A stretch of DNA of 64,000 nt. Source: Antedon mediterranea (taxonomy: Eukaryota > Echinodermata > Crinoidea > Comatulida > Antedonidae). Below, in pieces: positions 1 through 64,000 of the stretch. Location of the stretch: NCBI RefSeq assembly GCF_964355755.1, contig NC_092673.1, positions 7,569,001 through 7,633,000 of the forward strand, read 5' to 3'. Position 1 is the first letter of the stretch; each line of letters starts with the position of its first letter. The notes below the pieces were generated by a model, which was not told where the DNA came from, did not search any database, and worked only from the letters and a program-made list of their open reading frames with translations. Position numbers and translations under genes: made by a program.

Positions 1-344
1 GATGTTAATATTAGTTCAATGCCGAGTGAATTTACCTCAGAAATATCAGTCACCAGAACTAATCAAAGCACTTTAGAGGAAATGTATATCCAGGTAAAAT
101 ATACTTTATTTAAATATAATATAGAAACTTTACCAAATTAAAATAAAACACAATTTGGTGCCGCTATAGAGGGCCTGCTACACAATGTATAGAAAGGAAC
201 TGAAATAACTAGTGACGATATAGAGGGCGCTAACCAAATTAGCGTCTACGGAACTATGCTTCACTTTATTTTTTACGATGTATTTATTTTTCACAGAAAT
301 GTTTGAAACTACAAAGACTAAAACAACAACTTGGAAAGCAGTAA
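1..344 (+). CDS. Two terminal exons of an unidentified gene (copy A, 5' part outside window)
   Basis: The window opens inside an exon (1-93) that reads DVNISSMPSEFTSEISVTRT and on to ...LEEMYIQ, then a GT donor at 94. A second exon starts after CACAG at 297 and reads KCLKLQRLKQQLGKQ followed by a stop at 342-344. Both join in phase 0. The same pair of exons with the same splice sites and the same stop position recurs at 53832-54207 with only two amino-acid changes (V/I, P/S) and a synonymous change in the last codon, which argues that the frame is or was under coding constraint. The predicted C-terminus is hydrophilic and K/Q/L-rich, possibly a short coiled coil. I do not recognise the family. 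Confidence 0.5.
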
Positions 345-1311
345 TTACTTCAGTTTTTTCAATGAAAAGGTTTATTCATTTTAAAATAATTGTATCTTAA
401 TGGAGGAAATGAATGCGAGATTTTCAGACGTCTGGTAAAAATCCCGAAAACATTGTTGATCATTAAGTGTTATTAAATAACACCCTTTTTAATTTACTAA
501 ATTAGATTTGTTGAAACTTTTCTCTACACTATTGGGAATTCATTTTAGATTTCGTAAATCTAAGCGCCTAGTTTACATCGTCGTGGCGTAGGCCTGTTAT
601 GCATGGTTAGTTGTGGAAATATCCGGGTTAAAGAGATATTGTATAGTTGCTAACATTTTAACAATTATATTCACGACCGAAGTCAATTAAACAGTTCTGT
701 ACATGCATTCAAACGTAATAGTTTGCGAGCATGCGCACCTATTAACAATTATTTTTTAAAGTTGTATTTAAAAGTATACTGCCCTCTATTGTAATTATTA
801 CTCTTCGTAAGGATACTGTACAATAGTATAACATTTGTAAAACCCCAATTTATTACATTAATATAAACATTTGTTAGATTAGATTAAAAAAATCTTAGAT
901 TAGGTTATGTAATAACAGTTTATGTTTCAAGTATAACGTACAGTAGATTGTTTTTGTGTTTGTTTTTTTTAGTCGTCGAATAAACGCCTTGTCGTTGAAT
1001 AAGATTCCCCCTCTGACGATTAGGCCTAAGCGGTAAAGCGTTTCATGCGTACATTTAATAGAGGGTAATCGAGCGAACCCACCCTCTAGTAATGAAAATT
1101 CAAATATCAAGCCTTTACTATACAATTTTTTTGATAAAATCCCATATTATCCAGAAATTGAAACTGAAATGGATTAGTACAATGTACACATTTTCTACAT
1201 AAACAAGATTAACATTCTGTGCATGTATACAGTATACTGTACCAGAAACCGCTAGCGTAGGCCTACCTTTCGTGAGATCTATGAAGGAATAATGTGGTTA
1301 ATTAATTTGAT
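1..1311 (+). repeat. Segmental duplication, copy A (partner 53862-55702)
   Basis: Both exons, the intron, the downstream flank and spacer motifs (for example TTGTGGAAAT, CCGCTAGCGTAGGCCTACC) recur in the same order and orientation about 53.9 kb downstream. Homology stops near 1311, after TTAATTAAT. Copy B is longer because of at least three insertions. The copy continues left of the window. Confidence 0.85.
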
Positions 1312-3111
1312 GGGCCGGACAAAATAGACCAAACGGCGAACCAACCAACCAACCAACTTTTGATGATTTGAGTGTTTTAGATTTAACTAATGCAAAAAAA
1401 GAAATAGTATTTGTTTTGTTTAAGATATGTTTTGTTATGTTTCTAAAATAAAATTATATATTTGAGAGAAGGTTAAACAAAAATGTTTTCTGTATACAGT
1501 ATTATGTTTAGAAAGGTTGCCCATATTGATTTAACTATTTATTTTTTTAATGATGAGTGACTGGTTGTGACTATTTTTTAGCCCTTCCCATGATTCATTA
1601 TGTTTTTATTCATGTTTACAATGTTTATAATTTACTTTTTGGGTAAATAAATAAAAAAGAAAAAAGAAAGATATTGTCCAGTGACTTCGTATCCGAAACT
1701 ATTTCGAACAGTTATCATAAAATGTGTTATCGAACTATCTACTCCTGCCCCTAGAATAAATTTTCATTCAGGGAAATTCTACTTGTATTCAAGAGATGTC
1801 TACGACAGTTTTAATGAATGATTGAATATGGTTTTCTATGATAAATCCATAAACATAAATTGGCAATCTTCAAAGACATATACTTTAAAAACTTTGAGGT
1901 TTTCGTCGCGCACAAGCTTTTCAAATCCAACCAAAGGCACAACCCACCATGGTGCAGATTTAAATAAGTCAAGAAAGTAAAAAAGATCAGGCAGTTCAAT
2001 CAAAGAATGAACACGGTACAATCACGGTCCAGACAGAACTAGAGAAGTTACGGAACCAAACTAAAAAAAATGGCAAAAACCGATTAACAAATTAAAACAG
2101 AGGAACCAAAACAATTTTTTTAACTTCACTATTATATCAGATTGTCATCAATAGTAGACATGTGAAAATCAAATGAAAAGAAAGTTACGGAGGATAATGC
2201 AAACTTCTTCAGTAGTGTGACGTCAAATGAACCACCTTTATCTTATTCTATAACAGTGCAGACTAAAAATGTTACTTCTGTGTCCGAAATTAAGTATTTC
2301 TGCTGTATTGATGTGGGGATGCTCTAAAAAGGTTTGAAACTGAACAAAGGTTTAGTTTAGACAAAGTACACACACACACGTCTTAAGACAAGTTTTACCT
2401 TTTGATGTTTTATTTGCTATGATATTCTAGCATTCCTTTTTCCACACTGGGGCAATTCCGATTGGAGAGATGCAACGGTGTTTTCAAATATTCAAGAAGG
2501 TTCCCGTTCTAGCTGTACTAATTGCTGATGTACCATTTTTTCTTAGTTGCTAAATTAATGGAAAAACATTAATGTTACATATCTGGCGACCAGCGTGGTA
2601 CTCAAAAAAGTGTTCGTGCACTACACAACCGTTAATTTGGTTAAACCACATGATGAAAGATCCATATCTGGAACTGACGTCATCAGGACATATATTTTGT
2701 GGATGCATTCACATACAGAAATCTTTATCATTATCATCATCATTATCATTACATGATGCCAGTATGTTTGGAAAAAATAATTTTATTTCATAGAACTCGA
2801 AATAGTTAAGGTATTGTTACGTCATTTTAAACGACAGCAACGTCCACCATAGAACAACGGATGTCCCACACGCATCACAACCGTCCGTGGCGGTTTCAAT
2901 CTTTGTCATACGGTAAACTATTCATTAATAATGCTAACATAACTCATTATGACTCTGGAGTTAAGTAAGCGAGCGCACCCTGTAGTTCTAGAAAATATAA
3001 CCTCTTGGGTTCAAATAAAACGAAATCGATTTAATAGACGCCATTTAGGATACTGGTAATACTGCAGGCTTATTATGGTTCTACATTCTAATTTTAAAAA
3101 AACTATCAAGA
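1312..3111. other. Intergenic spacer, no gene recognised
   Basis: AT-rich sequence between the duplicated exons and the start codon at 3112. It contains a short (CAAC)n run near 1340 and a TCATTATCATCATCATTATC run near 2728. No exon with convincing splice sites was seen. Any promoter of the downstream gene should lie here, but no TATA box or other element stands out. Confidence 0.5.
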
Positions 3112-3272
3112 ATGACTGGAACACGTTCAATAAAAGTCCTAGCTATATGTGGATTATCTTTTACTATTGGAGTTGTTTTAACATCTATTCATCGTGATTT
3201 TACAAACAATACAATTATACAAGAAAATAAACCAAGACCTGTTGTAAGCACATCGTATTTTGGATCGCACGG
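3112..3272 (+). CDS. Exon 1: start codon and signal anchor
   Basis: ATG at 3112 (context AAGAATGA) opens 53 codons plus two bases. The peptide begins MTGTRSIKVLAICGLSFTIG; residues 9-26 are uninterrupted hydrophobic, followed by HRD and an Asn-rich stalk with a possible N-glycosylation site (NNT). Donor GGTAAAG at 3273. Intron 1 is 584 bp. No longer upstream start was found in frame. Confidence 0.75.
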
Positions 3273-6200
3273 GTAAAGTAGATATGTTTCTATTATGAAT
3301 ATGTATACTAACAAACAAATGCGATACAAGGGACGTCGCAAGGGCGTCCCTTGGCGGGTTGAGATTTCCCCTACTAATTTTAGGCATTTTTCAATCGACA
3401 ATTCGCGTAAGCATTCAGACCAAAACAAGAACAAATAGGAGGTTCGAAATAAGAGAGGCGTAATATATTGCAAAGATTACAATTCATATCGGTCTGGTAT
3501 ATTAATTTATATTATTCAAATTTCCAGTAGATATAACTTTAAAAATGACATTAAAACGGGGAACTACAGAACAGAACTGAATATATAAAACATGATTAAT
3601 TGTTCTGATCAATGGGTTTATAATAAGGTCACCAAAGAGAAATAATAAATATCTTTTTTTCTAATAATACAATACCATGTTTTTAAAAAATAAAAATGCC
3701 TATGTTTCTTGCAACACTCACTGCTTGTAGAATTACAGCAGTATTTTATTTTAGAAGGCGAGCGTGCACAGAAAATGTACACATCCAGGAAACTAAGCTC
3801 CAATTCATACATTTATTAAATAATATTATTAGTTATTTATATATTTATTTTTAAAGGGATAAGCAACATGATGACGATCACAAGTCAACCGATATCGGAC
3901 CCAGAAAAATCTTGCTGGACTGCGGAGGAAACATGGCATCCACGGTGGAGTTATTTAGGGAGACATATCCTGATGGCAAAGAGTTCATTATACATTCGTT
4001 TGAAATCGATGAACGCCTTGCACCATATTTCAGTCCATACGAAAAACACTATCTGCATTGTCCTGTTGGAGTAGCTTCAGAAGACGGTGAGTGATTTATT
4101 ACCTTAAAAGACATTTTACCCTTATTCACCCGTATGGTTATTTCATCAACATGCTACATAATCACATTTTACCCTTATTCATCCGTATGGTTATTTCATC
4201 AACATGCTACATAATCACATTTTACCCTTATTCATCCGTATGGTTATTTCATCAACATGCTACATAATCACATTTTACCCTTATTCACCCGTATGGTTAT
4301 TTCATCAACATGCTACATAATCACATTTTACCCTTATTCATCCGTATGGTTATTTCATCAACATGCTACATAATCACATTTTACCCTTATTCACCCGTAT
4401 GGTTATCAACATGCTATATAATCACATTTTACCCTTATTCATCCGTATGGTTATTTCATCAACATGCTACATAATCACATTTTACCCTTATTCTCCCGTA
4501 TGGTTATCAACATGCTACATAATCACATTTTACCCTTATTCACCCGTATGGTTATTTCATCAACATGCTACATAATCACATTTTACCCTTATTCACCCGT
4601 ATGGTTATTTCATCAACATGCTACATAATCACATTTTACCCTTATTCACCCGTATGGTTATTTCATCAACATGCTACATAATCACATTTTACCCTTATTC
4701 ACCCGTATGGTTATTTCATCAACATGCTACATAATCACATTTTACCCTTATTCACCTGTATGGTTATCAACATGCTACATAATCACATTTTACCCTTATT
4801 CACCCGTATGGTTATCAACATGCTACATAATCACATTTTACCCTTATTCATCCGTATGGTTATTTCATCAACATGCTACATAATCACATTTTACCCTTAT
4901 CCACCCGTATGGTTATTTCATCAACATGCTACATAATCACATTTTACCCTTATCCACCCGTATGGTTATCAACATGCTACATAATCACATTTTACCCTTA
5001 TTCAGCCGTATGGTTATTTCATCAACATGCTACATAATCACATTTTACCCTTATTCACCCGTATGGTTATTTCATCAACATGCTACATAATCACATTTTA
5101 CCCTTATTCACCCGTATGGTTATTTCATCAACATGCTACATAATCACATTTTACCCTATTCACCCGTATGGTTATTTCATCAACATGCTACATAATCACA
5201 TTTTACCCTTATTCACCCGTATGGTTATTTCATCAACATGCTACATAATCACATTTTACCCTTATTCACCCGTATGGTTATTTCATCAACATGCTACATA
5301 ATCACATTTTACCCTTATTCACCCGTATGGTTATTTCATCAACATGCTACATAATCACATTTTACCCTTATTCACCCGTATGGTTATTTCATCAACATGC
5401 TACATAATCACATTTTACCCTATTCACCCGTATGGTTATTTCATCAACATGCTACATAATCACATTTTACCCTTATTCACCCGTATGGTTATTTCATCAA
5501 CATGCTACATAATCACATTTTACCCTTATTCACCCGTATGGTTATTTCATCAACATGCTATATAATCACATTTTACCCTTATTCACCCGTATGGTTATTT
5601 CATCAACATGCTACATAATCACATTTTACCCTTATTCACCCGTATGGTTATTTCATCAACATGCTACATAATCACATTTTACCCTTATTCACCCGTATTG
5701 TTATTTCATCAACATGCTACATAATCACATTTTACCCTTATTCACCCGTATGGTTATTTCATCAACATGCTACATAATCACATTTTACCCTTATTCACCC
5801 GTATGGTTATTTCATCAACATGCTACATAATCACATTTTACCCTTATTCACCCGTATGGTTATTTCATCAACATGCTACATAATCACATTTTACCCTTAT
5901 TCACCCGTATGGTTATTTCATCAACATGCTACATAATCACATTTTACCCTTATCCACCCGTATGGTTATTTCATCAACATGCTACATAATCACATTTTAC
6001 CCTTATTCACCCGTATGGTTATTTCATCAACATGCTACATAATAACATTTTACCCTTATTCACCCGTATGGTTATTTCATCAACATGCTACATAATCACA
6101 TTTTACCCTTATTCACCCGTATGGTTATTTCATCAACATGCTACATAATCACATTTTACCCTTATCCACCCGTATGGTTATTTCATCAACATGCTACATA

Positions 6201-9200
6201 ATCACATTTTACCCTTATTCACCCGTATGGTTATTTCATCAACATGCTACATAATCACATTTTACCCTTATTCACCCGTATGGTCATCAACATGCTACAT
6301 AATCACATTTTACCCTTATTCACCCGTATGGTTATTTCATCAACATGCTACATAATCACATTTTACCCTTATTCACCCGTATGGTTATCAACATGCTACA
6401 TAATCACATTTTACCCTTATTCACCCGTATGGTTATTTCATCAACATGCTACATAATCACATTTTACCCTTATTCACCCGTATGGTTATTTCATCAACAT
6501 GCTACGTAATCACATTTTACCCTTATTCACCCGTATGGTTATTTCATCAACATGCTACATAATCACATTTTACCCTTATTCACCCGTATGGTTATTTCAT
6601 CAACATGCTACATAATCACATTTTACCCTTATTCACCCGTATGGTTATCAACATGCTACATAATCACATTTTACCCTTATTCACCCGTATGGTTATTTCA
6701 TCAACATGCTACATAATCACATTTTACCCTTATTCACCCGTATGGTTATTTCATCAACATGCTACATAATCACATTTTACCCTTATTCACCCGTATGGTT
6801 ATTTCATCAACATGCTATATAATCACATTTTACACTTATTCACCCGTATGGTTATCAACATGCTACATAATCACATTTTACCCTTATTCACCCGTATGGT
6901 TATTTCATCAACATGCTATATAATCACATTTTACACTTATTCACCCGTATGGTTATCAACATGCTACATAATCACATTTTACCCTTATTCACCCGTATGG
7001 TTATTTCATCAACATGCTACATAATCACATTTTACCCTTATTCACCCGTATGGTTATTTCATCAACATGCTACATAATCACATTTTACCCTTATTCACCC
7101 GTATGGTTATTTCATCAACATGCTATATAATCACATTTTACACTTATTCACCCGTATGGTTATCAACATGCTACATAATCACATTTTACCCTTATTCACC
7201 CGTATGGTTATTTCATCAACATGCTACATAATCACATTTTACCCTTATTCACCCGTATGGTTATCAACATGCTACATAATCACATTTTACCCTTATTCAC
7301 CCGTATGGTTATTTCATCAACATGCTACATAATCACATTTTACACTATTGTTTTCCTCTACTGTACAGTATTTACAATAACAGTAAAATGTTTTACTACA
7401 GTATTAAAAATTTGGAAGAAAATTACTCAATTTGTCTGTTTACAGTAATACTGATAGTTACCCGTGTATATTAAAAATTTGAAAGAAAGTAGGACACGTC
7501 TGGGAAGTAAAGTAGTATCACAATTGCCGGAAATGTTGGGAATATTTTAAACTACATTTGGAAACCGTCACGAAGGGGTTGTGGATTTGGAGTAATGGGA
7601 TAATGAGATATCAACATTTCCAGTGGGAAGGGATACTACTACTAGAGTTAAGTGGGGTGGGGATAGGTACCCCGTTTTTCTAGTGCATTTATAACGCAGA
7701 ACATAAACTTAGTGCATAAAACGGACGTTCTGCGATACGTACAAGCAGTTTTCAATACAATTTGCGTGTGACGCGACACAAATTAGATGAATAATTGTTT
7801 GATGAGTGAGTACGTTTGTCGGCGGCTAGGAAATTAAAATGAAATAGAATGTCAATAAAAAAAGCATCATTAATGAAGAAAGAGCAATAATTAAAATTGT
7901 TACGTAAAAAATCGAGCGGCGTTAGTCTTAGTTCTTCTTGTGTTCGCATGACCATAATCAAAACGGTACTGGATTTGGTCTACTGGCCTTCCGGTTCCCA
8001 GTCGTAAACGTAAACTTTATTGAACAAACGCTTTTGAATCAGCGGCACACGTTTATAAAGTAATATAAAAACAAACAAAAAAGTATCAAAAATAACATTT
8101 AAGTCTTAAATAATTAATTAGTATTATTAAAATAAATGCAACTGTTATAATGATTATTTGTTCTTATTATATTTCATTTTAATAGTTATTTGTAATTTAA
8201 TTAAACGTGATACTATTTTATTATACTATTTAGTCTTATTTTTAGTACTGTATTATTATTATTTATTTTATTTTATTTAGATTTTGGTTAGATGATATCA
8301 TTTTGGAGAGAGCAAATAATATATATATATTATTGAATTAGATAAATGGTAAAATAAAAGTTAGTAGATAATTATGGTGGGCGGTAAATATTTATATATT
8401 ATATATTAGGTGTAGTCTTTCTATGTCTTCATGCAGCAGTTTAGTATTGTTTACAGTGATCCCATGAATTAAGTGCGCATGCGTAAACTAAATAGGTGCC
8501 CTATGACGAATGATATGTAGACTCTTCCAGTATAAGCGTTAATGAAGCAAGCCTGGTGGTAAATATAGAATGGTTTCGAAACAACAACAAGTATGCTTCG
8601 ACTTTAGTTGATAGAAGATTTAAATATTTGTTAGAGATAGAGAATACGATGTTTGATTATATTAGTGTAGATGTGTGACTATATTCAACTGGTGTTCTGC
8701 GCTACTTCGCTGACAGACTATTCACCGACCGGGCCGGCATTTTGCCGACTGGACATTTAAAAAACAGGACATTTGGCCAAAAGGAAACTTCGCCGACATG
8801 TCATTTCGTCGACTAGACATTTCGGCGTAAACCATTTTGCCGACAGACAATTGATCGACAGACAATTGACCGACAGAATAAATTTAGCCGACAAGGCACT
8901 TTTCTGCCATTTATACGGTTGGCCAACATACAATTGATCTGCAAATATAGACCCACATGTTAAATTTTGGCCAATGGATACTTATATATACGGTCATAAT
9001 CAATACACTAATTATAAATATGAGATAAGTATGAACTTAATTGAAAACGTTTTACAGGTTACGAATACCGACAATCTATACGTTAAAGCCTTAACTTAAC
9101 AATGGTGTATTAGTAGGACTATATATTTTATAGATGTTGGTATTGAGCCATTCAAACTATCTATTTTTAAACTGCCAATTCGATGAAAAACATTATGACT

Positions 9201-12200
9201 TATCCTTAAATAGAAAAATATGATAGGCAGCCACTGAAGGTATCGGAATTAGACGTGTAAATAATAAAAACAAACCATGGTTTGACAAAGAGATAGACGA
9301 TGCCATCAAAAAAAGGAAAATTGCGTCGCGAGAACACAGAACATGGGTTAAAAATAATAAAATTACTAATAGGAACTGTACTGATAATAATAACACAAAT
9401 AATACTATGAATTATGATAATGGCGTTACACTGTGGGAACATTATAAAGAGACACAGAAACATGTTAAGCAACTTGTTGCTCAGAAAATCACAGAAAAAC
9501 GTGTTAGCAAATCTATTGAAATTGCAAACAAAGGTGGTAAATCTTGTAAAGACTTTTGGAAAGTGCTAAAAGGCAATACAAATAACAGTAAAAATATTCA
9601 ATGTATTAAATCAAGAGACTCTGGTAAAAACATTCTCGAAAAAGGGAAAATGAATGAGGTTGTAAAAGATTACTGGGAAAATCTTGGCAAAGCCAATATG
9701 AATCTTAATGATTGCGGTACTTACCTTACAAGTCGTTTTGTTAATAATATTAGAAATCAAACAAAAACAAATTGTACGTATGATAAAGATGTTTACGAAA
9801 ATTGTTTGTATGATGTTAAGATAGATTATGATATTGTAAAAGAGGCTATACTAATGGCAAAGAATAAAAAGTCACCAGGTCTAGATAATATAACAAATGA
9901 ATTAATTAAGAATGGTGGCGACAAATTAATCAGATCTATATTAGACCTATTTTTACAAATTTTAAAACTAGAACAAATACCAAGCGAGTGGAATATTAGT
10001 GTAATTGTTCCTATTTACAAAAAAAGGGGATCGCAATGATCTCAATAATTATCGAGGGATATCGTTAACCTCTTGTATATCCAAAATTTTTAATAGGATA
10101 GTTGCCAAAAATATCTCTCTCTATCTTGAAGACAATGCTATTCTTTCTGAAGTCCAGGGAGGCTTTCGACCTTCGTATAGATGCGAAGATCATATCTTTG
10201 TTTTAAAGAGTATAGCAACTTGTCGCTTACAACAGGGTAAGCATACATACATGGCCTTCTTGGACTTCCGAAAAGCATTTGATAGTGTATGGAGAGACGG
10301 CTTAATGAAATCAATTTTGAATACAGGAATAAGAGGAAAGGTATGGAGGATGATTGATAAGCTTTATGCTAATGTTAAAGGTAAAGTCTCCTCTGGTATA
10401 ATTGATACAGATATTTTTTATATTGATCAAGGAGTAAAGCAAGGGTGCGTTTTATCACCTGTTTTATTTAGCATCTACATAAATGAGTTTACCAAAATGT
10501 TAAGATCCAAGGATATAGGTATTAGAGTAAATGATACATGGATGGGTAGCCTTTTTTGGGCTGATGATATTGTATTATTAGCTAACAATGAACTGGAAAT
10601 GAAAAGAATGTTAGACCTTGCAGGAAATTTTGCTAAGGAATCGAAATTATGCTTTAATTTTGAAAAGTCAAATATACTGATAACTGGTAAACGTGTTGAT
10701 AAAGTAAGACAATGGAAATTAGGTAATGGCTTTATATCTGAAACTGAATCCTATAAATATCTCGGTGTACATATTTCTCGTAAATTAAATGACCATATAC
10801 AAATTGAGAATGTTATAAAAAAAGGTCAAAGATTAATAGCGTACGTTAAATCAATTATCAGTAGCTTTGATAACTTTAACAGAGTATATTATGGGGATAC
10901 TCTGTGGAGATCGATAGTTCTCCGATCTATCAACTATGGTTGTTCAGTATGGTGCTCTTTAAGTAGAATAGATATAGATAAACTAGAGCGTCTCCAGCTC
11001 CAAATGGCGCGTTATATCTTAAAAGCACCTCGAAATACATCTTGTGCCGCCTTATATGGAGAGCTTGGTTGGTCTCCAATTAACGAGATTCATAACGCTC
11101 TTCGTATGAAATACTTCCATAGAATTATAAAGATGGAAAACTATCGATGGCCAAAAATTATGTTTATTGGAATGCTACAACTTAATTGTGAATTTAAAGA
11201 CTTAAGTTATAAGTTTCTATCTTGTATAAACGATATTCTCTTGAAGTGTAATTGTGAATCCAAAAATATTTTCACCACTCTCTCAAATTATAAAGAAGTC
11301 TACTTTCCAATTTCTGAAATCTTAAGAAAACTTAACTATATAATGATAGATGAATGGAGAATTGAATTACAAAATAAATCAAGTCTCCACATCTATGAAA
11401 CATTAAAATCAAAACTTGGACTTGAAAATTACTTAATTGATAAAACTAATTTTGAAGGTGCTGCATTAAAATTTAAAGCTCGTTCAAATACTCTACCTTT
11501 GAATGATAGAACTGCAAATTGGAATATTGATAATAATAACAAATGTAAATTGTGCGGTACAAAATCGGACGAAGACAACCATCATTTCATCCTTAATTGT
11601 CCAGCTTTAAATAATATACGTAATCAGGAATTATTTAATTTATATGTGGATATGTATAGAAATGGCAGCAAAGATATGTTTGATAATTTTTATACTTCTC
11701 ATGAAAATGACAAACTTAAATATATTTTGGGATACTCAGATAATTTAATTGATGAAGAGTGTGAAAATATTTTGGATAGTTTTTGTAAAAGATACCTAAA
11801 ACAAGCATGGAAATTTCGAAATGATTCACTGAATTCCATGACTCAATAACTATGTTATCTACATTGCTACATTAAGTAAATTGAAAAAAAAGTGGGGGGG
11901 GGGGGAGGAGGGGGTGGGGGGTTTCGTAATAAGCTGTGTTTATCAGTTGATTTTATTTTATTTTATACACTTTTACTATATCTTGTTTTGTATTCATTGT
12001 GTAAAGTAATGATCTACTGTATGTATCGATGTAAATTGGGGGGGGGGGGGGGTAGGATAGGGGTTGATAGTTGCTTTTGCCTTTTTTAACTTTTCTGTTA
12101 ATTGTTATATTATATATTGTGAAGGATGCACCTTTGTGCTAAGTGTGCCACCGATCTAAAGGTGTAATTCCAAATAAATAAATTAAAATATAATATAAAA

Positions 12201-15200
12201 TAAAATTTAAAGTGAGATATAATTATATGATGAATGATAGTGGACCATACACTATATGCTACGACAGTAAGGAACTATAGTTTCATGCATTTTGTTTCAA
12301 TTTCAAATTGATTTTTTCCAACAATAAAACATAAGAAACTTCCTGTGTTATTACTGTCAATATAAAAAAGAGAATACAAGAACAAATATATTAACAATTT
12401 CTGTGGGTTAAGGTTGTCACAGTCTTCTCGCAAGCGGGCTAATTATTCCACTAAACTAAACTCAGATTTATATTACCGTATATATTCGAATAAACAGTCC
12501 GCTTTGAATAAACACCCTCTCGCAAAAACTCCCCCGCCTACAGAACATTTTTGAAATAAACTTCGAATAAACGCCCAGACCTTCATTATTTCATTTTTTT
12601 TCATTTCATTTATTTTGTCTTTTATAAATAATAACAAAATCAAAGAGACAAAGGACTTTGAGGGAAGACGGGATTGTCAAAACGTGAAACAAAACACTAT
12701 TGAGTGACTCTCCGCATCCCTAAAGTGTAAGAAATAAACTAAAAACAGAATAAGTCACACAGATAGATATGTATACAACAGTTTAAAATAATAAATCACA
12801 TATCATTGAGTTCAGACTTGTAATTGAAGCAAGCAAGCAAGCAATCTTTAACATTTGGAGGCAAGTTGTTGAACAAACGTGGACATGAATTAAAGTTATA
12901 ATGAGCAGTTTGTTCTTGAGATACTATGGACAAATTTTTACAAAAAGAAGGTGTCGCAAATTTTGAGTGATGTACCCCTTAATTGAAATATTAATTTTGT
13001 TGTATAAAATCTTAGCTATAAATGTAATTCCCAAAAACAAAAATCTATTAGAAAGGTTCATCAAACCAAGACGCTGAAGACAGATTTCATAAGGAACAGT
13101 TAAATAATTATTTTGTAACGTGGGCCTATGAAAACATAATCTGGTGTCCCTACGCTGAATTTTTTCTAGGTCATTGAGATATTGCATGGAGGGTTTAAAA
13201 ATACACCATGCAGGAACACCGTATTCCAGAACTGGACGGACGAGACTATTATATAGTTTAACAAGTTTAGGATTTCCACATCCAATTGTTCTGATTATGA
13301 AACCTATCGTTTTCGATGCTTTATTACTGGTTTGAAATACATAAGACCCCAATCAAGTTTAGATGTCAGGGTGACTATAAGATACTTGAATTCAAAGGTT
13401 TCATCAATGGTATCTAAGCCAATATTATATGGTATTGTGTTCAATAGTTTATTTTTACTCCTAGTTATCCTCATAATTTTACACTTGTTCACATTTAACT
13501 TCATTCTATTAATTGTGCTCCAATTTAATACACAATCCAAATCTTTTTGTAGATTACATACATCGTTAGGCAATCTAATTGCACAATAAGAGGGTGTCAT
13601 CAGCATACATTTAACTGAAGAAGATAATAAAGCATTAAGGTCATTTTTTTTTCTTTATTCGAATTCATAAAATATCACAACATAAAAAAAATACAAAGAA
13701 TGAATTCAGGGTAACACAAAAAAGTAACCAAAGGTCAAACTTATTTCCATTGTGGCCCTTAAGGATAAAAACACCATAAGAATAAACATTTACAATAAAC
13801 AATAACACATGAAGTGACAATATAAATATAAATTATAATCTTTCAAGCATAACCTCTTTGAGATGTTTCCTGATATTTCTTTTGAATTGATTGATGGTTT
13901 CTGAACACTGTATCAATTTTGGCAGGTGATTCCATGACGTTATTGCCGTGTTAACAAAGGTTGTTTGGGAGTGGTTACCTATAGTCTATAAATTGATTGA
14001 GTTGCAAATCTAGTATTGTACTGGTGAATTACATTTGCTCTACTAATACCATCATTCATAAACGTAGGGCTTAATCCATTAATAATACGATACATGTGAC
14101 AAAGTTTTATCTGTTTAACTCTTAAGTCTACTGCGAGCCAATTCAGTTTGTTTAATTCATTAGCCCCAATGTGATCCCTTGGTTCAAGACCAAGAATACA
14201 TCTGACCGTCTTATTTTGTGCAGTTTGCAATTTAACTTTTAATGTTTTTTTTTTAATCCAGAGTACCACACGCTACAAGCATAATCATAAAGGCATAACA
14301 CCAAACTATTTGCTAGTAACTTAAGATCTCTGAAAGTTAAGTACTTTCTATTTCTATATAAAAATTTTACCCTTGAGTTTACTTTCTTTATAACTGATTT
14401 ACCTATATAATCTCCAGTTAGATTGTTATCGAGTTCAAGTCCTAGATAACTTACTGTAGGTTTGTTTGTGATTATATAATCATTGCATGTAACTTTCAAT
14501 TCTTGTTGATTTCTGAGTTTACGTTTAGATCCAAATAGAATTGAATACGTTTTGCCTAGATGCAATGACAATCTATTATCTAATAACCAAGAATTAATAG
14601 ATTTTAATTCTTTTGACAATACATTTTGTATATTGGCGACACTTTTATCAGATACAACTATAGCAGAATCATCGGCATAAAGGAGCAGTTTACTACTCAA
14701 TGCAGATTCCATATCATTCACATACATTAAGAACAACAGTGGGCCCAATATTGACCCCTGAGGGACCCCACATGTTATTTTTTTCCACGTTGAAAGAGTA
14801 CAACAATTATCAACTACCTGCCATCTATCTGTTAAATATGATTTAAACCAAACTATTACTGTTTGGGACAATCCTAATGCTCTCATTTTGCCTAGTAAAA
14901 TCTGATGGTCTACAGTATCGAAAGCCTTTTGTAGGTCTAAGACTATCATACCTGTTAAATTACCTTTATCCCAATTCTTTTTAATATGGTCAGTTAGGTG
15001 AATTAAACAAAGATCTGTCGAAAAATTTGCTCGGAACCCACATTGGAAATCATAGATAAGTGATTTAGAATTAAGGTATTCCATCAATTGGTCATGTACT
15101 AGTCTTTCAACAACTTTAGAAAAAGCCGAGAGTATAGACACCGGACGATAGTTACCTACCACCGTTTTACTACCCTTTTTGTGAATTGGGATGACTCTCG

Positions 15201-18200
15201 CTAATTTCCATTCTTTGGGTACAATACCGGATGTGAAGGACAACTTAATAATATGAGTTAATGGTTTTGCTATTGCAGAAGCCCCATCTTTGAAGAATTT
15301 GGCTGGTAGAGTATCTATTCCGGTAGCTTTACTCGTCGATAATTGTGTCAAAGCTTTAAGAAAATTATTATTAAGATCAATAACAAACATATAAGGTATG
15401 GACCCCAGCACCGAACCATGGGAACGCCAGATAGTACAGGGGAGGAAGATGAAAACGCCCATCTAAATACTACCTTTTGAGAACGACCCAGAAGGAAAGA
15501 AGAAATCCATTGCAAAGTAGTCCTACAGACCCCAAAACTTTTAAGTTTCGAAGCAATAATGTATGGGGGACGTCAATGCGTGAAGGACATCTTTCATCAA
15601 GGATGGCGCTCCAATCATAAAATTATTTCGGAAAGGATTGTTGTACATAAACGGCCTTTTACGAAACCATGTTGATTGGACAGAACAAGACCATTATCAT
15701 ACATAAATGTATTCAACCTATAACACACATTTTCTCTAGCAGTTTGGCAACAATCCAAGCACAGCGAAATTGGCCTAAAGTTTTCTATTTGGTTAGAATT
15801 ACCATACTTGTATATAGGTATAATATTCGCACTTTTCCAGTCATTTGGAAGGTTTCCACATGCAAGAGAGAAGTTAAACAGCTTAGCCAACAGCTCACTA
15901 ATGTAATTAACAAGCAAGCATCGAAGATGTGATGCCGTCCGGACCTGGGGCTTTTTCAAATTTGAGAACCGTTAATAAGCTGTAAAACCTCTTCTGCAGT
16001 GGTAGTCACCCCAGGTAAGCAAGGCCCAACATGTTCAATATATTTACAAATATTATCATCCGAACACAATTCATGATCATTTTGTGAAAAATTGGAAATA
16101 AAAGAATAATTAAAAGAATTAGCAATACTTTTGGGGTCATTTACAACAGAATTGTTTATTAGAAAAACCGAAGGCGCTGGCTTAGTCTTTTTATTTCTGA
16201 CATGAGTCCAGAATGCCCTGCCATAATCTGATTTGTTAGCTAGCCCTCCCAAGTATTCAAAGTACGATTTCTTACATGTAGGGCCTATTACCTAATTTAT
16301 TTATTTCTTCTTTTGTTAAAATTTTCTCATGCATGAGGATTAGTTCTTTTAGCTTTCTTAAACATACGTTTATTTTTTCTAATTAGATTTAAAATGTCAG
16401 GAGTAATCCAAGGTTTCTTTTCCTTACGTTTAGCATTTCTTTGGGGAACAAGTATATAAATATATTCTAAAAACAAGGTTTTAACATTATATTGTATTAC
16501 AACACATTTCTATTTGTAGTAGAATGTATTTTCTCACTTCTTAAGATTACTTAAAATTATATTTAATTATGTTACCATATTATTACACCAACACTATAAA
16601 CGCCCGGGCGTTTATTCGAGTAAATACGGTATAATTTCATACATTATTTCTGAGTTGCAGATCAACTCATTTTAAATAGAAAGAGTATTGTAAAGTAATG
16701 AACCGTGTAGGTAAGGTTTCGAAATTTCTTGTCGGTAAATTGCCAGTCGGTCAATTGTCTGTCGGCGAAATGGCTTTCGACGAAATGTCCTGTCGCCGAA
16801 ATGTCCTGTCGGCCAATTGTCATGTCGACTAAATGTTGGTCGACGAAATGGCATTCGGAAAAATGTCCGAATGTACCGTATAGGAAGTTAGATGATTGCA
16901 GTTGGATGTAATCCTCTTGTATATCAATTATACTGTCATGCGATAAATTGGTTAAACCATATTATTTTATACATATTATTAATTATTGTTATGATTATAA
17001 TATTATTTATAAAAAAAAAAGACATTTTTTTATAATATAAAAATATAGATCTAAGGAAAAATACAATACTAAGTATCGTAAGTGTCAATTTATAAATTGC
17101 AGGCGATCTTGTCAAAGGTCAACCACCTAATAGCCTGCCACGTTTCGATATTCAATATTGAACTTGTTATGTTATTTATGTTGGTCATGAAAAAAGGCCT
17201 ATTGAGGACATTGTTTACGATTTTGCAGCATATCTATTACTCTCTGCTTAAAACGGAGAATGTTATTTTATTCTATTTAAAAAAATGAAATTCGCTATTT
17301 ACTTTATATTACTGTATCTCACATTGCACTTTTAGAGGTTAAAATTCAAATTACAGTATATCGAATAATAGTTGCACAATAATAGTTGAATAATAACAAT
17401 TTTTAATAAAAGCATTGCAGTGCTCTTTCAATATAATAATAGTTATAAAAGAATGTTTACAAAACCTAAAGTTACTGACCGTAAAGCATTAATTTATAAT
17501 AGGCACATTTAAATGTAAACATGTTATCTGTAGGCCCCTATTTTATTCATATAATTAAGAGTGTTAGACCGCAAACTTTATATCAACAAAATGTAAAGCC
17601 TATAATAATAATTAGTATAAATGACTAAAGGCTGACGATAAAAGAGCGTTGTAACTTGTTTAAAAGCGAGTAGAAAAAACCATGTAGGCCTATATATATT
17701 ATATACATAAATTTCGTTATCCAAGTCCATAATTTCCAATACACTTCTTCTCTTCTTTCTCTCGTAATATAACATTGAAGTCACCCGTAAGTATAACATT
17801 CTCTTTTCTACAGTAATCCAGTAAATTGTCTATGTCTACATACACTCTATCTATATCTTCCTCATCATTATTTTTATCATCATAAATCTTTCACTGACAT
17901 ATTTAACTTCAACAACTTTTGTTTGCATATTATTTAGCATGATACCAACACCATGTTGCTATTGTTTTTCACTTCCATCTATATCCATCTTCAATAGTTA
18001 TATCACAATTTTTTCCTAATCTTGTTTCGCAAAGTCCTAATATATTCTATTGTTCTCTTTGCATCTCAATTTGCATATTTTGCATATACTTTCCATGTGC
18101 CTAATTTTCTTTTCACGGGAGATAGTCGCTAACGGACGACCAGGCTATCCCCATTACTGACTATGCCGGACGTGCATTTCAGTACTTTTATATTCTTGGA

Positions 18201-21200
18201 ATGTCGTTGGTGTTCCTATTGCCTATTATTAACTGTCACTATTCAAGTGATCAATTTACAGTGAGGTGGTTCCCCGTTGCCTTCCAACCCATCCTCAACG
18301 ACGGATTTCAAATGTAATTAAAACCCTTTCCCAGTACAATTCCGGTTAGGCTTGATATTGCATTTATGGGGCGGTCAAAATGTAACTAAAACCTCCCCGG
18401 TAATGTTGATACCCCATTATCACAACCTGGGTAATTTATGGAATATAAATCTTCCCAGTACAATTAAAGTCATTATACCCTATGTATATGTTTATTTTAC
18501 TTTCATGGTTAACCACCACCTTTATTCATTCATTTTTTCCAATTAAATTTTTTATACATCTTCTATCTTTTTTTTTTGGTAATATTCTGTTTTTGTATCT
18601 TCTTTAATATTATTTTAACACATATTTCATACTAATAATAATACTATAAATATTACTGAACTTTATTTACGTTAAATCATATTAATAAATTATGTCTATC
18701 ACATTACAGTAAAGCTAACAAAAAAACTGTAACTAATGTCATCTATAACGGCCTCTAAATAATATAGTTATATACTGTATTTAGGCTATATACACAGTAA
18801 ATATACATACATATATTTTCCCTTGTTTTGTTTAGTTATCTTTCAGTAGTAGATATTGATGGTATAGCCCGTTTATAGGTTGTTTTTACTATAGTCCGTT
18901 TATAGGTTGTTTTTACAAAACTGTAAATATTAGTCAGCTGTACAAATTACTGAAAAACAAATTACTAGGAAGTATGAAACAATAGGTATTGTGTTTCGGG
19001 GTATATAACAATAGAGGTATTACCGTGTATAATTTAAATTAGTTACATGCTATCATGTTGTGTTGGTAACATTTAAAGTGGGTTAATTCAGTATGTTGGC
19101 TACTATATGCTGTATGATATAAATTGTACAACTTGTAGTCCAGTTTTACAAAGTAGGCCTACTGAAAACTAATTGACTACGGAAGAATAAAACAATAGTT
19201 ATTGTGATAGTATAAAATAGGTGTGATGTTTCGGATATATAACAATATAGGTATTATTTAATTTGATTACATGACGTCATGTATTGTCGGAAATTTTAAA
19301 AAGAGATACTTATGTATGCACGTGCAGGAGTTAATTAAAAAAATAAATAATAAGTTCATTAAAGGTGTCTCGATCGAACCCACATATAATTAATAAGGGT
19401 AATTTCTTTCCGGATATTATAACAATGACAAAAAACAAAAAGATAAGAATGAATGAAGTTAAATAATAAGTATGTCTTGATTGAACTATACCGACATCTA
19501 ACGTGCATACCAGTATTGAACAAGTATTTGAAAACAGCAGTCGTAGCGGTAACGAGGAATTTTTGTTAGAAATTCTTAATGACAACGATGAAATGGTAAG
19601 TTGAAGCAATTTGTATAAAACAAAAACACAAAAATTTACGTATATTATTTTCCAAATGTTATTAAGAATGACTTCTTTGTTCTGTCTGTTACATGGGTTT
19701 TGTTATTGAATTTTCAGATTCGATGTATAGAAGAGTTAATTGATGATCAGAACGAATTATGTAATGAAATGGTAAGTTACTATTTCTATAAATTTATTTT
19801 GAAAATGGTAATAATATATGATATTTAGTCTAATATAACAATTTTGTTTTACAGTACGGTGTTTTGAATATAAGTAATAATGAAGGGGAAGAAACACTTC
19901 AATTAGAGAACGACATGGTAGTTCAAGGAATTTGCCGCATTGCAAGAAACAAAAGAGGTGATTTAGACGAAGAAGAAAATGTTAGAATCAAAACAGGATT
20001 TTTAAATTGAATGACATTGGGGAAGCTACTTAATGAAACAAAAGATACACGGCGCTTCGACACAATGTTCCAACAGGAAATACAATTTATATCATACAGC
20101 ATATAGTAGCCAACATACTGAATTAACCCACTTTAAATGTTACCAACACAACATGATAGCATGTAACTAATTTAAATATATACGGTAATACCTCTATTGT
20201 TATATACCCCGAAACACAATACCTATTGTTTCATACTTCCTAGTAATTTGTTTTTTCAGTAATTTGTACAGCTGACTAATATTTACAATTTTGTAAAAAC
20301 AACCTATAAACGGACTATACCATCAATATCTATCAAATCTTACAACAATCTTTTACTTCCTTACTCAATGTTAACCGTTGTATTATTATATCCGAAACAT
20401 AACACCTATTGACTTCAACCATTGTAAACCATTTGTTCTCATCACAAGCAACTAAATCATCACCAAATACTTTTTATTTATTATTTAATAATTTTATATT
20501 ATAATGTATATTAATATATAACAAATCTATATAACAATTCTAGTGAAATTAATGATATACTCTATTGACTTATACTATCCCCATTGTTAACCATTGTTAT
20601 AATCACGACTGACTAGGCCTCCATTATCAATTTGTTTTTTGTTTTTTTGTCATTGTTATAATATCCGGAAACTAATTACCCTTATTAATTATATGTGGGT
20701 TCGATCGAGACACCTTTAATGAACTTATTATTTATTTTTTTAATTAACTCCTGCACGTGCATACATAAGTATCTCTTTTTAAAATTTCCGACAATACATG
20801 ATGTCATGTAATCAAATTAAATAATACCTATATTGTTATATATCCGAAACATCACACCTATTTTATACTATCACAATAACTATTGTTTTATTCTTCCGTA
20901 GTCAATTAGTTTTCAGTAGGCCTACTTTGTAAAACTGGACTACAAGTTGTACAATTTATATCATACAGCATATAGTAACCAACATACTGAATTAACCCAC
21001 TTTAAATTTTACCAACACTTATTAATTATACATGGTTTCTTAAATCAAAACATCTTATTCTAGAATGTTCATGTAAATACTATGTTACTCTATATGTTAG
21101 GGAATGGTAATTTATTACAATCATAATACACATATATATCATAAAACATGTTTTTATATTTATAATATCACAATATCGCCCGATTGGTGGTGTCACATAC

Positions 21201-24200
21201 CAATCCCATTTGGTACGGCTGGCAGTATTATAACAAAACATAATTGTATAAGAGGTTTTATCTTTTTCTTGAGGAATATATTTGGTTTTTTTGTTATCCT
21301 TACATAATACTGTATTCTGTTTTTGTATCCTCTGTAATATTATTTTAACACATATTTCATACTTATATTAATACTAATAATACTCTCAACATTATTTATG
21401 TTAAATCATATCTATATATTATGTCTGTCACATAAGTAAAAGCTGTAACCAACATAAATACTTAAAAAATATGTTAAAGAAACATTTTATCGAATTACAG
21501 TACTTAAAATGCTTCACTCATAAATATACATATATTATGCGTGGTGTGTGTGAGTGTACACTGGGCATTTGTTGTATGTATCTGGTGGGTGAAAATCTTT
21601 GAAAAATACCATATATGGCTCTGTGGTCTAGTGGTATGATACTCGCCCTGTAAGCAAGAGGTTGCAGGTTCGAATCTCTCCAGAGAAATTTGTTCATACA
21701 ACTAAAAAATACCGAACTTTCGCCAATGACGACGCGAATTTTATGAGATCATGTTCCGAATATAAGCACTGTTTCTATAATTTACAGTATGATTTATATA
21801 TAATTTACACAGTGCTACGCAACACAATTGATTTACATATAGGGCCTACACAATATTATTTTAAAAACCATTGCGTATTAAAGTTAGAATTTATTCTGAC
21901 TTGTTAAGCCTCCACTGATTGTGAGGGCGTTTGTTGGATGAGAAAATGTATCTGGTGGGTGAAAATCTCCCGGGTTGGCGATTACCCAAGTTTCAGATAA
22001 TACATATATTTCTAGACCTGAATCCCTGGTTGGCGATTACCCAAGTTTCAGGTAATCCATATACTTCTGGACCTGGATCCCTGGTTGGCGATTACCCAAG
22101 TTTCAGGTAATCCATATACTTCTGGACCTTGATCCCGGGTTGGCGATTCCCCAAGTTTCAGGTAATCCATATACTTCTGGACCTTGATCCCGGGTTGGCG
22201 ATTCCCAAGTTTCAGGTAATCCATATACTTCTGGACCTTGATCCCGGGTTGGCGATTCCCAAGTTTCATGTAAGTTTTCTTCATATTTATTTTCTTCATC
22301 TTTAAACCACTTTATAAGTATGTATTACATTGTTAGATTTATCTGAACCATGTTACCTAAAATATTTATACTCTTAAATAACCTTTTTAAATGAGAATAA
22401 ACAATTTTACAGCATAATCAGTAATTACCAGTTACAATCATTGAAAACTAGATAAAAAAGGGTATGCGTAATATGCGTGAAATTTACTTATAATAAAAAA
22501 CCTTTTAATCGCAATTCACACACTGGCTATTGAGTGAATAAAAGGTCAATCTTTTAAGAACTTTTAACACTTTGGCTTTATCTATATATAAATTTAGGTA
22601 AGGGCAAAATTCGGTAAATCGCGCCTTACTTCTAGAATTTTTGCTCGATGGTATATAAAGTTGGTTCGTACTTTCGGTACTGATTTTAACCACCTGATGT
22701 AACCCTGTTTACTAATTAAATTAAGTTAGATAATTTGTTATTGACGATTAAAACGAATTTAGGTTCAACGATTTGCCCCAAATAGGGGTGTTTTCCGATC
22801 GTGGTATACACTGCCTAATGGATGTCCATCTTGAAAAATACCCGCCACAAAAATGCGAGGAGGCTTCGCATTTTCCTATCTCCTCCTACGACAATTGTTT
22901 TTAATAGCTGAAAACCGGTTGAGTACAGCATCATAATGTTGAAGACAGGCCGATTTTCTTAAAAAAATACTATTTTGATAGATTTAATATACGATTATAC
23001 AAATGTATTGATTTGCGATGAATGGAACATCCTAATCTCTTTCCCTTTGAGAATAAACTTGCAATACTTTGACAATACTGTACTGTAAATACCTATTAAC
23101 TATTTTTGGTCCTCATTTGAATCGAACATTTCTTACTGTGAATGTTTGTACTGTTAGATGTAATATAAAAATATATACAAATAAACTTTATTACTGAGAT
23201 TGTGGATAGGCTCTACTGTTAGATATATAAACACATTATTATATACAAATAAACTTTATACTGACAGTTCCTTCTCAACGTTTGTATTAATTAATAATTA
23301 CCAATAATATAAACGTCGTAGTGGTGTATCGTGACTTTAATATTTCAATCGATTATGACAGTGACAGCTTTAACAAAGTATTAAATCTCAAATGTTTTAC
23401 TGTATTTAGAGGTACAGTATATTATTTATAGGCCTATAAAACATGAAAAAAATATTTCGTTACTGAGTGGATAAAGAATATATTTAAAAATTGTTCCTCT
23501 TTGTACCTATCCGCTTTCCCATCCCTCAACCCTAATGTTACATACAAAACACAAATTGGGTTTCTTAAAATGAGTCCAAATCAAAAATTTGGACTCATTT
23601 GTGATAAGTTTCTCCTTCGGAAGTAATTCCCAGGGTGCTAATTTTAGCCGACTACATAAATCATCGTGTCTATTTATTCGTTTCTGTAAACGACAATGTA
23701 TTATAGTCCTGCGGTACGTACATTTGAAATCGCCAGTTTTGTTACGCTGAAATTACTGTGTATTCGAGAACCATCTGTGGGCACGACCTAGATGGTACGC
23801 GAGCGAAGCCATGGTAATAAGGTCGTTTGTATACTGTTTATCTGTTCCAATTATGATAATCTCAAAGCTTATATTATTGCTCTGTGTTATTTCATTTATC
23901 GTAGTCAATACTTGTTTGGCGTATACACAGTCATGTATTAGATGTTTCTCGTCTTCGATTGTATTACATTTTTGACATAGTTTATAATCTAAAACTTTCT
24001 ATGTATAAAGCCTTTTGTTTGTAGGAATTATTTTGTGTAACAAAACAATTGGTGTTAAATGGAGTTCATTCAGAAAGCCTGCGAGTTAGTAGTGGAGTCC
24101 CACAGGGCAGTGTACTTGGTCCTGCACTGTTCAATATATTTATTAATGATATCCCTGATGGAGTTAGTTCAAAAGTAAAAATTTTTGCAGATGATACCAA

Positions 24201-27200
24201 AATGTTCAATTTGGTGAACAGTGTGAAAGAATCAAATGGATTACAGGATGATCTGAATAAATTATTTGAAAGGTCTGAGAAATGGCAACTTCCTTTCAAC
24301 TTAATGAAATGTAAAATTATGCATTTTGGAAGAAGGAATAGGAAAGTTATCTATCATATGGGTACTGATCAAAGAAGAATTCCAGATTTGGGAATCATAC
24401 TTGATAATAAATTTTCCTTTGGATTACATGTTGCACAGAAGGCTTCTATGGCAAACAGAAAATTAGGAATGATAAAACGAACGTTTCATTATCTGGATAA
24501 CTATTCTTTCATGCAGCTGTATAAAACCATAATCAGGCCGTCAATCGAGTATTGCAGTCCTGTTTGGCAACATATATCACAAAGAGTCAGACAAGCTTGA
24601 AAAAGTGCAACAGAGAGCAACCCGTTTGGTGCCAGGCATTAGAAGAGATACTTATCAGGATAGATTGAAACAACTACAACTACCTACTCTTTATTTCAGA
24701 AGGCTGAGATCTGCTCTAATCCAGGTTTTTAAAATTTGTAGTCATATTGATAATATAGATGCCAGAAATCTGTTCACTTTTGTAGGAGAGTCCAGAACTA
24801 GAGGCCATAAATGGAAAATGAATAAAGACATATCTCATCTACGAATTAGACAAAAGTTCTTTACTCAAAACATATGCAATGTCTGGAACAAATTACCGTC
24901 AACCGTCATAGAATCTGACTCAATCAACCAGTTCACGTCAAGGCTGGAAAAACACTTGTCTACTTCTTTCTGCAAGTTTTCCCCCTATAGTAGACAAGAT
25001 AATATATAGAAACACGTCAAGGGACACACAAGCTTCGGCTTTATAAGTCTCAACATCAAGTAAAAAATCAATTTCTTTGTTCAGATAATCGCATATCACG
25101 ACCCAGTTAGATTCAAAGAAACGTTATAGGCTCGTTTGCAACCCAACAGAGGTTGTGAGGTTTATCTTGTCTTTTTAACCATCTACCTATCCACATGGCC
25201 TTAGTTTTGTTTTTGTTTAATCTTATTTCAGTGGCTTTACAGAAAGCTGCAATTATTAATACACTTCTGTGGTCATTATCAACCAACAGTATCGGGTCGT
25301 CGACAAGTTGTGCTATCTTAACTTCGGTTTCAGTTAATGGTAATTTAATTCCTGTTACGTTTTTGTCATTTCTTAAATTTGAAGCCATTATTTCAGTCAC
25401 AATTATAAATAAAAGGGCGGATAAAGGGCATCCTTGTCGAATCCTTTTACTCATTTGGAAGCTTTCGGAAATCCATTCGTTGTTTATGATTACACAGTCA
25501 GTTTTGATATAAAGCACGTTCACACCCATTTTATAAAAGATAACCCGAAATTATATTTTTTCAAAGTTAACATCATGAATCTGCTAATTGTAAGTCTAAG
25601 AAGACTAGAGCTCCACAGACATTTTAAGATATATTTTATATAATGTATGTAATAATATATGTATAATTTATTATATCCTGTACGTTTTCACCTGAGAAAC
25701 GCCCTTTATGTAGCGTTTTTTATCTGTATTTATTAATGATTTTATAACGTGTTGCAGACGTTTAGCTAGGACGTTTGCAGCAATTTTATATCAATACTTA
25801 ATAAAGATATAGGTCTCCAGTTGTGTCTTTCTCGTTATCCTTTCTTATATACTAAGTTTAGAATACTTCTTCGCTGTGTTGGCGATAATTCATTCTTTAA
25901 ATATCCATAATGTATTGCGTCACAGACTACGATGACGTATATTTCTTTCCAGAAGTGTTTATAAATTCGTTGTTGCTGCTTCCACTGAAATTATTGCTGA
26001 GAAAAAAATATTCTGTAGGTAGAAACACTGAAAAAAGAAAACAAACATCAATAAAAAAAATGAAAATATGCCCTTAACCAGAATTCAATATAAAAGATGG
26101 ACCAAGAGGCTCACAGAATGGCAATTAAGAAATAGTAAAATGAGAGGAAAACAAAGATACATTCACCAACTACAGCAACCTGGACGTGAATGGCATATGC
26201 CAGAAGGAAATTTAGGAGTGTTTCAACCAACAAAGAATGAAAAATCATTAGCATACTTTTCCAATGGTCGAATAAATGAATGTCCAAAAAAGCTAACATC
26301 CTCTTTAAGAGGCAAGAGTGAATAAAGTAAGAACACTCCTTTTCAATACTAATGCGTACGACAGATTATCAAAATCGTAATTATCAAAACTAATACAGTA
26401 ACTGTATTATCGGAAATATTGGCGAGGGAAACTTCTGAAGAAAGATGTAAAGTTGTAAAGAACCGGAAATCTGAAACCTAATTTGATGCCCCTCACTATC
26501 CCCACATGCACAGGAAGTAACCTTGAATTGGTACGACCGGACCCTGCCCTTCGCGACACGAAATTATCCTTCATCGTGCCTATGAAAACTGGGGAGAATA
26601 CAATGGTAAATTTTTACGTGTTTTTGTCGGATATGATAACAAGAAATTACACGGAAAAAGTGGGATAAAAAGATTATACATTTTTAAAATGTGTTAAAAA
26701 TGTGAAATGGAATATATTTTTGAAAACAAATCGATGGTTATAGAGACACTGGCACTTTCCAAACTAGTTTGAAAAAACAGAGGTACGCACACAGAATAAA
26801 ATTGAAATTATAAATAGTATTATTGTAACGAGAAAACGAGAAAAAATAATCTCCAATCAGTGATCAAGGTCTTTGGTTGTATGGATTGCCTACCATTTAG
26901 GGAATTGCCAACCTGGGATCAAGGTCCGGAAATATACGGATTACATGAAACTTGGGAATCTCCAACCAGGGATCCAGGTCTAGAAATATATGTATTACCT
27001 GAAACTTGGGGAATCACCAATCCGGGATCAAGGTCCGGAAATATATGGATTACCTGAAACTTGGGGAATCGCCAACCCTGGATCATGGTCTAGAAGTAAA
27101 ATTATGGATTACCTGAAACTTGGGAATCTTAAACCAGGGACCCAGGTCTAGAAGTATATGGATTACCTGAAACTTGGAGAATCGCCAACCCGAGATCAAG

Positions 27201-30200
27201 GTCCAGAAGTATATGGATTACCTGAAACTTAGGAATCTCAAATCAGGGACCCAGGTCTAGAAGTATATGGATTACCTGAAACTTGGGGAATCTCAAACCC
27301 GGGATTTACGTCTAGTAGTATATGGATTACATGAAACTTGGGAAATCTTCAACCCGGGATTTAGCTCTAGAAGTATATGGATTATCTGAAAGTTTTAGGC
27401 AGTCCAAGTCAGATCCAGGATGAACTTTAATCACTTTATAACTGATCTTTGACCACGTGCCAGGTTTTGAAAACATATTTTGTTCACCGGATTGGTGATC
27501 ACAAATTACACATCGTTTCAAATCACTGGGTCTGGTCTACTATGGAGAAGATTTAAGCTAAGACAATAAGGAATGCAGAATTGACGGAATTTGAGTACTA
27601 AGAGATAAAGATACCAAATTAAATTTAATGATTACTACTAATGTTTTTTTTTATATAGTTTTGAATAAACATAGAAACATTTAAATAAACCTTTATATTA
27701 GTAAAACCAAACAAAAATATGTGATCATATTGAATCGATTGATTGTTTTTCCATTTAGACAGTATATTGATTAAACTTTATTGTATATTGGCCAACAGGA
27801 AAACAAAATCCGGGAGGCTTGTGAGTGCCGACTTGTGTTTCTTAAAATGTGCATTCTGTCTTCCTATTTATATTATTTTTGTTATTAGATGGAAATAATA
27901 ATATGGAATTATCTTTCTAGGAAATATGACCGCATTTACGGAATCAGCATGGGCCCCTGATAAAGGTAAGAACAACAGAAGAGACATGCAATGGGGAGGG
28001 GGAACGCTCTATGTTGATAAAAAGGAACTAACAGATACCGACACTGGAGGACGAAGAAAATTGTCTCATCGTAAGCAAATACCAGTTGTAGACGTATCTA
28101 AATGGATTCAGGAAAATACCAGAAAGGAAGACTTCGTCATTTTCAAATTAGATGTTGAGGGTGCTGAATTCGGAATTCTTGAGAAAATGCTGAAGGACGG
28201 AACGTTTGCATGGATTGATAAGTAAGGTTTTTTTATAATTATAATAATATCGTCTGACGAAAAAAATAGCGTCAAAGAAACACATTAACGGAAGTGTATC
28301 GCAATATGAAAAATCATTACATTTCTGTAGAATAATTAACAACACAATATGGTAAATGTAAAGTAATTTGATTTTGATTTTATTGAAACCAAACAATAAG
28401 AAGAATGTTTCATGCTATCACTCAATCTCAAGTTCCAATATATTCCATGATTTGTGTTTAATTTGAGCAGTATGTTGCGTGCGCTTCAGTAGTCTTGAAG
28501 CAAAATTGTTAACGCAATTCTGTTTGCTAAACTACGCTGTTATACGATATGATTATATGACTTATTGCTATCTTCAAATTGAAGTTTACCATTGGAAAGA
28601 AAAACGCACTTAATTTAAAAACAACTGGAGATAAAAAGCACGCAAGCATGAAACAGTTGAAATAAATTAATAACTACATTTGTACTATATTGAAATGGAT
28701 TTATAGACAAATCCTCCGTGGTCTGTCGGTTTTAAACCGTCTTAAGCTCTGTCTACACCATAAATACTGTAGTAGGTAGATCAACTTTAGTATAAAAAAA
28801 TACCGGAAATGCCATTTGTGAACTTTGATCCAAAAACCAGTACGTATCTCCGTAACTACTGGTAATAGACACTTAAATTTGGTCTTAAATTGAACGAAAT
28901 ATACATTTTGCAGTCAGGCTTGCTCTATGTATGTGTGTGAGACTGGGAATGAAAAACAAATATAGATGATATAATGATTTGGATAAATATTTATTCTGAA
29001 AAGTCCCGTGAGCACGGATCACGGCAAAATAGAAAATATACCTATTGCACTCGCCAACGGGGCGAGGGATAAGTGATTATGTAGAAAATACTGGGATGCT
29101 ACAAAAGCCAAATTAAAATACAATAAAGTGGGAGGGTGGGTAGGAAAAGAATTAAACTTTAATTAGAACAAGCGTGCGTTGCGGCTGGCGATGATTTAGA
29201 AAAGGGTGAAATGTTTGAGCCGCCAGCCGTGCAAAATGTGATTGGTGTGTGACACCACCAATCGGGCGATTTTGTTATTATTATACATTTTTAAAATGTT
29301 CAAAAGGTCAGGGTCAATGGTTATATGAACAAATACAAATAGGTAATTATGTCCGTCTTGTACTACTTCGTCTGGTATTTTCTCTTCTTTATTGTATCAA
29401 ACAAAAACAATTTAATACAAAAGGTAGCCAAGGTATAGCCGAAGCTAATCAAGCTTGGTACCTTTTCTCTGCATATCCCCTGCTTAGCGCCGAATAAACC
29501 GATTATTTCAAAAATGTAATTTTTATATGGACTGCATTTCTGCTTTTTGCTCCAAAATAACCGTTTAAATCAGTGGGTGTTCGTTGACAAAAATCGTTAG
29601 ATTTACCCAAAATGCAATTGGTCCTGACTCAAAGTCAGCAGCTGTCAATCAAATAACCGTTATTTTGTGTTGCAGCTAAAAATTGCTCAGTGATAACCGA
29701 TTAAACGGCGTTCTAACACCGAATTGAATGGGTGTTTTTAACCGGTTATTTTGCGCTGCCTTTTAATAACCGGTTACCACAAAGTAGTCTTGTTTCTGCT
29801 CCCAAGAAAAACATAAATGGACTATAAAGATTTAACTAACAATGAATATCTCGGCATAACGCCATGAACAAGTTATACCGTTGGGTCATTTATGCATTTG
29901 ACCGTATAATGTCAGCATCAAAGTCTTTATATATTAGTAAATATTATAAATAAAACTGAACCTAACCACGACCCTTGAATACCTCCATTCGGTGATAACC
30001 AAACGTAGAGGTTTTGATTAATTAAAAACGCTTCTACATATTGTACAATAATGTTGTCAATCTCAAATGTTCAAAGTTTCTGTTATGCAAATAAAATGTT
30101 TGTTTGTTACAATATTACAAATGACAGGATGAGAGCTAGACTTGTCTGTATTTATTGTCTTTTTTATGTTAGTCCACCAGTCGAAGTTTCGATTTTTGTC

Positions 30201-33200
30201 TAAAAATACAAGTAGTATACGTATGAAGCGCCATATATGCCAACATATTTATCTTTTTACTAATATTAAGTCAAACTACGGCTGGAACCCCGACTAGATG
30301 AGAGCAAGAAGATAACCCTATAAGCTGTAGAGCTTGTTTCCATATGGGTCCCCGACATAAACAACACCATACATGAAAAATCTTAATTAACAAGCAAATC
30401 TTAATAATAAGTTGCAATTCGTTTTTAACTGTATATTTGAATTGATTATGGTTTCCAATGTCCTTTATACTATTACTATTATAGGTATTATGGCGAATAC
30501 CATAAGAACCAGCCGGTGGGTCTCTCTCGCTCTGCGATGTCACTCATAATTAAAGACGTTAAAACTAAAGGGAGAAAGATGTTCGACTGGGGTGCAGAAA
30601 ATAGAAATTATGCGGATTTTGCAACCATTCATCCAATACAGGCAAGTCTTATCATCTGCAATACGACTGACAGACTTAATTACTGCTTGGTTACTTGCTC
30701 ACTGAAACTGATGAAGACGTGATTGATCAACAAGTGCCAAGGCCAATGATTACCATGTTAACTGTAGACATGCAGATAGATAAATAGCTAACAGACTGAC
30801 TAACGACCTACTCAGTGATTATTTCACTGAGACCTGATGGCTGCTAACTTGTTGCCTCATTGACCATATTACACGCACTGACTGACGAGGTGATTAAATT
30901 GCTTGATCATGTTTAGATGACATGGATGCTGACGCTAATTGGTTATTCACTGATGAAGTGACTTCTGGTTATCATAGCAGTTCCAGGTGACGGATTGACG
31001 ACATCCGGACAGACTTACTGACAATTCTTTGAACTAACGAAATTACTAGATTGACCGACGACATTTTTACAGACACAATGTCCATTCCATGAACTAACGA
31101 TATGACTAAATTATTAGACCAAAATTGTACTGACTCACTGTCCATTCAATGAACTAACGAAACGAATATAGTATGTTTATCGACGAGATTTTGACCGATA
31201 TGTTGTTCATTCAATGCACTGACGAAGTGACTATACTGACCGATGAGATTTTTTTGACTCGATGTCCATTCCATGAACTGACAAAGTGACTAAATTGACC
31301 GACGAGATTTTGACTGATTCGATGTCCATTCCATGAACTGACAAAAGTGACTATATTAACCAACGAGATTTTGACAGATTCGATGTCTATTCCATGAACT
31401 GACAAAGTGACCAAATTGACCGACGAGATTTTGACTGATTCGATGTCTATTCCATGAACTGATAAAGTGACTATATTAATCAACGAGATTTTGACTGATT
31501 CAATGTCCATTCCATGAACTGATAAAGTGACTATATTAATCAACGAGATTTTGACTGATTCAATGTCCATTCCATGAACTGACAAAGTGACTAAATTGAC
31601 CGACGAGACTTTGACTGATTCGATGTCCATTCCATGAACTGACAAAGTGACTAAATTGACCAACGAGAATTTGACTGATTCGATGCCCATTCTATGAACT
31701 GACATAGTGACTAAATTGACCGACGAGATTTTGACTGATTCGATGTCTATTCCATGAACTGATAAAGTGACTATATTAATCAACGAGATTTTGACTAATT
31801 CGATGTCCATTCCATGAACTGACAAAGTGACTAAATTGACCGACGAGACTTTGACTGATTCGATGTCCATTCCATGAACTGACAAAGTGACTAAATTGAC
31901 CTACGAGATTTTGACGGATTCGATGTCCATTCCATGAACTGACAAAGTGACTAAATTGACCGACGAGATTTTGACTGATTCGATGTCCATTCCATGAACT
32001 GACAAAGTGACTATATTAACCAACGAGATTTTGACTGATTCGATGTCCATTCCATGAACTGACAAAGTTACTATATTAACCAACGAGATTTTGACTGATT
32101 CGATGTCCATTCCATGAACTGACAAAGTGACTATATTAACCAACGAGATTTTGACTGATTCGATGTCCATTCCATGAACTGACAAAGTAACTATATCAAC
32201 TAACGCAATTTCTACTGATTCGATGTCCATTCCATGAACTGACAAAGTGACTTTATTAACCAACGAGATTTTGACTGATTCGATGTCCATTCCATGAACT
32301 GACAAAGTGACTATATTAACCAACGAGATTTTGACTGATTCGATGTCCATTCAATGAACTGAAAAAGTGTCCATATTAACCAACGAGATTTTTACTGATT
32401 CGATGTCCATTCCATAAACTGACAAAGTGACTATATTAACCAACGAAATTTTGACTGATTCGATGTCCATTCCATGAACTGACAAAGTGACTATATTAAC
32501 CAACGCAATTTTTACTGATTCGATGTCCATTCCATGAACTGACAAAGTGACTATATTAACCAACGAGAATTTGACTGATTCGATGTCCATTCTATGAACT
32601 GACAAAGTGACTAAATTGACCAACGAGATTTTGACTGATTCGATGTCTATTCCATGAACTGATAAAGTGACTATATTAATCAACGAGATTGTGACTAATT
32701 CGATGTCCATTCCATGAACTGACAAAGTGACTATATTAACTAACGAGATTTTGACTAATTCCATGTCCATTCCATGAACTGACAAAGTGACTAAATTGAC
32801 CAACGAGATTTTGACTGATTCGATGTCCATTCCATGAACTGACAAAGTGACTAAATTGACCTACGAGATTTTGACTGATTCGATGTCCATTCCATGAACT
32901 GACAAAGTGACTATATTAACCTACGAGACTTTGACTGATTCGATGTCCATTCCATGAACTGACAAAGTGACTATATTAACCTACGAGATTTTGACTAATT
33001 CGATGTCCATTCTATGAACTGACAAAGTGACTAAATTGACCTACGAGATTTTGACTGATTCGATGTCCATTCCATGAACTGACAAAACGACTATATTAAC
33101 GTACGAGACTTTGACTGATTCGATGTCCATTCCATGAACTGACAAAGTGACTATATTAACCTACGAGATTTTGACTGATTCGATGTCCATTACATGAACT

Positions 33201-36200
33201 GACAAAGTGACTATATTAACCTACGAGATTTTGACTGATTCGATGTCCATTCCATGAACTGACAAAGTGACTATATTAACCTACGAGACTTTGACTGATT
33301 CGATGTCCATTCCATGAACTGACAAAGTGACTATATTAACCAACGAGATTTTGACTGATTCGATGTCCATTCTATGAACTGACAAAGTGACTAAATTGAC
33401 CAACGAGATTTTGACTGATTCGATGTCTATTCCATGAACTGATAAAGTGACTATATTAATCAACGAGATTGTGACTAATTCGATGTCCATTCCATGAACT
33501 GACAAAGTGACTATATTAACTAACGAGATTTTGACTAATTCGATGTCCATTCCATGAACTGACAAAGTGACTAAATTGACCAACGAGATTTTGACTGATT
33601 CGATGTCCATTCCATGAACTGACAAAGTGACTAAATTGACCTACGAGATTTTGACTGATTCGATGTCCATTCCATGAACTGACAAAGTGACTATATTAAC
33701 CTACGAGACTTTGACTGATTCGATGTCCATTCCATGAACTGACAAAGTGACTATATTAACCTACGAGATTTTGACTAATTCAATGTCCATTCTATGAACT
33801 GACAAAGTGACTAAATTGACCTACGAGATTTTGACTGATTCGATGTCCATTCCATGAACTGACAAAACGACTATATTAACGTACGAGACTTTGACTGATT
33901 CGATGTCCATTCCATGAACTGAAAAAGTGACTATATTAACCTACGAGATTTTGACTGATTCGATGTCCATTCCATGAACTGACAAAGTGACTATATTAAC
34001 CTACGAGATTTTGACTGATTCGATGTCCATTCCATGAACTGACAAAGTGACTATATTAACCTACGAGACTTTGACTGATTCGATGTCATTCCATGAACTG
34101 ACAAAGTGTCTATATTAACCAACGATATTTTGACTGATTCGATGTCCATTACATGAATTGACAAAGTGACTATATTAAACTACGAGATTTTGACTGATTC
34201 GATGTCCATTCCATGAACTGACAAAGTGACTATATTAACCAACGAGATTTTGACTAATTCGATGTCCATTCCATGAACTGACAAAGCGACTTTATTAACC
34301 AACGAGATTTTGACTTATTCGATGTCCATTCCATGAACTGACAAAGTGACTATATTAACCAACGAGATTTTGACTGATTCGATTTCTATTCCATGAACTG
34401 ACAAAGTGACTATATTAACCAACGATATTTTGACTAATTCGATGTCCATTCCATGAACTGACAAAGTGACTATATTAACCATCGAGAATTTGACTGATTC
34501 GATGTCCATTCAATGAACTGACAAAGTGTCTATATTAACCAACGAGATTTTTACTGATTCGATGTCCATTCCATGAACTGACAAAGTGACTAAATTGACC
34601 AACGAGATTTTGACTGATTCGATGTCCATTCCATGAACTGACAAAACGACTATATTAACGTACGAGACTTTGACTGATTCGATGTCCATTCCATGAACTG
34701 ACAAAGTGACTATATTAACCTACGAGATTTTGACTGATTCGATGTCCATTCCATGAACTGACAAAGTGACTATATTAACCTACGAGATTTTGACTGATTC
34801 GATGTCCATTCCATGAACTGACAAAGTGACTATATTAACCTACGAGACTTTGACTGATTCGATGTCCATTCCATGAACTGACAAAGTGACTATATTAACC
34901 AACGAGATTTTGACTGATTCGATTTCTATTCCATGAACTGACAAAGTGACTATATTAACCAACGAGATTTTGACTGATTCGATGTCCATTCTATGAACTG
35001 ACAAAGTGACTAAATTGACCAACGAGATTTTGACTGATTCGATGTCTATTCCATGAACTGATAAAGTGACTATATTAATCAACGAGATTGTGACTAATTC
35101 GATGTCCATTCCATGAACTGACAAAGTGACTATATTAACTAACGAGATTTTGACTAATTCGATGTCCATTCCATGAACTGACAAAGTGACTAAATTGACC
35201 AACGAGATTTTGACTGATTCGATGTCCATTCCATGAACTGACAAAGTGACTAAATTGACCTACGAGATTTTGACTGATTCGATGTCCATTCCATGAACTG
35301 ACAAAGTGACTATATTAACCTACGAGACTTTGACTGATTCGATGTCCATTCCATGAACTGACAAAGTGACTATATTAACCTACGAGATTTTGACTAATTC
35401 GATGTCCATTCTATGAACTGACAAAGTGACTAAATTGACCTACGAGATTTTGACTGATTCGATGTCCATTCCATGAACTGACAAAACGACTATATTAACG
35501 TACGAGACTTTGACTGATTCGATGTCCATTCCATGAACTGACAAAGTGACTATATTAACCTACGAGATTTTGACTGATTCGATGTCCATTCCATGAACTG
35601 ACAAAGTGACTATATTAACTTACGAGATTTTGACTGATTCGATGTCCATTCCATGAACTGACAAAGTGACTATATTAACCTACGAGACTTTGACTGATTC
35701 GATGTCATTCCATGAACTGACAAAGTGTCTATATTAACCAACGATATTTTGACTGATTCGATGTCCATTACATGAATTGACAAAGTGACTATATTAAACT
35801 ACGAGATTTTGACTGATTCGATGTCCATTCCATGAACTGACAAAGTGACTATATTAACCAACGAGATTTTGACTAATTCGATGTCCATTCCATGAACTGA
35901 CAAAGTGACTTTATTAACCAACGAGATTTTGACTTATTCGATGTCCATTCCATGAACTGACAAAGTGACTATATTAACCAACGAGATTTTGACTGATTCG
36001 ATTTCTATTCCATGAACTGACAAAGTGACTATATTAACCAACGAGATTTTGACTAATTCGATGTCTTTTCCATGAACTGACAAGTGACTATATTAACCAA
36101 CGATATTTTGACTAATTCGATGTCCATTCCATGAACTGACAAAGTGACTATATTAACCATCGAGAATTTGACTGATTCGATGTCCATTCAATGAACTGAC

Positions 36201-39200
36201 AAAGTGTCTATATTAACCAACGAGATTTTTACTGATTCGATGTCCATTCCATGAACTGACAAAGTGACTATATTAAACAACGAGATTTTGACTGATTCGA
36301 TGTCCATTCCATGAACTGACAAAGTGACTATATTAACCAACGCAATTTTTACTGATTCGATGTCCATTCCATGAACTGACAAAGTGACTATATTAACCAA
36401 CGAGAATTTGACTGATTCGATGCCCATTCTATGAACTGACAAAGTGACTAAATTGACCGACGAGATTTTGACTGATTCGATGTCTATTCCATGAACTGAT
36501 AAAGTGACTATATTAATCAACGAGATTTTGACTAATTCGATGTCCATTCCATGAACTGACAAAGTGACTATATTAACTAACAAGATTTTGACTAATTCGA
36601 TGTCCATTCCATGAACTGACAAAGTGACTAAATTGACCTACGTGATTTTGACTGATTCGATGTCCATTCCATGAACTGACAAAGCGACTATATTAACGTA
36701 CGAGACTTTGACTGATTCGATGTGTCCATTCCATGAACTGACAAAGTGACTATATTAACCAACGAGATTTTGACTGATTCGATGTCCATTCCATGAACTG
36801 ACAAAGTGACTATATTAACCTACGACATTTTGACTGATTCGATGTCCATTCCATGAACTGACAAAGTGACTATATTAACCTACGAGAATTTGACTGATTC
36901 GATGTACATTCCATGAGCTGACAAAGTGTCTATATTAACCAACGATATTTTGACTGATTCGATGTCCATTACATGAATTGACAAAGTGACTATATTAACC
37001 TACGAGATTCTGACTGATTCGATGTCCATTCCATGAACTGACAAAGTGACTATATTAACCAACGAGATTTTGACTAATTCGATGTCTTTTCCATGAACTG
37101 ACAAAGTGACTATATTAACCAACGATATTTTGACTGATTCGATGTCCATTCCATGAACTGACAAAGTGACTATATTAACCAACGAGATTTTGACTAATTC
37201 GATGTCTTTTCCATGAACTGACAAAGTGACTATATTAACCAACGATATTTTGACTGATTCGATGTCCATTCCATGAATTGAAAAAGTGACTATTGTTACG
37301 GGCTCGCTCGTTAGGCTGAAACCAACAATAAGAACATAACAAAACACGTTGTAGTTGTCGTCCATCTTTATTCATCTCCTCTCTTTCTTTCTAGAGGGCT
37401 CACTTCCGTGTGACAAACCCATCACACACCCCCACTTAAAGAAAGTTTGATATGATTAAACTTATAACTGTTTACTATAACATCTTAAATCTTTTCTTAT
37501 ACAGTAGTGATTTTAACAGGTCGTTGATATGAACCCCGTTCTAATTACTTTAAATCCGTGTATGCCATTAATGCATCACTCTATCACAGCTAACATATTA
37601 TAATTAAATACTTTTAACATTAACAAAACTTTTAAAATCATTTCATGCATGTTATCTAAACTCTTGACAAAGCGTCAGCTACAACATTGTCTTTTCTTCT
37701 GATATGATGAATTTCCAGATTCATTTCTTGAACTGCTAAACTCCATCTCAACAAGCGTTGATTCCTGTCCTTCATTCTTGCCAAGAACGTTAATGGGTTG
37801 TGGTCAGTCCAAACTACAATTGGAAACGGAGTAGATCCAAGATACACTTCAAAGTGCTTTAACGCTGACATCAAAGCTAATGTCTCCTTCTCAACAGTAG
37901 AATAAGGTTTCTCATGCTGGTTGAATTTTCTCGAGTAGAACCACACAGGCTTGTCAACACCATTTTCGTCTGTTTGCGCCAACACAGCACCAGAACCAAC
38001 ATCACTGGCATCAATCATTAACGAGAACTGTTTATCAAATTGTGGAGCCATCAACACCGGTTCGTTTGATAACATCGCTTTAACTTTAATGAACGCATTA
38101 TTGCATTCCTCCAACCACACAAAACTCGCATTCTTTTTCAGCAGATTTGTTAATGGAGCTACAAGCGTTGAGAAACTTCGGCAAAAACGTCGATAAAACC
38201 CAGTCATTCCCAGGAAACGCATTAACTCCTGCTTACTCTTTGGAACTGGGAAATCACAGACTGCCTTAATCTTAGCACTTAATGGTTTCACTTTTCCGCA
38301 ACCAACTTTATGACCCAAGAACACAATTTCTGCACATGAAAACTCGCTTTTCACCAAATTTACTGTCAACTTTGCAGCTGTCAACCTGTCAAACAATGCC
38401 TTAATTCTCTGCACATGAACATCCCATGTATCACTATAAACAACCAAATCGTCTATATAAGCTTCACAGCCCTCCAACCCTGAAATTATACCATTAACCA
38501 ATCTCTGGAACGTGGGTGGTGCGTTTTTTAAACCGAAAGGCATGACCTTATACTGATAAAGACCCATAGGAGTTACAAAAGCTGACACTTCTTTCGCACG
38601 CTCTGTTAAAGGAATTTGCCAGTAACTCTTAATTAGAAGATCAAATTTAGTGACAAACTTAGCACTACCCACACGATCAATACAGTCGTCTATCCTCGGT
38701 ATGGGATATGAATCTGTAGTAGATTTAGCATTAACCTTCCGATAATCAGTACAAAAACGATACGATTTATCTGGCTTCGGAACTAATATACATGGAGAAC
38801 TCCAAGCACTGCAACTAGGCTCGATGATATCATTCTTAATCATGTAATCAATCTCATTTTGTAATACCTTCATCTTGAACGGATTTGCTCTATATGGATT
38901 TTGTTTTATTGGTGAACAATCAGCTGTCTTAACATCATGCTCCACTAACTTCGTTCGACCTGGAACATCCGAAAACAACTGCAGATTTCCAAATATCAAA
39001 CTAACAATTTCAACCTTACGATCACGAGATAAATGACCAACTTTCTCTTCAATGTTTGCAAGGACATCTGAATTACTGAACTTAACACATGTATCCGGAT
39101 CACCAAACTCTTCAGAATTCTCTTCAACAACACACGTAACTGGTGTTGACGTACAGGTATCACTATTATTTCTCGCTGTGTATGGTTTCAACATGTTTAT

Positions 39201-42200
39201 ATGACACAGTCGCTTCTTCTTACGCCTATCTGGAGTATCCAACACATAGTCAACTTCTTCTACTCTTTCTAATACTTTGTAAGGACCAGCAAATCTTGTA
39301 GATAATGGTTGACTGGGAAGAGGCAACATAACTAACACTTCATCACCTGAACTAAAGCTTCTCTTTTCTGATTTTCTATCAAACAATCTCTTCATTTAAC
39401 CTGAGCCTTCACAAGATTCTTTCTAGCAATCTCACAAGCACGATTTAATCGATCACGAAATTCAGACACATAATCTAGTATCGATACAGACTCTTCTGCA
39501 TTCCCTAACAGCCTTTCTTTGACTATTTTAAGAGGGCCTCGGACCGAATGACAATACACCAACTCAATTGGGCTAAACCCTAAGGACTCTTGCACTGTTT
39601 CACGAACAGCGAATAACAATAAGGGAACTCCCTCATCCCATTCCTTTTCACATTGAAAACAATAGGTTTTAAGCATATTCTTAAGTGTTTGATGAAATCA
39701 AGTGACCCATGAGACTGTGGATGGTAAGCACTTGAACTTATATGGGCAACACCTAACTGCTCTAAGACTTGTTTAAATATCTTTGACATGAAGTTTGATC
39801 CTTGATCGGACTGAACAGCTTTAGGCAATCCTACCCATGTAAAGAATTTTACCAATGCTTTAACAACATTCTTAGCTGTAATACGCCTAAGAGGAATCGC
39901 TTCAGGAAACCTACTTGATGCACACATTACTGTTAATAGATACTCATTTCCATTTTTAGTACGTGGTAATGGTCCCACACAATCAACAATAACCCTTGAA
40001 ATTGGTTCACCGAATGCAGGAATAGGCTTAAGTGGGGCTACTGGAACCATTTGATTAGGCTTTCCCACTACCTGACACGCATGACAGGATTTACAATAGT
40101 TAGAAACATCTTTTCGAAGACCTGGCCAAAAGAAATGCCTGAGAATTTTGTCTACCGTTTTATTGACACCTAAATGCCCTGAAAGAGGATCATCATGCGC
40201 AATACCAATAATATCCTGACGGTATCCACTAGGAATAACTATCTGGTGAATCTCATTCCAAAGATCACTACTTGGAATATCTGGTGGCCTCCACTTACGC
40301 ATAAGTATAACATCCTTTATATAATAACAAACAGGAACAATAGACATTTCCTCTACAGAAAGAGCTTGCTGACCAAATGAAACCAAATCAGGATCTTTAC
40401 TCTGCTCTTCCACTAACCTGGACCGATTGAGAACTGTCGGACCGAAATCACACACTTTTGGGTGCTGTTGTTCAGCTTGGGCAGTGTGTGACTCTGGACC
40501 TGAACAGACAGCCTCTTGGGAAACGCGATCCGTAATGTCTCCGTGAAAACTATCACATAAGTCAATACTCTCATCCTCATCTATGGTTTTATTTGCCATA
40601 GATCGCGTCACCGCACATGATGGAAACACATGTGATAATTCTTTCTCTAAACACACCGTGCTTTCGTCTTCAACAGGACTCTTGCACACAACCGGTTTTA
40701 CTGTCACTCTGTCTCCGGCCAAATCATTCCCCAAAAGGAGTGTGACACCCCATACTGGAAGACTCGGAACGACACCGACAACAAAATCTCCGCTAACAAT
40801 ATCTGTTTAAATCCGAATTACATGAAGTGGGACTTCCTTATAACCCCCTTCAACACCTTGAATGAGCACACTTGCTCCAGCAGAAGACTCGTTTAAAAAT
40901 GACAATGCCGATTCTATTATCAGGGATTGTGACGCCCCTGTGTCTCTTAAGACACGAACTTTACTCAGATTCACATCGTTGATCAATGCTACAGAACCAG
41001 TAGAGAGGAAAGGCTTAAATAGCTTTCGCACTTTTTCCGGACCTGAAGATTAAATCAACTTCTCACTTTCATCAACGTCATGACTCTCTGTCACTTTCAA
41101 CGGGACTGTATTTACTAACGTGTTTGGAAGTGATTGGGGTTTCTTATTATCCCCTTTAGCTTTGCTTTGAAACAGCCAGCAATCTGCCTTTATACAGTAT
41201 GACCCTTTTTCTTGCAGTAAAAACAAGTTCTGACAAATTTACTACTACTATTAACTATAGTTTTCTGACTTTGAACCTTAGAATCATCAACAGATTTGGA
41301 AACCGATTTGGTATTGATCACCACCTTGTGCGTGAGCACATAATTATCGGCAGCAGAAGCCGCTTTCATTAAATTATCCACTTTCTGCTCCTCTAGATAT
41401 GTACGAACTTCAGTAGGGGAACACGATTTAAACTCCTCAACTAACATAAGCTCACGAAGCTTTCCAAATTCACCATTTACTCCTTCCGAATTACACCATC
41501 TATCAGAAAGAATCTGCTTCTTACGTGCAAATTCTGTAAACGTTTGATCATAAGGTTTACATAAGTTCCTAAATTTCTGACGATACGCCTCTGGAACTAA
41601 CTCATAAGCTGACAAAACAGCTTTTTTAACCGCATCATAGCTTTCACATTGATCATCAGCCAAAGCAGAAAATACCTCTTGGGCTTTACCCACAAGAGCA
41701 GTTTGTAACAACACAGTCCAGTGTCTAGCAGGCCACTTTAATCTATTAGCAATTTTCTCAAAAGCTAAAAAAATATGTCTCTACCTCGTCCTCATTAAAC
41801 TTGGGAACCCATTTAATATTCTGAGTAATCTCTGAGAATCATTAGGTGTAGAAACCCGTGTGGTGTGACCCATTTGGTTAGCTAATTCTAATTTCCTTAA
41901 CTCAAATTCTTGTTTTTCTTTTTCCATTTCTCTTTGAGTTTGCATCTCTAGAATCTCTATTTTTCTTCTTTTAAAAATTAATTTTTCACGTTCCAATTCG
42001 ATTCTAGCCAACTCGACCTCATTCCCCGCAGTTTTTACGGATTCATGAGTAGTTAAACCAACATGACTTAAAAATCACATTTATCAAGTCATATTTATTC
42101 ATGGAATCATTTATAGATGCTCCAACCCTAGTACCTAGGAGTCGCAAACGCTCCTCTGATAGCTGAGCTACCACCTCAATGGACATGCTATCCAAAAATT

Positions 42201-44560
42201 CCTCGTCAAAATCACTTTCTGACATAGTTTCTATTTGAAACAAAGAAACTAAACAACAGGTTACAATAATAACCAATATGACGATAATTAAGGCACCGGT
42301 AATAAAATACCTGCCAAGCCCACACAGTATTAAACCTACCATGCGCCGTGGTCTCAATAACTAGACCCCTAAAATCAAAGCCAAACCGACTTCTAGTATC
42401 ACAGGCAAGCCTACACAAGCCTAAAACAACAACACAGTTTTCTAGCTCGGCGACCGCCAAACCTCGTTCGTTATAAAACGCCTCGGATCTAAACCTAAAA
42501 CCAGCTTAGAATAAGCAACTAAAATTACCATCAGTTCGATCTACAACTAAAATTCAGCATTTTGTTCCCGGATGACCCCCCAATTTGTTACGGGCTCGCT
42601 CGTTAGGCTGAAACCAACAATAAGAACATAACAAAACACGTTGTAGTTGTCGTCCATCTTTATTCATCTCCTCTCTTTCTCTCTAGAGGGCTCACTTGCA
42701 TGTGACAAACCCATCACACTATATTAACCTACGAGATTTTGACTGATTCGATGTCCATTCCATGAACTGACAAAGTGACTATATTAACCTACGAGATTTT
42801 GACTGATTCGATGTCCATTCCATGAACTGACAAAGTGACTATATTAACCTACGAGATTTTGACTGATTCGATGTCCATTCCATGAACTGACAAAGTGACT
42901 ATATTAACCTACGAGATTTTGACTGATTCGATGTCCCCATTCCATGAACTGACAAAGTGAAACGATATTTTGACTGATTCGATGTCCATTCCATGAACTG
43001 ACAACGTGACTATATTAACCTACGAGATTTTGACTGATTCGATGTCCATTCCATGAACTGACAAAGTGACTATATTAACCTACGAGATTTTGACTAATTC
43101 GATGTTAATTCCATGAATTGACAAAGTGACTAAATTAACCGACGACCCTTTTACTAACTTTTTACTGACAAGGTAAAGATATTGACCGATGACATTTTGA
43201 CTGATTCGCTATCCATTACATGATCTTACTAACTATACTGACTGACGAGACTGTAACTGACTCGTTGTCCATTCCATGAACTAACGAAATTACCTTCGTC
43301 ACACAATGGTTTGTTACTGGCTGTAATTAATTCACCGATCAATTTATTTTCTATTCTATGACCTGACAAAGTAACTAATTTGATTGATATTTGACTTATT
43401 TACTTGCTATCCATTCCACAAACTGTCGAGATGACTAAATTGACTAACACTTCGACGGATTTACTAAATTGACCTACGACATTTTGACTTAGTCGCTATC
43501 CATTGCATTATCTGACGAGGTAACTATACTGACCGACGATATTGTAACGGACTCGCTGTCCGTTCCATGAACTAACAAAATAACTCCGTCAAGCAATGAT
43601 TTGTTACTCGTGATTAATGTCACCTAACAGTTTATATTATTAAATACATCATACTATTTAGATACCAGATTCAACTCCCGGTGAAGCGGGACAAATGTAC
43701 AACAAATGCAATGGTGACAAGAATCTAGCCATTACAGTAAACGTTGGTATGAGCAAAAAACAGGCAGTAAGAGTATTAACTACACTAAAGTCTTATAAGA
43801 TAGAAATACCAGTCACTGTGTTTGTGTTCAGTGAGTTTGCTGAAGAATGGCCGGAACTAGTACAAGCTTGGGCAAAGGACTACACTATTGGTCTTCGTGG
43901 AAATCATCCATATCCAGCTGGACATTTTGAAAAGATGTCTCCAAATTGGATCAGAGAAGCCGTAATTAGTTCTGAAATGCGTCTTCACGAACTCGATATA
44001 ATACCGGTATTTTATGCACCAGCTGAGGACGGTGGTTCAGTAAAGAAACAGCTAAAAAACAGAGGATTCCGTATTATCCAACCTGCTATTAACTTTCCGC
44101 CAAAGTTAGGTAAGACTAATAATCCACACTGAAAGTTTGCATAGAGCTCCTAATAAAAAGAAATAGCCACAACAATAATGTCCTTTAATATTGTGCAACA
44201 CACGACATTGATTATGGAATTTAGTCTTAATGGGAGTATTTTAGACATGACTAAAATCAAACCTATCTAGCGAGCTAACTAATAATTATTACTATTATTA
44301 TCAAAAGTCTTGAGTATGTTTTACTACCGTATTTTGCAGAACCATTACTGACTGTTGAGAATTACTACCGATTCCGAGATGTTGAGCGTATACCAAAAGC
44401 GCTGAGAATGATTTCAGAAAAGTTAAAAACTTTTGATGGTGGAATACTTGGTCTAGATACAGACCTTCCTGATACTTACATGAATCTTGTGTTCTTGCTT
44501 GATTATCTAGTTGAGAATTCTGATTATCATTTGGTATCGTTAAACCAATGCTTAGATTAA
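3112..44560 (+). CDS. FkbM-type methyltransferase / NodB-like two-domain membrane protein, six exons
   Basis: Exons 3112-3272, 3857-4086, 27921-28221, 30485-30641, 43662-44109 and 44340-44560 join into one 1518-nt frame (505 aa plus stop) with every junction in phase. Residues 9-26 form a hydrophobic signal anchor after a short basic N-terminus, so the protein is probably type II, with its body in the ER/Golgi lumen or outside the cell. Residues about 70-283 look like an FkbM-family SAM-dependent methyltransferase: glycine-rich LLDCGGN at 73-79, acidic strand end FIIHSFE at 97-103, family signature KLDVEGAEF at 206-214. Residues about 300-505 resemble a polysaccharide deacetylase (NodB) fold: start of beta 1 at LAITVNVG, GNHPYP at 363-368, and a C-terminal EPLLTVENYY region. 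Classical NodB metal ligands are mostly absent. Substrate unknown; a glycan is an inference from the NodB half. The gene spans 41.4 kb because introns 2 and 4 are full of repeats. Confidence 0.82.
3857..4086 (+). CDS. Exon 2: SAM-binding start of the FkbM domain
   Basis: Acceptor TTTTTAAAG at 3848-3856; the first base completes a Gly codon. An acidic/His linker (DKQHDDDHKSTDIG) leads into RKILLDCGGNMASTVELF, the nucleotide-binding loop of FkbM-like methyltransferases, then FIIHSFEIDERLAPYF and CPVGVASEDG. Donor GTGAGT at 4087 in phase 1. The 53-bp minisatellite starts only 24 bp into the following intron. Confidence 0.82.
4111..7345 (+). repeat. Minisatellite 1: 53-bp tandem array, about 62 units, in intron 2
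   Basis: Units of 53 bp run almost without interruption from 4111 to 7345. They contain TTACCCTTATTCACCCGTAT and ATGCTACATAATCACATTTT. A 48-bp variant lacks five bases in the TTATTTCATCAAC section and occurs many times, often paired with full units. Other variants (ATCCG, CCACCC, TATATAATC, one-base losses) are spread in runs, a sign of local unit duplication. Because 53 is not a multiple of 3, the ORFs in the array are by-products. Confidence 0.97.
7346..8695. other. Spacer in intron 2, nothing recognised
   Basis: AT-rich intronic sequence with short A/T runs, including an AATAATATATATATATTATT tract near 8313. No coding, RNA or transposon signature was identified. Confidence 0.45.
8696..8895 (+). 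repeat. Degenerate short tandem repeat (CATTTCGCCGACAGA-like units)
   Basis: About ten irregular units of roughly 17-20 bp built from variants of CATTTCGTCGACTAGA, CATTTTGCCGACAGA and CAATTGACCGACAGA. Reverse-complement versions lie at 16729-16868, on the other side of the LINE-rich block. Confidence 0.75.
9407..11849 (+). pseudogene. LINE reverse transcriptase, one frameshift
   Basis: Two overlapping frames (9407-10039 and 10005-11849) form one RT. The break is a single extra A in the A7 run at 10018-10025, just after the VIVPIYKK motif of RT block 1; downstream the frame continues RNDLNNYRGISLTSCISKIF. Later blocks are intact: YMAFLDFRKAFDSVW, GVKQGCVLSPVLFSIYINEF and the catalytic FWADDIVLLA. 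The C-terminus has a CCHC-like knuckle, CKLCGTKSDEDNHHFILNCP. About 820 aa in total survive and only this one indel disrupts the frame, so the copy is relatively recent. The product would copy its own RNA at a nicked target. The upstream linker extends in frame to about 9235. Confidence 0.88.
11892..12053 (+). other. Two long G runs in the LINE 3' UTR
   Basis: G tracts at about 11892-11921 (interrupted by A and T) and 12038-12052. Guanine-rich tracts able to form quadruplexes are a known feature of some LINE 3' UTRs. The short ORF reading poly-Gly here is an artefact. Confidence 0.6.
12191..12475. other. Short spacer, nothing recognised
   Basis: AT-rich sequence between the LINE tail and the inverted terminus at 12476; no feature seen. 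Confidence 0.4.
12826..16440 (-). mobile_element. Outer LINE on the minus strand, split by a second LINE
   Basis: On the minus strand the order is: linker KPWITPDILNLI (near 16420), RT N-terminus (FWTHVRNKKTKPAPSVFLIN, 16252-15956; NDWKSANIIPIYKYG, 15959-15615), then SSSPVLSGVP and an LLLILI region near 15400. After the inserted LINE the same RT resumes exactly with its YADD box near 13610, followed by CVLNWSTINRMKLNVNKCKI and RPVLEYGVPAWCIF (to 12924). Several frameshifts and stops. The end near 12830 has a (CAAG)n run that may be its 3' tail. The domain order resembles CR1/Jockey-type elements. Confidence 0.8.
13644..15369 (-). pseudogene. Inner LINE (CR1/L2-like RT), inserted in the outer LINE
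   Basis: The minus-strand frame 15369 to 14239 reads STSKATGIDTLPAKFFKDGA, EWKLARVIPIHKKGSKTVVG, VLDLQKAFDTVDHQIL, GVPQGSILGPLLFLMYVNDM and catalytic LLYADDSAIVV. A slip in an A run (T run on + at about 14246) shifts it into 14269-13979, with TAQNKTVRCILGLEPRDHIG. The copy starts mid-linker, so it is 5'-truncated, and ends in AATAAAG plus an A8 run at the target duplication. Target duplications are ATTAAGGTCA (13634-13643) and ATTAAGATCA (15370-15379), nine of ten bases identical. The RT has all catalytic motifs in one 370-codon frame. Confidence 0.88.
16729..16868 (-). repeat. Degenerate short tandem repeat, inverse of 8696-8895
   Basis: Units such as GTCGGCGAAATGGC, GTCGCCGAAATGTCCT and GTCGACGAAATGGC, about 18 bp apart, reverse-complementary in type to the units at 8696-8895. 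Confidence 0.75.
16869..17599. other. AT-rich spacer, nothing recognised
   Basis: Long A/T runs (around 17010) and no supported gene. Short ORFs here lack any recognisable motif. Confidence 0.45.
17600..18060 (-). pseudogene. LINE endonuclease fragment
   Basis: Read on the minus strand, across frameshifts, this stretch gives GVGIMLNNMQTKVVEVKYVS, then NLLDYCRKENVILTGDFNV-like and GNYGLGNRN-like residues. Those motifs are the exonuclease/endonuclease/phosphatase (AP endonuclease) domain of non-LTR retrotransposons. No RT follows directly, so this is an isolated fragment or part of a rearranged copy. Frameshifts make it non-functional. Confidence 0.6.
18061..18849. other. Spacer, nothing firmly recognised
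   Basis: Contains GTGAGGTGGTTCCCCGTTGC near 18261, which looks like dispersed-repeat sequence, then AT-rich DNA. No gene supported. Confidence 0.35.
18850..19128 (+). repeat. Inverted repeat A, left arm (partner 20092-20331)
   Basis: Reads AGATATTGATGGTATAG, a 26-bp tandem duplication around CCGTTTATAGGTTGTTTTTA, then to TGATATAAATTG. The reverse complement recurs at 20092-20331 with high identity. The last 70 bp also recur inverted at 20955-21018. Confidence 0.9.
19060..19440 (+). repeat. Inverted repeat B, left arm (partner 20634-21018)
   Basis: From GTGTTGGTAAC through AGGAGTTAATTAAAAAAATA to CCGGATATTATAACAATGAC. The right arm at 20634-21018 is its reverse complement over about 380 bp with only scattered differences, giving a potential stem of that length around a 1.2-kb loop. 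Confidence 0.9.
19485..20010 (+). CDS. Three small exons of an unknown acidic protein between the inverted repeats
   Basis: Exon a is open from 19485 and ends FLLEILNDNDEM before GTAAGT at 19596. Exon b (19718-19771, after TTTTCAG) is 18 codons, IRCIEELIDDQNELCNEM, before GTAAGT. Exon c (19855-20010, after TTTTACAG) reads YGVLNISNNEGEETLQLEND, then MVVQGICRIARNKRGDLDEE and ENVRIKTGFLN, stop at 20008-20010. All junctions are phase 0. Each unit ends in an acidic -EM or -DM with ATG directly before GT, and exon c has an internal ATG|GTAGTT that looks like the same donor. The first exon and promoter were not found. Family unknown; it could be a captured host gene or the element's own gene. Confidence 0.45.
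20092..20331 (-). repeat. Inverted repeat A, right arm
   Basis: Reverse complement of 18850-19128, lacking the 26-bp tandem duplication. It begins 82 bp after the stop codon of exon c. Confidence 0.9.
20634..21018 (-). repeat. Inverted repeat B, right arm, with a second partial A
   Basis: Reverse complement of 19060-19440, including the junction to the end of A, so B plus 70 bp of A were copied as one block. 20332-20633, between the arms, is AT-rich with scattered relatives of the internal motif (TATCCGAAACATAACACCTATT near 20390). Confidence 0.9.
21019..21616. other. Spacer with one repeat shared with 29222-29270
   Basis: At 21174-21228 the sequence ATCGCCCGATTGGTGGTGTC and the following ACGGCTGGCAG recur inverted at 29222-29270. 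The rest is AT-rich without recognised features. Confidence 0.5.
21617..21688 (+). tRNA. tRNA-derived sequence (tRNA-Pro-like scaffold), probably a pseudogene or SINE head
   Basis: GGCTCTGTGGTCTAGTGGTA then TGATACTCGCC matches the 5' half of animal tRNA-Pro. The A box (TGGTCTAGTGG) and B box (GGTTCGAATCT) are intact. The anticodon loop CCTGTAA would put TGT (Thr) at 34-36 but lacks T33. The T stem has mismatches (GCAGG/CTCTC) and the acceptor only about five pairs. It is therefore unlikely to be a functional tRNA, but pol III promoter elements remain. Confidence 0.5.
21975..22268 (+). repeat. Tandem array of about 59-bp units
   Basis: Five units carrying TTGGCGATTACCCAAGTTTC and AGGTAATCCATATACTTCTG. 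The same family lies inverted at 26868-27400. Differences among units are few (ACC/CC, GGATCCC/GATCCCG). Confidence 0.88.
22270..23699. other. Spacer in intron 2, nothing recognised
   Basis: AT-rich sequence with two copies of TATACAAATAAACTTTATAC-like motif near 23175 and 23240. No gene or RNA supported. Confidence 0.4.
23700..25990 (-). mobile_element. Tx1/L1-like LINE remnant on the minus strand, interrupted
   Basis: On the minus strand from about 25990: FYKHFWKEIY-like, ELSPTQRRSILNLVYKKG, a region matching NWRPISLLxxDxKIxA, then 25529-25113 with RIRQGCPLSALLFIIVTEIM and the decayed catalytic box QLVDDPILLV (D-D kept, Y/A lost). After the inserted + strand LINE, the frame YKLCQKCNTIEDEKHLIHDC at about 23960 is the C-terminal zinc knuckle of such elements. 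Multiple stops and frameshifts; the RT-to-knuckle connection (several hundred residues in intact elements) is missing, so a deletion accompanied or followed the insertion. Confidence 0.72.
24049..25064 (+). pseudogene. CR1/L2-like LINE RT, C-terminal half
   Basis: Starts mid-RT with SSGVPQGSVLGPALFNIFIN and catalytic VKIFADDTKMF, then EKWQLPFNLMKCKIMHFGRR, YKTIIRPSIEYCSPVW. A one-base shift near 24575 moves the frame to 24605-25009 (VQQRATRLVPGIRRDTYQDR, SRTRGHKWKMN, FFTQNICNVWNKLP). The 3' UTR ends near 25064 in GTAAAAAA. Strongly 5'-truncated and inserted head-to-head into the minus-strand Tx1-like LINE. Confidence 0.82.
25991..26867. other. Spacer, no firm gene
   Basis: An 85-codon ORF at 26068-26325 (rich in K, R, Q) and an open stretch at 26514-26605 flanked by AG and GT (SNLELVRPDPALRDTKLSFI) were inspected. 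Neither matches a known family and the latter would break the frame of the host gene. Confidence 0.35.
26868..27400 (-). repeat. Tandem array of about 60-bp units, inverse of 21975-22268
   Basis: About nine units containing TGGATTACCTGAAACTTGGG and GGTCTAGAAGTATA, more diverged than the left array. The last units decay toward 27400. Confidence 0.88.
27401..27920. other. Intron 2 end, no feature
   Basis: AT-rich sequence leading to the exon 3 acceptor. Only the pyrimidine-rich stretch before TCTAG is functional-looking. Confidence 0.4.
27921..28221 (+). CDS. Exon 3: FkbM core with the DVEGAE signature
   Basis: Acceptor TCTTTCTAG at 27912-27920. The exon completes the Gly codon and reads NMTAFTESAWAPDKGK, a Gly-rich GGGTLYVDKK segment, IPVVDVSKWI and FVIFKLDVEGAEFGIL, the hallmark motif of the family. 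Donor AAGTAAGG at 28222 in phase 2. The first line, GNMTAFTESAW, continues the CPVGVASEDG strand of exon 2, as expected for this fold, so no exon appears to be missing from the 23.8-kb intron 2. Confidence 0.85.
28222..29924. other. Intron 3, first part: repeats only
   Basis: Holds a dispersed repeat whose end (29222-29270) is shared inverted with 21174-21228, and a cluster of AACCGGTTAT/ATAACCG words at 29495-29775. No gene supported. Confidence 0.45.
29925..30070 (-). pseudogene. Small LINE RT remnant
   Basis: On the minus strand it reads VEAFLINQNLYVWLSPNGGI then QGSWLGSVLFIIFTNI, a decayed version of the RT block (S)GVPQGSVLGPLLFxxFIND. Too short and too mutated to classify. Confidence 0.5.
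30485..30641 (+). CDS. Exon 4: end of the FkbM domain, GC splice donor
   Basis: Acceptor ATTATAG ends at 30484. The exon completes Lys and reads YYGEYHKNQPVGLSRSAMSL, then IIKDVKTKGRKMFDWGAENR and YADFATIHPIQ. The only donor that keeps phase with exon 5 is CAG|GCAAGT at 30642, a GC-AG intron with otherwise perfect consensus. Without splicing, the frame runs 26 more codons to a stop at 30720-30722, which would give a stand-alone methyltransferase of about 309 aa. Confidence 0.75.
30723..31216. repeat. Degenerate left border of minisatellite 2
   Basis: Words such as TTGACCGACGACATTTTTAC and TCCATTCCATGAACTAACGA recur every 55-70 bp but diverge strongly, unlike the homogeneous core that follows. 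A similar decayed zone lies at 43141-43600. Confidence 0.7.
31217..37293 (+). repeat. Minisatellite 2: 60-bp tandem array, about 101 units, in intron 4
   Basis: The 60-bp unit contains CAACGAGATTTTGACTGATT and CGATGTCCATTCCATGAACT. Period is exactly 60 with rare one-base indels. Units group into higher-order blocks: 32581-33300 repeats at 33361-34080 (offset 780), and 33361-34320 repeats at 34981-35940 (offset about 1620, sharing the same one-base deletion GATGTCATT). Because 60 is a multiple of 3, one minus-strand frame stays open for up to 224 codons with the 20-residue period LSVHGMDIESVKISLVNIVT; no evidence that it is translated. The array continues at 42719-43140 on the other side of the retrotransposon. 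Confidence 0.97.
37294..37426 (-). repeat. 3' LTR (133 bp)
   Basis: Identical in length to the other LTR. Three substitutions between the pair, near TTTCTTTCTAG/TTTCTCTCTAG and TTCCGTG/TTGCATG. Unusually short for a Ty3-type LTR. Confidence 0.93.
37656..39395 (-). CDS. Integrase C-terminus plus reverse transcriptase and RNase H
   Basis: A 579-codon open frame. It starts with an integrase-tail-like region (FSSGDEVLVMLPLPSQPLST, RFAGPYKVLERVEEVDYVLD) and a linker. The RT follows: IIEPSCSAWSSPCILVPKPD, YPIPRIDDCIDRVG, VMPFGLKNAPPTFQRLVN and catalytic EAYIDDLVVYSD, then FLGMTGFYRRFCRSFS. RNase H: FSLMIDASDVGSGAVLAQ, STVEKETLALMSALKHFEVY, WTDHNPLTFL and DNVVADALSRV at the end. All catalytic acidic residues are visible. 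The product copies element RNA to DNA in cytoplasmic particles. The frame ends only about 230 bp from the 3' LTR with no integrase after it, which fixes the unusual domain order. Confidence 0.92.
   Translation of the reverse strand: MKRLFDRKSEKRSFSSGDEVLVMLPLPSQPLSTRFAGPYKVLERVEEVDYVLDTPDRRKKKRLCHINMLKPYTARNNSDTCTSTPVTCVVEENSEEFGDPDTCVKFSNSDVLANIEEKVGHLSRDRKVEIVSLIFGNLQLFSDVPGRTKLVEHDVKTADCSPIKQNPYRANPFKMKVLQNEIDYMIKNDIIEPSCSAWSSPCILVPKPDKSYRFCTDYRKVNAKSTTDSYPIPRIDDCIDRVGSAKFVTKFDLLIKSYWQIPLTERAKEVSAFVTPMGLYQYKVMPFGLKNAPPTFQRLVNGIISGLEGCEAYIDDLVVYSDTWDVHVQRIKALFDRLTAAKLTVNLVKSEFSCAEIVFLGHKVGCGKVKPLSAKIKAVCDFPVPKSKQELMRFLGMTGFYRRFCRSFSTLVAPLTNLLKKNASFVWLEECNNAFIKVKAMLSNEPVLMAPQFDKQFSLMIDASDVGSGAVLAQTDENGVDKPVWFYSRKFNQHEKPYSTVEKETLALMSALKHFEVYLGSTPFPIVVWTDHNPLTFLARMKDRNQRLLRWSLAVQEMNLEIHHIRRKDNVVADALSRV
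39392..40734 (-). pseudogene. Integrase, frameshifted at the catalytic glutamate
   Basis: Frame 40734-39580 has a linker, then the HHCC zinc finger (GHLGVNKTVDKILRHFFWPG and CKSCHACQ), and the first two catalytic aspartates in RVIVDCVGPLP and VQSDQGSNF. Where the third catalytic residue is expected, after HPQSHGSL, about four bases are missing (near 39705). The Glu is lost and the frame shifts into 39676-39392, which carries the remaining C-terminal part (EGVPLLLFAVRETVQESLGF). The element therefore cannot encode an intact integrase. The zinc finger and core otherwise agree with Ty3-type integrases. Confidence 0.88.
40807..41031 (-). CDS. Aspartic protease
   Basis: Short frame with the retroviral-type active site VRVLRDTGASQSLII and the flap-like VLIQGVEGGY. 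A TTTAAAC context and a stop near 40808 separate it from the integrase frame, so a frameshift mutation or translational shift joins them. The product cleaves the Gag and Pol polyproteins. Confidence 0.8.
   Translation of the reverse strand: MRKLFKPFLSTGSVALINDVNLSKVRVLRDTGASQSLIIESALSFLNESSAGASVLIQGVEGGYKEVPLHVIRI
41190..42357 (-). pseudogene. Gag, broken into three frames
   Basis: The N-terminal frame (42357-42043) has SDFDEEFLDSMSIEVVAQL; the middle one (42011-41781) is a strongly charged coiled coil (REKLIFKRRKIEILEMQTQR). The third (41714-41190) has capsid sequence QTALVGKAQEVFSALADDQC and AYELVPEAYRQKFRNLC, and ends in a CCHC zinc knuckle start, CFYCKKKGH. The stretch 41781-41714 in another frame supplies the missing capsid residues. 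At least two indels break it. Confidence 0.8.
42586..42718 (-). repeat. 5' LTR (133 bp)
   Basis: Partner of 37294-37426. Inside it, on the minus strand, TGGGGGGTCATCCGGGAAC lies three bases after the LTR and is the likely primer binding site; the matching tRNA was not identified. Confidence 0.9.
42719..43140 (+). repeat. Minisatellite 2, right part (about 7 units)
   Basis: Continues the 60-bp array after the retrotransposon, with the CTAT duplication at the join. One unit pair near 42940-42965 is shortened. Confidence 0.95.
43141..43600 (+). repeat. Degenerate right border of minisatellite 2
   Basis: Diverged units (ATCCATTACATGATCTTACT, GTCCATTCCATGAACTAACG) with irregular spacing run up to about 60 bp before exon 5. 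Confidence 0.7.
43662..44109 (+). CDS. Exon 5: NodB-like domain, first part
   Basis: Acceptor CTATTTAG at 43654-43661. In phase 0 it reads IPDSTPGEAGQMYNKCNGDK, then NLAITVNVGMS, IPVTVFVFSEFAEEWPEL, GLRGNHPYPAGHFEKMS and IIPVFYAPAEDGGS. Order and spacing match NodB polysaccharide deacetylases (TFDDG, TFFV, GNHTxxH, RxPxG). The TFDDG aspartates are replaced (TVNVG), the first His of the HxxxH motif is kept (365), the second is displaced by two residues (371), and the motif-3 Arg is Tyr. A non-catalytic or altered-activity domain is likely. Donor TTAGGTAAG at 44110. Confidence 0.8.
44340..44560 (+). CDS. Exon 6: C-terminal end of the NodB-like domain
   Basis: Acceptor TATTTTGCAG ends at 44339. 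The frame reads EPLLTVENYYRFRDVERIPK, then ALRMISEKLKTFDGGILGLD, TDLPDTYMNLVFLLDYLVEN and SDYHLVSLNQCLD, with the stop TAA at 44558-44560. The amphipathic helix plus the late HLVSLNQCL strand is typical of the end of NodB domains, where the barrel is closed. Intron 5 is only 230 bp. Confidence 0.8.
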
Positions 44561-44685
44561 ATATACATGGGTAGGAAAGAAGAACTTGAGAATATAGCCT
44601 TTCCAAGTTTGTGGGTACTATGGAAGGCAATTGCCGCCAAAAATACGATTACAAAATACAATGTATTTATTGCATGTCTTTTTAT

Positions 44686-44769
44686 TGTACGTTTCTGCGA
44701 GTAGGTTGTACGTTTCTGTGAGTATGTTGTACGTTTCTGTGAGTATGTTGTACGTTTCTGTGAGTATGT
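44686..44769 (+). repeat. 21-bp tandem repeat, four units
   Basis: Units of TTGTACGTTTCTGTGAGTATG, the first with C and GG variants. It sits in the predicted 3' UTR of the FkbM/NodB gene. The 7-residue periodic ORF on the minus strand is a by-product. Confidence 0.85.
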
Positions 44770-44907
44770 TGTATATTTCCAAGAATACATTGAATGTCTG
44801 TAATTGACATTTTTAATGGAGATTGCCTTCCACAGGGCAGAATAGGGTACGTGGATATTATTGGTCTTATAGTTACTGTAGTTGATAGTGAACGATACGT
44901 ATTTTTA

Positions 44908-44913
44908 AATAAA
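44908..44913 (+). terminator. Candidate polyadenylation signal AATAAA
   Basis: First AATAAA downstream of the stop at 44560, giving a 3' UTR of about 350-370 nt; another lies at 44990-44995. The 21-bp tandem repeat at 44686-44769 would fall inside this 3' UTR. Not proven. Confidence 0.35.
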
Positions 44914-45054
44914 AAGTAAGTTTTGTATGGTAATGGTAATGAAGTTAAATAGTTCTTTTGAAAACGCAGATGCGTCCTTTTTGGTGTTAAATAAAGTAAT
45001 TTAATAGAAATAGAAGTCTTCTATGTGAAGGAAAGTATTCCGGATTCATCCACA

Positions 45055-45486
45055 GTTTACCACTGTGCGCTACTATACCGATTTTGGTTGTACTTGCGCC
45101 AAGTATTAATAAATAGGAATTAGTTTAGCACTGTGCGTTACTATACCCATATCGGTTGTACTTGCGCACAGTGAGAATAAATAGGATTTAGTTTAGCACT
45201 GTGCGCTACTATACCCATTTCGGTTGTACTTGCGCACAGTGAGAATAAATAGGATTTAGTTTAGCACTGTGCGCTACTATACCCATTTTGGTTATACTTC
45301 AGCACAGTGATAATAAATAAGATTTAGTTTAGAACTGCTGCGCTACTATACCCATTTTTGTTGTACTTGAGCACAGTGATAATAAATAGGATTTAGTTTA
45401 GCACTCTGCGGTACTATACCTATTTTGGTTATACTTGAGCACAGTGACAATAAATATGATTTAGTTTAGCACTGTGTGCTACTATA
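45055..45486 (+). repeat. 68-bp tandem repeat, about six units, each with a hairpin
   Basis: Each unit carries CACTGTGCG and, 25-30 bp later, its reverse complement CGCACAGTG, then AATAAATAGGATTTAGTTTA. Later units are decayed in one arm (GAGCACAGTG). Confidence 0.9.
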
Positions 45487-45800
45487 GGAGTACATTATTA
45501 TGTGAACAAATACTGTAGTACCAACACGTAGTATTTTATAAATCTATTTTTTTTTGCATTTTTTACTGTACTGTATGTACTGTACAAAGTAAACTCAAAA
45601 TGGCAAGTTTTAGTAATAAAGAATATGGAATCTTTGTATGATTAAGTGTTTTGCTTTGTTTTTTTAGTTGGTTTAAATAGGAACGATGCCAGAAGGTGAT
45701 TTTGACAGGAAATTGTTTCTCCATTGGGGCTATAAGAGAATTTAAAAAAAACTTTTATTAAAAAACAAGGCCAACAGCCATTAAGTCGCGTGCTACAATG

Positions 45801-45901
45801 CATAGTAATACCGGACCGACAGACAGACCGACCGACAGACCGACAGACAGACCGACAGACAGACAGACAGAGAGACCGACCGACCGACATAGTGAACTAT
45901 A
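45801..45901 (-). repeat. GACA/GACC simple repeat with conserved flanks, copy 1
   Basis: CATAGTAATACCGGACCGAC, then mixed GACA and GACC units, then CGACATAGTGAACTATA. The same flanks bound copy 2 at 46472-46576, so the unit is a dispersed element and not a free microsatellite. Confidence 0.8.
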
Positions 45902-46471
45902 CTGACCGAAATTACTGAACATGTTTAAAAATGTTGAAATGTTTAAAAACATTTATATTTTTTTAATTTACACGTGCGTAGCCTTTCACTTTTGACGTGC
46001 TCGTATAACGAAATTTCGAGTTGAAAAGTAAGTCAAGAAAACAGAAATCGGGCAAAAAGAGTGCGCAATAACATTTAACGTGCAGTGCGCGCGCAAAAAT
46101 CTGCGCACTCATGGCAATTTTGTAAACGCTTAAAATTGCCTGAAACGTACTCTTATTTCATCGAAAATAAATTTTGAAAATTTTAAGCGCGCGTACGCAT
46201 GCATTACATGCGCTACGCACGTAATTGTATTGCCATATGATGATTTATGCCCTGAAATTTATGAGTACCAAATTTTATTTAATTGTGATTCATGGTTGTG
46301 AAGATATGATTACAAACGTGATTTCGTTAAATCGTGCGTAGACCGCGTAATTTTTTATTGCGCACCGTGAAAACATAACCACATTGATTCCTGGCCATAA
46401 GGAATATACTGTGAAAAATTGACCTAGCTAGATTAAACTGATATCAAGATAAGGTCAGAAAGCGATAAAAC
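45902..46471. other. Spacer with CpG/GCGC-rich dispersed-repeat sequence
   Basis: Contains GCGCGCAAAAATCTGCGCAC and TACGCATGCATTACATGCGC, richer in CpG than the surroundings. No ORF of note. Probably part of the same dispersed element as the flanking GACA repeats. Confidence 0.4.
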
Positions 46472-46576
46472 GCATAGTGATACCGGACCGACAGACAGAC
46501 AGACAGACAGACAGACCGACAGACAGACCGACAGACAGACAGACAGACAGACCGACCGACCGACATAGTGAACTAT
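46472..46576 (-). repeat. GACA/GACC simple repeat with conserved flanks, copy 2
   Basis: Begins CGCATAGTGATACCGGACCG and ends CGACATAGTGAACTATA, followed by GAGTCGCTTCCACGCGACTA, a short inverted-repeat end (GTCGC...GCGAC). Confidence 0.8.
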
Positions 46577-46925
46577 AGAGTCGCTTCCACGCGACTAAAA
46601 ACTTGTATTGTCCAATTACATACACAATACATACAATTGGAAATGTGTCTTTTGATACACTACATACATAACAATCTAAAAAAATATATAGAGTTATACT
46701 GAACATTATTCACAATACTTGTTACAACAAAAGAAATAAAAATTTAAATATAAAAAAGCACACGTAACTTTAAACCTTAATGCATTGTGTTGAGGAAAGA
46801 CTAGGCGTATTGCAGATTATTACAAATTATTGAAGTAAATATGTACCATATTAAAATATCATTAAAAAAATACCTTACTTAAAAAATGTAAAATATCGCA
46901 AATCAGCTCATTCATAATTGTATAT

Positions 46926-48900
46926 TTATCTATTGCACTGCTTATTAAAAGTTTTAATTGAACTTGGTACAAACGATTTACTATATCTCGTAGTTCGTGA
47001 GAGAATACTCCGTAAACGGCACCCTGACCTTAAAAAGTTATACTCGGCATATAATTGATGGTTTGTATTTTTCATTATTCGTTTTACAAGTGATAATACT
47101 GACTCATCAAATCTTATATTGAGATCGATTACAGGGATATTGAGCATTTTACTAGATCTTCGTATGATTCTATGTAGTTTTCCCTTATCTTTTACATTGA
47201 GACTATTTCCCAACACAGCATAACAGAAAGATATCACGCTAAGTACCATCGATTTGTAAAACATGGTTAGAATTTGGTTATCTACTTTAAATTTCTTAAG
47301 TTGACGCATTAGGTGCAGTCGTTGCTTACCCTTTTTATATAGCATGTTTGTATTTTTGCTCCATGTTAATTTATCATCTATGTTTGTTCCTAAGTACTTG
47401 TTTTCTTTGGCAACTTTTATACATTTACCATCAGTTACGACATCATCATGATTACTTTGTTTCTTTCTAAAAACGATAATCATTTCGTTGGTTTTCGTAG
47501 AATTTAAAATAAGATGGTTTTCTTTACACCACTCTGTGAATAACTTTACTTCGGTAAAATAGTTCGAAAGCGATTCGACATCTTGAATGTTACCAGCTAT
47601 GCAAGTGCCATCGGCATATTTTATCAAACGGCAGGAGTCGGTGGCATTTCTACAGTCGTTTGTATACAGAATGTATTACAGGGGAGACAGAACGAAGCCT
47701 TGTGGTGAGCCTGTATTGGTGAATGTGGTTATTGATGTAGCATTTCCGAATTTAACTTGTGATCTGTTTGTTAAAAAGTATTTTATCCAGAGAATGATAG
47801 ATGAGGACAGGTGAGTGTGAGGTTGTATTGTGTTAAAGGCGGAACTGAAGTCTATGAAAAGAAGGCGTGTGAATGTGTTGTTCTTGTCGAGTGTTGTAAA
47901 TGAGAGTGGCTGTGGCATCGTCTGTCCCTCTGTGTGCTCTTTATGCGAATTGCATAGGATCTAACAGGTGGTCACTTTGATCTTTAACACGTTTACTAAT
48001 TATTCTTTTCATGCATTTCTTAACCAGGGACGTTAGGGCCATTGGTCTATAATCATTAGGCGTTTTAACATTATTTAATTTGGTAATAGGTACAATCAGA
48101 GAGTGCTTCCAAATTGCTGGGATAGTGGTTGTACGAAGAGAACATTCAAAAAGTTTCTGAAAGACATGTCCTACCTGAGCAGCACACTCTTTCAAAAGTT
48201 TTCAACATAACTTGTCTGGGCCACCAGCTTTGTTTGCATTTGTTTTCTTCAGAAGGTTGACAACCTCATTGTCCGTGAAGTAATCTGCATCATCAGTTAC
48301 GTCAATATTCTTGCAGGTATCCGCTAGCTGCGACTTAAAGTCATGAACATCAAACCTACTGTAAAATATGTTGAGTTCTTCAGCTAGTTGCAAGTTGGGA
48401 GGACATATTTTGTTTGATCCTCCTATTATATATTTTATGTCTTTCCACGCTTTCCTCGTCTGCATATTACAGTATTTATATTCCTTTCTAATCTGTTTCT
48501 GAACTTTTCTTTGCCTCTTTTTACAGCCATATCAAGCCTTTTCTGTGCTTCTTTTAATTAAATTTTGTTTTTACTTGCAAAAGCTGGCTTCTTTTCGACA
48601 ATTGCTGTTTACCTCCTTGGTCAGCCAGGCTTTATTATTTGGATACCGCTTTACTTTCTTGGTTGGTATAGTGATATCTTGGCAGAAGTTTAAATATGAT
48701 GTTACTGATTCCACCATTTCATCAATACCTACAGAAGAGTCAGTAAAAATATCCCAGTCTTTCGCTTCCAGGCATCCGCGCAAGCGGTCTTTGGCAACGA
48801 AGTTGTTTACCATTTTTCCATTTTCCAAATCCCTCTCTGCGACGAATTTTAGTTCCAGTTATTTTCGTCTGATTGGAACTAACACAAATATATAACAACT
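46926..48900 (-). pseudogene. LINE reverse transcriptase remnant (Rex1-like)
   Basis: On the minus strand: linker with NNKAWLTKEVNSNCRKEASF (48828-48571), KAWKDIKYIIGGSNKICPPN (48465), IPAIWKHSLIVPITKLNNVK and NDYRPMALTSLVKKCMKRII (48195), LLFIDFSSAFNTIQP and GSPQGFVLSPL (47918), catalytic IKYADGTCIAG (second Asp changed to Gly) and NHLILNSTKTNEMIIVFRKK (47627). The FSSAFNTIQP block is typical of Rex1-type elements. At least four frame breaks plus the YADG catalytic change make it dead. Confidence 0.78.
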
Positions 48901-49029
48901 TGCTAAAGGGAGGTGCGCACCCGACAATCCCATTGGGAAAAACTTTCAATAGATGGATGCAAGGTGCAACTCACTCACTCAACTGGCGAAACCTGTAGGC
49001 GTAATAGTCTAATTTTGGTTTGCATTATT

Positions 49030-50800
49030 ACTACTATTGTCAGGCAGTCGGGTGTTTATTATTGAGAAGCGTGCTCTGCCCTACGAAAGGAGGTCCACTC
49101 GGACCGGTAGTTGCAGAGGTTGATCGTACAGTAGGCTGTAAAGGAGTGGAAATCATGACTGGCGCCGCCAGTATGGAGCTACTAAGAGCACTCGGCTCCA
49201 CGATGGCGATGAATGTCCGACAGAACGAGTGGAGGAAGAGAGATCGGTGTGAACGCATAGGCCCAGAGACCGTCCCACCATCTGCCATGCTTGAGCTTCT
49301 TGGAATCGGCTGCAGAAGGTCGGAAGCTGAGGGTTCTCCGCTGTTGCAAAAAGGTCTACGAGGGGCCGCCTGAACTGGTGAAACATTTGGGTGGCTATAC
49401 GTGGCAGGGGAGCTGCCATTCCGTCGGGCAAAGCAGATGCTTTCATAGAGCGTCCGCTATTGTGTTCAGCCGTCCGGCTATGTGGGCTGCTGTTAATGTG
49501 AATTTGTGCGCGATGCACCAATGAATTAGTGTCCATGTATGACATGTTGGCGAGCGCGTGCCGCCTTCTCGGTTTATATATGCCAAGACGGTGGTACTGT
49601 CGGACATGGTGGCCTTGTACTGTAGCTTTGAGGGCCTTTAGCGTGCGCTGCACCGCCCATAGCTCTAGGATGTTGATGTAAAGTAGGACTAGAGGCCGGA
49701 ATTGTGCTGCGTATCCGAGTGTTCTCCCCACCCGGTTTCGCAGGCATCGGTAGTAATTCGTATGTCCGGCGTTGACTTGACGAATGAATTCAATTTTTTT
49801 TTTCAATTCAATTCAATAGACATTCATTTACAAAATCTGAATACATACAGTAGGAAAACAAGAAACAGGATTGTACAGAATTATAAAGTATATCAGAAAA
49901 TGAAGGCAAAAGCCCTGAAAGATGTTTTTAACATCTTGTGTTGGGCGAGCCTTAACACAAATAAAAAGAAAAGAAATGCATTGGAGAAAATCATAATAGG
50001 AGCGGCGTAGCTTCCTTATATGAGTATTCCATACCGAGGTATGTCAGTACCGCAGGTACTACCCGGTTGACTAGTGTTGGAAGACCAGGTGCCTCCGAAC
50101 CGGCAGCATAGTCGGAATACGAGATTAACGTTTCATCATCCTCCATATCAATGTCCCCAGGATCCGGCGCTGCGGGCAGGATTGGTGGAGGGGCTGTATA
50201 TACGGCACCGGGCCATCCTGTAGAAAGGCGGGAAACAAATCAAATCGGTGCTCAGCAGGAGCTTGTATTTAGATTAACATTCGGCGGTGTAATAAGCGCA
50301 ATCGGAGGTAACGGCGGAGTAATGACCGGAATCGGAGGCAACGGCGGAGTCTCCGCGGGAGACTCGGGTCTAGGCAAGGCAGGCTTTGCCGTCGTATCAG
50401 CGCGTGCTGAAAGAGAGGCGAAATGCACGGAGCCCCCCGCAGCTAACACAAGCACCAAGGAAACCCGGCACCGGGAGTCTTGGCTAGCAGGCGATGTTTT
50501 AGTACAACAACAGCCCGAAATCACCACGGATTACGTGCTAGACTCTAAATACTTAGCTTCGTTGAAGAGCGTAAGTTTAGCGTGAGTAGCTTCGCTTTTA
50601 TTCTCCTACCAGTAGCTGCTCACAAACATATCTTTAGATTTATCAATCCAACGGTAGTACAATAGAATACAATAGGCTATTGTTTTCCTCTCTCTAGACA
50701 AAACGTGTACACGTTTCGACGTCTCGAAAAGAAATGGTGGGGTATGCAGGAGCGTTGCCGCCCACCTGAGGGCGTGGCTCATGGGCGATACCACTGTTTT
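49030..50800 (-). mobile_element. DIRS-like (tyrosine-recombinase) retroelement remnant
   Basis: 49806-49153 on the minus strand has RNase H-like YINILELWAVQRTLKAL and, further on, RPLVDLFATAENPQLPTFCS, VGHSSPSWSRVLLVAPYWRR, which match the RNase H and downstream part of DIRS-type pol. 50590-50040 gives Pro/Ala-rich Gag-like sequence (TPPLPPIPVITPPLPPIALI; DIDMEDDETLISYSDYAAGS). 50690-50800 has a conserved-looking GC-rich end (TATCGCCCATGAGCCACGCC on the minus strand). A + oriented AT-rich insert sits at about 49797-50010. RT and recombinase are missing. The region is clearly more GC-rich than its surroundings. Confidence 0.65.
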
Positions 50801-51599
50801 GGAAGGGAGTTAAGGAATACATTTTTACTTTTCGGTTCATCCAGGTAAGCTAGTCACGTAATAGACAAATGTTGATATTTGATATTTAGATAGAGCTTTA
50901 GACAGTGTAGGCCTATATTACTATTGGAAAACACCCTTTTGGGTGGAAATTGTCAATAACTAATTATCTAACTCAACTTAATTAGTAAACAGGTTGTATT
51001 AATGTAGGTGGTTAAATCAGTACTGAAAGTTACAAACTTTATATACCATTTATCGAATGTTGCCCTTACTCTACGTGCATTTATATTGATGATGTATTTC
51101 AATGATTAAATAGGGCCTCTAAATATCAGTTAAACAACACTAAACTAAACTGTTAGCCTCTTTAAGGATAGTTTAAATTAAAAAAAACAATTAAGCAAAA
51201 AGAGGATTCAAAGTCTGTTCTCTCTCTTAACCATACTGTAGGTGGTACCGAATGGCTAATTTGTTCACAGATATCACTTTTCATATTTTAATTTCAGGTC
51301 ATTACATAGCCATATGTGTGTATACAGTAGTGATTTGTTGCCTCATAACCGTGACCGCCACAGTACTCAACTCAATCATACTTTTTGGTACCACCATATT
51401 CATCACGAACACTGTCTTTATTTCGCTTGTATTTCCCCAATTACAGTATGCCTTAAACTCTTTAGATATAAATATAGAATTAAAAGCACATTAAAATACA
51501 AAACATACAAAAATGGCAAACTTATTGAAGAACTTTAGACTTAAATTTGGACAAAGTGTCAAAAAAAATTGATAGTCTTATCTTTAATAGAAATTGAAT
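50801..51599. other. Spacer, nothing recognised
   Basis: AT-rich. A pair of overlapping hydrophobic/hydrophilic ORFs at 51252-51538 shows no known motif. No gene claimed. Confidence 0.4.
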
Positions 51600-52860
51600 T
51601 AAAAAGCTTGGATAATCTTTGAATGAAAACATTTTTGGTTACGTTGACTCGACAACGGGCAAGGGAAAATAAGTCGGTGTTGCGAAAGTTTGGTCCATTA
51701 ATTTTGAGAGAAAAAATGACAAAATATTACATTTAAAAAGGGAGTTGAAGCATTTAAAAATAAATACCAAATCGAAAAAACTTCTCCTAGTATGAAGTGG
51801 AGGAAAATGAATTAAAGGACCTGGATTGTTGTGGTTAATAAAGTAAATAAATTTGAATTGAACCCGTTTGATACGATTTAATTGGGAGATCGAAATGGAA
51901 TAGTAAATTGTTGATGAAAAGTCAAAAATAGTACGGACAAGAAAGATATAAAGTTAAAGTTTAGTAACACTATCGATATTTTCACAGTGACGCCAAAGCA
52001 TACCTAACATTCTACCCTTACAATATGATCAACATGTTTAAGTTTTGAATCAATATAAATGCCAATATCTTTTTGAAAGTTTTTTTGAAACTCTATCAAT
52101 AGAAAGTCCGTTAATAGTGTAATCAAAATTAATCATTTGTTTTTTAAGTAATAAAGTATGAATCTTAAAGCCTTGGCTTAATGCGTCCTCCTCACACAAT
52201 TGTATTTATTAATTTATGTTACTGTTCTATTGTATTGTATTGTGTGAAACAATAAACTTGAAACTTGAAACTTGAAACTTGAATCTGATACTTAAGCGGA
52301 TTTAAGAATATTTTCCATGTGTCAGACCAATTACATAGCCTAACAAGCTTTTGCTGAATAAGAAGAGAATCATTAATAGTATTAACTATCCGATAAAATT
52401 TATTATCGTCCGCAAAAATGAGGCAATGCGAATGAACGAACATTTCGGAAACATCATTGACAAACATAGAGAAGAGCAAAGGTCCCAATATGGAACCCTG
52501 CTCCTCCGGATGTAACGGGCAACCACGTAGATGTGCAACCATTGAAGTTAACGCGTTAACGATTGTCAAGATAGTTACGAATCAAAGATAAAATTAAAGA
52601 GGATCGCAAATGCCAAATTGTTTTGACCTTGTAAACTAGCAGGTCGTGACAGACTTTATCGAACGCCTTTGAATAGTCAGTGTAGACAATGTCACACTGA
52701 GATTGTTTTTCAAAAGACTGATATGCAAGTGATAGTATAGTAGCAAGATTGGTCTGACACGATCTGCCAGAGACAACGCCATGTTGGACAGGAGAGAGAA
52801 CGGGTGATATATGAGAAGAAATCTATTTACAAACAATTTTTTCGGAAATGTTTAGTTTGC
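51600..52860 (-). pseudogene. CR1/Jockey-like LINE RT remnant with a small insertion
   Basis: Minus strand: 52860-52640 carries the AFDKVCHDLLVYKV-like block, 52569-52290 has EQGSILGPLLFSMFVNDVSE and catalytic CLIFADDNKFYR. The C-terminal part continues at 52190-51600 (KIHTLLLKKQMINFDYTING, IYFINHNNPGPLIHF). An 85-bp piece at about 52200-52285 ending in four TTGAAAC units interrupts it and looks like the tail of another retroelement. Confidence 0.7.
52253..52283 (+). repeat. (TTGAAAC)4 tail
   Basis: AATAAACTTGAAACTTGAAA and so on: a 7-bp microsatellite directly after AATAAA, typical of a SINE or LINE 3' end. Confidence 0.8.
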
Positions 52861-53831
52861 TAAAATGTAATAGTTTCTTTCCTTTTTGGTTTTCGTAACC
52901 TATTCGAGCCATAACTAGCTTACAGTACCTTAAAACGTTACTTTAGACTTTTTAGTAGTAACTGCACTATGGACGCTAGAATTGCAAAATGTCTTGGAGG
53001 TAATACACTGTCGATAATGATTGACTTTGTCCGTAAGTTTAAGCTTACCAGCGAATGACAATGCTGCAACATTATCCACACAAGGTTACCCACGTGTGGC
53101 ATTACAAGACAAATTGGAGCCACTAGGAGCACTTGGAGTTGCATGTGCGACAGGACAGTTGGCAAAAAGATAGGTAGCGAGGGGTTCCATCAGAAATTAT
53201 TAGTACTGAGCTACAAGGCCAATGGCTGCATTGTCCAGTTTTGTCAAGGATTTAGGTGACTGGGTCCACCGGAGGATTCAACCAACCTCCATCTTGCGGT
53301 GTCTACACACCCAAAGTCACGGATACAACTATTTGTATCGAGTTTAACACGAGACCATAATTAGCTAATTATTCATTAAGCTAGGTAGGAAATCCAATAC
53401 CTTCGACAGATCAACCACGCCCGACTTGACTCAAATTTACTATAGACTTAAGTTTCTTTGACACTGGACGTCGACCGAACCGTAAAACGTAGGCAAGTTC
53501 ATCGAACTCGTCCATTCTATGTAGCCTAAAGCAGATTGCTGAGAAACCATCAAACATGTTCCGGCCTGGTAGTGGAACAGTACACCGAAACTTCAGTAGT
53601 CTGTCGCAAAGAAATGTGATTCTTGGATAATTCGTTAATGCCGGCTTACAGGTGGTTAATTTACACACAATATCCGATAGGGAAAACATTGTAGGGTCAT
53701 GTTTTAGTATCAGGCTCAGATACCTCAATAGAACGATCAGTACAAAATATAGATACGTAATCAGAGCCGATGTGTAAAAGTAATCATGTTAATTCAATAA
53801 TTATTGCATCAATTTACTTTAATTCTTTCAG
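52861..53831. other. Spacer; one 105-codon minus-strand open frame, unassigned
   Basis: The frame at 53728-53411 (minus; no ATG at its start, first ATG gives MFSLSDIVCKLTTCKPALTN) continues RITFLCDRLLKFRCTVPLPG and has balanced composition, but no known domain. No splice model was found. It may be an old exon or chance. Confidence 0.25.
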
Positions 53832-54207
53832 TTGATTGTTTTATATAAAGACGGGGGTAAGGATATTAATATTAGTTCAATGTCGAGTGAATTTACCTCA
53901 GAAATATCAGTCACCAGAACTAATCAAAGCACTTTAGAGGAAATGTATATCCAGGTAAAATATACTTTATTCAAATAATATAGAAACTTTACCAAATAAA
54001 AAAAAAACCACACAATTTGGTGCCGCTATAGAGGGCCTCCTACACAGATGTATAGAAAGGAACTGAAATTACTGGTGACGATATAGAGGGCGCTAAACAA
54101 ATTGGCATTTACGACACTATGTTTCACTTTATTTTTTACGATGTATTTATTTTTCACAGAAATGTTTGAAACTACAAAGACTAAAACAACAACTTGGAAA
54201 GCAATAA
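53832..54207 (+). CDS. Two terminal exons of an unidentified gene (copy B)
   Basis: Exon 53832-53954 follows TTCTTTCAG and reads LIVLYKDGGKDINISSMSSE, then FTSEISVTRTNQSTLEEMYI and Q before GTAAAA. Exon 54160-54207 follows TTTTCACAG and reads KCLKLQRLKQQLGKQ plus stop (54205-54207). It is the full-length version of the exons at 1-93 and 297-344 and shows ten residues more at the front. Splice sites, phase and stop are conserved in both copies. Upstream exons were not found in the preceding 900 bp. Function unknown. Confidence 0.5.
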
Positions 54208-54455
54208 TTACTTCAGCTTCTCAAGGAAATGGTTTATTCATTTTAAGGTAATTGTATCTTAACAATGACTAGCCTATTCACCACAAGTTGAGGAGCCTAT
54301 TTACCACAAGCTTTTCTTTCTTTTAGGCTCCTCCACTTTATATTTATTTATTTGTAAAGTGAAATAAATAAATGAAATGAATTAATGGAGGAAATGAATG
54401 CGAGGTTTTTAGACGTCTGGTAAAAATTACGAAATATTGTTGATCAATAAGTGTT

Positions 54456-54758
54456 TAGATGTTTTGCCCTACTCTGACGTAATTTTTACTTTATACTAAG
54501 TACATTTGAGAATACTTGCGAAACAATTTGCAAGTAGTTCTCGGGTGGGACTCGAACCCACGACCTCCAGATAACTAGCCTGGCGATCATACCTCTAGAC
54601 CACCGCACCGAGGTTGCGCTGATGGCTAGTGGTTAGATTCGAGCCCAAGTAAGCAGCGGGTACTGCACCAACAGGATTGTAATTGTAGTTTTGCGTCAGG
54701 GAGTTGATTATAGATGTTTTGCCCTACTCTGACGTAATTTGTACTTTATACTAAGTAC
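54456..54758 (-). repeat. 48-bp direct repeats bounding a tRNA-derived insertion
   Basis: TAGATGTTTTGCCCTACTCT... (54456-54503) recurs with one change at 54711-54758. The block is absent from duplication copy A, so it entered after the duplication. Confidence 0.8.
54538..54614 (-). tRNA. tRNA-derived sequence (SINE-like head), probably not functional
   Basis: On the minus strand: GGTGGTCTAGAGGTATGATC (A box), stem CCAGG, loop CTAGTTA, stem TCTGG, and T arm GTGGGTTCGAGTCCCAC with perfect stem and B box. The anticodon by position would be AGT (Thr). Only five acceptor pairs form and there is an extra base before the anticodon stem. Confidence 0.5.
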
Positions 54759-55702
54759 AAATTAACACACTTTCTAATTTACGGAATCTGATTGGTTAAA
54801 ACTTTTCTGTACACTATTGGGAATTCATTTTAAATTTCGTATATCTGAATTGATCTATCACAGCGCCTAGTCAACGTCGTCGTTGCGTAGGCCTGTTATG
54901 CATGGTTAGTTGTGGAATACCCGGGTTAAAGGGATATTGTATAGTTGCTAACATTTTAACAATTATCTTCATGACCGAAGTCAATAAACCGTTCTGTACA
55001 TACAATCAAACGTAATAGTTGTCGCACCTATTACCAATTCTTTTTTAAAGTAGTATTTATAAGTATACTGCCCTCTAATTGTGACACTTCGTAAGGATAT
55101 TGTACAATAATAGTATTCGATTTGTAAAAACCCAACTACACTACAGTATTATAAACATTTTTGTTAGATTGATAAAAAAAATCTTAGATTAGGTTATGTA
55201 ATGACAGTTTATGTTTCTAGTATAATGTACAGTAGATTGTTTTTGTCAGAGTAATAATGAGGATAATATCGAATAAAAGCCTTGTCGTTGAATAAGCGCC
55301 TCCTCTGACGATTAGGCCTAAGAAGCGGTAAAGCGTTTCATGCGTGTACATTTAATAGAGGGTAAGCGAGCGAACCCACCTTCTAGTAGGTTCAATTATC
55401 ATGCCTTTACTATACAACTGTTTTCGATAAAAAACCCAAGATGTTAAACCATAGAAACTCAAATGGTTTAGTATTATCCTCTACTTAGCATGGGATGTTA
55501 TGAATTATTTTAATAGTACATACGTATTATGTCATGACTTTCTCTTGACGTACAGGTTTTACGTACCTTATGACGAATGTACACATTTTCTACATAAACA
55601 AGTCATTAACATTCTGTGCATGTATAGAGTATACCAGAAACCGCTAGCGTAGGCCTACCTCTCGTGAGATCGATGAAGGATTAATGTGGTTAATTAATGT
55701 GA

Positions 55703-56034
55703 TGATTTACCATGAGCAGCAGCAAAGTCTACGGTCTTCTCTGTTGTACGGGGTTACACTTTCTTTAAATACAAAATCTAGTCAATGACATTTATCCTCG
55801 CAATGATATTTTTGTTGTAACAATACAGGTAATTCCCAACAACAATATTTATGTTGTTTTTCTTTTTTAAATTTTAAAAGAACCGTCTTTTTGACGATTC
55901 TTACGACAAAAGACCATGCGATAAGGCTTCTTTAATAATTATTCTCAAGCATTTGGTCCTATTTACCAGTGGTGGTCAAAAAAGTACAGAGGCTTGCTGC
56001 AAGATTTGTGACTGGTGAAAGTGTCACAATCATG
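55703..56034. other. Spacer ending in a LINE fragment
   Basis: From about 55960 the + strand reads VKKVQRLAARFVTGESVTI, typical of the C-terminal RT region of CR1/L2-type LINEs. It resumes after the hAT element at 58448 (VQWNPLPSKARVSKVL). Confidence 0.5.
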
Positions 56035-56063
56035 CTCTGATGCAGTGGCGTATCCAGTAGGGG

Positions 56064-57018
56064 GAGCCGGGGAGGCCCGGGCGCGATTTTTTTTTTCGTA
56101 CATAAGTTGGGGACCCCCTCATGAAACGTCACAAAATAAACATGAATAATTCATCAGTTAAATTTTCTTGTTCCGTGTTCACCCAAGCGTATAGCAACAA
56201 GAAGTGATTACACAAGTGCGGTACGATTCTAGGCCTATCTCCGCTGTTGTTGCGGCGTGCGATTTCATAGAAGAATAGCGGCGTTTTGTGTGGATTGTCG
56301 AAATAATCAGCCTTTAGTTTATGGTGTTTTTAAATAATTTATTACTAAAGAATTACGTGTTAAAATTATAGTTTCTATTAATACTATTAGGCCTAATTAT
56401 TAGTCTCTAAACCCATGTCTATTCTAGTAGTAGCTGTGTGGGTGTGTGTGACGTGTGTGTGTTAGGTATGACCAAAGATAGTTACACTATCTTTGGTATG
56501 ACACAATCCGAGTAATAAGTCAGCAAAATTAAACAATAAACATTACACAAAAATACATTTTTTATTCTCGTGGGTCAAATCTTCCCATCTCATGTGTTCA
56601 TATACGCGCATTTCCTCTGAGTACATGCATATTGTTTGATAATAAAATAGCAGAATTAAAAAAATACAGTACACAAATTATACACATTCTTTATTCTTGT
56701 GGGTCTAAGCTTTCTTTGGGCTATGTCCAATGAATTACTACTTAGTTTAATGTCTTGCCCAGCTGTCGATTAGCCTCGACTCGACAAATTTTGTGTGAAG
56801 AAGAGTGCGCGAAGGCAATCGCGTGAATTGACTTAGAATCCAGGCCTACTGTTGAAAGTATCGTATCGCAGTTGTGTAATCACTTCTTGTTGCTATACGC
56901 TTGGGTGCACACAGAACAACAAATTTAACTGATGAATTATTCATGTATATTTTGTGACGTTTCATGAGGGGTCCCCAACTTATGTACGAAAAAAAAAATC
57001 GCGGCCCGGGCTCCCCTG
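56064..57018. repeat. Internal inverted repeat of the hAT element
   Basis: 56064-56235 (GAGCCGGGGAGGCCCGGGCG ... GGTACGATTCTAGGCCT) recurs inverted at 56842-57018 with about a dozen differences. This suggests a second, inverted copy of the left end inside the element. Confidence 0.85.
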
Positions 57019-58155
57019 ATTTCGTTTCCGTCGGCACATCATCGCGGCCGTCGGCAAACAAAGGTGCCGGGGAAAAAAATAAACTATTTATTCTGACAAT
57101 AATTGAACTGTAAACATAATTCTTTTGAGTGTTTGTTTATTTACATATCATATCATCATTGATCCCTTCAGATCAACTATTTTTTATTTTCATTACATCT
57201 AACGAAACACGTAAAAAATGTGTAGCACGTACGTACGGCCGTACGCGGTAGATTGTTTACTCAAAAGTCTTTGACCTTACCCTAAAACATTGTTTTTGCA
57301 TGCAGTTGAGCCTCTCATGACCTGGGATTTGTATGTCTTCCTACGCTAAGAGATTATATAGTTCCACATGCCATGTGCTTTTTTGTCTAAGATATATTTA
57401 TTATAAGTGCCAAAAACCCGGTTTTTTTTCTCGATATGAGGCCTTTATTATTCAAAATTTTTAAAGAAAAAGCACATATACCATAAAAAATATCCATGTA
57501 TTTCATTTTTGGAACAGAATATTCCGTGAGGCTCAACTACAAAACCACCATTTTGTGATATGATGTCATCGTAAGCCAATCAAAGCTGAGCTTTCTCGCG
57601 ATTGGCATTGCTCACGGTTGAATGATTTAGGATTCTAGCTGATTTGATTGGTGGATGCGAATCACCCACAGCGGAATGTTTTCTCTCGCGCGTGTACCAT
57701 GAATCTCTCTGATCGTTACTACACAAAGTTAGAGCAATGAATTTGTCCGAATTCCGTTAAGTAAACAACTTTATATATTTTATAAGCATTTAATAACATG
57801 TTTTATTGATATTTCCAATGGTGATATATAAAATAAATTACTAAAAAACGTAATTATATGTAATTATTTTAACCAAAAATGGCGTAGTTAATAGAATTGT
57901 CGACTGAGGCCGCAAATTGTTTTACTTCTTTCGTGGCTAAAAACGATCATTTTCGGCGATGTTTTAGACCCTATAGGCCTATTTCGAAAACTACAAATCA
58001 GATTTTCCTAATTCTTTCTTTATTGTAATATGAATACAACATACTAACAGATAATGTTGGTTTGGTTTTAATTTTGCATCGTTATCCCATATAAGACAAT
58101 ATGACTATGTAATCCTAGAACATATATTGATACGAGACGTCGTGTATGTACAGAT

Positions 58156-58367
58156 AATAGAGAGCTTTCGCTATCTCGGATCGGGAACGAGAACCAGCAT
58201 TAATTACCGGTTCTCGATCTCGTACTCGTTCAAAAAACCCTTACTTTCTCGGCGGCTCGTTCCCGATCGAGATAGCGAAAGCTCTCTATTATTCTTAAAA
58301 CGAGATCGAGAACCGGTAATTAATGCTGGTTCTCGTTCCCGATCCGAGATAGCGAAAGCTCTCTATT
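58156..58367. repeat. Perfect 68-bp inverted repeat with 76-nt spacer
   Basis: Left arm 58156-58223 begins AATAGAGAGCTTTCGCTATC; right arm 58300-58367 is its exact reverse complement. The spacer contains a further partial copy (GATCGAGATAGCGAAAGCTC). Transcribed, it would form a long hairpin. Confidence 0.93.
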
Positions 58368-58864
58368 GACACCAATTTTGTCGGCAAATTGGCAATTCCC
58401 CCCCCCCCCCCCAACTTCAAAATCCTGGATACGCCACTGCTCTGATGAACGTACAGTGGAACCCTCTTCCTTCGAAGGCACGTGTCTAAAGTGTTATGAT
58501 GTAGCCTAAAAAATGTGAAATCCTCCTATTATGTTGATATCAATTAGAAATCTAATATTATTACAATTATGAAAAATAAAAAAATGTGCAAAACATAATA
58601 AATAAATAAATGAAAAACGTACAACACAACATTTAAAAAGGAAAGTAGAGGAAGTTCAGTTGCATAAATATGACAAACCCATGTGGACGCGACTATACTG
58701 AAACGAGCACAATAAAGGAAGATGAAATGAGAAGATGATGGCTACAGTAGGACATAGGTTAAGGAAACCGACATCGCAAGACATGCGCTGACTTGGAAGA
58801 GGAGGAAAAGATGACGGAGAAAGTATAATCTGTCTAAAATAAATGTTCATACCAAGTAAGTTTA

Positions 58865-59183
58865 GACGATCCTAATGAACAGAAACCTGGAAGGCACTTG
58901 ATGGCAGCCTATATCCCTGGTGGCGTAAAATGCTTAACGTATAGTGAGGTGAGGCGAGTCCCGTATTCATGAACGTAGGGAAATGATCTGTTAGGAGCTC
59001 ATTGTACTAAGCCTCGGCATTATGTGGTAGGGTGACCAGTTCCTTTCCACGCCGCCTTTTTTCTCCCTAGTATTTTCAACCAGGTATTCATTTACAGCTG
59101 AGTGGACTGGGAGTTGTCGGGAATTGAACCTGGGTCTATCTATATGACAGTCAAGTGTCCTAACCACTCGGCTTTCCAACTCC
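58865..59183 (-). mobile_element. SINE-like unit with a tRNA-Asp-like head
   Basis: Head at 59183-59110 (minus): acceptor GGAGTTG pairs perfectly with CAACTCC, A box AGCCGAGTGGTTAGG, anticodon loop CTGTCAT (GTC, Asp by position), B box GGTTCAATTCC. The anticodon stem is poorly paired, so it is not a working tRNA. About 200 bp downstream on the minus strand lies the core CATCAAGTGCCTTCCAGGTT (58903-58873 region). Confidence 0.6.
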
Positions 59184-59196
59184 TGTAAACGTATAT

Positions 59197-59395
59197 TAAT
59201 GACCAGAAACGCTGGAGGGCACTTGATGTGGTATAAATGGGCTTGAACCCATGCATATCACATGCTAGTCTGATATTATCACCATCACTCTAAGGCGGTA
59301 TATACAGCATATGTACAGCACGCCACGCAACTGGGCCCAACCATGCTTAAATTCGGTGATCTGACGCGAGAACCGGTGTTTCGTATAGTAATGGA
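59197..59395 (-). mobile_element. SINE-like unit with a 5S rRNA-derived head
   Basis: 59381-59320 (minus) reads ACCGGTTCTCGCGTCAGATC, ACCGAATTTAAGCATGGTTG and GGCCCAGTTGCGTGG, close to the middle of animal 5S rRNA including its internal promoter. It is followed by a tRNA-like B box (GGGTTCAAGCCCAT) and, at 59228-59197, the same core as the neighbouring unit. A 5S-derived head is the mark of SINE3-type elements. Confidence 0.6.
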
Positions 59396-62300
59396 CAGAA
59401 ACACTTTGAAAAACACATTACGGCCTATACAGTAGCATAGGCGGCGTCGCATGGAAACTGTTTCCTAATGCTTCCGTTCTCTTGAAATAATATAACTGCT
59501 TAAAGGTAAAAATATTAAGTCTTAGGAGAAACCCGATTTCGATATACAGTACAGCATAAATAAACTAAAAACAATAACTTCCGATCGCTATCTTGTGGTA
59601 TTGCAACAAAACTCGAATGTTGTTTAACTATTTCATATATTGTACGTACACAAAGATGACAGCCGGCAATGGGACCCCGGTATTCTCTTCTCTCCGCCGG
59701 TGGCTTCATGCTCTTACACTCGCGTTGCATTTACAAACTTGCATATCAAGCGAATGACGAAAGAGGATAAGAGCATTAGGAATGAATATAAAAGCATGAT
59801 GTATAGTTATAAGAGCATAAAAGAGTGTATAAGAGCATGAGAGAGCATAACGAAAGAGTATAAAAGCATTAAAGCATGACGTCACCGAATAGAAGAGATT
59901 ACCGGCGTTCCATACCTTGCATTTGAACTTACTTACTTAAGTAGAAATATTTGTTTTAAACCTTTCTACCAATTATTTATTTTAATATTTTCGGTCACAT
60001 TTAATAATTTTTCTTCCGATTGCGATTAATATACGATTTAAAGACATATCCAAAGGAGAGTGATTCTATAGTCACTTTCTTCTGTTTTGATTGATCGCAA
60101 GGCGCCTGACTCACGAAAGAAAAGTGGGCGAGAGTTTTAGGCTGAGTTTACCATGATACTTAGAAAGATAAATAGCCGACTGCTACGGGCCGAATACCCT
60201 GCCTAGCAAGATTAATACCGACATATTTAACACTTCTAACTACGCGCTGTAGGAAAAACAAGCTCTGGGCGACAAGTTTGTAGTGTGAAAAGTAAAAGCT
60301 ACCGATCAGTCTTTTCCGGAAGAGAAATTTCCCCTCTAATTGAGATGCAAGTTCACCATAGATGAGAAAGGAGAAGAAAAAAACATTTAAAAATGTTACG
60401 ACTTCGTTTTTAATCAGACTAACGATAGTGTTGGCTAACAAATTTTATGTATTAAAAAACAGACAGTCGGAAATAAAGTAAAAGCCGTATTCAGAAGTAA
60501 TTATTCACTCTCTCTGTTTTTGTTTTAATTCTGTATACTGATTTAAACGATGAACTACGTGATAAATTTGGCACGTTCACGAAAAAACCAGTTAAATAAT
60601 CTTCTCTGAAAAATGAGTCTGAAAATAAAGCTATATGAAGCGCTTAACAATCAATTTAACAATTCTAAAACTTAACAAGCAAACAAAAAAATCATATGTA
60701 ATCCCTACGGGAATCTTTATGAAATTAATATTCATATGTGGAAGTCTTTTAAAACATTTTTGGCACATTCGCCTAGTTGCTACATATACTAATTAATAAC
60801 ATTACTCAGGCTTTGTGAGTTAATTACACCATTATCAATCGTAATTACATCACGTGATGCTAACTGGCCAATCGAACATTTTTCAGGAAGTTGAATAAGT
60901 TAAGTTGAATACTGTACACGAATTCATTCGCCAGTATGAATCGAGCAATCGATTTTACACGTCACACATGTAACTATACACATTTATAAATTATAATCAG
61001 TCATCTGCTTAATAAAGTAACACTCATTGTGATTGGTTGTAAGTTTGACTACTAGTTAAGGTCACGTGTCGTTACTACTCTTGAGTTAGCAACTTGTCAG
61101 CAAAAATTATGAATAAAATACTTCAAATGCAAAGGTGTTGATCTAAAGGTATATAATCAATTTTACAATGTCAGGTGTTTTGAGGTAGATATTTCGAAAT
61201 ACAATATTATCAGTGTTGAGTTATGCAGTGGATTTTTTTCTTTGCGTGTTTAAATACATTTGTTTTACACTATTACCCTAATGATCGAATAAGCTCGCCG
61301 AAGTTCAGTAGAGTAATATTCGCCACACTAATTTTGATGATGCGAGAAGTCGTAATTAATTTGAACATTATAACGGCCAAATTAATAGTACTGTAAAGCC
61401 AGGCCTACAGTAAGCTGAAAACGTCATTCAAGTAATTCACCGAATAAGCGCTGCGCAAGTGCAAAAAACCTCTAGCATTTTATGTTTTGCTTGTTCGATC
61501 AGTTACGGTATTATTTATGTATGTTTTCTTTTTCTTTACTCATAATACTAATAGAATAATAAATGTATTAAACCAAACTAATATTCTAGTGAAAAATGAA
61601 TTTAAATGTGTATATTGGTATTCAGTGTCGTCGCAGGTGTCATTCACGCGACATTCTCTTTAAAATGCTGTTACCATACGTGACAAACTATCAACAATTC
61701 ATTCGTACTTAACAACCATGTTAACAACTAAACCTCTCCTCAAAACATTAACGTATCCCGGATGTTCACATTTTTATCGTTCTTAAGCTGGAAGCTAAGG
61801 CAATATTTTAGCTTAATCCCTCTATGTAAGAAAAAAATGGCAAAGGGGTAATTACGTAGGGGAAAATGCGCACAAAGGGGCAATTACATGAATTCCCTTT
61901 AAACATTATTTACTGCTTTCATGAATATTGTTTACCAATACAAATAAGGAGTTTCATGAATTGGTTTCTGTTTAATACCAATACATAATATTTCAATGTA
62001 TTACAAAAATAAAAGTATTTACTCTTTAAACGAAACAACAAAATATTCCTAATTTGGGATGTTTTTTATTCTAAAATATCATATTAGTTGTCTTAAACAA
62101 AATACCCTAATTATAAAACGGAGACGCTTGAAAGGAAATTAATCTACCCCACCCACCACCCAACGCATCTTGATCAGATGTTTAGAAATAGAACACCTCA
62201 TTAAGAGTTTTTACCGGCCACCTCTGTGGTCAGTGGGAACGTAGCTTAAGAAACATAAGTATAATTGACGCATCTGTATAATAAAAGCAATCATTTTTAT

Positions 62301-62669
62301 CCGTGTTGGAACGCACGCGCCAAATTCTTATTAATGGTGTCAACTGTTTAAAAAGCATTTTAAACATAAAAAACTACCGTAAAAATAAAACAAAAGGCAC
62401 ACATAAGTGATTTCTGTCAAAGGTCATCCAGTAGTAACACCCAACGCCCTCTATACATCCTTTTATGTTTACCCAGAGAAGCAACATAACAGAGCAGCTC
62501 CAGTAAAAATAAGTATTTATAAACATCAAATTAAATACAATGCTAAACACATTGAACAAAAAATGTTTCAATTTAGGTTAATAATAGGGAGTTTTCGATT
62601 CGCGACGACAAAGCAGCGACTACCAATTATTATTCGCACAATAAACTAGCATGACGTAGTTATATAAAT
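59396..62669. other. Spacer, no gene recognised
   Basis: 3.3 kb without a supported exon, RNA or transposon. It includes AAGAGCATAAAAG-type short repeats near 59765-59870 and AT-rich DNA. Confidence 0.4.
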
Positions 62670-62673
62670 CGAA

Positions 62674-62714
<41 letters not shown>
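62670..62714 (+). repeat. (ATTG)n microsatellite
   Basis: About ten tetranucleotide units GATTGATTGATT. Confidence 0.95.
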
Positions 62715-64000
62715 TGGTCGTCGGTCGTCGAATCGAAAGCTCACTAACACTGGGCGTTTAAACGTAAAAAAAATGACGTTTTAGTTTCAGTAATACTTCT
62801 GTTAGTTCTATTTAACAACGTTATATTATCTGAAAGGCAATTTTAATTTTTCTTCCCAAAACAGACAGGTAACATCAACTGAAAATAGCAGCATGTATTA
62901 CAAGTTTGAAAGGGAAAAAAACTTAACAAAAATAGAAAATACTGCTTATGCATTCTACATCTACATCAAGGTACAAACATATTTACAATTGGTTACTGTA
63001 CGATGAATATTCATGATATGTAAATCACACACCATGCCATATAAGGAGATTCACAACAATAACTGTCACCCTATTCACACCTCATAAAAATTGATTTTGT
63101 TTTCTTTATACATTGTATGTTAATATGCAGCCATACTGCAAGTTACTTTTTAGTATTCACACTTTAATTATGAATATTTAAATTTATGCAAACTAAAAAA
63201 TTTAAATATGCGCTCTTAAGTTATTAATTTCATGCATAATTGATTACAATTCTTTACAGAAAATTTATCATAAACTGCTGAAATTTCCTTTCAAAATCTA
63301 TGCAGTATTTTTTTCAAATTGATTTTCCACGACTACTGTTAGTTATATTCAGTCATCAATAAAATAAAATTGATAGGAAAATCTATATAAATACCCTTTT
63401 AATTGGTTTTCCCCCAAATTTTAATCAGACACAACAATAGTTACCAATCCGCCTTTTTTTTGGACTAGTTTTCCCATTTAACAGACACACCAGAGTTATA
63501 TAACATAAATGATACGTGCGATCTGGGTTAGACTCTATATGAGATGCAATCCTCTATATTTTTTACAATTTACATAACCATGTCAAGATTCAATTTTTTT
63601 GCTGCAATGAATATTCATAATGTGGGTGGAGCTTCAACTCACTTTCAAATGCATTATACAACCTCCAAATTCCAGATACACAAGTAGATTCACTTTTGCA
63701 GATGATCTAACATGAATATTCATAATGTGGGTGGAGCTTCAACTCACTTACAAAAGTATACAACCTTAAAAAAATAACATAGGTATAAGTAGATATCATT
63801 TGTGTAAAAGATCTAACATGAATATTCATGAAGGAATAAAAAAATTACACTTTTGACCCATTGCATGTAAATGAATCATCATGAATATTCATGCTTAACA
63901 ATCATCAGAATTGACAATCACATTTTACAGTAAATGTATTGATCAATATTCATCCAAAAACATAATGCATTTTTCATCATGAATATGCACTGTTCATCAT
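62715..64000. other. AT-rich spacer with clustered ATGAATATTCAT palindromes
   Basis: The 12-bp palindrome ATGAATATTCAT or one-off variants occur near 63003, 63607, 63714, 63820, 63881 and 63980. Two of them sit in a longer direct repeat (AATGTGGGTGGAGCTTCAAC at 63619 and 63726). No gene seen. Confidence 0.6.

Follow-up and report, generated by a model that had tools for sequence, protein, structure and literature searches.

The 64,000-nucleotide stretch of Antedon mediterranea DNA analyzed here (the window) raises the question of whether a methyltransferase-like domain and a deacetylase-like domain, separated by a long intron, are made as one protein, and what such a protein might do. The preliminary description proposed six exons between positions 3112 and 44560, joining in phase into a protein of 505 residues that carries the FkbM motif KLDVEGAEF and NodB-like blocks. 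This arrangement was confirmed by a trial of splice sites, in which the start was fixed at the ATG at 3112 and the beginning of exon 4 at 30485, while AG and GT sites were tried in ranges of 8–15 bases around the other boundaries, with GC also permitted after exons 1 and 4. A single open combination was found among the sites tried, with intron phases of 2, 1, 2, 0 and 1, giving 505 codons followed by TAA (Table 1). The donors of introns 1–5 are GTAAAG, GTGAGT, GTAAGG, GCAAGT and GTAAGA, the fourth of which makes intron 4 a GC-AG intron. Exon 2 is identified by tblastn matches in all seven paralogs, by its splice sites, and by a Pfam match that starts at residue 75.

Table 1. Exons of the window gene (gene A) and the intron at which its two halves meet; positions are numbered from the first base of the window.
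Feature	Position	Strand	Content
Exon 1	3112..3272	+	ATG start; hydrophobic stretch resembling a signal anchor (residues 1-53, part of 54)
Exon 2	3857..4086	+	Start of FkbM domain (LLDCGGN and FEID motifs)
Exon 3	27921..28221	+	FkbM core with KLDVEGAEF; 8 copies in the genome; PF05050 match over cut-off
Exon 4	30485..30641	+	End of FkbM domain (~W266) and linker of ~20 residues; GC donor; kept in 8/8 genes
Intron 4	30642..43661	+	13,020 bases; junction of FkbM and NodB halves
Exon 5	43662..44109	+	First part of NodB/CE4-like domain, catalytic residues mostly lost; 8 copies in the genome
Exon 6	44340..44560 (stop included)	+	End of NodB-like domain (LxLDTDxPD); 8 copies in the genome

Introns 2 and 4 both contain satellite DNA. 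In intron 2 a unit of 53 bases is repeated about 62 times (window positions 4111-7343), and in intron 4 a unit of 60 bases is repeated about 102 times (31183-37293), with a smaller block of the 60-base unit at 42718-43145. Intron 2 also holds two open frames on the forward strand (9227-11849 and 24025-25006) whose translations, as we read them, resemble the reverse transcriptases of non-LTR retrotransposons.

The genome (354 Mb in 18 contigs) is marked as that of an animal by 38 matches to Wnt exons, which we grouped into about 12 loci; searches with annelid linker, COX1 and mollusc hemocyanin domains gave no match, a result that for the first and last of these does not demonstrate absence. 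Individual exons were then used as queries (E ≤ 1). Eight places were found for the NodB exon and eight for the last exon, and for the FkbM exon there were eight plus a ninth weak match (E 0.35) with an internal stop. The FkbM, NodB and last exons pair completely at eight loci, in identical order and on the same strand, with FkbM upstream in every case. Exon 4 is likewise present at all eight, as found by a search for a shared open segment of the right phase. Gene A, in the window, lies with genes B, C, D and E on one contig within about 200 kb; genes F and H are on contig C8 and gene G is on contig C2. The other seven proteins are 52–91% identical to that of gene A. Scanning the genome with Pfam profile PF05050 at E ≤ 10 gave eight candidates, all of them scored, and these were the same eight loci alone; the best-scored candidates in the corresponding scan with PF01522 (E ≤ 10) were genes A, B, C and H together with one weak match containing a stop, so that further distant NodB genes may exist. 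Among the genome matches listed beyond the eight loci, the only NodB-like or FkbM-exon-like ones are a weak NodB-like match at C1:18875872-18876048 (one internal stop, E 4.0) and the weak FkbM-exon-like match at C10:11549710-11549817 (one internal stop, E 0.35).

The join between the two halves is closely conserved. The donor of exon 4 and the acceptor of exon 5 fall at the same codons, and in matching phase, in all eight genes. At the donor, identity over 15 codons, averaged over the 10 pairwise comparisons among A, D, E, F and H, drops from 0.57 inside the exon to 0.12 outside it, and at the acceptor the corresponding mean is 0.37 inside exon 5 against 0.11 before it. The intron between them, 13,020 bases in A, ranges in the seven paralogs from 213 bases (C), through 517 (G) and 800 (B), to 10,182 (D). 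Directly before exon 5 there is an in-frame TAG, the acceptor's own, in every gene. Exon 5 reaches its first methionine at residue 12 in A, at residue 20 in D, and at residues 30–33 in the other six, so that no separate start for the NodB half is conserved. Since eight paralogs share an identical exon join, in the same order and on the same strand, the existence of one fused protein is strongly supported, close to the limit of what genomic sequence by itself can provide, and it is very unlikely that the join is an artefact of the gene model.

Both halves appear to be under constraint. Values of dN/dS (Nei–Gojobori) are below 1 in all nine measurable pairs for the FkbM half and in all 19 for the NodB half, out of 28 pairs each, the remaining pairs being saturated and several of the measurable values being rough because dS exceeds 1. 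For the FkbM half with its linker and for the NodB half respectively, the values are 0.20 and 0.52 for A-B, 0.09 and 0.21 for D-E, and 0.29 and 0.13 for F-G. The value of dN itself is lower in the FkbM half than in the NodB half for A-D, A-E and D-E, and is not lower for A-C, B-C and F-G. The possibility that the gene is a pseudogene or a chance splice is rejected on the eight copies and on these ratios.

Several further features of the family were seen. Genes F (C8:7969463-7991302) and G (C2:33229278-33234240) are recent duplicates on different contigs, with dS of roughly 0.08–0.15; their last exons lie about 19 kb and about 3 kb, respectively, downstream of exon 5. The nearest paralogs differ between the halves: A pairs with B in the FkbM half (dN 0.018), and B with C in the NodB half, where dN is 0.044 for B-C versus 0.060 for A-B. 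This mismatch suggests gene conversion or recombination among the copies, for which the junction intron would be a break point. In gene D the beginning of exon 3 is partly duplicated: an additional piece of it (stretch L009, ~5678-5743), about 150 bases ahead of the exon, covers 22 residues at 73% identity (E 1.4e-7).

The FkbM half is recognized by profile searches in all eight genes. In gene A, Pfam Methyltransf_21 (PF05050) matches residues 75-221 with 32.0 bits against a cut-off of 22.7. TIGR01444 (FkbM family) scores 28.9 bits, below its cut-off of 37.7, with an E value of 1.3e-6. At E ≤ 0.01 each of these two profiles matches 8/8 genes. The motifs DCGxN and FEID of the S-adenosylmethionine (SAM) site are present in all eight proteins, and KLDVEGAEF is intact in six; in F and G, KLDVEGAE is replaced by KIDIQGGE, that is, DIQGGE stands in place of DVEGAE.

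A tblastn search of plasmids with the FkbM half returned three records, of which the best two contain Sinorhizobium open reading frames (E 4e-9 and 1e-8) of 181 and 199 residues. These align from the first β strand to a terminal tryptophan that corresponds to W266. Since the rhizobial frames end at this residue, the FkbM domain is complete within exons 2–4; about 20 linker residues separate its end from the intron, which puts the fusion point at a domain boundary. Directly downstream of each of the two Sinorhizobium frames is an open reading frame that resembles a glycosyltransferase, as judged by reading its translation, the records being unannotated there. Bacterial and viral relatives were also sought with the family alignment, a search of weak sensitivity in which each of two scans used two short peptide patterns and none was confirmed among the 169 and 140 stretches that matched them.

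For the NodB half, Polysacc_deac_1 (PF01522) matches residues 298-381 of full-length A with 22.9 bits, narrowly missing its cut-off of 23.1, and exon 5 in the genome scan with 25.1 bits, which is over it. At E ≤ 0.01, PF01522 matches four of the eight genes and TIGR02764 (PdaB-type deacetylase) matches all of them. NCBIfam profiles for PdaB and for a PgdA-type deacetylase match A at 5.5e-8 and 1.3e-6, scores that lie far below the equivalog cut-offs. In PDB alignments, for which A, E and H were searched singly, two peptidoglycan deacetylases, 5o6y and 4l1g, come nearest among solved structures, with E values of 4e-4 to 7e-4 for A and only 0.055 and weaker for E; for PgdA (5o6y) the values are 4e-4 for A, 1e-3 for H and 0.055 for E. 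A profile built from the eight members gives E 9e-4. A plasmid search with the NodB half of gene D gave one record at E 8, to which we attach no weight. Modeled by itself, exon 5 gave a structure with a mean pLDDT of 46.5, too poor to confirm the distorted β/α barrel fold of NodB/CE4 enzymes.

These alignments locate the catalytic positions, which for CE4 enzymes we take to be TFDD (motif 1), HxxxH (motif 2) and RxPxG (motif 3). TFDD aligns with TVNV in A, TIEV in H and VIEI in E; GNHTYSH aligns with GNHPYPA, GNHPYPH and GNHPYPT in A, H and E respectively; and the arginine of RPP aligns with alanine in A, methionine in H and leucine in E. In the family alignment, both motif 1 aspartates and the motif 3 arginine are lost in all eight proteins. 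The first zinc histidine is kept in all eight and the second is lost in seven, being kept only in H, where HxxxH survives. By this loss of motifs the domain is classed, on its sequence, as NodB-like and not as a deacetylase, and an active classical deacetylase is rejected because most CE4 catalytic residues are gone. The residues R362, H365, H371, D472 and D474 are invariant in 8/8. Two cysteines, C299 and C503, are also invariant, and would be suited to forming a disulfide bond in the secretory pathway.

The first exon of gene A encodes an N-terminal hydrophobic stretch, with a peak hydropathy of 2.26 over 17 residues. The stretch is signal-anchor-like, and the protein is probably a type II, signal-anchored one. 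A hydrophobic first exon that joins in phase was found in four of the eight genes (A, E, F and G), with the same intron phase as in A; those of E, F and G are either not homologous to that of A or distant from it. A stricter setting returned E alone, F and G appearing after the thresholds were loosened, and as F and G are near-duplicates their first exons count as approximately one case. Gene C has a hydrophobic exon homologous to exon 1 of A (E 6e-14; stretch L003, ~700-860), the end phase of which matches no exon 2 acceptor among those listed; it may use another splice site, or its first junction may be damaged. No first exon was found for B, D or H in the stretches examined around these genes. 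The membrane anchor of the preliminary description is accordingly supported in part: the predicted anchor is supported for the window gene, with in-phase hydrophobic first exons also in E, F and G, and is incomplete for the family.

What would such a protein do? We tentatively favor a luminal, probably Golgi, glycan O-methyltransferase, in which the NodB half would be a pseudo-deacetylase that holds the glycan. Both halves would lie in the Golgi lumen, where the NodB-like barrel would hold the glycan acceptor and the FkbM half would methylate a hydroxyl of the sugar, with imported S-adenosylmethionine as the donor. We infer the Golgi or luminal location, the glycan substrate, the methyl transfer, and the binding of glycan by the NodB half. 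With most CE4 catalytic residues gone, the earlier suggestion of a binding role for the NodB half, in place of deacetylation, gains strength; the further suggestion that the ligand is a glycan keeps the character of a proposal. In favor of the glycan methyltransferase are the glycosyltransferase-like frames beside the Sinorhizobium FkbM relatives, the cysteine pair C299/C503, and the anchor in 4/8 genes. Weighing against it are the KIDIQGGE sequence in F and G, the lack of in-phase first exons for B, C, D and H, the scores under cut-off for TIGR01444 and for full-length PF01522, and the low pLDDT of the exon 5 model.

A wider proposal, which we consider somewhat unlikely as a whole, is that the family represents the animal glycan O-methyltransferases that have so far been missing. 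Its retired NodB domain would have become a substrate-recognition module with a new pocket formed by R362, H365, H371, D472 and D474, and the eight copies would have diverged so as to read different glycans. If true, the fusion would be a methyltransferase with built-in glycan selectivity.

A substrate other than a glycan is possible because FkbM enzymes first became known from the tailoring of polyketides, and macrocyclic polyketides were their first characterized substrates, as described in the cited parts of PMC12085832. On this alternative the FkbM half would methylate a lipid, a small molecule or a peptide, and the NodB-like half would be a general module for binding or folding. We regard this as unlikely, although it deserves to be kept in mind: the partner domain resembles a family of polysaccharide deacetylases, and the nearest plasmid relatives of the FkbM half adjoin glycosyltransferase-like reading frames. 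A protein with two activities, in which the NodB half is still an enzyme with a remodeled metal or acid-base site, could explain why the five residues from R362 to D474 listed above are invariant, why gene H retains the HxxxH pair, and why the NodB half is under constraint by dN/dS, but it must also accommodate the loss of the motif 1 aspartates and motif 3 arginine from all eight proteins and of the second zinc histidine from seven, and we think it improbable. We give similarly little credence to the view that neither half is catalytic and that the family consists of secreted or membrane scaffolds or lectins. The degenerate NodB half and the altered FkbM motif of F and G would fit it, but KLDVEGAEF is intact in the other six, DCGxN and FEID are retained throughout, and pairs such as A-D, A-E and D-E show a lower dN in the FkbM half, with A-C, B-C and F-G as exceptions. 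Finally, it is scarcely credible that FkbM and NodB are two neighboring genes, duplicated as a pair and never one protein, since this reading, which can draw on the distance between the halves (13 kb in the window gene, about 10 kb in D), on the evidence being genomic, and on the different nearest paralogs (A-B in FkbM, B-C in NodB), is rejected by the conservation of codons, phase and identity at the junction, the in-frame stops before exon 5 and the absence of a conserved own start, and by the shortness of the gap in C (213 bases) and in G (517).

The glycan O-methyltransferase reading bears on a gap that has been noted repeatedly. Glycan methyltransferases in animals were stated to be unidentified in 2018, in the cited passages of PMC5936828, and the same was stated for planarian/invertebrate or C. 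elegans methyltransferases in passages of papers from 2019 (PMC6422873) and 2023 (PMC7614267). The 2018 passages also report that loss of a SAM transporter in C. elegans reduces glycan methylation, which was taken to mean that methylation occurs in the Golgi, and they expect the enzymes to be located in the Golgi lumen, SAM-dependent and specific for sugar hydroxyls. For algae, too, excerpts from PMC6344472 and PMC7773692 say that the enzyme has yet to be identified, and the cited passages of PMC8699351 mention no methyltransferase. No description of an FkbM-NodB fusion was found in the open literature searched, and uncharacterized entries with this architecture may exist in protein databases; in the cited part of a paper on bacterial biofilms, FkbM and polysaccharide deacetylase are separate genes (PMC3684757). 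With its predicted membrane anchor, its FkbM domain and its retired deacetylase, the conserved eight-gene family offers concrete candidates for the animal glycan methyltransferases. It is also a clear instance of selection maintaining a dead enzyme domain, probably because the domain binds.

Compared with known systems, the FkbM and NodB domains are each of a known kind, and the new part is their pairing, together with the retirement of the deacetylase half. Genes with an FkbM domain are named in expression studies of C. elegans (PMC9137885) and of a clam (PMC9125321); the domain is what they have in common with the present family, their architecture and function not being given in the parts of those studies cited. 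The glycan O-methyltransferases expected in nematodes, snails and planarians, of which the cited sources name no animal member, would resemble the proposed enzyme, being expected to be SAM-dependent, located in the Golgi lumen and specific for sugar hydroxyls. The NodB/CE4 deacetylases (PF01522, PdaB-type TIGR02764, and PgdA-type 5o6y and 4l1g) resemble the NodB half in profile and PDB alignments, whereas here TFDD and the RPP arginine are lost in 8/8 and the second zinc histidine in 7/8, and the domain is fused behind a methyltransferase. With the FkbM family (PF05050 and TIGR01444) the likeness extends to profile matches in 8/8 and to the DxGxN, FE(I)D and D(V)EGAE motifs, and the Sinorhizobium frames of 181 and 199 residues have the same length and end point as the FkbM half, at approximately 23–27% identity. 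The present family differs from these relatives in its predicted membrane anchor, in its fusion to a NodB-like domain, in inserts of about 25 residues midway through the FkbM domain, and in the DIQGGE variant of F and G.
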